From Mycoemilia scoparia (Eukaryota; Kickxellomycota; Kickxellomycetes; Kickxellales; Kickxellaceae), in NCBI GenBank assembly GCA_027575805.1, contig JANBPU010000107.1, positions 1-54,396 on the forward strand: a stretch of 54,396 bases of DNA, in the 5' to 3' direction. Under the pieces are notes generated by a model. It was given only the letters and a program-made list of their open reading frames with translations, had not been told where the DNA came from and did not search any database. Shown one piece after another: positions 1 through 54,396 of the stretch; positions within the stretch are counted from its first letter, which is position 1; each line of letters opens with the position of its first letter. Both the position numbers and the translations under genes were made by a program.

Positions 1-405
1 TCATGCCAGTGCGGCGACAAATGCAGGTGTGGTGATGCTTGCAAGTGTGCTGAAGCCAAGACTTGCAAGTGCCCACCAAAAGACGATTGTGTCTGTAACC
101 GTGGCTGTAAGTGTGGCAACGAATGCAAATGCGGATCGGGTTGCAAATGTCCCAAGGATAGTGCTGCTGGTGCCTGTAACCGTGGATGCAAGTGCGGCAA
201 CGAATGCAAATGCGGATCAGACTGCAAATGTTCCAAGGATAGCACCGACTCTTGCAGTCGTGGCTGCAAATGCGGCGACAGTTGCAGATGTGGCCCCGGC
301 TGTAAATGCCCCAAGGATAGTGCTGCTGATGCTGTTGATGCTGCTTGCAACCGTGGATGCAAGTGCGGTAACAGTTGCAGATGTGGTGTCAACTGCCAGT
401 GCTAA
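1..405 (+). CDS. Metallothionein, tandem-repeat type (5' end outside window)
   Basis: Reading frame 1 is open from the first base to a TAA at 403-405 and gives 134 residues with 37 cysteines, nearly all in CxC pairs. From residue 32 the protein consists of three full repeats and a partial fourth (about 32-58, 59-84, 85-115, 116-134). Each carries CNRGCKCGNECKCG-type triplets of CxC motifs, separated by short CPKDSAA-like linkers. There are almost no hydrophobic or aromatic residues. This is the composition of a class of metallothioneins that chelate Cu(I), Zn or Cd in thiolate clusters in the cytosol. Metal specificity cannot be read from the sequence. The start codon lies upstream of the window, so full length is unknown. 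Strong similarity between repeats points to recent internal duplication. Confidence 0.9.
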   Translation, partial: SCQCGDKCRCGDACKCAEAKTCKCPPKDDCVCNRGCKCGNECKCGSGCKCPKDSAAGACNRGCKCGNECKCGSDCKCSKDSTDSCSRGCKCGDSCRCGPGCKCPKDSAADAVDAACNRGCKCGNSCRCGVNCQC

Positions 406-600
406 ACATCGCACTCCGTAAACTTGCTGAGAAACTTAACATACCAAGCTGCCATCTAGCCATTTACAATTCAAACAATCGCAAAAGAAATCTTTGTAGT
501 ATATATATTTTCTGAACATCGCTCAACATTTACTTGAATCTTTTATTTCGCAGCACCATATAGCTTATAGCTTACTTTATCACTTTTGTCTATTAACTAT

Positions 601-606
601 AATAAA
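601..606 (+). terminator. Poly(A) signal AATAAA
   Basis: An AATAAA hexamer lies about 195 bases after the metallothionein stop, at a normal distance for a 3' end signal. Its position is the only support. Confidence 0.45.
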
Positions 607-671
607 AGCATGGGAATAACCTCCACACTTAAAAAACCAGCCCGATGGTTAGTTGTCACTTGTTAGATCAA

Positions 672-795
672 ATGGGTGGTAATTTTTGAAGGATGCCTTT
701 TGGTGGGTAATGATTATAGGGACAACAATCACAGCCAAATGAATATATCCAGCTTTACTAACAAAAATATTCACCCCTCAAAAACAATAGCTCAT
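672..795 (+). mobile_element. MITE-like element, family 1, copy A
   Basis: Imperfect terminal inverted repeats: the left end reads GGTGGTAATTTTTGAAGG and the right end CACCCCTCAAAAACAATAG. The interior shares GATTATAGGG...CAATCACAGCCAAATG with copies B and F. It is non-coding and about 124 bp. The boundaries are approximate and no clear target-site duplication was identified. Confidence 0.75.
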
Positions 796-911
796 ATCTA
801 ACATAATCCCATAAATTTACCCAACCGATTTATAATAAACTGTTTTTACAAGCTGATAATCAAAGCTATTGATAAATATATTTAGAATTATATAAAAAAG
901 GCCTATCAGTC

Positions 912-2279
912 ATGACGGAGGAGCTCAAAACAATATATCTAACAGAGTACTTGGAGACACTATTGCTCCAATTATCCAGCAATAACAACAGTGACAATAA
1001 CCAAAACAACAATAACGGGGAGGTATATAAGATCAAAGAAAAGCTATGGCAAGACAAAATAATAGATCTTCGATCTATAAGCGACTACAAAAAGGCCCAT
1101 CTCACAATGTCAATGAGTTTCCCATGGGTAGTCAAAGATGAGCAAGATGAGGACAGATTTTTTGAGTTTCCACCCAAAAACACGTCAATTACTCTAGTTC
1201 TTGATGAGTATTCAGACAATGTAACGAAGGTGGCCCGTAGAATTGGAGGAAGGAGGTGGCCTGTTAAACAGGTGATAATATGGAATATTAAAAATGATGG
1301 TAGTTTGACTGAAGGAGGATCAGTTTCCCAAAAATACCAGAGACTTATAGACGCAAAGGGATTGATTTTCTCCAATGATAATAATTGCCCTAGTGGCCAA
1401 AATGGGGAAAAGGAGCCAGTAGTCATGATGTGTCAGCCAGCCAATTTTATGTCATCAACTATTGATTCTATTGAATCAGAACTATTGTTGTTATCATTAT
1501 CAAAGCCATCAGAACCGATTCGGCCAGATACTTTAACTGTAAAAAGCACAGTCTGTAGATACTGGAAAGCACTAGACATTGGGTGTGGGAGTGGACGAGA
1601 TATCGCATTTCTGGCACTACGAGGTCTTCAAAATAATAACGACGGCACTGCCCCCAATAGTGCTGGTTATTGTTGGGATATTACTGGGCTTGACAATTTA
1701 TCAAGCTGTGTCAAGCGATGCAACAGTTATGCACAAAGACTTGGTGTGTCTACTCGAATGCGAGCAATCCAAACATCGGCAATAAACATCGAACCCCCAC
1801 AACAGCATTCGCAAAAAGTAAACACCCATGGCAACACATACAACACTCAACCGTCGCCAATACCGCAGCACCCACACCCACAGAAAGAAAAGGAGGAAGG
1901 GTTTTTACTAGAAAACTGCCCCAATTTTTACGATCTGGTCACAATTATCCGATTTCTTTGTCGACCCGAATTTGAGAAAATAGATCGTTGTATCAAACCA
2001 GGTGGGTTTATAATGATCAGTACTTTTGTCGATCTTGAGCCAGACGAAAGAAACGCCGGTGCTATTAATGCAAAACAACCAGATGGCAAGATCGAAGCTA
2101 AAAAGCCAGCTAGCCCACATTTACGATTAAAGCAAAATGAGCTGAAAAGTTGGTGGTGTGGTGTCAAGGGATATAAAGTGTTTTCAGATATTATTGAAAA
2201 CACAGAGGATGGTAGACCCCTCAACTCATTCCTCGCCCAAAAACCTGCACCCACAAAAGATCCACAGGTACTGGGTTGA
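912..2279 (+). CDS. Rhodanese-like / SAM-dependent methyltransferase fusion protein
   Basis: A 455-residue protein starting at the first ATG. The N-terminal part (about 45-125) has rhodanese-like features: IIDLRS, then YKKAHL, then a hydrophobic LVLDEYSD strand where the active-site loop should lie. No catalytic cysteine is visible there, so a sulfurtransferase activity is unlikely. Residues 220-230 are a classic SAM-binding motif I (ALDIGCGSGRD). Further on, NFYDLVTIIRFL and IKPGGFIMISTF match the motif-IV and post-motif regions of class I methyltransferases. Two low-complexity insertions (Asn-rich near 30-40, Pro/His/Gln-rich near 295-330) interrupt the domains. The substrate is unknown. 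The fusion type is seen in fungal methyltransferases, but I cannot assign an orthologue. Confidence 0.8.
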   Translation: MTEELKTIYLTEYLETLLLQLSSNNNSDNNQNNNNGEVYKIKEKLWQDKIIDLRSISDYKKAHLTMSMSFPWVVKDEQDEDRFFEFPPKNTSITLVLDEYSDNVTKVARRIGGRRWPVKQVIIWNIKNDGSLTEGGSVSQKYQRLIDAKGLIFSNDNNCPSGQNGEKEPVVMMCQPANFMSSTIDSIESELLLLSLSKPSEPIRPDTLTVKSTVCRYWKALDIGCGSGRDIAFLALRGLQNNNDGTAPNSAGYCWDITGLDNLSSCVKRCNSYAQRLGVSTRMRAIQTSAINIEPPQQHSQKVNTHGNTYNTQPSPIPQHPHPQKEKEEGFLLENCPNFYDLVTIIRFLCRPEFEKIDRCIKPGGFIMISTFVDLEPDERNAGAINAKQPDGKIEAKKPASPHLRLKQNELKSWWCGVKGYKVFSDIIENTEDGRPLNSFLAQKPAPTKDPQVLG

Positions 2280-4294
2280 TTCGTTGTTTAAGGTTTATAG
2301 AGTCAATGGAGTTGTTACAACATAATAAATGAAAGTGGTGATAGATAGTGGGGAAGACACAATAATAATGTCGACAACAATCACTTTTCTGGGGGGGGGG
2401 GAATTCGGAACAGGTGTTTGCCATCTTTGTTTGGCTAAGTGTGTTTAATATGTAGTCGCAACTTTTGGGCAATTTTGGATACACCCTCCCACAACACTTG
2501 CGTTTTGTTTATATTATTGTTTCGGGGAGATGAAAGGGAGTGTGTGCTTAGCAAAATCAGGTAATAAACAAGTGACGAAGTGGGCGGCGGATAAAGGTTG
2601 AGATGCCAGAGCACAAAGCAGTTGTTTTTGGTAAACATTATGAGGTAGCGTGAAGCCAAACCACAAGGTTATAGAAAAAGCGCCTACCAAAGAAGTATAC
2701 TTGCAGCAATTTGAATCATATTCAAGGGATGGACTTTGAAGTAATTGGCATTAGAACCTTTCTTCAAGATGATGTTGGATTGTACGATACCCAAAGCCAA
2801 AAGCAGTTACCAACTATCTATCCATTGGCTAATGCGCCACAAAGAAGCGGTCCAACCAAATTTAGTTGTGAATTAGAAGGAGGCGGTGGCGAGAGAGCTA
2901 CAACGGGCGGCGCCTTGCTTTGGTTAAACAAAGGCGTATTAGAGTGGACGAATTTGTTCTGCCATGGCGTGGTGTATGGTTCCCAGTTAACTAGAAGCCT
3001 TTTCTTTGTATTGTTGTACTGTCTTGTTTCTGCAGGGCCTAAAAACAGACTCGAATAACAAGAGTAGGTGTGAGAGGTTCAAGCATTGTAGACAAGTATT
3101 GATTATACCACCATTTTGTTTGATGAATTAGCTGATATTGGCATAAGAAGGACATTCGCATTACACAGGCGGACCATAGAAATCGGGCACTTGCTTGGAT
3201 TGACATTATGTGAGTCTTTCCCAGTCTTGGTATGGTCTTTCAGGCCCACTCGCATGCATAGTGCCGTGTTTCTTTGCCTTCTTATTTGACCGCAGTCTTA
3301 AAAAGCAAAGAAAGCGGTGGCCAATCCCTCGTGTCTGAACGGTTGATTCCCCCACTCAACCACCATTAATACCTTCATTCATTTTGCAGGCTGAAGTGAG
3401 AGTGAGCGATGGCGGCAGATATAACAACAGAGCGCTAGAAGCAGATTTTTAGTACTGTCTGGAGTTCATGTGTGTACGCTCGATGTTCACCCGCCGGCTA
3501 TGCAAATAACGTGAGGATAGTAAAGGGAAGTGGTGGTAATAATGCTGCTTCATCGCAGCCAACACCGCCGCAAATGCAAGAGCAGCCACAATCGTATTTA
3601 TAATACGAGCACTCTGTAGTAAAAGCTGTGTCACCGACCCTGACCCCCATGGATTCATAGTTATTTTAAGGAGCCATCGTTGCACAGTCACCTCTCTAAT
3701 ACCTGAAAGGATCTTGGTTTTGGTTCTGTTTTTAACTTACTCAGCATCCCATACGCACTGTTGCTGTGTGTCGTTTACTTGCCGTGCTGTATTATCCTTT
3801 GATTGTGAAGAAGCCAGTTTACAAACCACATACACCCGCACCAGTCCAATTCACTGGTGCGCTTGTTCGCTCTCTTCCTACTGCGAATGTCCTCTCTCTC
3901 TCTACACACATTGTGCTATCTTTGTTCTTTTTTCCCTTGGGGATTTTCTATCTAAACCGCACCTCTCTTCACACCCACTCGGATACGACCAACCTAATTT
4001 TGGCCAATTTATATACCTGGCTTTTGGTCCCTCGCTTTGTTCGACAAAAGATTAAAGCTTCCTTTTTCTCTTTCTTTTTTCTGCACATTTACACTTCTCC
4101 CTCTCCCTTTTTTCTAACGAAGAGTTCAGCTCTATACCCCTACTCTATCCAACTCCCCTTTAACGCACATTGTTGATTCTTTAATAACCCATCTTTTTGA
4201 CGTTACACACTCTCACGTTTATGTATATATCCTATATATAACACAAGGGCGATTCTTTTACATACACACACACATAAACATCTATTTATACAAA
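2280..4294. other. Intergenic / long promoter and leader region
   Basis: About 2 kb without a convincing gene. It has an 11-base G run at 2391-2401. From about 3700 to 4290 it has a C/T-rich stretch of the kind found in promoters and leaders of strongly expressed fungal genes, leading into the wall protein at 4295. An open frame at 2711-3058 begins with TTG and resembles nothing known. Confidence 0.5.
4233..4240 (+). promoter_or_regulatory. TATA-like element
   Basis: TATATATA, about 55 bases before the start codon of the wall protein, after a long pyrimidine-rich stretch. It is a plausible core promoter element, judged only by motif and position. Confidence 0.35.
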
Positions 4295-5299
4295 ATGAAG
4301 GTTCAGATTGGCTCAGTCTTGGCTATTTCTTTCTTGGCAACTTCCACAATCGCCGCAAACATCCCAGTTCAGTACGGGCAGGTCCACTTTGCCGGCAATA
4401 CCTACAATAATTTGGCCAGGAGAGACAACGATACTAACAACAACAACCCAAACCAGCCACAGCCTGGCGATAGAGATGACGATGATGATAAGGATAATGG
4501 TGGACAGGTTCCAACTCGTAGACCATCTCAGCCCACTATAAATCCCAGACCAACCGACAAGGATGATAACGACGATGATAATACCAAGAAGCAGCCCACT
4601 CCCACTCCAACCGACAAGAGCACCAAATCTGATGACAAGGGCAATACTACAAACACTGGTGACAAGGACAAGGATACCAACGATGACAAAGATACCAGAA
4701 CCAAGTCATCTCCTTCGACATCAGCACCGGCCAGTGATAAGGACGGTGACTCGGAGAGTGCCTCGCAAACCTCAGAGTCAAAATCTGCATCCCCATCGCC
4801 CAAGCCCAAGCCCAAGCCCAAACCCAAAAAGGAGAAGTGTTCGAATGATGGTGCCCAGGAATGTACATCCACCGGATACCGTCACTGTAAGAAGGGATAC
4901 TGGGAACCTGGAACCTGCAAAGCTCCAGATGTATGTATGCTACAAAAGGACAAGACCACTTGTGTATCTCCAGAAGTTGCCAACGCCAAGCCTTGTGATG
5001 ATGAAGGCCAGACTCGCTGCATCGGCGATTTACTGAACGAATTCCAGATGTGCTCTAATGGCAGATGGATGAAATCTACTTGCGATAATGATAATGTTTG
5101 CAAGCCCACGGATGATGGCAAAACCATGTGCATTAGCAGAGACATGGCCACCAAGATTACCAGCATTGCTGATCCCGGTGTCTATGTTCCTCCAAACGGT
5201 GCTGGTGTTTCTAACTCTAAGGAGTTTAACAATGGCTCTTGGTTGGGCTTGGTTGCTATTTTGGGTGTCTCCTCGTCGATTTTTGCCGCATATTACTAG
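4295..5299 (+). CDS. Secreted, probably GPI-anchored cell-wall protein with two CBM19-like modules
   Basis: 334 residues. Residues 1-21 form a signal peptide (MKVQIGSVLAISFLATSTIAA). A dibasic LARR at about 41-44 could be a Kex2 site. Residues about 45-180 are a disordered Asp/Thr/Ser/Pro/Lys stalk ending in a Lys-Pro repeat. Two cysteine modules follow, starting at C182 and C234. Each has the pattern C-x-C, then H/MC-x2-G-x-W, then C and C, which resembles family 19 chitin-binding modules. The C-terminus (NNGSWLGLVAILGVSSSIFAAYY) is a small-residue site followed by a hydrophobic tail with no charged end, the usual GPI-attachment signal. It is therefore probably displayed on the membrane or wall, where the modules could bind chitin. 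Chitin binding is inferred from the cysteine spacing only. Confidence 0.8.
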   Translation: MKVQIGSVLAISFLATSTIAANIPVQYGQVHFAGNTYNNLARRDNDTNNNNPNQPQPGDRDDDDDKDNGGQVPTRRPSQPTINPRPTDKDDNDDDNTKKQPTPTPTDKSTKSDDKGNTTNTGDKDKDTNDDKDTRTKSSPSTSAPASDKDGDSESASQTSESKSASPSPKPKPKPKPKKEKCSNDGAQECTSTGYRHCKKGYWEPGTCKAPDVCMLQKDKTTCVSPEVANAKPCDDEGQTRCIGDLLNEFQMCSNGRWMKSTCDNDNVCKPTDDGKTMCISRDMATKITSIADPGVYVPPNGAGVSNSKEFNNGSWLGLVAILGVSSSIFAAYY

Positions 5300-6842
5300 T
5301 TATGGCGATTATGTTCGTATGTCCCTTTTATTCTATAAAAAAGCGATGGTGATGATCTGGGACCATGGCTTTTGTCCAGACCAACTCTCGCCCTCACTCT
5401 TCTCAACTATCTATAATTTTTGACTTTTATATCCCGCTTTTATATATTTTCTTTTCCTTTTAAGCACATATATTTAGTAACGACCGTGATGTTTTTAAAT
5501 GCTCCTGCCTCCCTCCCTCCCTTTTTGCACAATTCAAATAGAGAAATATTGAATTTACTTTTGCTTTGTCATGTTGAGAAGTCGTGGATTCAGCAAAGCC
5601 ACACAGAGTTTTTGATGAAGTTAGCTATGTACACATTTGATCTTTAGCCACACACACACACACCCCATCCAGTTAACCATGCATTGGGTTGCACGGATCT
5701 CTCTGTGATATCAATACTTATTAGCTGGAAAAGTGTGGGAGACAGATGGGGTTGATATGGGCTATACAAACAATAACAGTGTGAATGGTAGGGCGGCTAT
5801 GGCATTAGAACAGCCAGCAGCGGTGTACAGCCCCAACACAATACTAATGAGACCAATACTAAATCACCACAGCCTTGGTTTTCTTTGAAAGGCCAAAATT
5901 TTTTGTTGGAAATCAAAAGGTGCTGTGTGTCTGACATCATCCAGCTCCCACCATTCAGTTGCGTGTGTGTGTGTGTGCTGTGGAATTCACTTCCCATTTT
6001 TCAGGCCTTTCTTCATGGTTGTTCTGGCCTCTGTTCCTCTCAACACATATTGGACCGATCGGTAGGTTGGCCAGTCTGCGAGGAATGCTTGTAAAAACCG
6101 TTAGCTATCAGCTCAAAATGGTAGCTTCCCCATGCACATGCACGTACATATAGATAGACAGACAGGCAAAATGCCAAAATGCCAGAATCAAGATAGGATG
6201 AATAATGTTTGTCAAACAAAGTCGACATCCATTAAGGGGGATAGAGGAGAATCAGGCTTAGAAAAAAAAGTTCCCTAATCTTTCCCACTGGCCCATACAT
6301 ACTTCACTGAAACGTTTAGTCGTCATAAAGTAGACATGATCCTCCTCAGTCAATAGGGGAGACCGCCCACACATACACACTCATTCAGTGCTGCTGGCCC
6401 AATAATTTTTTTCCTATTTTAATAACGCTTGTTCCAGCTTTGCCCACACGATTGCACATTATTTTTTAGGTTAATGCTGAACACTTGGTGCTACTAATCT
6501 TTTTTTCCGTTTTGGATATTCATCAGTTTTTTTCCAGTACCAAACATTATCATTACAAATCTTTTAAAGTTGGAGCAGATATCGATTTTATCAGCTTTTC
6601 ATTCTTATAATCATTTGTTGCCTCCTAACTATATACTACGCCAATACCCAGACTTCCCAAAAAGATCAATAGGCTACAACAAGTTTCAAAAAATTTTCTA
6701 GAGATTGCTCATACCGCACCTCAGCATTCCAGCCCCTACCCACACCATATCTACAAGCGTTTATACGCGCCTACACACACATATATATACGTACACTGAA
6801 GGGTGGACCAAGCAAACGCATGACCTTAATGTGTAGTAGGAA
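5300..6842. other. Intergenic region with dinucleotide repeats
   Basis: About 1.5 kb between two same-strand genes. It contains CA and GT microsatellites (about 5649-5662 and 5962-5975) and several T-rich runs close to the next gene. No gene was recognised in either strand. Confidence 0.6.
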
Positions 6843-9800
6843 ATGTCAAAGTCCAAGCAGTTTCCTCACCCTTCAGCTCCAACGATACAACAACAGCAAC
6901 AGCAACAGCAGCAACAACAACAGCAGCAAAAACAATACTCAAGCAGAAAGAGCAAAGCTCATACTCTGATACCACCTCCATCTTCTATTGGTGCTATTGT
7001 TGTTAAGCCGACTCAGAAACTCAAACCATTTTGCATCAACAAGAGTCGAGGTTCTCAATACAAACCATTAACCCAAATGCGGGAGAAGCACCACCACCGC
7101 CGCCACCCACCATTGCCTCCGGCTTCGGTAGCAGGAGGTGCAGTTCCTTTAAAAATATTAAAAAAGTTTACATCGGCATCTAATACCAAATTTCAATCTC
7201 AAAACAACAGAAGTACTGCTGCCAGACATGATGACGATAGTATATTAGAGAGCGATCTGATGTCATCTGATATCGAAACGGAGGACTATTTTGACCATGA
7301 TCTATCTTCGTCTACGAAGACATTGGAGGATACCAAGCACTCCAAGAAGACATCGCCGAACAAGAGCAATGCCGCTGCTGCCATTATTGCCAGCATCAGA
7401 AAATTTGGATTGAAAGAGAATCCCCGGAGGTTAACAAAGCTATTCAAAGTCCAGAATTCCAGTTATAACGATGATGATAGTTCTAAGGTTTATTCAAACC
7501 AATTGCCATTGCAGAGTGACGGATTCAAAGAAGCTACCACCACCACCACTACTACTAATGATGCTGCTGCGGCAACAGCAGCGGCTCTCCCAAAGGCCAC
7601 CAACACAATATCACCACCCAATCCTTCATTACCATCATTGGTTGGCGGCAAGTCTCTTAAAAGCCTAAAAACATTGGCCATGAAAACCACGTCTGCTTTG
7701 GGAGCACCCAATTCGTCTGACATGAGTGAAAACAGCGACAGCGATTTTGAAGATCATATTGCGGTCAAACTTGAAAAGCTCAATTCCAAAATTCCGGCTC
7801 TTAATGGACCCGTCCCTACTACCAATAAATCGAAACAACAAACAAAAGTCAAAAATTTTGCAGGAAATAGTGACAAAAACAAGAAAAAGACTAAGCGGAA
7901 ATCCAAGAAATCTGGCAAAGGCAGTACTGCTGAAGACTCCAAGGATCCCGTCAAACCATTTGTTTCACAGCCACCGCCGCCGCCGCTGCCGGCATCAGAA
8001 GCCCTTCAACCATCTAATACTTTGGTTGCTACGGATACAGTGATCCATGATTCAAAAAACACAAGTAATACTGCAAGCCAGATTGTCGATGGTGAGGATG
8101 AGGAGGAAGATATTTGTCCGATTTGTGATTTTGATTGCACTTGTGGTACTGTACTATCTCCTCCAAAACCGCCTTCCACAGCCTCATTTGTTGCACATCC
8201 TATACCACCACCACAAACCACAGAAAGCAATTCGACTGTGGGATCAAAAACCAAAACTTCAACCATCACACCTGCTAGCAATGATACATTGATTTCTACA
8301 ACAGCGGGTGCCGTGGTGGTTGCTGACAAAAAGAAGCCATCAAAAAATACCAAAAAACCTGCATCAACCAACACCAAATCGAAAAGCAAGGCAGCAAAGA
8401 ACAGCAAAAATAATAGGCCCATGGCTACTAGCACTGCAATTGTTGGTAAAGAAAAGAAACCAAAAGCCAATCGTAGTAATATTGAATCCCCTTCACAGAT
8501 GGTTGACACTGATGACGATGATCAGATAAATATAACTGATTTGTTGACATCGGATGACGAAAATGACTATGATTTCCAGGACTTTGAGGATGTTGTAGGC
8601 GCTGATGTTGATGATAGTGACAAGGATTTATTGGACGAAGAGGAGGACTATATTAAACAAACGCTTGTGCAAAGAATGAACAAGAAAAAACATCAGCGGA
8701 AAAGTCATCGTGCTCAGCATTCGCATATGAAAGGGCCAAGCAAACGCCATGGAAAAAGAGCTACTGGCTCGAAAAAGGCTGTTCTTGCTCATGGTCAAAA
8801 AGTCAATAGTGCTGCTTCTGATGGCGATGATGATGATGATAACGACGACAGCGATGACTTATCCAGCCTCTCCAGCTTGGACGGATTTTCTACATCGTCG
8901 TCAAAGTTTAGTGATGACAGCGATATCGATACTCGCGACAAGAATGTTGCGGTTGCTTTGGGATTGACTGGCAACAGCGGAAATGGAGAGTTTGATGAAG
9001 TGTATAGTCAGGACTATGATGATAGTGATGATGAGGAAAACGACGAAGATGCGTTCCTCAGGAGTTACTACTTCGATCATTATACCTCATCCTCATCATT
9101 ATCGTCGGAAAGCGAAGACGAGGATGTTGGTCCAATAGTCAAAGATGGTATCTCTGTTCAAGGCGGCGATCCTGATGATGACCGTGAAGAGCAGCTTCTC
9201 CAGATGCATTTAGATCAAATGAATGTGGTCCACAAGGCTATTAACAAAGATAGTGATAATGGCGGGAACTTGACCACTGCCGAAGCACTATTTGAGTCGT
9301 TCGGTTATATAGATTGCAGTGATCTTTCTGGGAATGAGAATAGTCGTTATAACAATAATAGTAGCGACGATGAGGCATATCAGGAAATGCTGGCCCAATC
9401 ATTAGCCGAATCGGCCAACGCAGGCGGCAGCCAGAGCGATGTCGATTCCTTAGTAAATGTGTCTACCGACTTTGGCTGGTCCGATACTGAAATTGATGAT
9501 GATGGCGACAATGAGGGCCATATGGGTGTCGATAGCATCAGCGATGATAGCGATAGCAGCAGTGATTCCAGCAACTATGACGGCTATCACATGCTGGGCG
9601 ACTCACTAAGCAACAGCTATAACCTCTTGCTTGATCTTGACCAGGATGAGATTGACTCAGTATCACTTGCACTGGGAATCGCACTTAGCATGGAAAACCA
9701 GAAATCTGGAAACAACAATAGCAATGGAAATCAGAGCCAGAATAATGGAGGCGAGGACCTACCTGGTAGTGCCGTTGTTGCCTTGGAGCAAGGGGATGTC

Positions 9801-12419
9801 ATTGGTAACCCGGATGATAAAGATGAGTCTGATGGCAATGGTGTATCGACCACAGTAGTGACAGCCGGCACGAATGCTCAGGGTGTAGAAGAGGATCCAA
9901 TTGACGGCCATGTCACAGTAGTCTCAACTAAACCAAGATCCAATCGTCGCAAATGTGGAAGTAACGCCAATCTTGGTGCTACCAGCAGCACTCAGCAGGA
10001 AAGACAGGACGAATTGCTTCATTCCATTGCTGCTGTGGCTGCAGCATCAGCTGTACCTGAATCAATGGGATCAATGGCTGAAACATCGGCAATTCTCTCC
10101 CTAATACCACCATCTACGTCAATCCCCAGTGCTTTTACCTCAGTCACCACCACAGCAACCGCCACCACCATAACACCTATCAACAATGATGGCTTTTCGA
10201 TGGATATGGACGATTTGCCTGTCCCTGCTTCTAACAGTCAACCTACTAGTCAATTGTTACCCAATTCGTCCATTTACAAGCCACTTTCTTCTTTAACTAC
10301 TACTCCAGTTAGAGATGATAGGTCACTCAAAGCTATGGAAGCAGCCGGGGGTTCGAATGTAGTGGATCTGCCTGATTCTAATACCCATGAAATTACATCT
10401 GCATTTGCTTCTCTAGCCAAGATGTTGGAATCAAATGATCACAGCAACAATTCTCCAGCTAAGCCTAGTGACAGCAATATTCAATGTGGACTAGTAGCGG
10501 GCAATGATATTGAGAGCCAAGATCTACTCCCGCCATCGTTTTCGTTCTTTGGCAATAACAGCGGTAACAGTAGCAACAACAGCAGCAGCAATGATAAAGG
10601 CACTGTTGGAGATGATCAACAAGGTGGACTCACTACTAGCGAGCTTGAAAGCATATTGAATAGTCCTGGATTTTGTCGCAACAGTGCTGCTGCTGCTTCT
10701 ACATCCAGATCACCTACAGGATATTCTAGTTATTGTCCGATGACGCCAATTCAGTCCCCTTTTCCTCTTAAACGCAAGCTTGAGTATTCAATGCCTTATA
10801 CTGCACCCAGCACCCCAGTGAATGGTACATCGAGCAACTACAATGATGGAAGTGGAAGCGCCGAGAATTTCATTACTGGCAATCTGGTGGGCTCTTTTTC
10901 ATCAAGTGCTGACACTGGCTATGTCAACTCGAAGAATATTCATCATAGAGGTGCTCCGGCACCAACAATGGTTAGAAGGTTATCTTCGCCTCACCTGGAT
11001 TCGACACAAATATCACTGGATGATATTTTGGATTCGGATGCATTTGCTTGTCCTTCGCCGCCACCCCAAACCCCGGTTGGCTCTTCATCAGTAGCAGAAG
11101 AGAGCGATAGCGCTGATGAGGGTGATGAGCTGTTTATTAAGAGCACCACAATGTCAGCAAACACCAGTGGCATTAATATTAGTGATCGATGTGAATTGGG
11201 CCAGTTAAAGAAGCAGCAGCAGCGACACGGCAAAAGCAAAAGCATTGCTGGTTGTGTTGATTCGACATCAACCAGCCCAACACCCAAGATCAAAAGACGC
11301 AAGACTAATGAAGCAGCCGAGTCAGTTACAATCAAAGGTTTGGATACCATGACATTGAGAGCATCAAGCTCGTCTTCGGCCATTACAAATAGTAACATCG
11401 CTGGCGGAAGAGGTGGGCTTTATGAATCCACTAACAAATGGGACCGCATCCCGATCAATATTTTCCGCAGATCACGTGATTTGGCCGGTCTACGGCGATA
11501 TTATGAGACGATGATGGTTAGTGGCAGTGGTGGTGGTAATACATCGAATGCCATAAAATCCAATACCAGAGTCGGGAGAGCCATTGTTAATTCTATGTTG
11601 TTGACTCAGCACACACTCGGGCGCGCCCCTCATCCATCATCATTGTTGTCTGGTAAATGGAACGCTGGTAGCGACCTTGACTCATTCCAGAAAAGGTTGC
11701 AGAGAGAAAGGCGCAAGGACAGGAGGCGAGCCAATTCTGAAACCAGAAAAGTCAACCGTCTTTTGTTTGGCACCAGCAATATGAGCAACGGCCGTGGCAA
11801 CACTATTCGCAATGCATCTAGTTTTGGAGGCGGCGGTGGTGGCAGCATTAATGAAGCTCATATGCTGTTGACTAAGCTTACGATGAGTGGCCTAGATAAC
11901 TCGTCTCAGATGGATTTGAACGACAATGTTGGCACAAGTTCTGATCTAGGAGCTACCAATGGTCGAGATACATCCGCTAAGACGAATGTCAGTAAGAATA
12001 ATTCTAGCAGTGCCAAAAGCTCTACCCCTGCTGGCGGTAAGTCTGGTAAACATCACCAGCAAAGCGAATCCAGCATCAGGAATAATAACAATGATGAGCA
12101 GCAGTCTGGACAAAATTTGGGAGATGAAAGGATTGGCGGTGACAGCGTTGTTGATAGTAGCGAGTCAACAAAGGATGATAAAGAAGATTACATGTTCGAA
12201 TGGGTTGAAGATGGCCAGGATCTACAGCTCTTTTCGATTCCAGAATTCACAACCTCAGGGATATTCGAGCATATGGACATCAGCGCTATGAGCATTCCAA
12301 TTGCCAGCAATTCACCATTAACTAGTTTCGGCGATGTTGCCACTGCCACACCGCCATCGATTACTGATGACTATTTGGGTGGCGATGGCGATGATTCCAC
12401 CAGCAATCTCTCTCACTAG
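6843..12419 (+). CDS. Very large disordered acidic protein, possibly IFH1/CRF1-like transcription cofactor
   Basis: 1858 residues in one open frame from ATG. Almost all of it is low complexity: an early Gln run (about 18-32), Lys-rich basic segments suggesting nuclear import, and many Asp/Glu/Ser-rich blocks between 560 and 960. Three islands look ordered. One is a small cysteine cluster ICPICDFDCTC at 424-434. The second is KWDRIPINIFRRSRD from residue 1532, followed by a basic helix-like segment rich in Arg near 1610-1650. The third is YMFEWVEDGQDLQLF from 1783. Acidic and serine-rich blocks plus an IPxxxFRRSR-type motif recall fungal IFH1/CRF1-type ribosomal-protein-gene regulators, but this is a weak resemblance recalled from memory. 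A chromatin- or transcription-related nuclear role is the safest inference. An AATAAA at 12682-12687 may serve its 3' end. Confidence 0.75.
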   Translation: MSKSKQFPHPSAPTIQQQQQQQQQQQQQQKQYSSRKSKAHTLIPPPSSIGAIVVKPTQKLKPFCINKSRGSQYKPLTQMREKHHHRRHPPLPPASVAGGAVPLKILKKFTSASNTKFQSQNNRSTAARHDDDSILESDLMSSDIETEDYFDHDLSSSTKTLEDTKHSKKTSPNKSNAAAAIIASIRKFGLKENPRRLTKLFKVQNSSYNDDDSSKVYSNQLPLQSDGFKEATTTTTTTNDAAAATAAALPKATNTISPPNPSLPSLVGGKSLKSLKTLAMKTTSALGAPNSSDMSENSDSDFEDHIAVKLEKLNSKIPALNGPVPTTNKSKQQTKVKNFAGNSDKNKKKTKRKSKKSGKGSTAEDSKDPVKPFVSQPPPPPLPASEALQPSNTLVATDTVIHDSKNTSNTASQIVDGEDEEEDICPICDFDCTCGTVLSPPKPPSTASFVAHPIPPPQTTESNSTVGSKTKTSTITPASNDTLISTTAGAVVVADKKKPSKNTKKPASTNTKSKSKAAKNSKNNRPMATSTAIVGKEKKPKANRSNIESPSQMVDTDDDDQINITDLLTSDDENDYDFQDFEDVVGADVDDSDKDLLDEEEDYIKQTLVQRMNKKKHQRKSHRAQHSHMKGPSKRHGKRATGSKKAVLAHGQKVNSAASDGDDDDDNDDSDDLSSLSSLDGFSTSSSKFSDDSDIDTRDKNVAVALGLTGNSGNGEFDEVYSQDYDDSDDEENDEDAFLRSYYFDHYTSSSSLSSESEDEDVGPIVKDGISVQGGDPDDDREEQLLQMHLDQMNVVHKAINKDSDNGGNLTTAEALFESFGYIDCSDLSGNENSRYNNNSSDDEAYQEMLAQSLAESANAGGSQSDVDSLVNVSTDFGWSDTEIDDDGDNEGHMGVDSISDDSDSSSDSSNYDGYHMLGDSLSNSYNLLLDLDQDEIDSVSLALGIALSMENQKSGNNNSNGNQSQNNGGEDLPGSAVVALEQGDVIGNPDDKDESDGNGVSTTVVTAGTNAQGVEEDPIDGHVTVVSTKPRSNRRKCGSNANLGATSSTQQERQDELLHSIAAVAAASAVPESMGSMAETSAILSLIPPSTSIPSAFTSVTTTATATTITPINNDGFSMDMDDLPVPASNSQPTSQLLPNSSIYKPLSSLTTTPVRDDRSLKAMEAAGGSNVVDLPDSNTHEITSAFASLAKMLESNDHSNNSPAKPSDSNIQCGLVAGNDIESQDLLPPSFSFFGNNSGNSSNNSSSNDKGTVGDDQQGGLTTSELESILNSPGFCRNSAAAASTSRSPTGYSSYCPMTPIQSPFPLKRKLEYSMPYTAPSTPVNGTSSNYNDGSGSAENFITGNLVGSFSSSADTGYVNSKNIHHRGAPAPTMVRRLSSPHLDSTQISLDDILDSDAFACPSPPPQTPVGSSSVAEESDSADEGDELFIKSTTMSANTSGINISDRCELGQLKKQQQRHGKSKSIAGCVDSTSTSPTPKIKRRKTNEAAESVTIKGLDTMTLRASSSSSAITNSNIAGGRGGLYESTNKWDRIPINIFRRSRDLAGLRRYYETMMVSGSGGGNTSNAIKSNTRVGRAIVNSMLLTQHTLGRAPHPSSLLSGKWNAGSDLDSFQKRLQRERRKDRRRANSETRKVNRLLFGTSNMSNGRGNTIRNASSFGGGGGGSINEAHMLLTKLTMSGLDNSSQMDLNDNVGTSSDLGATNGRDTSAKTNVSKNNSSSAKSSTPAGGKSGKHHQQSESSIRNNNNDEQQSGQNLGDERIGGDSVVDSSESTKDDKEDYMFEWVEDGQDLQLFSIPEFTTSGIFEHMDISAMSIPIASNSPLTSFGDVATATPPSITDDYLGGDGDDSTSNLSH

Positions 12420-13318
12420 AATATCAGGTGTTTGGGGTTTGTGTTTAGCGGATGAGAGGTGAATGAATACCCTTACTAACACGCAGCATCGCACCAAATC
12501 ACAATAGCAATAATAGGCACACGATATTATTTCAGCAATTATAAAATCTTTGCTGCTATTACTATGTTGTCTATACAAGTATAAAACACACAGATCGCAT
12601 CTACAATTAGTTTTTAAAAAAGCACTATTTTGTTTGAATAATGTATTGTAAAATTTAGATTTTCTTACCTGTTATTATAACAATAAATGTTTGGTTTTAC
12701 ACTATCTTTTATGGACCTGTGTGTGGCTTTTAATTTTGTCTATTTTATGATAGAATTTTAGACAAGTGTCCATGTGTTGTAGTGTTATGAGTTGAATATA
12801 CCTGCCTCACTTTGAGACCTTTGTCTCCTGGTTCTACAATGCCATTTGCATGTAACCAAATCTTTTTGGTATGAGATGTTTGCCACAAGGATGCATGCAC
12901 ATACTGTCAGTCTAGAGACATTCACGATGTTTAATCTAACACAAAGTGCTGGCAGCATTCCTTGGTAAGTTACAGTATACTCAGGCAAGTGTTTTAGGGA
13001 TTTCAAAAGAGTATTGGCGATAATTTTTGAAGGCTGAATTTTGGTGACCAATGATTATAGGGGCAGCAATCGCAGCTAGATGGATGTCCAGTTTCACTAG
13101 TGCACTTTCACCCTTCAAAAATTATTTCCCATTTAGTAGAAGGAATTTCATTGCAAGCAATTTATTTATACAAAAAAAAGAAGTAACTAACGATGTTGAT
13201 ATAAAAATAAATGTAAATGGATGTGATGGTTTCCGTGGTGGTGGTGGGGGAGTGATAGTAACTTCCATGCAGCTTATCCGCCGTCAAGAACAACTCTTTT
13301 GACTACTTTGCTCAAGTA
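12420..13318. other. Convergent intergenic region with one MITE-like element
   Basis: A 3' region shared by the gene ending at 12419 and the reverse-strand gene ending at 13319. It holds a poly(A)-like AATAAA near 12682 and the family-1 element at 13014-13131. Nothing else was recognised. Confidence 0.65.
13014..13131 (+). mobile_element. MITE-like element, family 1, copy B
   Basis: The left end (GGCGATAATTTTTGAAGG) and right end (CACCCTTCAAAAATTATTTC) are inverted repeats. The interior GATTATAGGGGCAGCAATC and GGATGTCCAGTTTCACTAG are nearly identical to copy F and to copy D in reverse orientation. Confidence 0.85.
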
Positions 13319-14026
13319 TTAGTCAGAGACTGTAGGGTCTCTATAGTCCTGGATATACCTCCTGTGTTTTATCCTGGACGCCCAACCCGAAAAAGATATT
13401 CCGACAAGAACCAAGGCACTGATAAAAAGGTGAATGTACATTATGCTATCCGCGTAATACTCGGACTCAATGTTTCCGATTCTAATCTGATACAAGGGCC
13501 AAGAGTTGAGGATCAGCAGAGACATGAATAGTTGACAGAAGGCAATGTTTCTGCGATATTTCATGTGGACTTTGGCCATCATGCTCAGATACTCCATCTG
13601 GTTAATATTGCCTGGATATTGTTGAAGAGCCTGGGCTCTAATAGCTGCATCCTTACTAATCCTGGCCTTGTATTTCCGATACTTGAAATCATTATAAATG
13701 TAGTAACCAGGAATAAAGATTATAAATATCCAGAATAGACTGGTTTGTAAAATCATGAACTTTGCAGTCCCAATGTCTTGCTGATAGACTATTGTTGATA
13801 TTATTTTGACTGAACTTCCCAATGCAGTCGATGCAAATACCAATTGAATTAACATCGTGAAACTTGAAAAGGCTCTCTTGAATTTCTGACGCCTATACAA
13901 TTCCAGCTCCATACCATCAACCATATTAGTGTTTGTGCTAGATCGTTGATGTGGCTGTGGCTGTGGCTGATGTTGTTGCTGCTGTGTCTGTTGCTGCTGC
14001 TGTTGTTGTTGTTGCTGCTGTTGCTG

Positions 14027-14081
<55 letters not shown>

Positions 14082-14101
14082 TGCTGTTGCTGCTGTTGCT
14101 G

Positions 14102-14156
<55 letters not shown>

Positions 14157-14376
14157 GTCTGTTGCTGCTGCTGTTGTTGTTGTTGTTGCTGCTGTTGCTG
14201 ATATTGTTGCTGTTGTGGCTGTGGCTGTTGTTGTTGCTGATATTGTTGCTGTTGTTGTTGTGGCTGTTGCTGATGTTGCTGTTGCTGTTGTTGTTGTTGC
14301 CGCTGCTGTTGCTGATATTGTTGTTGTTGTTGTTGTGGCTGTTGCTGATGTTGCTGTTGCTGTTGTTGTTGTTGCC

Positions 14377-14407
<31 letters not shown>

Positions 14408-14489
14408 ATATTGTTGTTGTTGTTGCCGCTGCTGTTGCTGTGGCTGTTGCTGTTGCTGATATTGTTGTTGTTGTGGCTGTGGCTGTTGT

Positions 14490-14521
<32 letters not shown>

Positions 14522-14540
14522 ATATTGTTGTTGTTGTTGT

Positions 14541-14572
<32 letters not shown>

Positions 14573-14642
14573 ATATTGTTGTTGTTGTTGTTGTGGCTGT
14601 GGCTGTTGTTGTGGCTGTGGCTGTTGTTGTGGCTGTTGCTGA

Positions 14643-14677
<35 letters not shown>

Positions 14678-15598
14678 TTGTTGTCGTTGTTGTTGTCGTT
14701 GTTGTCGTTGTTGCTCTCGTTGTTGCTGTCGTTGTTGCTGTCGTTGTTGTCGTTGTTGTTGCTGTGGCTGTTGTTGCTGCTGCTGTGGCAGATGTTGCTG
14801 CTGTTGCTGTTGTTGTAGTCGTTGTTGCTGTGGCTGTGGCTGGAACTGATGTTGATACTGCTGATGCTGTTGTTGGCGATATGGTGAATGTTGTTGCTGT
14901 TGCTGATATTGTTGATGTTGTTGTTGCTGCCGCTGATGTCCAGATATAAAATGTCCATTATTATTACTCCCATTTATCAAGGGCCAGGGGTTCATATATG
15001 TTTGTGGATCAATCGCGACTTCATCATGGTTACCAATCAATGGCCTATTTCCAATATTATAATTCATTGAACTGGCTTTTTCTCTCAGAGATCTTTCTAC
15101 ATCCTGAAGTGTCTCTACAACAGGTCCATAATTCCAAAGAGGGTAGTTTTGTCCACTCATTATATTTAATTGACCAAGTAAATCCACATTAGTAACCTTG
15201 ACATATCCCATATGCCTGTCAATCATATTCAACTGCTCAGCCTTTTCTCTACACCAGTCTTCATTATCATTCTGATCTGGTGATTGGTTTGGAGGATTTA
15301 TAATGCGATTATAGGTTGAATTGATAAAGTTTTCTTGTCTTTCTGACAAATCAATGTATCGGTCAAGCAAGTCTGCTCTATAGGTTCTAAAAGCGTTCAT
15401 CTCATCACCTATTAATGTATTTTCTACTACTCTTAGATATAAATCTCTAAGGCATTCAAATATTAAGATTATTTCATTGTGTTGAATTGTAATGTTTGTA
15501 TATGGTTGAATGGACTTTCCAAGTATATCTAAACATCTACTTTCAAGTTCACCAAAGTCGCAATCCGTTTGGGAAATTTGCATTAATGCGCTTGACAT
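13319..15598 (-). CDS. Multi-pass membrane protein with giant glutamine-rich tract
   Basis: 759 residues, ATG at 15598. Residues 1-215 are a mostly helical, unrecognised N-terminal region. Residues about 220-545 are almost entirely Gln with scattered His, Tyr, Pro and Arg, including an uninterrupted run of 56 Gln (bases 13988-14155). After this come four hydrophobic segments, AFSSFTMLIQLVFAS, FMILQTSLFWIFIIFIPGYYI, IAFCQLFMSLLILNSW and IMYIHLFISALVLVGISFSGW, with a short basic tail. It is probably a membrane protein with the Gln tract on the cytosolic side. No family was recognised. Mixed CAG/CAA use, and the flanking unique protein sequence that is maintained in frame, argue that it is a real gene. 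The tract should vary between strains. Confidence 0.75.
13960..14880 (-). repeat. CAG/CAA codon-repeat tract with internal 75-bp repeat
   Basis: About 900 bases of near-continuous glutamine codons on the minus strand. It includes a 56-codon pure Gln run at 13988-14155 and a 75-base (25-codon) unit repeated twice in succession from 14236. Other frames across this tract give spurious poly-Leu, poly-Ala/Val or poly-Ser/Asn open frames on both strands. Confidence 0.95.
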
Positions 15599-16335
15599 TG
15601 TTGTAGTTGTTGTTTAGTATCTAGCCTGTTATACACTGCTAATAAATATGTAGATGTTTCAATTTATAAGCAAATCAATATAAATAGCATAAAGGATAAA
15701 TAAGAATGAATATTAGTGCAGTTGGGTCATAAAATGAGTCAGTGTAGAGTGACAGCACCACGGATATATGAAGAGTTTTAAGAATTTTGGTTTGTATTTG
15801 CATGTGTGTGTCTGCATTATTTTTTTCGAGAGAGAACACAGACAAGTCTTTATGCCGAATCTTTCTTTTAAACAGAGGAATCAAAGTCATCATGACTCCT
15901 GTGGGGATGCATCAAATCTTGGTTGAAGTCAAATCATTTTCATCACAACATATTTGATCAAACCATTCCCAATCCCAAAAATCTCTCAAATTGATTTTCA
16001 AAAGTGTCATCTGGCTATTTTATTTTACACACACTCACACACCTCTGTAAAAATGCTTGGTATTCAGTCAATCAATACAATCATCATTATTTTTACACAA
16101 TCAAACAACAGAGTGTATTTATTATTGGTATGATGATATTGATATAATGATTTTACCAATGATATAAATCATTGAACAAAATAGCTACTAATAAGAATGG
16201 TCGTGCAATGCATTCTCTCCTCGTCACCCCCACTACCACAACCATAAATCTGATAAGCAAAAAAAGGAAAAGGAAAAAATCAAGGCTGAATGATACGAAA
16301 TATCAGAGTCAAAAGGCACCTCCCCCCCACTCTGC
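15599..16335. other. Intergenic, nothing recognised
   Basis: AT-rich sequence upstream of the poly-Gln gene and downstream of the MEMO-family gene. No gene, RNA or inverted-repeat element was recognised. Confidence 0.6.
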
Positions 16336-18044
16336 TTAGAATGTCAAAAATCCCAATGCATAACTAACCGATGAATCTCTAGTGTCCTGCACTTTACTAG
16401 ACTGTGCATACTTTACAAACCCAAGACTTGGTTGCCCAGGTATTGTCTGCTTGGTATTAGCAGAGTTTGATAATGGTGGTGGGAGGGTAATATCAAACAG
16501 TTTGTTAACAGCGCCCAGCAAAACCCCAATTGGATGGCGACCGCATATTGTGTTTTTGGACTTCTTTAAATAAGCATCAAAGTCCTTATGCACTATGGTT
16601 TCTATTGAAGACATTCCTTCCTTGTCAAGGTTTTCTATACTCTTCCAGATTGGGATTGGGAGGTCCGAATTGGTTTGGTAGCTATAGTCAAGTTTGACAA
16701 TTGATTTACAGGGGTTGTCTTCGTCGCTCGAATAAGCAGTAAATCGGAATCGACTTCCCCTAAAAGTTTCATCATATATAATAAGAATCAACTACATTAT
16801 AGACATTTGATTTCGAGGTACTGTGTTTGATGTTTTGATATAATAGATTTATCAATGACGGAAATCGGATGATATAACAAACAAGTTTTCCTTGTCTTTG
16901 AGATATGGTGCAAGCAATTCCCCATACAGTTTCTCTGCATCATAGGACAAATTTCCAACCATAATTGGAACTAGTTTGATATCATTGATCTTTCTATAAA
17001 TACGCATATACATAAATATATACATAGTCCATTCAGGAAAAGTTGATGGAACAGGATTAGCTTGAATCCTTATCAAAAACAACAATGATGGAGAGCTGAA
17101 AAGCCCATCAGCAACTCTACTTACTCTTCAAATGCCTTGTAAATATATGGTGCGTGCATCACCATACTATGCTCTTCTTTATCAACATCCTTGTCTATTA
17201 TACGGAAATGTCCAGTTTTATACAACTCTCCAATGACTACGCATTATTGACACAAAATACCAATTCAAAAGGTGCTTTTTAGATACACTGTATTCTTGAT
17301 AACATATTTGTACTCACTCTGGTTGTCAATAATCAAATTTCCTAACAGTGTTTCCCATTCGTCACAGCTACTAAGTGCACAATCCTCAAGGTATACGTGA
17401 TGAGAAGGTCCCGGCAAAAACACTCGCTTGCTGAACCCAAACATAATAACAAGAGCTATTGTTCCGTAAAATCGACTGTGTAAAATTATCCCCCTGCATC
17501 TCGCCCTTCAAATAAACGAATAAACGGCGGTGTGCTTACATTGGTTTGGTGTCGATACATTTGTACGCAAAAGCTGCTGAAGGTCCGCTATAAGCAAATC
17601 CCGCATGTCTGTATACACCATGGTATAATCAACATCTAACTCACAGGTATCTTCATATAAAAAGAATGCTTGCAAAAGGGCTGTGTTATGAGACTTACGG
17701 TCCAATTATAGCTCTAACAGACTTGGGTGTATTTGACCTATCGCTAAGTATGTTGTCGATCAAAGGCACAGCAGCAGCTTCTAGCCATCCTTCAAGTTCA
17801 TTATCAAGAGCCTTATCTAAATATCCAGACACAAACATACATTTAGGTATTAGTCTGCGCAAAGAATTTGTTAACTCCAAACATAGTATTGCTATGATAA
17901 TGTTTGTGAGATATACAACAATCGAACCAACTATTTATACTTGCCATCAGATTTATACCAGCTTCCTCAATGATATGCTTGACGGACTAGCTTATTACTA
18001 CTAATGTTATTATGATTAGACTTGTTGTGAGATAGCAAAGACAT
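16336..18044 (-). pseudogene. MEMO-family (MHO1-like) gene, seven exons, with in-frame stop and non-GT donor
   Basis: Inferred exons on the minus strand: 18044-17941, 17854-17699, 17608-17540, 17430-17318, 17236-17125, 16993-16853, 16759-16336. All phases join cleanly (about 372 codons). The product matches the MEMO fold family throughout: IIGPHAGFAYSGPSAAFAYK, LPGPSHHVYL, EEHSM, KLVPIMVGNLSYDAEKLYG, NTICGRHPIGVLL and YAQSS...DSSVSYA. The His, His and Cys metal-ligand positions (HAGF, PSHH, NTIC) are kept. Three things suggest decay. Within the invariant N-terminal HAGSWY motif the alanine codon is TGA (17967-17969). The fifth intron begins AT where GT is expected (16852-16851), although it splices HW-GSRF perfectly. 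Near-invariant residues have changed (DFCHW to DFRHW, MEMHLPY to MVMHAPY). An N-truncated product could start at the ATG at 17838. Family assignment is very secure; inactivation is likely but unproven. Known members act in iron/copper binding and redox signalling. Confidence 0.7.
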
Positions 18045-18133
18045 TGAAAAAGTATGTCTATATATGTGTGTGTGTATGCTTTGTTTGCAAATATAAAGTA
18101 GAACATTAAGAGAGGAGATGGAGGAAGTATGAA

Positions 18134-18227
18134 TCCCAAATTTTGAAGGGAGACTTTTGGTGGCCAACGATTATAGGCGCAGTCACAGTTGCTTATCAAA
18201 TAGAGTCACCATTCAAAAATAACTACA
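18134..18227 (+). mobile_element. MITE-like element, family 1, copy C (degraded)
   Basis: The left end reads CCCAAATTTTGAAGGGAG and the right end TCACCATTCAAAAATAAC. The interior TTGGTGGCCAACGATTATAG matches copies A, B and F, but the middle is shortened. It sits about 90 bases upstream of the inferred MEMO start and about 320 bases upstream of the divergent gene at 18551. Confidence 0.7.
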
Positions 18228-18389
18228 CAAATGATGATAGCATAAGTCAATGCTTAATCAAGTGTATTTTTGTAAAGACATGCTTAAGTAATGCAAAAAA
18301 TCTAAACCAAGATTGCAACTTTTCCTGAGTAGATCAAAGCACCTTCAGTAGTAGTTTTAACTATACTCTCCTAGCTAGAAGCAAAAAGG

Positions 18390-18397
18390 TATAAATA
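18390..18397 (+). promoter_or_regulatory. TATA box
   Basis: TATAAATA about 154 bases upstream of the start codon at 18551. Assigned by motif and position. Confidence 0.4.
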
Positions 18398-18550
18398 CCA
18401 ACAATATATCTGTAGTTTGAGTTGGAGCTATCATCACTTTGATCCACTGCTCACCTTACATACGCATACAAAAAACACATAATACAGCGACGAAACATTC
18501 CAATAAAATTTACATTCCTACTTCTGATATTATTGCCACATCAACTCAAA

Positions 18551-19264
18551 ATGTCTTCAATTATCACCAGGCTAGACGATGCTATTAAGCACCTGTTTGT
18601 GCTTAACGCAGGATACGTGGCTGTCATTGGTAAACCAGTTGTGAGGCTTGAATATAGGCATATAACCAACATTGTCAATGTCGGCGAATTGAACTCAAAG
18701 CTTGACGAGATTGATAACCTGTACAGGCAGTGGTCTGAATCCGTTACAGCCACAGCCTCGGAAAATGAGGAGGCGGAAGGATGGGGAACCGACAGGAAGG
18801 AATTCGTGAAAAGTCTTCAAAAAGATGTTTTGACTCATGTCGAAACCTGCATCGGACTGATTACACTTAAAAACAGCACCTACAAGTCTTATCTCGACAA
18901 CTTCCCATGGATAGATGAGGATGCAAAAAGCGTGTACATGGATATTGCGCCCATCAACACGGATGCGTTTATTGATGAACTTACAAAGTTCCATCAGTCT
19001 ATTGAGTCTGCTCTTTTTACTTCCAACTATGGCGGTGACTCTGACAAGCCTTTGTCTTCACTGATCGCCCATTCCATTCACATCTGTCTAAGGACTGTGT
19101 ACGCGGTTTCTCTCCAGTGCATCAGTTTCAACAAGTACATCAACAGAAAGTACCTTGAAAACGACGATGGTGAGATTGAGATGGATAAACGAGTTGAAGA
19201 ATTTGGAAGAAGTCTCAAAAAGACTGGTAACACTGATATTACTAGGATCTCCTTGGAGTTTTAG
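18551..19264 (+). CDS. Hypothetical protein, helical, 237 residues
   Basis: The first ATG in frame is at 18551 (MSSIITRLDDAIKHLF), with a clean 5' leader containing a TATA box. I chose this over a TTG further upstream, which is not a normal nuclear start. The product has no signal peptide or membrane segment. It is predicted to be mostly alpha-helical and soluble, with an acidic patch (ASENEEAEGWG) near residue 74 and a charged C-terminus. No family was recognised. The downstream AATAAA at 19324-19329 supports a 3' end. It is divergent from the MEMO-family gene and convergent with the next gene. Confidence 0.65.
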   Translation: MSSIITRLDDAIKHLFVLNAGYVAVIGKPVVRLEYRHITNIVNVGELNSKLDEIDNLYRQWSESVTATASENEEAEGWGTDRKEFVKSLQKDVLTHVETCIGLITLKNSTYKSYLDNFPWIDEDAKSVYMDIAPINTDAFIDELTKFHQSIESALFTSNYGGDSDKPLSSLIAHSIHICLRTVYAVSLQCISFNKYINRKYLENDDGEIEMDKRVEEFGRSLKKTGNTDITRISLEF

Positions 19265-19489
19265 TTTTATTTTGTGTGTGCTTTTTTTTCCCTATTGGTC
19301 TGTAATTTTAATTGATTAAGTTTAATAAATGCGCGCGTTTGCGTGTGGGCTGGGCATGTATAGCTAATAGTTTGGGAAAGCATCGAGACATTTGTAATCA
19401 GAATACAAATTTATTTATTTTTACAAAATGATAATATAGATAAGGGGGCAAAAATTAAAATAAAACTACAAGTCAGGTGATGAGTATTT

Positions 19490-20656
19490 TTAAATGTTAA
19501 TGATACTAGGTGATGAATAATTTACGTTTTTGCTCCCCACTATTCCATTGATATAAATCTTGTCCTTTTTGACATTGGCATTGCTATTGCTACTACCACG
19601 ACCTGGTCTTGGTGGAAGTGGTGGTGGTGGTGGTGGTGGTGATAATAACCGCTGCTCTCTGTTTCGTGCAGGAGACACTGTTTTCGAGCGATTAAGTTTC
19701 TTTGGCTTATTTTTGGGTGCTTGTTGAGATATCCTGTGTGGCTGTGTTGAAAATATTGGGATAGAGTAAAGCAATGGCGAGATGTCTGAGGGTGTGGGTG
19801 ATGATATAACAAAGGCAGTAGGAGAGAATATGCCCTGATGCCCTGATGGTTGCGTTGTAGTTGCAGCATTGTTGTTTCTAGGACATGGTGACGACGACGA
19901 TGATGATGAGGATTGTGATGGCGACTGCTCTGGTGTAACCAATGGAGACAGCAATAATACGCTTCTTTCTAAAGGCGAGGTCAATTCGGAGTCATTGAAA
20001 AAGAATCTACTTGGGCTTGGTGTCTGAGGGCTTTCTGGTGAGCCAAAGGCACTATAATACTTGGAAGACTCAGTTGGCAGTGATCTCGCCGAAAGTTCTG
20101 GTGAAAGGTCATATGCTGTTATTTTGGTTGGAGTTGTAGTTTTAGAAACAAACGGACTATGACATGATCGCTGTCTTGGAAGTGCTGCCATTAGACCAGA
20201 GACAATTTGGTCGATGGTTGTTGAGACTTCTCTCTGGTTTCCATTGCTTCTGAATGTCGACAATCTGCTCTTTCTAAGAATCCTTCTGTCATTATTGCTA
20301 TTATCGTTAAGGGATACGGCGTCTTGGTACATGTTTGAAGGGCAAGACATTCTTGATTTCTTCTTTATCCTGAACAGTTTGCTATCACGAATGTTGTTGA
20401 ATCTTGAGGCCCTGTAGTTTGCAGCGTAGTCAACAACCTGATGAATATCTTCGCCAAAATCGTAGTAATAAGGTGATCCTGTGTTGCTAATGATGTTGTT
20501 TGTTGACTGGAGAGGAGACAGTGAATGCTTTCCTCTAGATCTCTGGGAGTTAAACCCGCGGTTTACAATAAATGATGGCACTGTGCGAGAAATCTGCTGG
20601 GTATAAATTGCTAGAGAGGAGCGAATGTTACGGCTAGAAATAGATGTGGAGGACAT
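19490..20656 (-). CDS. Hypothetical Ser/Pro-rich disordered protein
   Basis: 388 residues from an ATG at 20656. It is dominated by Ser-Pro and Thr-Pro sites (PESPQTPSPSRFFF, SPLVTPEQSPSQ), typical of proline-directed kinase substrates. It has basic clusters (IKKKSRMSC, RRILRKSRLS) and a C-terminal polyproline stretch (PPPPPPPLPPRPGRG) able to serve as an SH3, WW or profilin ligand. No folded domain is visible. The composition suggests a cytoskeletal or cell-cycle regulator, but that is inference; the family is unknown. Confidence 0.6.
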   Translation of the reverse strand: MSSTSISSRNIRSSLAIYTQQISRTVPSFIVNRGFNSQRSRGKHSLSPLQSTNNIISNTGSPYYYDFGEDIHQVVDYAANYRASRFNNIRDSKLFRIKKKSRMSCPSNMYQDAVSLNDNSNNDRRILRKSRLSTFRSNGNQREVSTTIDQIVSGLMAALPRQRSCHSPFVSKTTTPTKITAYDLSPELSARSLPTESSKYYSAFGSPESPQTPSPSRFFFNDSELTSPLERSVLLLSPLVTPEQSPSQSSSSSSSSPCPRNNNAATTTQPSGHQGIFSPTAFVISSPTPSDISPLLYSIPIFSTQPHRISQQAPKNKPKKLNRSKTVSPARNREQRLLSPPPPPPPLPPRPGRGSSNSNANVKKDKIYINGIVGSKNVNYSSPSIINI

Positions 20657-22118
20657 TTTATATACGGGTTCTTGAAGCAGTGTATGGATAAAGGCCGGCT
20701 TTAAATACTACGGAAAGGCAAACCAAGATGCGGCGTAATAATATTGTACTGTTGAGTGAACTAGTGCGTGTGTGCAGCCTTCTATAGGGTCAGGAGGCAA
20801 AGAGACTTGGCAGCGTCAAAGTGTAATAAAAGCCAAAAATTGTACCTTCTGGCTTTCAGTTTGTCCAATTTGGGCAATATAAAGAGAGGATAGGGGGATA
20901 TCTGAAAATAATGGTTTAAAAAATAAATATTAAGGCAAGATTGAAAGTCGCCACAAGGTAACTTTTATAACACTTATAACTTTTTGACACTAAGGTGACA
21001 TCTTCAAGAATATCGCCAGTCAAATTATGCCCGCTTTACCTTAAAGGTCATATAAAAACAATTCACTCGATGTCAAAGGAGTTGTCATCGAAAAATCATG
21101 TGTGGTTATACTCACTTGCAACTGTAATTCAAAAGCGAGGAAATTTTCGCATCAAGGATATTTATATACTCATACATGGATTTTATCTTACCATCTCTTT
21201 TAATACACCACACATGGAAATTTTGTCCCTTTTATCATTTACTGAGCTTCTTTCATCCGATATGGAAAAGCAGGACGACTTTTAAGCGTAGCTTCTCTGT
21301 GTGTACATGGCTTTGTAGACAACAAATATATTACAAATGGGCTTGCGTATTCTTATGATTCCCTTTGTAGCAAAGAAACATGCTTTAGATTTATACTGGG
21401 AATTTCTTTTTTTAATTTGCTTATGACATTGATTTGGACTATTTGATCCTTTTAGATAGTTATGCGTGTTCATTTTCAACGCCAAGGTTTCACTATTACA
21501 TTTTAAATACCAATTTCATAATGTCTTTGTTAGCATTATTGTTACTAGAAGCAAACGAGTTTTGTGACTTAATTCATATAACAACAGTCCTTTAAATATT
21601 TTATTGTCAACGGCAAGATGATTAGAATTTGGTAACTCAATAAATTATAAGTAGTCATGATATACCACCTTTAAACTTAATGGGCGACATAGTTGACTTT
21701 ATTTGGTAAATCTCTAGTGAGTAGATTGGAAACAAAAATCTTTAAAACAACTTTTCAAATAGGAAAGTGTATACAAAACATGTAATTCATGAATATATTC
21801 TGGTCAAAGCGACATCGGATAAGCGAAGTAGGAGGGGGGAGGCACCTAATGCTAGTTCCAATGTTTTTCTTTTTTAATGCACTTTATAAACTGTATCAGT
21901 CAAAATAGCCACACATTTTACTGTCTGATACAAAGTTAACTCTGAGCTCGAGCTACTTTATTATTTACTGGATTTAGGTCTAAAGTGTAATTATTGGTGG
22001 CATCTTGTAGTACATTTATAAATCTTGGATTCAGCAAATTTGGAGAAAGATTTATAGATCTTTGAACAAGTTTCTAAAAATAACTCAGGCCTATCTTTAT
22101 ACGTTTTCTTTGCCACCA

Positions 22119-22218
22119 GGGTAATAATTTTTGAAGGGTGAAAGTTTACTAGTAAAACTGGACATCCACCCAGCTGTGATTACGCCTATAAATATTCACC
22201 CTTCAAAAATTATTGCCC
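22119..22218 (-). mobile_element. MITE-like element, family 1, copy D (best preserved termini)
   Basis: Exactly 100 bp with 24-base terminal inverted repeats that differ at one position. The left end begins GGGTAATAATTTTTGAAGGG; the right end is the complement of GGGCAATAATTTTTGAAGGG. Read in reverse, its interior (TATAGGCGTAATCACAGCTG, GGATGTCCAGTTTTACTAG) matches copies B and F, so it is inserted in the opposite orientation. It has no coding capacity. Confidence 0.9.
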
Positions 22219-22748
22219 ATATTGTGTTTTGCAACTATGGTTAACTTGCTCAGCCCAACATCTGTCTGAAAATTTCTAGATCAGAGTTTGTGGAGTTTGT
22301 TAATCCTCACAATCATTCCAGGAGAAGGTTAGAAAGGCAAGCTGGACTATGTTTGCGCCACAATCACCTGCATTGCTTTTACTATAGATGTGTGGCGTGC
22401 ATAAATTTCGATTGTATAGCTTTCCTAAAGTTCAATTTTATTGGCGGTAGATAAAGTAGCCTACATATACCAAAGAAGCGTGGCGTACTCTTATCATCTG
22501 TAAGACAATGATTTGGGTATGCATTTCTTACATTTAGAATGGGGTTTCTTTTGCTGTCAGCTTGATCTATATTTACAAATTGAGGGACCGAGGCTTCATG
22601 TAGAGAAAACAGTGCTTTTGGCTACAGAAAGAAACAATGAAATTTGCCACATTTGGAATATATGCGTCCTCAGATATAGTCATATGTAGGAGCAATGAAG
22701 TTCATGTAGTACATAAAGGCTTGACGGAACTTTCCAGTTTGTATACAT

Positions 22749-22871
22749 ATAGGTGATTATTTTGGAGGGCCAAATGCAGACTTTAGATGACAATAATAAT
22801 GTAGGCAGGCCAATATGCATGATGAAGCTGGTATACCAGTAAAATTTAGCCCTTCAAAAATAATGATCCAT
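22749..22871. mobile_element. MITE-like element, family 1, divergent copy E
   Basis: Related termini (GGTGATTATTTTGGAGGGC and GCCCTTCAAAAATAATGATC) form an imperfect inverted repeat. The interior is mostly unlike the other copies, so it may be an old or subfamily member. The edges are approximate; ATAT flanks both sides. Confidence 0.6.
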
Positions 22872-23128
22872 ATGTGTGTATGTTGCTATTCAAGGACCTT
22901 AGAAACAATGGATCCCGCCGAATGGGGAACGCCAAACAAAAATTGATGTCCCACTTGGACAAGAGACCCGATTATATGTAATTGCCTGAATCTTGCAAAA
23001 CAAAAATATCAAAAGACTTGTTACTATACTCAATGATAAAAGAAGGGCAAGGGCCACACATTTGAGCTCATAATGCTACATAATTTATTTTCTATTTTCC
23101 ATCCTCTATAACCACTTGCATCTAAAAA

Positions 23129-24286
23129 ATGGCTACTGCTACTACGACAGCAACTCAAGGGGTGTCTAAATTAAGTGGGAATGTCAATCCAACCATAGAA
23201 TCGTGGATTCTGGAGTATGCTCCACAAAACAATGATCCAGAGCTTAATGTAGTCTACAACTTCAGGCTTGGAGATGCGGTTGTTCCGTACCTACTTTTCA
23301 ACAGCCTATCCATATTCTTTTCGGTTGTAATTATATCCGTTGTCATAACAATGTCATTTGTTAATAGAGAAGTCGCTTTGCGTCCCTCGTTTCGTCTATC
23401 AGGTTCAATTGCTGGAGCCCATATTATAATTTCCAGTCTGGATATCGTTCAAACACTTAATCGATACATGCAATCGCTGACAGAACTTCAAATCCGTGCC
23501 ATACTGTGGATGTCCAGGTCGGCCGACCTTTCATTTCATTTCCTATCCGTCTGCATAGTCTTGCAGCTCCTCCTGTCGGTCCTTATCAACAAGCCACGTA
23601 TTGCCAATCGTATAAATCCCTACTACGAGGTTGTCAGTATACTAGTGCCTCTAATTTTAAATTGCCTCACCATGTTTTTGTATAACGTAGCATGGATCAG
23701 AGCCTGGCAAAATATTAACACCTTCGCGTATACCGCGGAAGGATATAATGGCTTTATATATCCCACCTATCGTGCTTGGAAAATAGCCAGTTGGGTATTT
23801 ATGGTTGTGGTTTGTACATGGGCTATTCTCAGGTTGTTTCCACTTTGGAGACAGTTTCGAAGTACTCTTCAAGGAAGCCACAACAAGGAAGAAATATTTC
23901 CAGATCCAGATGTTACGAAAATCGAGATCTCGAGATTGACAAATGCTGAAGAATCGCTGCTGCCGTATAGCAGTCCTGGCAGTAATGCTAATGATATTGG
24001 CAACAATGTATCCATATTAAGTATCGATAGACGAGCTACTTGCCGCAAAACAAGAAATACTATTCTACGTCTTATGCTGTACCCTCTCAATCCCATAGTG
24101 TGCTCAACGCTTAACTTGGTGGTCACAATTACCCAAAGTAATCCTGAGCTCTATATTTCTCGTTACCTCCTATCTTCCTTTATGGGTACATTTACATTCA
24201 TTGCCTTTCTTCTTAACCCTGGAACCGAAGAGTTTTGGAATTGGTTGGTTAGTAGAAAATGTATTAGATCATTTATTAAAAAGTGA
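23129..24286 (+). CDS. Seven-transmembrane receptor-like protein
   Basis: 385 residues with seven well-spaced hydrophobic segments at about 54-77, 90-110, 131-153, 168-190, 217-240, 308-332 and 343-366. The N-terminus (about 50 residues) has no signal peptide. The long loop between segments 5 and 6 (about 241-303) is hydrophilic and charged, as in the third intracellular loop of G-protein-coupled receptors. Segment 6 carries a proline (LYPLNPIV) and segment 7 ends in LLNPGTEEFW, a position where many GPCRs have a conserved Asn-Pro. The C-tail is short and basic. These are GPCR-like hallmarks, but I cannot place it in a class (cAMP-receptor/Git3-like is possible). The ligand is unknown. Confidence 0.7.
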   Translation: MATATTTATQGVSKLSGNVNPTIESWILEYAPQNNDPELNVVYNFRLGDAVVPYLLFNSLSIFFSVVIISVVITMSFVNREVALRPSFRLSGSIAGAHIIISSLDIVQTLNRYMQSLTELQIRAILWMSRSADLSFHFLSVCIVLQLLLSVLINKPRIANRINPYYEVVSILVPLILNCLTMFLYNVAWIRAWQNINTFAYTAEGYNGFIYPTYRAWKIASWVFMVVVCTWAILRLFPLWRQFRSTLQGSHNKEEIFPDPDVTKIEISRLTNAEESLLPYSSPGSNANDIGNNVSILSIDRRATCRKTRNTILRLMLYPLNPIVCSTLNLVVTITQSNPELYISRYLLSSFMGTFTFIAFLLNPGTEEFWNWLVSRKCIRSFIKK

Positions 24287-24675
24287 GTCTAGTCTGCGTA
24301 TATTTCACAGAACACGTCCTCACTTTATTACTATCATCTCCTTTGTCCTCCCTTCCTTGTTATGTTTGTTAATGTTTGTTTGTTTGTTTATATATAAATA
24401 TATATTAGAATTACTATTTTATTATTCCACAATGTCATGTCTAACACGTCAATTACATTTGTCAAAACAAAAATATTTTGGAATAAATGTTCCAATAATT
24501 GGCATAAAGAATGGAATCACGTGATATGCCCATACTTTTTGAATGATACAAGGTCCTTGATTCATTCTTTGAATTGTTTTGTAAAATGGCCCAGTCTCCA
24601 TAATTATCTGGCCTGAGCCAGCCCACTTCCTAAATATTGTATTTTTTCTCCTTATACTTTCATTAGAAGGCTGGT
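24287..24675. other. Short intergenic region, nothing recognised
   Basis: AT-rich spacer between the seven-TM gene and the PIG-Y gene, both on the plus strand. No feature was recognised. Confidence 0.6.
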
Positions 24676-26241
24676 ATGGTTTGGCCCAAAGCGCTAGATC
24701 GTCGTAGCTCGACAGCGGCCACTGCATTGGATTATAATGCCATTGGACCACCCTCACCACAACAGCAACAGCAACAAAGTCGACAGCATCACGTACAGAC
24801 TTCACCTAGCATGGATGGCCAGACAAGCAGCAATACGTTTAGCCAACACCAACCACAGAATATGGCAAGTAGGGGAAGGACAAAGCGAAGACTGACTAGC
24901 GGGTTGGGACAAATAACAAGGCGCTTGATAGGAACAGAGAAGCAAGAAGACCAAAAGCTAGCTGATTCTGGCTTGGCTGACCATGTGTCATCTTCATCAG
25001 TGTTGACAAGAGTTAACGAAGGCAAAGAGGATGGGCCAGTAGAATGTGGTGCCATGATGCAACCGCGGAGGGGCTACATGAAGCATCAAAAGCAGAAGGG
25101 CAGCTTGGCTTCACTATTCAGTATACAGCTACCCTTTGTATCATCCAATAATAGCAGTGAAAAGGATGGGCAAAAAGGCAAAGACAGTGGCAGATATTCA
25201 GCAGCTGGAGTTCGGCATCGACAGAGCCTAAGTCAGAGCCAGATGTATGAAAAAAAGGAAGGCCAACTCAAAAGAGATGAGTTGTTTCCCCATGAAGAAT
25301 ACAAAGAAAGTGAGCATAGCAGTGACAAGGATTCATACGATGATTCCGAAGATAGCTTGGAAAATGACGAGGGTGATGAGGACGACATAATATCAGAGAC
25401 CCTGATAAGTTCGTTGCCATCTCCCTCTTTGGGCCCAAACTTTTTAAGGCCACCATCATGGATCAAGTACCATCCATTTTCCAAACATGCTCGAGCCAAC
25501 TCACAAAAGCAGCAACAGCAACAGAATAATGTATCGCCAAAAATGAATTCAACAAAGGGCAAAGAATATATACCAAAAAAAGTCATAACATCGCCCTTAC
25601 AAAACAAGCAGTCTTCGCCTAAAACCAAGCCAAATCAAAATGGAATAATTGATCATAGGCAACAGCAACAATCGCGAAACAAATTTCCATCTCCATCACA
25701 AATATATCCTTTTTCACAAAAGTCTTCGTCAGGCTACTACCAGCATCAAACTCCGCCACTCCATCCTTTCCATTATCATGACCCCAAGTCCATTCTAAAA
25801 CGTAACATGTCAGCCCCAAATAACCTATCCCTCTTACAGGCCCGCTTACATCTCCCTCTTTCTCAACCCCAATTCTATGCCGCTCCCAACTATGTTATCC
25901 ATAAATCCATCCTGCATCCAAACAAACCAGCTCCAGATCAAAATACCGATGCTTTCGCCACGGGCACTATGTCTCCATACTCATACTCTCCCTCAGCCAG
26001 CGGTATTGTCGACGTAACACCTCTATACGGATACGCTCTGTTATGCACATCCATGCTTGCATTTGTCATTTGTACTTATACGCTATGTATAAGCAAGTTT
26101 TTGCCATTTACTGGCATTAGGTGGATCGATGCAATCAAGGCTGACTATTATTATTGTTTGCTTGTGCCTATTACTGCTGTAGCTTCATTGCATTGGGTAT
26201 TTTGGAATTGGCTGGGAATGAAGTTTTTCAGGCATAATTGA
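24676..26241 (+). CDS. Long disordered protein ending in a PIG-Y domain (GPI-GnT complex)
   Basis: 521 residues from ATG. Residues 1-450 are disordered: Gln, Ser and Pro rich with basic and acidic blocks. The last 71 residues (451-521) hold two membrane segments, YGYALLCTSMLAFVICTYTL and CLLVPITAVASLHWVFWNWL. They end in GMKFFRHN, matching the GIKLFRHN end of PIG-Y. PIG-Y (yeast Eri1 is the functional counterpart) is a small regulatory subunit of the ER enzyme that adds GlcNAc to phosphatidylinositol, the first step of GPI-anchor synthesis. Mammalian PIG-Y is only about 71 residues, so here the whole domain sits at the C-terminus of a long tail likely facing the cytosol. The C-terminal assignment is strong; the role of the extension is unknown. 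Confidence 0.85.
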   Translation: MVWPKALDRRSSTAATALDYNAIGPPSPQQQQQQSRQHHVQTSPSMDGQTSSNTFSQHQPQNMASRGRTKRRLTSGLGQITRRLIGTEKQEDQKLADSGLADHVSSSSVLTRVNEGKEDGPVECGAMMQPRRGYMKHQKQKGSLASLFSIQLPFVSSNNSSEKDGQKGKDSGRYSAAGVRHRQSLSQSQMYEKKEGQLKRDELFPHEEYKESEHSSDKDSYDDSEDSLENDEGDEDDIISETLISSLPSPSLGPNFLRPPSWIKYHPFSKHARANSQKQQQQQNNVSPKMNSTKGKEYIPKKVITSPLQNKQSSPKTKPNQNGIIDHRQQQQSRNKFPSPSQIYPFSQKSSSGYYQHQTPPLHPFHYHDPKSILKRNMSAPNNLSLLQARLHLPLSQPQFYAAPNYVIHKSILHPNKPAPDQNTDAFATGTMSPYSYSPSASGIVDVTPLYGYALLCTSMLAFVICTYTLCISKFLPFTGIRWIDAIKADYYYCLLVPITAVASLHWVFWNWLGMKFFRHN

Positions 26242-27062
26242 TCACACCTCTTCTCTTTCTTTTTTAACCATATTGCTTTTTGTTAATGTTCATAATGTTA
26301 TCGCAAATAATAGCTTAGAATAATCATATTTGGCAAAGTTGCTTGTGATCATCCGTAAAAAATATAGCTATACCTGAGTGCCTGTGCTCTGTCTCCATAA
26401 CAAACTCCATAGGTTGTTTATTATTAGTGGGGTATGTCAGTAGCATATCTTGGCATAGTACTGTTTGAAATTATATATGCCTAGCTATATTACACTACTA
26501 TTCATTAATAAAATTATCACGCATATGGTGAGATTTCAGTTGGAATCAAATGTGTAGTAGGCAAAAATGAGTCTTCAGATCTTGACCCAATCATCAGATA
26601 TTTATATGTAATTCATAGAGACACATTTGTGTCTAAGGCTGTATTAAATTTGACCACTATGCGAATTTTAATTAATTATTTCAATAGTATTTTCTAACAA
26701 GTATACTTTATGGAGTTTAGGTGAGCACTGGAATGACCTAGTAATCTGATCTGATTTATTTTTAATTAGCCAGTAATAGCTTGTTCTTGTGGTTTACAAA
26801 GCTTTGTTGTTTACAGAGGCAAGGTGATTTCTTTGAAGCTAATGTGATGAGGGTGGTTTGTAAAGAGCAATAAGACTTAGCAGCCACCAAATAACGTCAT
26901 AGCACAACAACAACCTCAAGTCAACCTTGTTTTTTAATCATCTATCTTATATACATACTCTTATTATTGCTACCATCACAACTACCACTATTTGTAATCT
27001 CATCCCCACCAAGCATACATTTTATTTGTTTTTTGCATTTAGCATTTGTGATTCACCAAACT
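26242..27062. other. Intergenic with one family-2 inverted-repeat element
   Basis: AT-rich spacer between the PIG-Y gene and the V-ATPase gene. It carries the family-2 element at 26559-26633. Otherwise nothing was recognised. Confidence 0.6.
26559..26633 (+). mobile_element. MITE-like element, family 2, copy a
   Basis: Left GGCAAAAATGAGTCTTCAG, interior CCCAATCATCAG...ATATGTAATTC, right ACACATTTGTGTC. TA on both flanks would fit a TA target-site duplication. It aligns along its length with copies b and c (c reversed). The right terminus has decayed. Confidence 0.65.
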
Positions 27063-27731
27063 ATGTCAAAGACTTTATTCAAAGACCGTAACTTGATGGG
27101 ACTAATTGGCGATGAGGTATTGTATTCTTTATTATATATTAGTCTGTAACTGGACTTTATTAATTACCAGCATTCATTGTGCTCATGTTTGTTTCAAATG
27201 TTAAATTGAATTTAGGATACTGTTACTGGGCTCTTGCTGACAGGAATGGGAGACATCGATGCCAAACAAAGAGCCAACTTCTTGGTAGTTGATAAAAGTA
27301 AGTTGACTATAGCAGATTATACTGATGCACTCATTAATTGACTATGTCCATGTATAATATAATATGCATTGATATAATATCTGTATTATAGAGACAGAGG
27401 TTGATGATATTAAAGCCAAGTTCACAGAACTCACAAAGTCACGCAATGACATTGGTATCGTTCTTATCAATCAATGGGTACGTTCAAAAAGGTTATAAAG
27501 CTTTAAAAAGGCTGATTTATGTACTGCATTTAAAGAGCTCTGTTTCAAACTAATGAGAATTCGTAAATATGTTGCTGCTTTGTTCGATAGGTTGCCGATC
27601 TCATTCGAAGCGAAGTAGATGCTTACAAGGCTATTTTCCCAACTATTCTTGAAATCCCTTCAAAGGATCACCCATACGATCCAAGCAAAGATTCGGTTAT
27701 CAAGACTATTCAGAAAATGTTTGATGATTAA
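27063..27731 (+). CDS. VMA7: V-type proton ATPase subunit F
   Basis: Four exons: 27063-27116, 27216-27297, 27392-27477 and 27591-27731. All introns are GT-AG, 94-113 nt, and join in phase to give 120 residues, the usual length for this subunit. The sequence carries the family core: LIGDEDTVTGLLLTGMGDID, ANFLVVDKKTEV, DIGIVLINQWVADLIRSEVD and LEIPSKDHPYDPSKDSV. Subunit F sits in the central stalk of the V1 sector. It couples ATP hydrolysis to rotation and so to acidification of vacuole and Golgi lumens. The gene is complete with every core motif intact. Confidence 0.95.
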
Positions 27732-28421
27732 GTTGCTTTGAGTATTTTTATTACCTCTCTTGTCGTTTATACTATACAATATGATTTACCAGCTGTGATT
27801 TAGTTCATTTATTTTAATTTTGCTGCATATCTTGGTTCAGTTGAATTCAAACAAAGTCAAGGCTGTGCACACCTAAACACATATAAAATGGCTATAATTT
27901 CCTTCAAAATTTACAACCATTTGGTTAGCACGTGTGGGGATCATTCTGATTGAAACATTTTAGCATGGTGCCATTGCTCTGGCTATCCACTTTGCTAAAC
28001 TTTGCAAGTCTGGTAACATTGCAGCATGGTTCAACAAAAAGTGGTTCAAATATGTTCTGTACTTGCGCTGCTGCTGCTAGTACTACTGCCAGTAGATCAA
28101 TGCAAGAATGAACTTCCAAGTCCGTGTATTCGAAAAGGGCTAGGAGGTGGGAGCCAATCAGATTGGTTGTGCGGTGCTATCAAATCAACCTCAAGGTTTG
28201 TTGACAGTCTTCTCACCTCACTAGGCTTGGCTTCTAAAACTGTCACCACGGCATTAATCCTGCGTCTTGTATTAAAGTGGTATCATCCAGCCAATGATTC
28301 AGCATCCTCTACCTGCATTCTGAAGACCCACAGCTTCCCTGTATTCCAAAAGCCCACCACTTCATTTTTCTTTTTCCTGCTCAATATATACCTAGACACA
28401 CATATTTTCCCCATTTGCTAA
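27732..28421. other. Intergenic / SEC7 leader
   Basis: About 690 bases before the SEC7 start. The last 100 bases are C/T-rich, as in a fungal leader. An open frame at 28026-28421 ends with TAA directly abutting the SEC7 ATG; it is probably chance translation of this leader. Confidence 0.55.
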
Positions 28422-31400
28422 ATGTCCGAGGTCTTGTCCGCTGTGGGCAATGCTAATGGGCACGAGTCAATAGATTTAGAAAGGAAAAGCCAGGATAGCA
28501 TACAAATGTCCAGCTCCGCTCATTCAAGAAGCTCGTCTGAAGATGAGGATAATGGTGCTAACGGTGCTGATTCCAAGGTTAGCTTTTCTAGCACCGAACA
28601 TAATAAAATAACCACCGCAACCACACAACATTTTCCACCTCCTGCCACAGCAACCAGCAGCTATGAAGACGAAGAAGATAGCTACTATAGCGAAGCAAGT
28701 ATGCAACAGCATTCAGATGATGGTAGTGGCAGGAAGAAACAGTCTTCTGACCATAGTGATCTTGACCAAGAGTCCACACCAAATACTAGTAATCAGCCAG
28801 CACATTCTCAGGGTGCATCAGACATCAATGATCCTGCTGTACAGAGTGATGGAAGTCATAATTCGCTAAATTCGGCTCCGCTTCCGCCCCCGCTAGAGTT
28901 AGAATCGACCGATCAGAATGGTGGTGGTGGTGGTGATAAAAATGAGCAAAAACCAGCCAGCACACACCCGAATACGCCTTTACCTAGCCTTGTTATGGTC
29001 ATCGGGACATTTGAGAAGCTTATGGATACCTGGGATGGTCGCAGAAAATCAATGAAACTGATTCTGACAGAGACTGTTGACACACTCAAGAAAAAGGCCG
29101 ATTCGGCAAACTCAGTTGCAAATAACGAGTTTGGTGATCAAAGTTACCATACGTCCAGTCGATTGACTCGATCCGAAGCCGACACCGTTCTCAAGGCACT
29201 CGAGATGTCGTGCGAGACTCAGTCTCAGGCTTGCATGGTTTTGGCCCTCGATTGTATTGAAAAGATTGTATCGTATCATTATTTGGATCCTCTGGTGGTG
29301 CCCATGCTACAACCACCACAGCCATCAACGGCAAAATCAATAGATACCCCTGAATACACAGAATTCCAGAAGCAGCTAAAGGATGATTATATTTTTGGTC
29401 AGACTTTGGGATCTCGTATAGTCACAATGATCTGCAACTGCTTGAGAAGTAAGAGCACGCCTGAGGCAGTTCAATTACAAATAGTAAAGGCTCTGCTTAC
29501 AACCGTATCAATGTCATCGCTTCCGGTACATTTGGGTACCTTGCAATATGCCGTTCGTACAATGTACAATGTTTACCTGCTGTGTAAGAATCCTGGAACA
29601 CAGACCATTGCTCAAGGCGCATTGGCCCAAATTATCCATTTGGTATTTAGTCGAGTGCCCTTGGGATATACCCAGCTCCAAGAATCCAATGATGCTGAGA
29701 GTGGGATGACATATAATAAAGATACTGTAGATGACGCATCTTCTATGTATAGTCCCCAGCCTCCTGATTCGGCCATAACTAATGCCGAGTTTAAAACCAA
29801 AGAGCATGACAAAGCAGCAGATGGGCTAATGGTCGACAGCAGTCTCAATAACATTTACATTCGTGACGCATTCTTGGTTTTTAGATCGCTGTGCAAAATC
29901 TCGATGAAGAATGGTGAAAAAGAAAATATTGGGGATATGAATTCTATTCCAATGAGAGCCAGGGCTTTGGCACTTCATTTGATTGATATGGTTTTGACTG
30001 GTCATATGGATGTATTCACTACCTCGTTGGTATATCTGCGAATGTCTAGCAGCGGTGGTGGTGGTGGAGGAAGTGGGGAAAACAAGTGTGATCCAAAATC
30101 TACAGAAAATACAAAGTCTGGACCAGTCTCATCACCACAGCAAGGGCAAAATAGTCATTACCTTTCTTCCGTTTCTGAAGAGCTCAAGCAAACCTATCCA
30201 GTTGGGCTTGGTAGTGGACCTAGCAGAAAGGATGATATTGATAATGTTAATGAGGAAGAAGAGATGGCCAGTAACGCTAGGGCAACAATCAAAGCATCAC
30301 AAGCTGCTTCCGAGGCTGTACAAAAGAGCCATGACTCCATAAACATCGGCGAAAATAAGAATGCAGCTTCCACTACCAACTCAACTGATGATATAAAACC
30401 TGCAACATACATTGGAGACTCTGGGAAATCCAACCAAAGCGACTCGGTTGTAGCCGTGCCATTTATAGCTGTCATCAAACAATACCTCTCACTAAGTTTG
30501 AGCCAGAATTTGGTTTCCGGAACCAAGACAATTCTAAGCGCAGCCTTGTCAATTTTTGAAAAGACTGTCCTCTGCTTGCGTCACTATTTCAAGCACGAGT
30601 GTGAACTCATTTTCAAGGAAATTATATTGCCTATGCTTGAAATGAAGTATGCAACCACGCCTATGCAGAGAGACCTACTGATCGCTAGCTTGGCAAAGGT
30701 GTTGTCCGATCCACAGCTGGTCGTTGAATTGTATCTCAACTACGATTGTGATAGCGATGCTTCAGTCAATGTATTTGAAAGGTTGGTTGAGGTACTTGCA
30801 AAAATCAGTGGCTCAATAGTCACCTATTCAGGGTCCAGGAAGAGCTCTTCTTCAACGTATACAAATTCGTATTACAGTGAATACCACGGATTTGTTAGTG
30901 ACTCAGAGGCTTGGAACCACATTCGTAGCAAACAAACCGTATTTTCTACTTCTGCAGATAATACATATTTTGCTCAACAACAGCAACAGCAGCAATTACA
31001 GCGGAAGCTCAGTTTACATCAGCCCGTAGCCAGTACAGAAACAATTCCTCAAGACAGGTTGTCTAAAAGGGAATCAGTATCAACACAAACCCCACAGATA
31101 GACAGACCATCAGTTTCATCTACAAACAATCTGCCCTATATTGGTGGCTTGGATAAGAATCTGACTTTGCAAGCTGCTCAAGCCCAGGCGTCAGGTGCAA
31201 AGATAGATGACTACTTGATTCGCCAACACTGCCTGGATGCTTTGACCGCCTTGTTGCAAAGTATGGTGGTATGGAGTGATCGCCCAACTAATAAGCCTCT
31301 TCACGATACCACAGCAACTGCAGTAGCAGCATCCTCTTTGGGAGCAAATCCTCAAGAATCCAGAGAAATTTCTGTAGAAACATCCAATACCAACAACCGC

Positions 31401-34400
31401 GATGAGTCGGTCGCTGATGATAACAGCACAATTACTGCTACTACTAGTGCTACATTTGGAAAGGATGATGATCCCGAGCAACTACAAAACATAAAGCGGC
31501 GCAAAGAAAAGTTCACTGAAGCCCTTAAGTTATTTAACCATAAGCCTAAGAAGGGTGTAAAGAGATGGATCGATGATGAATTCATTCTATCGTCTGATCC
31601 AAAAGACATAGCACGCTTTCTGCTTACCAACACCACGGCTGGTATCAATAAGGCCCAGCTTGGTGAATATCTTGGCGAAGGTGACGCTGAAAACATTGCT
31701 GTAATGCATGCGTTTGTTGACCTTATGGATTTCACTAACCAGAGATTTGTTTCAGCTCTACGCCAATTCTTACAAGCATTCAGATTGCCTGGAGAGTCAC
31801 AAAAGATCGATAGATTCATGCTGAAGTTTGCTGAACGCTATGTCATGGGAAATCCTGATGTGTTTGCCAACGCTGATGCAGCCTATGTCCTAGCCTATTC
31901 GGTTATTATGCTCAACACAGACTTGCATTCAGCTCAAGTTAAGCGAAGAATGACAAAGGATCAGTTTATTGCCAATAACCGAGGTATCAATGATAATTCT
32001 GATCTGCCTGAACAGATGCTGGTAGCTATTTATGACGAAATTGGGCGTGATGAAATTATATTGAAAGATGATCCACTGGGTGAAACTGTCAAAAAATCTC
32101 AAGATTCTTCATACGGATTTATGCAGAGATCCTCTGGACTTGGTGGTGGTAGAAGAGTTGAGCCCATAGTATACTATGAGGCTTCGCAAACAATGGCACA
32201 AAAGGCCGAAGAATCTTTGCGCAGAATTGCTAGAAACCGTAAAATTAGGAGGGTGTCGCAGCTACGATCAGATCATCATTATCAGTACCACGGTAAGACC
32301 AGCGAGTCTTCATCCAGAGGGCATGGTGGATCGGATTCGCCCATTGCATCTGCTGCTTCGGCAACCTTTGATGAGCAGGCTGATGCTCGCACCAGTCGAG
32401 AAAGCACTCGTAGTGGTACCGATGGCGAGGATGAAAGAGCCAATTTGATGAGTGACAGCATGGTGGCATCCACCAACACTTTGTCGGTTCTTCTTGATGT
32501 TGCCGACTTTACCCGTGCATCAAGGGCAGAGCATGTCGCTCCAATGTTTAAGGCTATTTGGGCACCTGTCCTTGCTGCTCTTTCTTCGCCCATGCAAACA
32601 TCGCACGATCCATTTGTCATATCTACATGTCTTCTAGGATTCCAGTGCGGTATTGCCATTTCCTGTCGTTTTAGAATGAATGTTGAGAGATCAGCGTACG
32701 TTACCACACTGGCTAACTTTACATCGTTGGCTAACCTGGCTGAAATTCGTCACAAGAACATTGAAGCTATTCATTCCTTCTTGGAAGTTGCCGCCAGTCG
32801 TCCTGATATTGGAGATGGACTTGGTGACCACTGGCTGGATATCTTGAAATGCGTGTCACAGCTTGAAAGGTTGCAGCAATTGATTCAGGTCCCAATGTAT
32901 GAAACTGCTCATCACTATCAAGGTAATGGAGGAAATGGTGGGCCTGACACCGGTCCATTGGCCATCCCCGCAACTGTCCTTTTGTCTACAAACCCACGAG
33001 CTTCTATGTCACTTCGCCGAACATCGATGCAAAGCTCTTCATCATCAGCCGTCACTGGGCTATTTGGATTTGGTGGTGGATCCTCAAATGCTTCAAAGTA
33101 TCCACAGATCCCTAAAGTATTGGTATCTGATCTGGCAAGCCTTGGCGTTAGTTCTCAGGCACTTGTGGTCGCTGTAGATCGGATATTCACTTCATCTGTA
33201 TCACTCTCAGGTGCCGGTATTGTTAATTTTGTAAGAGCCTTGTCCCAGGTCTCTTGGGATGAAATTGAGTCTTCAACTGGTCACTATAATGCTTCTCATG
33301 GACGCAAGCCTTCTAATGCTACGGTCAGCTCACAGACTAGTAGTAATATGGGTGGCGGAGATGCTTCAGTAGCATCAGTAGTTTCGTCCAACAAACCTGG
33401 AAGATCAAATCAGCTCCACCATCAGGCAACAACAGCGACAGCTAACACAACTTCACCCCCACCAAGAATGTACTCGTTACAAAAGATTGTCGAAATTTCA
33501 TACTACAACATGGGTCGTATTCGCGTAGAATGGGCTCAAGTATGGGCCATCCTTGGTGAGCACTTCAACCGGGCTGGATCACACCCTGACCCTCGTGTTG
33601 TGGCATTTACTTTGGATTCACTACGCCAGCTTTCAATGAAATTCTTGGAAAAAGAAGAGCTACCCCATTTCCAATTCCAAAAGGATTTCCTTCGGCCATT
33701 TTCATATGTTTTGGAAACATCAGCTTTGGGCACTATTGGAAGTGGAGTCAAGGATATGGTATTGCAATGTGTTTTGCAGATTGTTAGGTCTGCTGCACAT
33801 AACATCCGATCGGGCTGGAAGGCCATTTTTTATGTAGCCCAAGCCGCAGCTAGAGATCCAGAGGAAGCAATCAATGAGCAAGGATTCAGGCTAGCTAAAG
33901 AATGCGCAAATAACCATACTAAGCAGATGTGGTACTGGTCAGTACAGGAATCCCTGCAGCAATCAGCTAAAGGCGGTAGTGCTACCAATGCTGCAGTTTT
34001 GGATACCCCAATTGATTGTGGAAAGAAATCCGAATCAGTGGATACTGTGACACCAATAATGGTCGGGTCAGAGTATTTCAATGAGATGATTGATTGTCTC
34101 AACGAATATGTTATGAATTCCGATCTGAGACCAAGAATCGCTCTTCAAGCTTTGCATGTAATGAGAGATATTGTTTCCAAGGTTGCAAAGGATGTTGAAT
34201 CGCTCTTGCCTCAATCCTATGGTGGCAAGGTCACCAAAGAAAATTGTGAGACTGCATGTGCCAGCCCCACAGAATATGACGTCTATTTCCAACTATTCAC
34301 ACCATTGTTCAAAGCAATGCACGAGGTAGTAATGAGAGCAAATGATTTAGAGGTGAGAACTGGAGCCCTGGATACCCTGTTTTCGTTTATGAAAGAGTAT

Positions 34401-36194
34401 GGTAAATACTTCAGCGCAACTTCTTGGGAATCTCTGCTTACAACCCGGGTGTTCTCCATATTCGAAGATCTCCAATACCCCCACAACTCGCACAGGTTTA
34501 CAACAGTCGATGATCTTGAGCTATGGTTCTCAACAACTTTGATCAAAGCTCTACGGCATGTGATTGAACTATTTACCTTGTATTTTGAACATCACCTAGA
34601 AAGATACTTTTCAAATGTATTGCAGCTCCTCAAACTGTGTATAGTTCAGCCATCAAAGACTCTTATCGAAATTGGCGTCATTTGTCTACAAGAATTGGTA
34701 GAATCCAATTATTCAAGGTTTGATGAGGAATCTTGGAATCATTTATGCGCATTGGTTGTGGATTTGTTCCAGTGGAGTCAACCTAATACCTTGCTTAGAC
34801 CCACCGCTACTCGAACTAACCAGCCTGAAAACAGTAGTAATAAAGAGGAAGTAGACGACGATGATGACGATGTGCCTCTTATTTCTAGAAAACAAAATGG
34901 TCGCAACTCTCTGTTTGTATCTCCACATCGAGGGTTGGTCAGCAATGGGGTGTTTGGTGAGACTACCGCGTCGAGAATGGATGGCGGACCAAATGCTGGA
35001 AGCGGAAGTAATAGCTATAACAGAATCAAGCTAAAGTGTCTACTCCAGTTACAGCTAATCAAACTCCTTGACCAGCTATTGACACTGCCACACTCATGTA
35101 TTGAAAATTCTAGATCACCACTCATACCTACCAGCACGCCTGAACCTTCGTCAACCCCCACCGGTAATTCCAATACCACTACTCTGCCAGTTAATCCATT
35201 AGTTGGGTATAATTATACGAGCATACCAAAAAGCCGTATTACTCTTGACCCATTAACATCCACTTCAGGAACTCACGATATAGCACCTCACATTTCATCA
35301 CACCACTTGTTGTGCTTACTGGATTGCCTGGAACAGTCTCGAGATTTCGCACACCGCTTCAATTGCAATATCCCGTTACGCCAAAAGTTGGTTGAAGTTG
35401 GCATTGTCCCACAAATGCCCAGTCTTCTTAAACAAGAAACATCCAGTGCACTGGCTTCTCTTCGTATACTCGGCCGAATGTATCTCGAGGCGCTTCGTGA
35501 ACAGGATGACAACGAAACGAACAAAAATTTGAAAGAATCGGTGTCGCAGAAGAATTTGTCATCAAAGTGGAAGTTTTTGGAGTCGCATAGCCACAAGGAT
35601 AGAAAGGTTGTCCAGGAAGAAATTGAAGACAAGTTTGTGTCTCTAATGCTGATGGTGTTGACTTCATTTAATGGCATTAGCCCTGATGATAGATTAGGCC
35701 GACCTACTTCCCCCCAATCAGGCGATGCTGATGCTGGAGCAGAGTTCCAAGATGATGAAAGAAATAACAAACACAATGTTACAACCCTGAGCTGGCTAAG
35801 CGATAAACATACTGGTCGCGGCACCAAGACCAAGGAAACAACTATAAGCGAACATGATCTGTTGTTGCATCCCAAATACAGAAAAGAGTGGAGAAAGTGC
35901 GTATACATGGTCCTTTCGTTTTTGCCCCACCTAGCTATCATCCCAGTCGTTAACTCAACAGCAACAGCTACTACTAATTCCAAAAAGCAGAAAGCGAAGG
36001 TAGACGAAATTAAAGAACTGTTCAGATCCCACCCATTCGTCAGTGCTATGTCCAAACTTTATCCTCAGCTCATAAGGACTATTGGAGCAGCAGCAGAAAA
36101 TGAAGATTTCGAGCTAATTTCTTGGTGCCAAGTTATACTTGCAGCTATTGGACAAATTCATGGCATATGCCCAGATACTATCAAATTTGCCTAA
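28422..36194 (+). CDS. SEC7: Sec7/BIG-type ARF guanine-nucleotide exchange factor
   Basis: 2590 residues in one uninterrupted frame. Residues 1-190 are acidic and disordered. The DCB and HUS regions follow (about 190-830), with the HUS box NYDCD at 773-777. The catalytic Sec7 domain spans about 1024-1210. It includes KLFNHKPKKGVKRW, the glutamic finger FRLPGESQKIDR (E1125) and YVLAYSVIMLNTDLHS, all features of an active exchanger. Downstream HDS-type helical repeats run to the C-terminus with low-complexity linkers. Large fungal Sec7 proteins of this kind activate Arf1 at the trans-Golgi to drive vesicle formation. It is longer than the roughly 2000-residue yeast protein because of Ser/Gly/Asn-rich insertions. 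All key residues seen are intact. Confidence 0.97.
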   Translation: MSEVLSAVGNANGHESIDLERKSQDSIQMSSSAHSRSSSEDEDNGANGADSKVSFSSTEHNKITTATTQHFPPPATATSSYEDEEDSYYSEASMQQHSDDGSGRKKQSSDHSDLDQESTPNTSNQPAHSQGASDINDPAVQSDGSHNSLNSAPLPPPLELESTDQNGGGGGDKNEQKPASTHPNTPLPSLVMVIGTFEKLMDTWDGRRKSMKLILTETVDTLKKKADSANSVANNEFGDQSYHTSSRLTRSEADTVLKALEMSCETQSQACMVLALDCIEKIVSYHYLDPLVVPMLQPPQPSTAKSIDTPEYTEFQKQLKDDYIFGQTLGSRIVTMICNCLRSKSTPEAVQLQIVKALLTTVSMSSLPVHLGTLQYAVRTMYNVYLLCKNPGTQTIAQGALAQIIHLVFSRVPLGYTQLQESNDAESGMTYNKDTVDDASSMYSPQPPDSAITNAEFKTKEHDKAADGLMVDSSLNNIYIRDAFLVFRSLCKISMKNGEKENIGDMNSIPMRARALALHLIDMVLTGHMDVFTTSLVYLRMSSSGGGGGGSGENKCDPKSTENTKSGPVSSPQQGQNSHYLSSVSEELKQTYPVGLGSGPSRKDDIDNVNEEEEMASNARATIKASQAASEAVQKSHDSINIGENKNAASTTNSTDDIKPATYIGDSGKSNQSDSVVAVPFIAVIKQYLSLSLSQNLVSGTKTILSAALSIFEKTVLCLRHYFKHECELIFKEIILPMLEMKYATTPMQRDLLIASLAKVLSDPQLVVELYLNYDCDSDASVNVFERLVEVLAKISGSIVTYSGSRKSSSSTYTNSYYSEYHGFVSDSEAWNHIRSKQTVFSTSADNTYFAQQQQQQQLQRKLSLHQPVASTETIPQDRLSKRESVSTQTPQIDRPSVSSTNNLPYIGGLDKNLTLQAAQAQASGAKIDDYLIRQHCLDALTALLQSMVVWSDRPTNKPLHDTTATAVAASSLGANPQESREISVETSNTNNRDESVADDNSTITATTSATFGKDDDPEQLQNIKRRKEKFTEALKLFNHKPKKGVKRWIDDEFILSSDPKDIARFLLTNTTAGINKAQLGEYLGEGDAENIAVMHAFVDLMDFTNQRFVSALRQFLQAFRLPGESQKIDRFMLKFAERYVMGNPDVFANADAAYVLAYSVIMLNTDLHSAQVKRRMTKDQFIANNRGINDNSDLPEQMLVAIYDEIGRDEIILKDDPLGETVKKSQDSSYGFMQRSSGLGGGRRVEPIVYYEASQTMAQKAEESLRRIARNRKIRRVSQLRSDHHYQYHGKTSESSSRGHGGSDSPIASAASATFDEQADARTSRESTRSGTDGEDERANLMSDSMVASTNTLSVLLDVADFTRASRAEHVAPMFKAIWAPVLAALSSPMQTSHDPFVISTCLLGFQCGIAISCRFRMNVERSAYVTTLANFTSLANLAEIRHKNIEAIHSFLEVAASRPDIGDGLGDHWLDILKCVSQLERLQQLIQVPMYETAHHYQGNGGNGGPDTGPLAIPATVLLSTNPRASMSLRRTSMQSSSSSAVTGLFGFGGGSSNASKYPQIPKVLVSDLASLGVSSQALVVAVDRIFTSSVSLSGAGIVNFVRALSQVSWDEIESSTGHYNASHGRKPSNATVSSQTSSNMGGGDASVASVVSSNKPGRSNQLHHQATTATANTTSPPPRMYSLQKIVEISYYNMGRIRVEWAQVWAILGEHFNRAGSHPDPRVVAFTLDSLRQLSMKFLEKEELPHFQFQKDFLRPFSYVLETSALGTIGSGVKDMVLQCVLQIVRSAAHNIRSGWKAIFYVAQAAARDPEEAINEQGFRLAKECANNHTKQMWYWSVQESLQQSAKGGSATNAAVLDTPIDCGKKSESVDTVTPIMVGSEYFNEMIDCLNEYVMNSDLRPRIALQALHVMRDIVSKVAKDVESLLPQSYGGKVTKENCETACASPTEYDVYFQLFTPLFKAMHEVVMRANDLEVRTGALDTLFSFMKEYGKYFSATSWESLLTTRVFSIFEDLQYPHNSHRFTTVDDLELWFSTTLIKALRHVIELFTLYFEHHLERYFSNVLQLLKLCIVQPSKTLIEIGVICLQELVESNYSRFDEESWNHLCALVVDLFQWSQPNTLLRPTATRTNQPENSSNKEEVDDDDDDVPLISRKQNGRNSLFVSPHRGLVSNGVFGETTASRMDGGPNAGSGSNSYNRIKLKCLLQLQLIKLLDQLLTLPHSCIENSRSPLIPTSTPEPSSTPTGNSNTTTLPVNPLVGYNYTSIPKSRITLDPLTSTSGTHDIAPHISSHHLLCLLDCLEQSRDFAHRFNCNIPLRQKLVEVGIVPQMPSLLKQETSSALASLRILGRMYLEALREQDDNETNKNLKESVSQKNLSSKWKFLESHSHKDRKVVQEEIEDKFVSLMLMVLTSFNGISPDDRLGRPTSPQSGDADAGAEFQDDERNNKHNVTTLSWLSDKHTGRGTKTKETTISEHDLLLHPKYRKEWRKCVYMVLSFLPHLAIIPVVNSTATATTNSKKQKAKVDEIKELFRSHPFVSAMSKLYPQLIRTIGAAAENEDFELISWCQVILAAIGQIHGICPDTIKFA

Positions 36195-36549
36195 CACTTT
36201 TCCTTGTTTTTTATTGAGTTGATTTTACCAATGCCAATATCATTATATTCTAGTACAGCATTATTAATGACAAATATAATAGAATGTGGTTAAAATGAGT
36301 GATTTTACTCTATTGTCTCAAACTTGGCCACTATTGAGTATGGCTTGGAATCGAATTCTTTAGTCTACTATATACTTTCACTTTACTTAATCAGTCGCTT
36401 GGTGAAATGTTCTCAAAGATATTTTGTTGAACAACTTTCGTCAAAAGTACATATAAGGTTGATGAGGCGAGCCAAAAGTATGGAGAATATTTTTTTCTTT
36501 CAAACATCGATAATAATAACCTGTTTTGTGCAATTTATTCTAAAACCAC
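36195..36549. other. Short intergenic spacer, nothing recognised
   Basis: AT-rich sequence between SEC7 and the next plus-strand gene. No signal beyond possible 3' and 5' UTRs. Confidence 0.6.
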
Positions 36550-37338
36550 ATGGAAAATAATACCAATAGCAGTCGCAACTCATATGACCTTCCTAGCCAA
36601 CTTGAACTGTTAGATCGTATTATTACTTGCTTGAAAATGGTTAGCGATTGGAAGGGTACACCCAGTGATCAATACACATTTCACCAACGTACAAAGGATA
36701 TGCTGCTGAGTGCCAGTCAGGACTATATGCTTGGATATCCAAGCATAAGAGGGATACTTGGCAAATTATCATTGAAAATTGAGCTTGACAACGAACATTC
36801 AGGTTCCTATGAAGCTATGACATTGTCCAAGGTCGATCAAATCAGAGAATTGGGCATTCAAGATGAAGAATCACAAACTTCATCCAGTAGTGGTCAAAAC
36901 AATCAATATGATACCTCATGCTTTGCTTCTTCTGCCATTCCTCGATTTCATGTTCGGACTTTCGATGACTTTACTTTACAACAAACAGGCATTACAAAGA
37001 ACATGCTAGTACCTTTAGTAAAACAGCTGTTGGAATCAATAAATGAAATGGTCAAAAATGATTCATGTCAGCCCTCCTTGAACAGCTTCTTTAACAATAC
37101 TGAAGCCCAAATAACAAGAAAAAAGATTCTTAAGCATCTTTCATGTTTCGAAAATACCCAGTGCAACCATCCAGGCACTACTAATATGACCATGGACCTA
37201 GAATTAATCATTTTATTTGATGGTAACATGGCAGTTTATATAGACACACAGCCTGATAGTCGAAACCCTGACAATGGTTTGTCCACGCTTTGGTTCTTTA
37301 AAACTAACTTGGTCAAGTTCCCAGATAATATTCTTTAA
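36550..37338 (+). CDS. Hypothetical protein, 262 residues
   Basis: One open frame from ATG (MENNTNSSRNSYDLPSQLEL) to TAA. It is soluble with no signal peptide or membrane segment. The N-terminal half is helical (LLDRIITCLKMVSDWKG, YTFHQRTKDMLLSASQDYM) with a short Ser-rich linker near 113-120. The C-terminal half contains a probable beta segment LELIILFDGNMAVYIDTQPD. The mix of hydrophobic core pattern and ordinary composition argues for a real folded protein. I do not recognise the family. Confidence 0.6.
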   Translation: MENNTNSSRNSYDLPSQLELLDRIITCLKMVSDWKGTPSDQYTFHQRTKDMLLSASQDYMLGYPSIRGILGKLSLKIELDNEHSGSYEAMTLSKVDQIRELGIQDEESQTSSSSGQNNQYDTSCFASSAIPRFHVRTFDDFTLQQTGITKNMLVPLVKQLLESINEMVKNDSCQPSLNSFFNNTEAQITRKKILKHLSCFENTQCNHPGTTNMTMDLELIILFDGNMAVYIDTQPDSRNPDNGLSTLWFFKTNLVKFPDNIL

Positions 37339-38218
37339 TGTATTCGCTGGCTTGTTTGAAAATGTGCTAGCATAAAATCAAATGTAATATCTCTCTTTTT
37401 TATTTTTTATCAACAATAATATTATCATTATCTGATATTGGAATCATACTTGTTAACGTTTTTATTGAAAAAAATGGTATAATTTTTGTTTCAACATTTT
37501 CAGAGGTACCAACTCAGTTGAGCATAAACACAATTATTATATTTTTTACTTTTACATTGACTTTATATTCTACTCATGTTTTGAATAAAATGCCCTTTAG
37601 ATATTACTTGGCATATGTGAGATAATTTTTGGTGGTCAATAATTATAGGGGCAATCACAGCCAAATGGATGTCCAGTTTTTCTAGTAAACTTTTACCCTT
37701 CAAAAATTATTGCCCAAATCTCACTGCATATCAAAGCTGCTGCCTATTCAAACAGCATAATATCTGTTTTTGTAAGCATCCGACCTTCTTTTGAAATGTA
37801 CAATAGCAATTTGACATTTCTACAGCATTTTGATATGATACAATCTGCTATTCTTAGGTGTTTGTTTGATGATTCAGTGGATTGGGACATGTAAAGTAAG
37901 TCTGTTGTTTTCCTATTTATGTAATGTTTAAATATTCCTAAAGATTTTGTTTACTATTGCAATAATTTATCCATTCTATGAATGAACAAGCTATTTTCTA
38001 AAGAGTTAAGGAAGTTTAGTGTGTAGTATTTTTTCATTTATTTATAATGATCAAAGGCTTTAAAATGATAATTTCAATATCGATGTTTGTTAAGTAGGCA
38101 AATGCATTGAAGGAAACCTCTAAGCTTTTAATACCGAGAGGAAGTTAAAGAAAAATGACAGAGTAGAGATTCACATCTGAGTACAATTCAACCTATGACT
38201 TATGATCATAGAAAGTAG
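37339..38218. other. Intergenic with one MITE-like element
   Basis: Very AT-rich. It holds the family-1 element at 37615-37716. No coding potential was recognised. Confidence 0.6.
37615..37716 (+). mobile_element. MITE-like element, family 1, copy F
   Basis: The right end is the perfect family terminus (TACCCTTCAAAAATTATTGC). The left end (GAGATAATTTTTGGTGGTC) lacks about 15 bases found in copy B. The interior AATTATAGGGGCAATCACAG and GGATGTCCAGTTTTTCTAG match copies A, B and D. Confidence 0.85.
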
Positions 38219-38467
38219 CTAGGCAGATGTATTTGTAGTTGTTCCAGAGCAGCTACCATAGTGGCGACCACCACAGGAACGCTTTTGCTTAAGAGCACGC
38301 TTTCCTCTACTGACTTTCTTCTTTAGCATCAAATTCATACCAACTGCTCTACGAGTCTTGGTGGTTCCTACACTTTTGGCATCAGATTTGGGCAGTGGAG
38401 ACGATGATACAAAGGATAAGATAACGAGGACGAAGAGGACAATGGCGAATATCTTGAATTGAAACAT
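38219..38467 (-). CDS. Small secreted peptide precursor with Kex2-type sites
   Basis: 82 residues from the ATG at 38467. I chose this start over an in-frame one at 38602 because a TATA box (38582-38587) lies about 115 bases upstream of it, and because it opens directly with a signal peptide (MFQFKIFAIVLFVLVILSFV, then SSS). Basic pairs follow at 39-40 (RR), 56-57 (RGKR) and 62-63 (KQKR). Cutting after the last would release a 19-residue peptide, SCGGRHYGSCSGTTTNTSA, with two cysteines eight apart that could form one disulfide. The layout resembles fungal processed peptides (pheromone-like, killer-like or effector-like). Function is unknown; it belongs to no family I recognise. Confidence 0.6.
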   Translation of the reverse strand: MFQFKIFAIVLFVLVILSFVSSSPLPKSDAKSVGTTKTRRAVGMNLMLKKKVSRGKRALKQKRSCGGRHYGSCSGTTTNTSA

Positions 38468-38581
38468 TGTTGCGCAGCGTGGTAGTTTAGACCTGTGAAA
38501 ATGTGTGTGTATGATTGGAGATATAAATGTGAATTCTTGGTTAGATATAGATACTTGAAAGGTTTTGAAGATGCTGTAGTA

Positions 38582-38587
38582 TTTATA
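38582..38587 (-). promoter_or_regulatory. TATA box of the small secreted peptide gene
   Basis: TATAAA on the minus strand, about 115 bases before the chosen start codon. It lies inside the longer alternative frame, which favours the shorter protein. Confidence 0.4.
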
Positions 38588-38602
38588 GACTTGAAACCAC
38601 AT

Positions 38603-39387
38603 CTGAGGTAATGAAATTCAAGTCTGTAATAGAAGCTTGTTGATACTTTCTGGGTTCTTGCTCTTTTATGAGTCTAGGATCTATCTCTTGGTTAAAGAAG
38701 CGTGGCTACTTGAGAAAAAGATAAGAAAATTGTGGAGTAAAGGCCGATTTTTGAGCTTTGCAAATGGATAGGTGGCTGCTTTACCAAAATATACAGATCT
38801 TGCTAAATACCTCCAGATCATCCACAAACAGCCTCTTTAATAGTTTAAAGTAAAAGAATGGCATTTGCAATGGTAAACATATGATTGTTGCCAGAACGTT
38901 TTTAGAAATCCGGGGAGGGTCTTAGACTGATACCACAAACTTATCAGAGCTCTTTAAATAAATATAAGGGCATGTAATAATGCGTTCGTTTTCTTTGGCC
39001 ACGAAAGTATAGTAAGCCATTTCTTGGAAACTCATTGATCAAAAGAATCCCCGTAGTGCTATACCCTTTAAATAAACAGCAACTAGTCTTGGCTAATATT
39101 TGGCAGATACATCTGCCTATTTATGGCGTTTGTTATTGTATAATGACAAGTCAAATACCTCTTATTTACAATATAGCCTTGATTCAGAACCACAAAGGAG
39201 GCACTTTTATAAACAAAGTTAACGCCAAAATAATACTGTTAAGCCAAAAAACCTTGATAACAGGGACTCTATTTTTGTCAAGTATGAAAATAATGCAATG
39301 TATTATTTAACCTCAATTTATTTAAACTTGGATAATTGCATTGAATGATAAGCTAAAATTATGTATTAGTCATTTTTTAATTTTTTG
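38603..39387. other. Intergenic, nothing recognised
   Basis: AT-rich region between the peptide gene promoter and the 5S rRNA gene. Open frames here lack protein-like features. Confidence 0.55.
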
Positions 39388-39506
39388 AATTGCGACCATA
39401 CAAACGAGATCATGTCGGTTCCCGTCCGATCACCGCAACCAAGGTCGTTATGGCCAGGAAAGTACTACTGTGGGGAACCAAGTGGGAACACCTGGTGTTG
39501 CAATTT
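39388..39506 (+). rRNA. 5S ribosomal RNA
   Basis: About 119 bases with the 5S signature: TGCGACCATAC at the start, TCCCGTCCGATCACCG in the middle, then GGCCAGGAAAGTACTACTG and GGGAACACCTGGTGTTGCA. The ends pair (ATTGCGAC with GTTGCAAT) as helix I. A T run at about 39509-39514 follows directly and would stop RNA polymerase III. The usual GTTAAGC of the internal A box is replaced by ACCAAGG, so this may be a divergent or silent copy. A single 5S gene between protein genes is common in fungi whose 5S genes are dispersed. Confidence 0.9.
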
Positions 39507-39658
39507 GCTTTTTTAAATCTCTATGGCTCTTTCAATGTATAATCTTTTAGTTCTGATTACCTAAGTCTTTATTTCCATATTATCTGAATTTATTCACTTT
39601 ACAACACATGTTAGAAACAGTAAGCTTTAAAAATATTAATTTTATTAAATAAATATAT

Positions 39659-40393
39659 TCAAAGAATTCTATTTCCACAATAAAACACGCCAACTACTAC
39701 ATTTCCTGAACAAGATTTTTCAGGTCCAGTGTTGTTATTTATATGATATACATTTGTGCTGCTAAATCCATCAAGAAGAATTGAGGCATTTCCGTTCCAC
39801 ACAAACCCTTTTAAAATACCTTTAGATCCATCATCATCACCTGCAATTATATGTGGCGATAGGTCTCTTTCCGCAACTTCCTCTTCATACATATTTTTAG
39901 GTGTTTGCAACTCAAGCTCCATCAATGCAATTGAATACTTTGAGCCCATGGCACTTTTGATTGCTTTATCTGTAAATCCTTTGTTGGAAACCAATAATCC
40001 CAGAGTTTCTGTAGAGTCAAATCGACTCAAGGCACCCTCCCATTCACGCACAACTGAGGGTCCTACCCTTGTTTTATAATTCTTGCATTGCGCCAACACA
40101 TAAAACTCCTTGGAATTAGAAGGGGCTGTATCAGGAGGTAGGGGTGGTGAGTTCATCCTGGCAAGAATGTCAATGCCTTTATCATCAGGACCCCCATTTC
40201 TCGAAATATCAAAGCATCCCAATCTTTCTAATACGGTGGCAGCAAGGCATTCGTACTTCTGACCCCTTTCTACTGTAGAGGGTAACTCTGTGGACTTTGA
40301 AGGTTTGGTCTGGTAGCAATGGAAATGGAGAAGTAAGGACGGTCTATGTTTTATCGATGTGATTGGTGATCTATATAATAGCAATCCAATCAT
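39659..40393 (-). CDS. RRG7: Rrg7-like mitochondrial protein with PD-(D/E)XK nuclease fold
   Basis: 244 residues, ATG at 40393. The first 30 residues are basic and hydroxylated with no acids (LLLYRSPITSIKHRPSLLLH), as in a mitochondrial presequence. The core GQKYECLAATVLERLG, GGPDDKGIDILA (D75) and VLAQCKNYK (Q102-x-K104) gives the E...D...QxK arrangement of Mrr-type restriction-endonuclease-like domains, the hallmark of the fungal Rrg7 family (required for respiratory growth). Length is close to the family norm. The biochemical activity of Rrg7 is not established; a role in mitochondrial DNA maintenance is plausible. It is divergent from COQ4 across only 347 bases, with a TA-repeat near 40450-40462. 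Confidence 0.85.
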   Translation of the reverse strand: MIGLLLYRSPITSIKHRPSLLLHFHCYQTKPSKSTELPSTVERGQKYECLAATVLERLGCFDISRNGGPDDKGIDILARMNSPPLPPDTAPSNSKEFYVLAQCKNYKTRVGPSVVREWEGALSRFDSTETLGLLVSNKGFTDKAIKSAMGSKYSIALMELELQTPKNMYEEEVAERDLSPHIIAGDDDGSKGILKGFVWNGNASILLDGFSSTNVYHINNNTGPEKSCSGNVVVGVFYCGNRIL

Positions 40394-40740
40394 TGTTGTT
40401 TTTCAAAGTCTGTAAATAAATGCAGATGCATTCGAAGGAAACGTGACTCTATATATATATATGCACTCGAATGTTTTCCAGGTTGAATATGATGATATCA
40501 CCTAATGAAGGAAATATGGGTTATTAAATCAATTTTAGAGAAAAAATTAATGCTAAAAATGATAAACCCATAAATGTACTAGTAACAGCTAATAGTTGGC
40601 TATCAATACTAATCATCATCCTAACCAGCCCTTGAAGCAAGTCTCACAGCTTATGTGATACTAAGGGACCTCTTTAATCGCTCTGTAGTTTTACTCATTT
40701 GACCATTAAAGACAATAAAACAGTATCTTAGGGGAGAAAG
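40394..40740. promoter_or_regulatory. Shared divergent promoter region of RRG7 and COQ4
   Basis: 347 bases between two head-to-head genes for mitochondrial proteins. A TATATATATATA tract (about 40450-40461) lies 57 bases upstream of RRG7. Elements for COQ4 are not distinct. Co-regulation is inferred from arrangement only. Confidence 0.4.
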
Positions 40741-41571
40741 ATGTCATTAATAAAGTCAGCGTTGTCAACAGTCCTTAGGTCAGCAACCTCACCCATTGCT
40801 ATTGGTGGTATGGCAGCTGTAGGCGTTGTGAAGGCCGTCCAAGGATTTAAGAGTCCCAACGCCAAGCTTGGATCCACCCGTAACCCTTACCCTCTTTATG
40901 ATGGCCACAAGCCCACATCAACACCACAGAAGCTAATGGTGGCGGCAGGATCAGCTCTTCTCAGCGTCAGCGATCCCACCAACCCTGACCATATCGCCGT
41001 GCTTGGCGATATAACATCGATACCATATTTGAGTAGAGTTCGTGATATGATGCTACGGGATCCCACAGGTCGTCAAATTCTCAAAGAAAGGCCTCGCATC
41101 CACTTTACCCCTGAAGAGTGGGAGGGTCTTGGCAAAATGCCATCCAATACGTTTGGGTATGCTTATTATAATTACATGGAGTCACAGAACATATCGTGGG
41201 AGACACGGACCAAAGTCCAGTACATTGATGACGAGGAGTTAGCATACATCATGACCCGCCATCGCGAAATCCATGATTTTTACCATACGATATTAGGGCT
41301 TTCTATTTCGGTTTCTGACGAACTGACTTTGAAATGGTTTGAGTATACACAGACGGGACTGCCTGTAGGATTACTGGCAGGAACATTTGGATCGCTTTTG
41401 CTACAGCCTAAACAGAAGCTGGCATTTTATTCAGTTTATATGCCGTGGGCGATTAAATGCGCAAAGAATGCAAAGCCATTGTTCAATGTGTACTGGGAAA
41501 AGCAATGGGATAAGCCAATCGAGGTGCTAAGAAGCCTGCTCAACCTGGCGGTCAAACCCGATCTCAAGTGA
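40741..41571 (+). CDS. COQ4: Ubiquinone biosynthesis protein COQ4, mitochondrial
   Basis: 276 residues. The N-terminal 35 residues are basic and helical, fitting a matrix-targeting presequence. The diagnostic COQ4 zinc motif HDxxH-x11-E is intact at H178, D179, H182 and E194 (MTRHREIHDFYHTILGL). It is preceded by PSNTFGYAYYNYMES and followed by ELTLKWFEYTQTGLPVG, both family signatures. COQ4 acts at the matrix face of the inner membrane within the CoQ synthome; recent work assigns it the decarboxylation/hydroxylation at C1 of the quinone ring. Length equals the family norm and no defect is visible. Confidence 0.95.
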   Translation: MSLIKSALSTVLRSATSPIAIGGMAAVGVVKAVQGFKSPNAKLGSTRNPYPLYDGHKPTSTPQKLMVAAGSALLSVSDPTNPDHIAVLGDITSIPYLSRVRDMMLRDPTGRQILKERPRIHFTPEEWEGLGKMPSNTFGYAYYNYMESQNISWETRTKVQYIDDEELAYIMTRHREIHDFYHTILGLSISVSDELTLKWFEYTQTGLPVGLLAGTFGSLLLQPKQKLAFYSVYMPWAIKCAKNAKPLFNVYWEKQWDKPIEVLRSLLNLAVKPDLK

Positions 41572-42111
41572 TACGGCTGTTGGGAATTGTAATATCTTTT
41601 TCTTTATAGATCTAGGTTTTGTTTAGAAAACACTACTATCGCTAGACTTTGGTGTGTTTTTGACAAGGAGCCTTTTTTATGTCTTTTTGTTCATTTGTTG
41701 AATCCTCTAAACAAAACCTTGGTAGGGGTCACAGTACAGTGAAAGTGCTTAAAAGCGAAAATTCCCTGGCCAATCCAATGGGGCTTTATCATAATCATAT
41801 GGCATTGTTGATAAGCAGCAGAAGCAGCAGCCACTCATACCGAGACTTTTAATCAAAAATGAAAGCAGGTGAAAAGACCTTTTCTCTGCACTCACTTTTC
41901 TTTGCTCACAAGGCACACAGAGCAAGTGCATTTATTTTAGTACGCCATTTTTCTGTATTCTGCTTGTCTTTTTTGTGTTTCTGTGTTTGTGTGGCTCTAT
42001 TCATTTACCTCACGCATTTCTTATCTTCTGTATCGTCTTATTTTCATCGCATTTTTTCATATAATTGTCACCACGCCTTGTTATTAGACGTGTATTTATA
42101 CAATTACCACC
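41572..42111. other. Intergenic / FZO1 promoter and leader
   Basis: 540 bases, T-rich on the plus strand toward FZO1. No gene was recognised. Confidence 0.6.
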
Positions 42112-44988
42112 ATGAGCACTAACAAACGCTCTAGTGCTCCAAGTCCTAGTGAGCGCCAAATGCTCCAACAGCACATATTTTCGGAAAAGTCGCAAAGGCT
42201 TCAGAATTACTTGCATGCAACTAAAAACATTTTGCATGAGCTGGGCCATATTAATCGTGACAAGTGGAACGTCCACTTCCCTATCCCAACCACTCTTGCC
42301 GGGCCTCCAACCTTGACCAGATCCTACACTGCAGCCTCGTTTTCCGATACGCCTAGGAATGCCTCCGTAGCAGTAGGAAATGACAGCGGTAATAATTTGG
42401 CGCCTCCCCACAGCTTGCAACGTGCCAATTCCTACCAGCCCATGTCTACAGCCTCTTCCACAGCCTCCTACCCACCATCATCCGATGAAGGAGCAACTGC
42501 CTCAACCGCAGTCAATTCGCTCAATAATGGATATCTTGATTCGGTAGGCATGTTACACAGACCTGGCGCTGCTAATTCTGGCAACTTTGGTTCTGCACCT
42601 TTGTCCCCTGAAGATGATTCTGACAACCGCCTTCGAGTCTTGCGTCTTGATCTTCGCTATGCCCACCACGAAGCTAGCTCAGATATTATGAGCAGCCTAG
42701 AGTCGTCATCTATTGCTAGGTTATTTGATGACAAGTTAGTCCAGTCGATCACCCACATTGATCGCCTAATTTCTCGTGTTAGCGACAAGAGTTCCAAAAT
42801 ACTGGTTACAGGCGATCTTAATGCAGGAAAGAGTACCTTAGTCAATGCACTTCTCCGTAGCAATGTGCTTCCAACTGACCAACAACCCTGCACGATGCTA
42901 TTTTGTGAAGTGGTTGATGCTGGAAAGAATGGCGGGGTTGAAGAAATCCATGCCATTCCAAGGGTCGATAGATATTCTCTGGATGATCCCACAACTTATG
43001 CCATAGTGGAGCTCAAGGATTTGGAAGACCTGGTCATGGATAATGAAGAACAGTTCCAGCAGCTGAAAATATATGCTCGTGACACCCAAAACAAATCCCT
43101 TGCTAACAGCAACACTGTCAGCTTACTAAATAATGGGGTGACCGATGTCTCTATCATTGATTCACCAGGACTTAACCGCGATTCTCTAAAAACTACACAG
43201 CTGTTTGCACGCCAAGAAGAAATTGATGTTGTGGTCTTCGTCGTTAATGCCGAAAACCACTTCACTCTTTCTGGACAGGACTTCCTACTTTCCGCTGGCA
43301 AGGAAAAGGCGCACATCTTTATCGTCGTGAATAGATTTGATGCAATCAGACGTAAAGACAGATGCCAGAAGATGATTATGGACCAGATTATGATGCTTTC
43401 ACCCCACACTGCTGCTGAGGCCAACGACCTTGTTCACTTTATCAGTGCTCAGAATGTTACCTTAGCCAACCCAGAAAATAACCAGTCACAGCAACAATCT
43501 GAACATGATGCCGATGGAAACAAATTGCAGAGAAATACAGCACCAGAGCTTTCTCCAGAATTTTCGAGAATGGAAAGGTGTCTGAAGACATTCGCTCTAG
43601 ATCAAAGATTCAAGTCTAAGTTGGCACCTGCTCAGCGCTATTCTTACCATGTCTTGCAAGATGTCGAGGTTATAGCTAATTACAACATGAACCGTGCCAT
43701 GCAGCAAATCCAGGAAATCAACGCGCTTTTGCGTGAAAGCACTCCCGTTTACGAAACATTGTTGGATGCAAAGACTGAGACTGGAAAGCGGGCGGAAAAC
43801 ATTCTTGATGGATCATGCTCAGCAGTCCGTGCTCATGCCATGACCCATCTCAACAATACTCTAGAGAACATTGCTATACCAGCCGAAAGAGTCGAGTGGC
43901 CAGGACTGTGGAGCGCGTGGTCTTATGCAGAGAATGTCATTCGTGTCATGGCGCAGCATCTCGAGCATGAGGTTGGAGAGTGCGAAAGGTTTGCTAAGTT
44001 CAAGATCAACCAGTCCATGAACGATCTTGACAAGCTCAAGAGTGAGCAGCAACACCACATTAATCGCTACGAGATGCTCGAGCAACAAAAGAGTAACAGC
44101 TCTAGTAGGCGCGGAACTCCAGCCAGTCAGAAGAGTGCCAGCACCAATGGCAGCCAGCAGACTGCCGTCACAGCCACAGCTGGTGAAGTTGAGCTATCTA
44201 CCAGCTATTTGGTGCATATTGGCAGCATTTCAAATGCACTTGACACTTTCTCGTTGCAGCCCACTGACTTTGTTGACTTTGAATGGGAAAAGTGGAGCAT
44301 GCTTACCACCATGAGTATGTCTGCTGGTACACTGGCCCTGCTTGCTACCCGTCTCCATTCGTATGCTGATTCTATCGTCAGACTTGTCAAGCTTTCATCG
44401 ACCATTGGGTCCGCAACAACCCAAAAGCTGCTCATTTCCGCTGCTGCCATTCTTGGTGTTGGATCTGCGCTCTACTTGGTTTCTGACATGGATAGCACCG
44501 TGCGCAACAATGTTGCCAGAAGAATGCGTGAGGCACTCCGTGAAGAAGGGTTCTCTATCAATCATGCTGACAGACTTTCGACCGAAACTACTCGCTCCTT
44601 GCGTCCATTTGTGTGGAAACTCCAACACACGTTCCAAAGGATGGTTGAGGCTGAGGAGAGAAGAAGGGCTGATCAACTCCACCGCAGACACACGGCTCAG
44701 GATGCTCAGATGCACTTTGATGAGATCAGATCCAAGGCTAGGGAGCTTGCTGAGATGGTAGCCAGACTTAGTGATGGTATGAGTTTGAATGCTGACGAAA
44801 AACCCACCAAGACTGTTGACGATGGTTGCCTCGATTTGAGTTACAGTCACGAATTTTTGAATAGCAGCTCAAGTGGTGGTAGTAGCAACAGCGATAGTGG
44901 TACAGCAAGCTGCTACTATGATTTTGCTCACCAGCCACCCCACCACCTAACAGCTCCTGGTAGCTACCCCACTTCACCTACTGCCTAA
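42112..44988 (+). CDS. FZO1: Mitofusin, outer-membrane dynamin-like GTPase
   Basis: 958 residues, ATG in a CACCATGAG context. The GTPase domain has the P-loop GDLNAGKST (234-242), DSPG (350-353) and NRFD (407-410). A helical region follows, then two hydrophobic segments near 730-795 (TLALLATRL and LLISAAAILGVGSALYLV) that form the membrane hairpin of fungal Fzo1. A C-terminal heptad coiled coil comes last (about 800-900, RMVEAEERRRADQLHRRH). The N-terminal 180 residues include a Ser/Ala/Pro-rich insert. Fzo1 tethers and fuses mitochondrial outer membranes. All nucleotide-binding motifs are intact. It lies downstream of COQ4 on the same strand. Confidence 0.95.
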   Translation: MSTNKRSSAPSPSERQMLQQHIFSEKSQRLQNYLHATKNILHELGHINRDKWNVHFPIPTTLAGPPTLTRSYTAASFSDTPRNASVAVGNDSGNNLAPPHSLQRANSYQPMSTASSTASYPPSSDEGATASTAVNSLNNGYLDSVGMLHRPGAANSGNFGSAPLSPEDDSDNRLRVLRLDLRYAHHEASSDIMSSLESSSIARLFDDKLVQSITHIDRLISRVSDKSSKILVTGDLNAGKSTLVNALLRSNVLPTDQQPCTMLFCEVVDAGKNGGVEEIHAIPRVDRYSLDDPTTYAIVELKDLEDLVMDNEEQFQQLKIYARDTQNKSLANSNTVSLLNNGVTDVSIIDSPGLNRDSLKTTQLFARQEEIDVVVFVVNAENHFTLSGQDFLLSAGKEKAHIFIVVNRFDAIRRKDRCQKMIMDQIMMLSPHTAAEANDLVHFISAQNVTLANPENNQSQQQSEHDADGNKLQRNTAPELSPEFSRMERCLKTFALDQRFKSKLAPAQRYSYHVLQDVEVIANYNMNRAMQQIQEINALLRESTPVYETLLDAKTETGKRAENILDGSCSAVRAHAMTHLNNTLENIAIPAERVEWPGLWSAWSYAENVIRVMAQHLEHEVGECERFAKFKINQSMNDLDKLKSEQQHHINRYEMLEQQKSNSSSRRGTPASQKSASTNGSQQTAVTATAGEVELSTSYLVHIGSISNALDTFSLQPTDFVDFEWEKWSMLTTMSMSAGTLALLATRLHSYADSIVRLVKLSSTIGSATTQKLLISAAAILGVGSALYLVSDMDSTVRNNVARRMREALREEGFSINHADRLSTETTRSLRPFVWKLQHTFQRMVEAEERRRADQLHRRHTAQDAQMHFDEIRSKARELAEMVARLSDGMSLNADEKPTKTVDDGCLDLSYSHEFLNSSSSGGSSNSDSGTASCYYDFAHQPPHHLTAPGSYPTSPTA

Positions 44989-45363
44989 TCTTTACGCATA
45001 TCTAATACATTCACCCTCCATTGCTTACATTTATTTATATTTCATTAAACATTTTTTCTGTGTGTTTCTGCTTGTGTCTTTTACTCCAAGGTAAATTTGA
45101 ATAAATTTTTTTGTTTTGATCTGGTTAATCCCATAACACCTTGATTTTTTACTTGTTGAGCTACTGATCTTGAACTTTTTTCTTTCTACACTGGTATAAA
45201 CCCAATATTATCATTATTGCAATCCTGATTCTAGTTATTTTATTTTAATACCATACATTACATTATACCAACACCTGATTTTACGAGCTTTACACAAACT
45301 AAATTGGCTCGCATTTATATTTGAATTTTATCTCCAGCGGATTTTCAGACATATCCAGAAAAA
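44989..45363. other. Intergenic spacer, nothing recognised
   Basis: AT-rich spacer between FZO1 and ESF2, with T-runs only. Confidence 0.6.
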
Positions 45364-46350
45364 ATGCCAAAGACAGAGTCAAAACATAATCCAGAAGAAC
45401 TTCTTGGATTTAATAGTGAAAGTGAAGATGATGGATCTAACAGCGGATCAGATTCAGAGGTCGAAAATGTAGCTAGTAGTAGAACACAGGCTATTAAGCA
45501 GCAGCAAGAAGATGATTCTGATTATGATAGCCAAGATGACAATGACGATGATGATGACACAAACCAAGATAATGGTAAAGAACAAGATCAAAAGGAGCTC
45601 AAAACAACCACCAAATCCAAGAAAAAGAAACCCAAAAAGTCATTACTAACACCAGAAGATGTAGCAAAAGCCCAGGCTGCCGAAAAAAAGACTGGAATTC
45701 TATACATGTCTAGAGTTCCGCCATTCATGAAACCCCAAAAAATCCGACACATGCTAGAAAAGTACGGCGAGATCGATCGTATATACTTGGTTCCAGAGGA
45801 TGAAAAGGCATGGAAGCGACGAAAAAAGTATGGTGGAAATAAGAAACGCAATTTCGTTGAGGGCTGGATAGAATTCAAAAACAAGCGTATTGCCAAGGCT
45901 GTAGCCCAAATGCTGAACAATAAACCAATGGGTGGAAAAAAGGGCAATTTCTACTACGATGATCTGTGGACACTAAAATACTTGCCCAAGTTCAAATGGC
46001 ATAATTTGACAGATCAATTACAATTCGAAAAGGCTGTCAGAGAGCAAAAGTTGAGAACAGAAATGAGCTTGGCCAAGAAAGAAGCCGAGGAATATATGGT
46101 TAATGTTGAGAAGGCCAAAACTATCAAGGGAATTGAAAGCAAAAAGGCTGCTGCTGCTGCTGCTAGTGGTTCAAAACGTCAACATGGCGATGATGATGAT
46201 GATGGTAGTGGTGATAGTGGAAAGAAACCTAAAGTCCAGAGAATTTATAAACAAAGAGAAGCTGTTGACAGAAATTCCTCGGGTAGTGCAAAGACTGGAA
46301 AATCCAAAATCGATTCAGCCTTATCTTCTGTACTTGAGCAAGTGTTTTAG
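45364..46350 (+). CDS. ESF2: Pre-rRNA processing protein Esf2/ABT1
   Basis: 328 residues. The N-terminus (1-100) is acidic with a Lys-rich segment. Residues about 110-220 are the family RRM: TGILYMSRVPPFMKPQKIRH, then KYGEIDRIYLVPEDE, then NFVEGWIEFKNKRIAKAVA and FYYDDLWTLKYLPKFKW. The C-terminus is a basic coiled segment. Esf2 (ABT1 in animals) joins the small-subunit processome in the nucleolus and is needed for early cleavages of 35S pre-rRNA with Dbp8. Length and motif order match the family. Asp and Ala codon runs near 46147-46215 are low complexity only. Confidence 0.95.
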   Translation: MPKTESKHNPEELLGFNSESEDDGSNSGSDSEVENVASSRTQAIKQQQEDDSDYDSQDDNDDDDDTNQDNGKEQDQKELKTTTKSKKKKPKKSLLTPEDVAKAQAAEKKTGILYMSRVPPFMKPQKIRHMLEKYGEIDRIYLVPEDEKAWKRRKKYGGNKKRNFVEGWIEFKNKRIAKAVAQMLNNKPMGGKKGNFYYDDLWTLKYLPKFKWHNLTDQLQFEKAVREQKLRTEMSLAKKEAEEYMVNVEKAKTIKGIESKKAAAAAASGSKRQHGDDDDDGSGDSGKKPKVQRIYKQREAVDRNSSGSAKTGKSKIDSALSSVLEQVF

Positions 46351-49300
46351 ATCTTTTTTTTTAACATTTCCAATAGTCGTAATCATCTGTTGTGTTTTAT
46401 AAATACATATATCCATCAGTGTACAACCACAATTTGGAATATACCTAGATTAACAACTATAAAGTTGTGAATTTTCTAACCAAAAAGCACTGTTCAGTGT
46501 GGCTCCTAATGACTTTCTGCAGGACATTTGTTTCATGCACCAGTTTAAAAATTAAATAAACAATGGGTGTTTCTTCCCCTCGAATGTATTCCATCCAATT
46601 TGAACAACTATGTTACTTGGTTTTAAAAATATAACGGAGACCAACACATGTCAGTTCCCTCTGGGTATAAAACCACCCACATATATATTATGGAAAGCTC
46701 TTTGGTTATCATTTTCTATAAAAGTTGATATTAGAAAACATTATGCATTGCAAAAATAAATATTTATCAAATTCAGTTGAGAGTTCAGGTGTAGATCACG
46801 GGTTACAAGGGGGTATGAATGTAAGGCTTGTATTCAGAGAATAGATGAACGAGCTAGTAAAGGTTTATTTGAAATGCACAGAATAGTTGGTCTTGAAAAC
46901 CTGATTGAAATGCTAAAATGTATGATAGAAAGCTATAATAAATATTGGAATTGATCCTTCTATAAAGAGCGACTAAATATTGGTGGCGTCCAAATCATAC
47001 CAATCTCTGTCTGTATGTCTGTCTCTTTTCCTACAAGGTACATTTTTATCATCTTTATATTACAAACAAACATTATGCTGAGTAAATTTACTCGCTGAGA
47101 TGCTGTAGTCACACAGCAGTTCTATGCTGCCGTTGATCATTTTGAAAGTATTCAAATGCTGTAGATCGCACCTAATTGCTTCCAATTGTCCTTCTGAGTC
47201 ATGGTCCTTTTCTCGTTGCCCAAAAAAACAGTGGGAATTCTATATAAAAACTTAACATGCTCCGTCATTCGACACTTATTAGCAAAGCAGTGTAACATTG
47301 CCTTGAAAATAATTCAAATGTATTTCATGTCTGGTTTCCATGTATATATACTATAGTCTAGCAGTCGGTCATTGGCATCGAAGATCACTCTGGTTTGAGT
47401 AAAACGAAGGGCCAGGTGATGGCAAAAGTATTGTCCGATATTATTGATTTTTCTAAGGAACAGGTTGATATGATATTTCAACAGCCGGTTGTGGTTTGTG
47501 TCGGAGGTACATTTCGATGCCCTTGTATGTCACGGCTTTTTATAGGACTCATATCATGGGGCTGTATTACAAGGACGACCCCCTTGATTCACCAAAATGA
47601 CACCACTGTATATAGAATCGTTTCAAATGTTGTGGCAAGCAACCTGGTATGGTTGCTGATAGATGGTAGCGATGTGAAAAAACAAGACACAGCTTCGGGT
47701 TATTCGAGTGTGTTAAAGTAGATGGAATATTGCAAACCCCGCTTTAATATCTTTATCACAAGCTTCAGGACAAAATTTCCCTCAACCAACAATGACATTT
47801 ACCAAACCAGATTAGATGAATCCAACAAAGTATCTTGCGATCTTGATTTATACCCAAATACAGGGCTAGAGATAACCATGGCGTAAGTATAGTTGTAATA
47901 GATAGGTTCTAAACCCCATAGTAAAATAAAGGCTCTTGCTCAGTTGAATATAGAGCCGCCTAAAGTGCTGCGAATACTGTGCTGTAGGAGATTGATTGAC
48001 CATATTTAGTAATCATATTGGTAAACCAGTAGTACAAAGGTGCTTGAAGTGTTGCCCACAGGATCTTCTACACCAATACACATCGACATAGACATTCGAT
48101 TACACATGGGAGATTATTAACCATTTTGTTTTTTCTCGATCAGATTTTCCCATCGCCCATAGCTATGCCGTAAAATACAATTATTTATATACCAAGATAA
48201 TTTTTCATTACATGTACTTGCATCTAACATACAATGAAACAAATTAGTCTGATTGGCCAAGAATTTCAGTTTATCAATTAGCTTAATTGTCCAAATAACA
48301 CAATAGTGCCAAGATACAATACAGAATCACTGAGACAAGTGATGAAAGTAGTGGTAGGCTTTCTAATGCGACAGCATTTACTGGGATTATAGCGTGCATA
48401 AACCTATACGCTCAACATATATACGGTATAGTCATCAAATCAAGTTATTCTATAATATATACCGAAATTATAAGGTAGATATTGCTAGCAATTTGGTGAA
48501 AATTCACTAGCGATCATGTCTATGGTAAGCAGAAATGGGCACTCATCAGATTTTGGCACAATCACCATACATTTGATATGCAACTACTCCTGGGGACCCA
48601 TCGTTTTTGCCCAAAGTCTTGTAAACTCTGACCATTTATAGCTGCACCGAACCTAATACTCATCCTTGTAAGCTTCACTGCACCATTCAATGATAAAGTA
48701 AAACTAAGAAAACAAACCTTTATTACTCAACACTTTGCATGAAGGATATTTACAGCTATCAAACGGGAAACAAAGTTGAATTTGTATAGTCAATTGTTAT
48801 TTACATAATTATTATTTAAGCTTTGAGTTCTTTAAAAGCAATAAGACACTTGAGCATTAATTTGATTTGTATGTGTGAATGAATAGCGTATAGACAACCA
48901 CAGCTGCCATATTTATCAAGCTGCGTCAATTTTATTGTAATTAAAAAGTGTAGCAAAGCTCGTACCATATTTTATTAGATGTAATAGCAAAGTGTAAAAA
49001 AGTGGGGATGCTCTATGGGTATTTGTGCTTAGGACTCTGGTATAAAGTGATGGCAAATATATACACACATATATGCTTAGGACAATTGGCACTGGCTTGG
49101 CAGCATTAGAATAGTAGATAGGTTAGTTGATCTATAACAAAGAACCGGCGTTCTTTAGAATTCTTTATAGAATGTTTTTTACAGGTAACATCTGTTGCAT
49201 GAGCACACAAAAGGAAATATAGTACCAAGATTTGTATATGATAGCTTGTTCTTGATATAACACTGATCCCTTGAATATGAATACATGCCATATTTGATTA

Positions 49301-51544
49301 ATGCATTATAACTCAATAACTTCAAAGTATTGTATTGTTTAGATTACTAAAAGCAATTGAGAAAGACAGGGTTTTTAAAGTCCCCACTATTCAATGCATC
49401 CGATTTGGCACACAACAACTCTTCATGTTTTCAATTTATGCACGCTGCTCTATTGGAATGGAGCCAATACATCCATTGCCACAAGAACTGGACCTTGCTA
49501 AAGACAAAAACACATTAATGATCAGCACATGTTAACAAATGGATGGCTTAAAAGCAAAGGTAAATGTGAGCACTCTATAACGGACAGCACCTTATTCATA
49601 CTATTGTATATATAGTTTGTCAATAAAGATTTGAATAAGATTTTCTCATTTACTTTACATGATTTAAATGTAATTTTTATGACTTTTTGGGGTCATGCTT
49701 TTACTCCTGGAACAATAGTATACAAAATAAGTTGAAAATGGCAATAGAAAGCGTATGTGTATATATTCGATTTCATATATTCTATGACAATAGAAACAAA
49801 GTAATTTGATGTACCCACCATGACTTTACAAACTTAAAAAATATTTGATCGACTTATTTAGAATGTGTATATACACATGTAGTAGTTATACAAAGGCAAA
49901 AGTGTGCATCCATTTCAGAAACACATTGCTGATAGAGACATTTATTATGCTTATTTCAAGGCCAATTTAGATCATTATTATACAACACAAACTTATGATG
50001 ACCTGCATCGCTGTTGTCTAAAAGTGGTTCGAATACCTTCACACAAATGTATAACTCAGCAATATTCTCTACATGCTGCCGCGGCGTAGACTATTGTTTT
50101 ATGAGAAGGAGTTGTGTGTCGTATGGCATGAGCTTATATAAAATGCAGTCGTATTATGTATGCAGTAACTTTTTCGACAAATGGCTACAAGGAACCACAT
50201 GCCCAAGCTTCATTTTAGATCACACAATAATGAACCCAGTGAATATTATACAAAACCATTATAGGTAGCTTCTTATCATGGATGTCCGCCTACACTTGGT
50301 ATAAGCTCGTTTTAGCTAAAGTAAACCTTGGCTGTATGGTAATGTGTGAAGTATGCAATGCTGGATACAAGTCATGATGACCAAACTATGACTACATAGT
50401 TTTCTACGGGAGTACCTATGAACAGCTTTAATCGCATTATAGATTCAATATTCATTCTCATTTATTACTGAAACTATATAAGCAATAGCTTGGGCTATTA
50501 AACATGGCCAAGCAGAAATGTAAAGTGTAAGTCATCAGCCCAAAATTAATATTGGTCACCGGAATCTCTGACACTGTTCTCTGTATGTAATGAAGGCATG
50601 ATTCTTACAATATGGAGTTAGCGGGTTAAAAGTTGGGCTGGCATAGGTAATTAAACTTTGTACCAATAAAGCTAAAACGAGCTAAACAGCATGAGCTTAA
50701 AGAAGCAAAATGGCTTTCAATTGCTATAGAATCTAAAATGCCAAGTGAACCTATTCTGACATCCCATTAAACAAAAGAGGCAGGGCGGCTCTGTTCTGGC
50801 CAGAATTGTATGTTACTAACTATCATAAGAGCAAATTATTTTTCGCTCTATGTACGGCCAAAAAGCGACTATTCTTGTGTTCAATTTTAAAATAGCCTAT
50901 AGCTGTAAATGGATCTTTGGACATAGGAAATGTGTATTCAACCTCCCCTTTCTCTCACAGAAATTTAACCTCCCCTGTTAGTAAGACACGTTTATCCCCC
51001 CCTCTCCTCTCTTTCCTATAGATTTAGGTCACCCCGCAATCCACATTATTCTTTGAGTTCCCCTTGGCCTATTCATAATCATTCTTAGTGGGAAAATAGG
51101 CCTCATTGACGGGGGGTCATTGCTGCGAGTGTGTAAGTTGTGTTGCCATACACCCTCATGCCATGTATATACAACTATTGTCAAGGAAATCGAAACCAAG
51201 CTTAGCGGGTTGTGGCCAAGGAAATGTAAATGGAAATTTGTTTTTGTCCTTGCATTTATTTTCCACATATCCTTGTTGTACCAAGGGATCTCTAGCATCA
51301 CAAGGTTACTGCCCACTTCATCTCTATTTAAACACCACGGTTCCCTGCTCCACGTTAAAGCTCAGTCTGTAATCATACATTCCTTCACACCTACCTATTA
51401 TCAGCTATATACTTTTAAACACCCTCATCGTTGTCGGATAATCCAGCACAAAGACTCTTTTGCATTTTTCTTTTCTAACCCTATGTTCATGGCAGTTTGG
51501 GTTAAACAGATATCTTATTACTATATATCCTATTAAAACTCATA
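46351..51544. other. Gene desert upstream of the HMG-box gene
   Basis: About 5.2 kb, the largest non-coding stretch of the window. It is AT-rich with TATA-like repeats. It contains one family-2 element (48528-48612) and, at about 50940-51018, clustered pyrimidine tracts including a twice-repeated TTAACCTCCCCT-like motif before the HMG gene. Open frames here (for example 47395-47721) begin with TTG or lack protein-like features. Confidence 0.55.
48528..48612 (+). mobile_element. MITE-like element, family 2, copy b
   Basis: Left AGCAGAAATGGGCACTCATC, interior TTTTGGCACAATCACCATAC and TATGCAAC, right CTGGGGACCCATCGTTTTTG then CCC. Both ends and interior align with copy c reversed. Confidence 0.7.
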
Positions 51545-53824
51545 ATGTCTCATTTTTCGTGGTATGTCCCATCTGTTCAAAAATCTGCTGCTACAAACTA
51601 TTCGCTCACTACTGATAACAATGAATATCAACCCAGGACTTGGAAGCCCAAAAGTAGCGGTTCCTCGTCTTGTCTCAGCAAAGACCCAGTATGCTCTAAC
51701 TCAACACCGACCTTTACTTCTTCATTGTCGCAGCTCCATAGCACACCAATCTCACCCGATTCTTCCAGTAGAGCACATGCAACGCTTTTATTAACTATAA
51801 AAACGAATCACAGTCAGGTATCTTTACCATATCCACCAACAAAGACTATGGTTACAATACCAAGTCAGCAGCAGCAACAACAATCTGCTTTCAGCTCACC
51901 CACCGTGCCCTCTCCAAACTCAATAGTATCGGCGGAGAGCATCGCCAGGAAGAGGTTAGAACATACATCTACGCCCACCTCTTCCTTGAAAAACATTACG
52001 GTTACACCCAGCGATGCTTTAATAAAAGAAGCAAGCCCCTGGTATTTTGAACTTGAAACAATCGACATAGTAAAACAACTTGCAATGCATGGTATACATC
52101 TTGCCAAAAAGGTCGCCACGCAAAAATCTCGACAAAGCATAAGAACACCTAACTGTTTTATCTTGTATCGTAGTCAGAAGGCCAAAGAGATAGCCGCTGC
52201 TCATCCTCACCTTAACCAGTCCGAAATCTCTCGTATGGTTGCCAGCAGCTGGAAGAAAGAGCCACAGTGTGTTATAGATAAATATAGGAGGCTTCATTAT
52301 GAAAAAAAGGATATTATCAACGCCATCGTCAAAGAACGTGGTAAGGGTGCAGACTTCAGTGATCTTCATTATCAAAAGGGAAAGAAGAAACGCAGTAGGG
52401 ATCGTGCAACAACCTCAAGCGACGAGGACAGTTCAGTGTCTGACTTTGGAAGTGGCATGTCTCTTGAATCTCCACCTATATCGTATTTGCCGCCACAAGA
52501 TCGCTCTGGATCCCCCTCATCATCATCAACAACATCGGCAAACTGCAGGTCAGGAGTAAAGAAACGACGGGTCACTAAACCGACCAACACATTCATTGAA
52601 TACAGAAAGTATATCATGGCTAGATTGGACGATGCCAACCTAGATTATAACCAGGTAGAGCTCTCGAGAATAACATCGACTCTTTGGAAATCTGAGCCGC
52701 CGGAAATTAAGAACAGGTTCAAAGACAACTACCAGAAAACCAAGCTGGAGTATGCTGCCAAGTCATCCCAAAAGAAAAGACGCGGACAAAGGACGACAGC
52801 TCTTCTCACCCCACTAACTTCTACAGAAAATAAATCGTTTCCATTTGACTTTAAGAGTCCTCCTGATAATCTGACTAACGCTGCTTCAAGGAAATATGAT
52901 GGTGTTAATAGTAACAAATGTAGTCGACTACCCCCAATATGTAATCCTCAGTCAAATATCAGCGCCAACACCACACACCATTCTTCACCAGTATCAACAT
53001 CAAGCAGCTCTTATAGTATGTATGGAGGCAGTGTTGCAAATACAACATTTTCTCCGTTTACCCAGCACCAAAATAAGGCAATATCTACACAGGGATTACT
53101 CGATATAGGTCGTAGACTATCTGTTCCTACCATGCCTGCAACTCATATGGGACTAACCGTACCACAATATCAGTCGACATCACCACATTCTAATGCCTAC
53201 AAAGATCGTAGGTCTAGCAGCTCATCCTCTATACTTGAGCTGCCTAAAATCCAAATCTCTAACCACCATTCAAACCAGAACATTACCCCCATGACCAAGC
53301 TAACATTATCCGGAGACAAAATATCTCCTCAAATACATAACCAGGGTATCAATGTGTCTGGTTATTATGAAATTGGAATCACAACAAACGGGTCTAACGC
53401 TGGACCAAGGCTTCCTTCGATTAGCAGTCTAGTATCAACAAGAGCCACCATAAATAACACAAGGTTGTCTATAGAAGAAACGAAACAACCACTTTTGGTT
53501 TGTAACGAATATTCAAGGCCAAGTCATGCTGAAACCAATTGTTGCAAAAGGACAACAAAAAATATTAAAATGGGCTCAATTGATTTCCTACTGTGCTTCC
53601 CCACATTTCACAAAACTAGTAATAATATCAATACCCGAGAATCCTCATCTCCGCAACATATGCAGCTTTCGGAGCAAGTAAACCGCCAACAAGACAAAAT
53701 GCCTAAGTTTCTGTCATCTCCACCAATGGATATCGAATCTCCTTCAATGCTCTCCACCCCGACATTCCGCACACCTGATACTTTATCCATAAGTAATAGC
53801 CGTGCCAATTCTATCCAATTATGA
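51545..53824 (+). CDS. Protein with two HMG boxes (MATA_HMG-like), putative transcription factor
   Basis: 759 residues in one frame. The first HMG box is at about 200-265: RTPNCFILYRSQKAKEIAAA, then SEISRMVASSWKKEP and IDKYRRLHYEKK. It has the N-x-F-I-L-Y-R start and W-K-x-E-P core of fungal mating-type-like HMG domains. A second, more divergent box is at about 340-408: KPTNTFIEYRKYIMARL, then ELSRITSTLWKSEPPEIKNR. A basic KKKRSRDR segment between them could be a nuclear signal. The rest is Ser/Thr/Pro-rich and disordered. Most fungal MATA-type proteins have a single box, so the tandem is unusual. A DNA-binding regulator is likely; a mating-type role is only a possibility. Confidence 0.85.
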   Translation: MSHFSWYVPSVQKSAATNYSLTTDNNEYQPRTWKPKSSGSSSCLSKDPVCSNSTPTFTSSLSQLHSTPISPDSSSRAHATLLLTIKTNHSQVSLPYPPTKTMVTIPSQQQQQQSAFSSPTVPSPNSIVSAESIARKRLEHTSTPTSSLKNITVTPSDALIKEASPWYFELETIDIVKQLAMHGIHLAKKVATQKSRQSIRTPNCFILYRSQKAKEIAAAHPHLNQSEISRMVASSWKKEPQCVIDKYRRLHYEKKDIINAIVKERGKGADFSDLHYQKGKKKRSRDRATTSSDEDSSVSDFGSGMSLESPPISYLPPQDRSGSPSSSSTTSANCRSGVKKRRVTKPTNTFIEYRKYIMARLDDANLDYNQVELSRITSTLWKSEPPEIKNRFKDNYQKTKLEYAAKSSQKKRRGQRTTALLTPLTSTENKSFPFDFKSPPDNLTNAASRKYDGVNSNKCSRLPPICNPQSNISANTTHHSSPVSTSSSSYSMYGGSVANTTFSPFTQHQNKAISTQGLLDIGRRLSVPTMPATHMGLTVPQYQSTSPHSNAYKDRRSSSSSSILELPKIQISNHHSNQNITPMTKLTLSGDKISPQIHNQGINVSGYYEIGITTNGSNAGPRLPSISSLVSTRATINNTRLSIEETKQPLLVCNEYSRPSHAETNCCKRTTKNIKMGSIDFLLCFPTFHKTSNNINTRESSSPQHMQLSEQVNRQQDKMPKFLSSPPMDIESPSMLSTPTFRTPDTLSISNSRANSIQL

Positions 53825-54396
53825 CGAAACGTTGTTTATGTTTGAACGCCATAATATATGGTCAGAGTTCACAAGGCCTTAGGTAAAAATGGATCCCCAG
53901 GAATTGCATATATAAAATGGTTGGTGATTGAGCCAAAACCTGAGGACCCATTTTTGCCTGCAATATGCTTGCTTGATCCCAAATAAATCTCATCTTATAG
54001 TTACCCTCATACATTTGTATAAAATATTAAGCTCAGTATGATCCCATATCATCCACATTTTGTTGTATCATGCCTTTCTTTTTTAATTAATTACATTACA
54101 TATAAATAATAGGCTTTCTTTGGATTTTCAAAGCTAGTAGTGGCAGTATACTACTACTGTTAATCTTTTACATCCTATTGCCTTTATAATACAATAAGCT
54201 CACTTACATAATAACAATTGTTTAGTCATTCATTAACTAATCAATCATGTGATGCACCTTTTTTCACACAACCACATACAATCTCCTCCCATAAGTTTTG
54301 AGAATTTTTTTAAAAATTTCATTTTTTTACTAAAATTTCTTCTCTTCTTTTGAAGTATCTACATCAAGAACCATTATACTATATAATTATAAATGT
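53825..54396. other. 3' flank of the HMG gene with one family-2 element
   Basis: AT-rich end of the window. It contains the family-2 element at 53881-53958. No other feature was recognised. Confidence 0.6.
53881..53958 (-). mobile_element. MITE-like element, family 2, copy c (best preserved)
   Basis: Inverted ends AGGTAAAAATGGATCCCCAG and CTGAGGACCCATTTTTGCC pair over about 20 bases. Reversed, the interior (TTTTGGCTCAATCACC, ATATATGCAATTCC) aligns with copies a and b. It lies about 57 bases after the HMG gene stop. Confidence 0.75.

Follow-up and report, generated by a model that had tools for sequence, protein, structure and literature searches.

The six related noncoding repeats in the window belong to a high-copy family, family 1, whose members are very probably (about 95%) MITEs, i.e., nonautonomous cut-and-paste DNA transposons inserted at a duplicated 4-bp target. 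The window, a stretch of 54,396 nucleotides, is one complete contig of the Mycoemilia scoparia genome (21.16 Mb in 466 contigs). The elements are short, bounded by terminal inverted repeats (TIRs), noncoding, homogeneous in size, present in high copy number, and flanked by a target-site duplication, which are the defining features of MITEs and bear out the MITE-like reading given in a preliminary description of the window.

All six copies reported in that description were recovered at about the same positions, with their ends refined (Table 1). When the window was scanned for the 24-base TIR with 6 or fewer mismatches allowed, all 9 matches fell within the six copies, and the reversed TIR, used as a control, gave 0 at the same threshold. 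The 24-base TIRs of copy D had been described as carrying one mismatch, and they indeed differ at 1 of 24 positions. The six copies had also been credited with common termini and a common interior; the shared TIR was found throughout, copy E included, but the interior with GATTATAGGGGC and GGATGTCCAGTTT is absent from copy E. Copy E is the only one in the window with a perfect 4-bp duplication, as the flanks of A, B, C, D, and F are unequal.

Table 1. Family-1 copies in the window, with refined ends and 4-bp flanks (left / right)
Copy	Position	Strand	Element	Flanks
A	674..793	+	120-bp MITE, TIRs decayed	AAAT / ATAT
B	13015..13130	+	116-bp MITE	GTAT / ATTT
C	about 18131..18228	+	~98-bp MITE, decayed left end	GTAT / AAAT
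D	22119..22218	-	100-bp MITE, subfamily a	ATAT / TGGT (own strand)
E	22751..22869	-	119-bp MITE, subfamily d	ATAT / ATAT
F	37617..37715	+	99-bp MITE, decayed left TIR	ATAT / AAAT

Open reading frames (ORFs) of at least 150 amino acids, counted from ATG to stop, occupy 57% of the window, and 0 of the six copies overlap one, in agreement with the earlier statement that the copies are noncoding and intergenic. With 263 of the 442 ATAT sites of the window (60%) lying outside such ORFs, all six copies would do so by chance in about 4% of cases if placed at random ATAT sites, and in 0.6% if placed at random bases; a preference for non-ORF sequence is thus weak at best. The genes of the window include those for a Sec7/BIG-type protein, Coq4, and a dynamin-family GTPase. 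The nearest relatives of this Coq4 protein were those of Coemansia sp. RSA 552 (51% identity over 87%), Spiromyces aspiralis (70% over 64%), and Furculomyces boomerangus (50% over 90%), so that this one gene suggests a position in Kickxellomycotina. The window also holds an intergenic 5S rRNA gene at 39388-39506 (+; 91.6 bits) and, at 76-401, four cysteine-rich tandem repeats of the CKCGNECKCG type, recognized by eye, which perhaps encode a metallothionein-like protein.

Across the whole genome, a 20-base TIR with at most 1 mismatch was found 860 times (439 + 421), against 0 + 0 for its reversed control. The TIR is therefore abundant well beyond the window, and the hundreds to thousands of copies projected from six copies in 54 kb proved to be of the right order. 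We also sampled 144 distinct copies with both TIRs at most 4 mismatches from one of three variants, a length of 60 to 180 bp, and at least 14 bp of flank; the sample drops copies failing these thresholds, window copy A among them. TIR ends at the 20-base, one-mismatch threshold number 4 per 6 copies in the window, and scaling by this ratio gives about 1,290 copies genome-wide; the 144-copy sample, which favors good TIRs, has 0.93 such ends per copy and gives about 925. A crude estimate for family 1 is 900 to 1,300 copies, which would make up roughly 0.5% of the genome.

The family-1 TIR is close to GGGCAATAATTTTTGAAGGGTGAA, and the sampled elements are mostly 81 to 135 bp long, with lengths clustering at 84-85, 97-100, and 112-114. 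When the 144 copies were assigned to subfamilies by best match, 87 fell into subfamily b (consensus of 113 bp, median divergence of 8.8%), 26 into a (100 bp, 5.0%), 22 into s (85 bp, 6.6%), and 9 into d (114 bp, 12.3%); because good TIRs were the way into this set, it understates divergence and gives clusters too much weight. Judged by eye, subfamilies b, a, and s look like a series of successive internal deletions. Subfamily d has its own interior, but the TIR is common to all four subfamilies, which fits recognition by one transposase. Such an enzyme, encoded elsewhere now or formerly, would have recognized the TIR and produced the approximately 1,000 intergenic copies.

The flank alignment proposed in the preliminary description revealed a target-site duplication of 4 bp. 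The 4-bp flanks were equal in 115 of the 144 copies, compared with a mean of 79.6 and a maximum of 91 in 10,000 shuffles. Because ATAT accounts for 213 of the 288 flanks, the 26 copies with ATAT in neither flank provide a sharper test, and 20 of them had equal flanks (shuffles: mean of 2.93, maximum of 11). Among the 115 equal pairs, 95 were ATAT and 18 were one base off ATAT. The 29 unequal pairs comprised 19 with a single-base difference, 8 with two differences, 1 with three, and 1 with four. In an earlier set of 94 copies, the flanks were equal at 4 bp in 72 copies versus 45.7 expected, with 0 at 3 bp, 0 at 5 bp, 2 at 6 bp, and 1 at 8 bp; its 2-bp flanks matched in 64 copies versus 63.8 expected, i.e., without any excess. 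The duplicated non-ATAT targets include CTAT, ATAC, ATTA, AGTT, ATCT, and AGAT, and equal flanks at CTAT, ATAC, ATTA, and AGTT exclude a 2-bp TA duplication with conserved neighbors. The duplicated target is thus usually ATAT, and most of the exceptions deviate from it at a single base.

The preliminary description had called for a full-length transposon with family-1 termini, and none was located in the loci that we read. The autonomous partner was not found in this partial search, which does not show its absence. Reading all 45 TIRs with one unusual type of interior revealed, by eye, MITEs, adjacent pairs, and truncated ends, but no transposase element. Among the 69 TIRs with a second unusual interior type, there are 55 in which the 20 bases that follow the TIR match one of the ends of the 144-copy set at 4 mismatches or fewer; the 9 loci read, comprising 8 of the remaining 14 and 1 of the 55, included no transposase-bearing element.

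Individual loci were rejected on closer reading. At L111, a TIR lies 5' of a 419-codon frame, but no second TIR closes the element, the frame matches a single Pfam family, TTC7_N, at 16.9 bits and thus short of the cut-off of 27, and it has 5 matches in the genome, with the paralogue L141 continuing the inner sequence without a TIR. L134, taken as a possible longer element, resembles by eye an eroded MITE adjoining a gene. L159 and L162 showed no partner TIR in about 1 kb further inward, and no frame recognized as a transposase on reading. Separately, L138:7087-8346 (-) on C3 and L140-L142 on C198 form a small family of intact or near-intact frames of 390 to 420 codons, with no Pfam match above the cut-off and with a promoter-like stretch, AAGGGTATAAATACTGGGCAG, in common.

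Which transposase mobilized family 1 can be considered from the duplication and from the transposases of the genome. Sola, Academ, Ginger, and Chapaev/CMC are superfamilies with a 4-bp duplication, and we think it quite possible, at somewhat less than even odds, that a known superfamily of this type supplied the partner; the point in its favor is the length of the duplication. The genome gave 0 matches to the DDE_Tnp_1_7 and KDZ models, for both of which the control was silent, and 0 to DDE_Tnp_4, whose control matched in 1 of 14, so these are weak negatives. The single genome match to DDE_1, when read, had no family-1 TIR. PiggyBac and Kolobok elements target TTAA, a sequence outside the 15 commonest flanking 4-mers of family 1, and the family-1 flanks do not agree with this target.

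It is very improbable that the Tc1-like elements of the genome mobilize family 1, even though the DDE_3 model had 15 matches, several of them with open frames. Like family 1, these are TIR-bounded DNA transposons, but 7 of the 8 loci read have their own inverted repeats of 214 to 239 bp and unrelated sequence, the eighth (L099) having a weak one, and the family-1 TIR was found at none of the 8 at up to 5 of 24 mismatches. Moreover, Tc1/mariner elements duplicate TA rather than 4 bp. Several of the DDE_3 elements at L100-L106 have open frames and inverted-repeat arms that are 94 to 99% identical, and these elements are possibly recent.

Mobilization by the Mutator-like elements (MULEs) of the genome is just as doubtful. 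The genome has 4 MULE matches, one of them in a 595-codon frame with an abutting family-1 pair some 160 bp away from its candidate end, but at this match, the one that was read, the candidate ends consist of GTCACCATTTT-like repeats rather than the family-1 TIR. MULEs usually duplicate 8 to 11 bp, unlike family 1, whose 5-bp flanks match in 0 of 144 copies and whose 6-bp flanks match in 2.

Family-1 copies were repeatedly found edge to edge. In the sample, 27 of 284 testable flanks abut the TIR of another copy across a common 4-mer, and a genome-wide search for the palindromic junction pattern at up to 3 mismatches found 27 places, compared with 0 for the control. As the pattern detects about 22 to 51% of junctions, 50 to 120 may exist. 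Random insertion into ATAT predicts 5 to 8 junctions for 900 copies, 10 to 16 for 1,300, and 23 to 39 for 2,000, and the excess therefore hinges on copy number, since 2,000 copies would predict a number matching the raw 27. Abutting copies are probably a few-fold in excess, although this is not certain, and part of the excess could stem from regional clustering. New copies may preferentially have entered ATAT at the edges of existing ones, thereby forming MITE-ATAT-MITE pairs. None of the 27 junctions was a near-perfect palindrome (at most 1 mismatch), a result with a chance of about 0.01 by the more cautious of two null models, itself built on a biased sample. Perhaps such palindromes are absent through the instability of long palindromes or through failed assembly.

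One insertion can be compared with its empty site. The copy at L051:283-382 sits within another, older family-1 member, and when the flanks of the inner copy are joined minus one ATAT, the restored host aligns, with ordinary divergence, with uninterrupted elements at L145, L133, L122, L109, L151, and L158 and with window copy E. The 4-bp duplication and this empty site together show that the copies are independent insertions, and not parts of a structured RNA, the outcome that the preliminary description had named as the alternative. It is extremely improbable that the copies are instead a conserved RNA structure or dispersed hairpins with a regulatory role: copies D (z of -7.46), B (-3.61), and E (-2.57) fold clearly better than shuffles, with C at -2.02, but a perfect TIR folds by itself, hairpin strength drops with TIR decay across the six copies, A (0.04) and F (-0.26) fold no better than shuffles, and the only Rfam match in the window at gathering cut-offs was the 5S rRNA gene mentioned above, with no family overlapping a copy.

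Besides the MITEs of family 1, we noted a second MITE-like family at L002:176-278 and L113:1004-1113, of about 103 bp, with the ends GGGAAGATTTCACTAGTGA ... TGAACTTTGACC and the flanks ATAT/ATAT (L002) and AAAT/AAAT (L113); partial matches to it lie in the window at 26531-26603 (+), 48503-48574 (+), and 53914-53959 (-). Both families are noncoding, about 100 bp long, and flanked by a 4-bp AWAT, but they differ in their ends and interior. At L163:16-168, a family-1 TIR is directly joined to a family-2 interior, as if a deletion had fused two abutting elements. It is rather unlikely that both AWAT-target families are relics of an undescribed transposase lineage of early-diverging fungi that is highly specific for ATAT and prefers to insert at the edges of its earlier insertions.

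Exact TIR scans, in collections that may lack records close to this genome, returned 1 stretch from viruses and 2 from prokaryotes, without adjoining MITE sequence. In the limited literature collection that we searched, we found no description of family 1, no match to its TIR string, and no Kickxell MITEs; by that literature, family 1 is a new family within the already known class of MITEs. An ATAT duplication is on record for BmMITE-10 of the silkworm, which is called novel and is listed without a superfamily; that MITE differs from family 1 in its TIR (CGTCGCTGTCAAACC...), its length of 258 bp, and its insect host, and shows no sequence likeness (PMC2997013). Tandem occurrence is shared with CMITE of Acropora corals, which is linked to piggyBac-like elements and also forms tandem arrays with similar spacers attributed to replication slippage; in contrast, the family-1 pairs have only one 4-mer in common and often differ in length (PMC2872659).

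In a fungal lineage for which the literature searched yielded no MITE, family 1 is a clean MITE family of high copy number whose target is defined. Its ATAT target, nested copies, and abutting pairs offer a handle for tracing the missing transposase and a set of markers for strain comparison. Otherwise, family 1 is an ordinary passenger of the genome.
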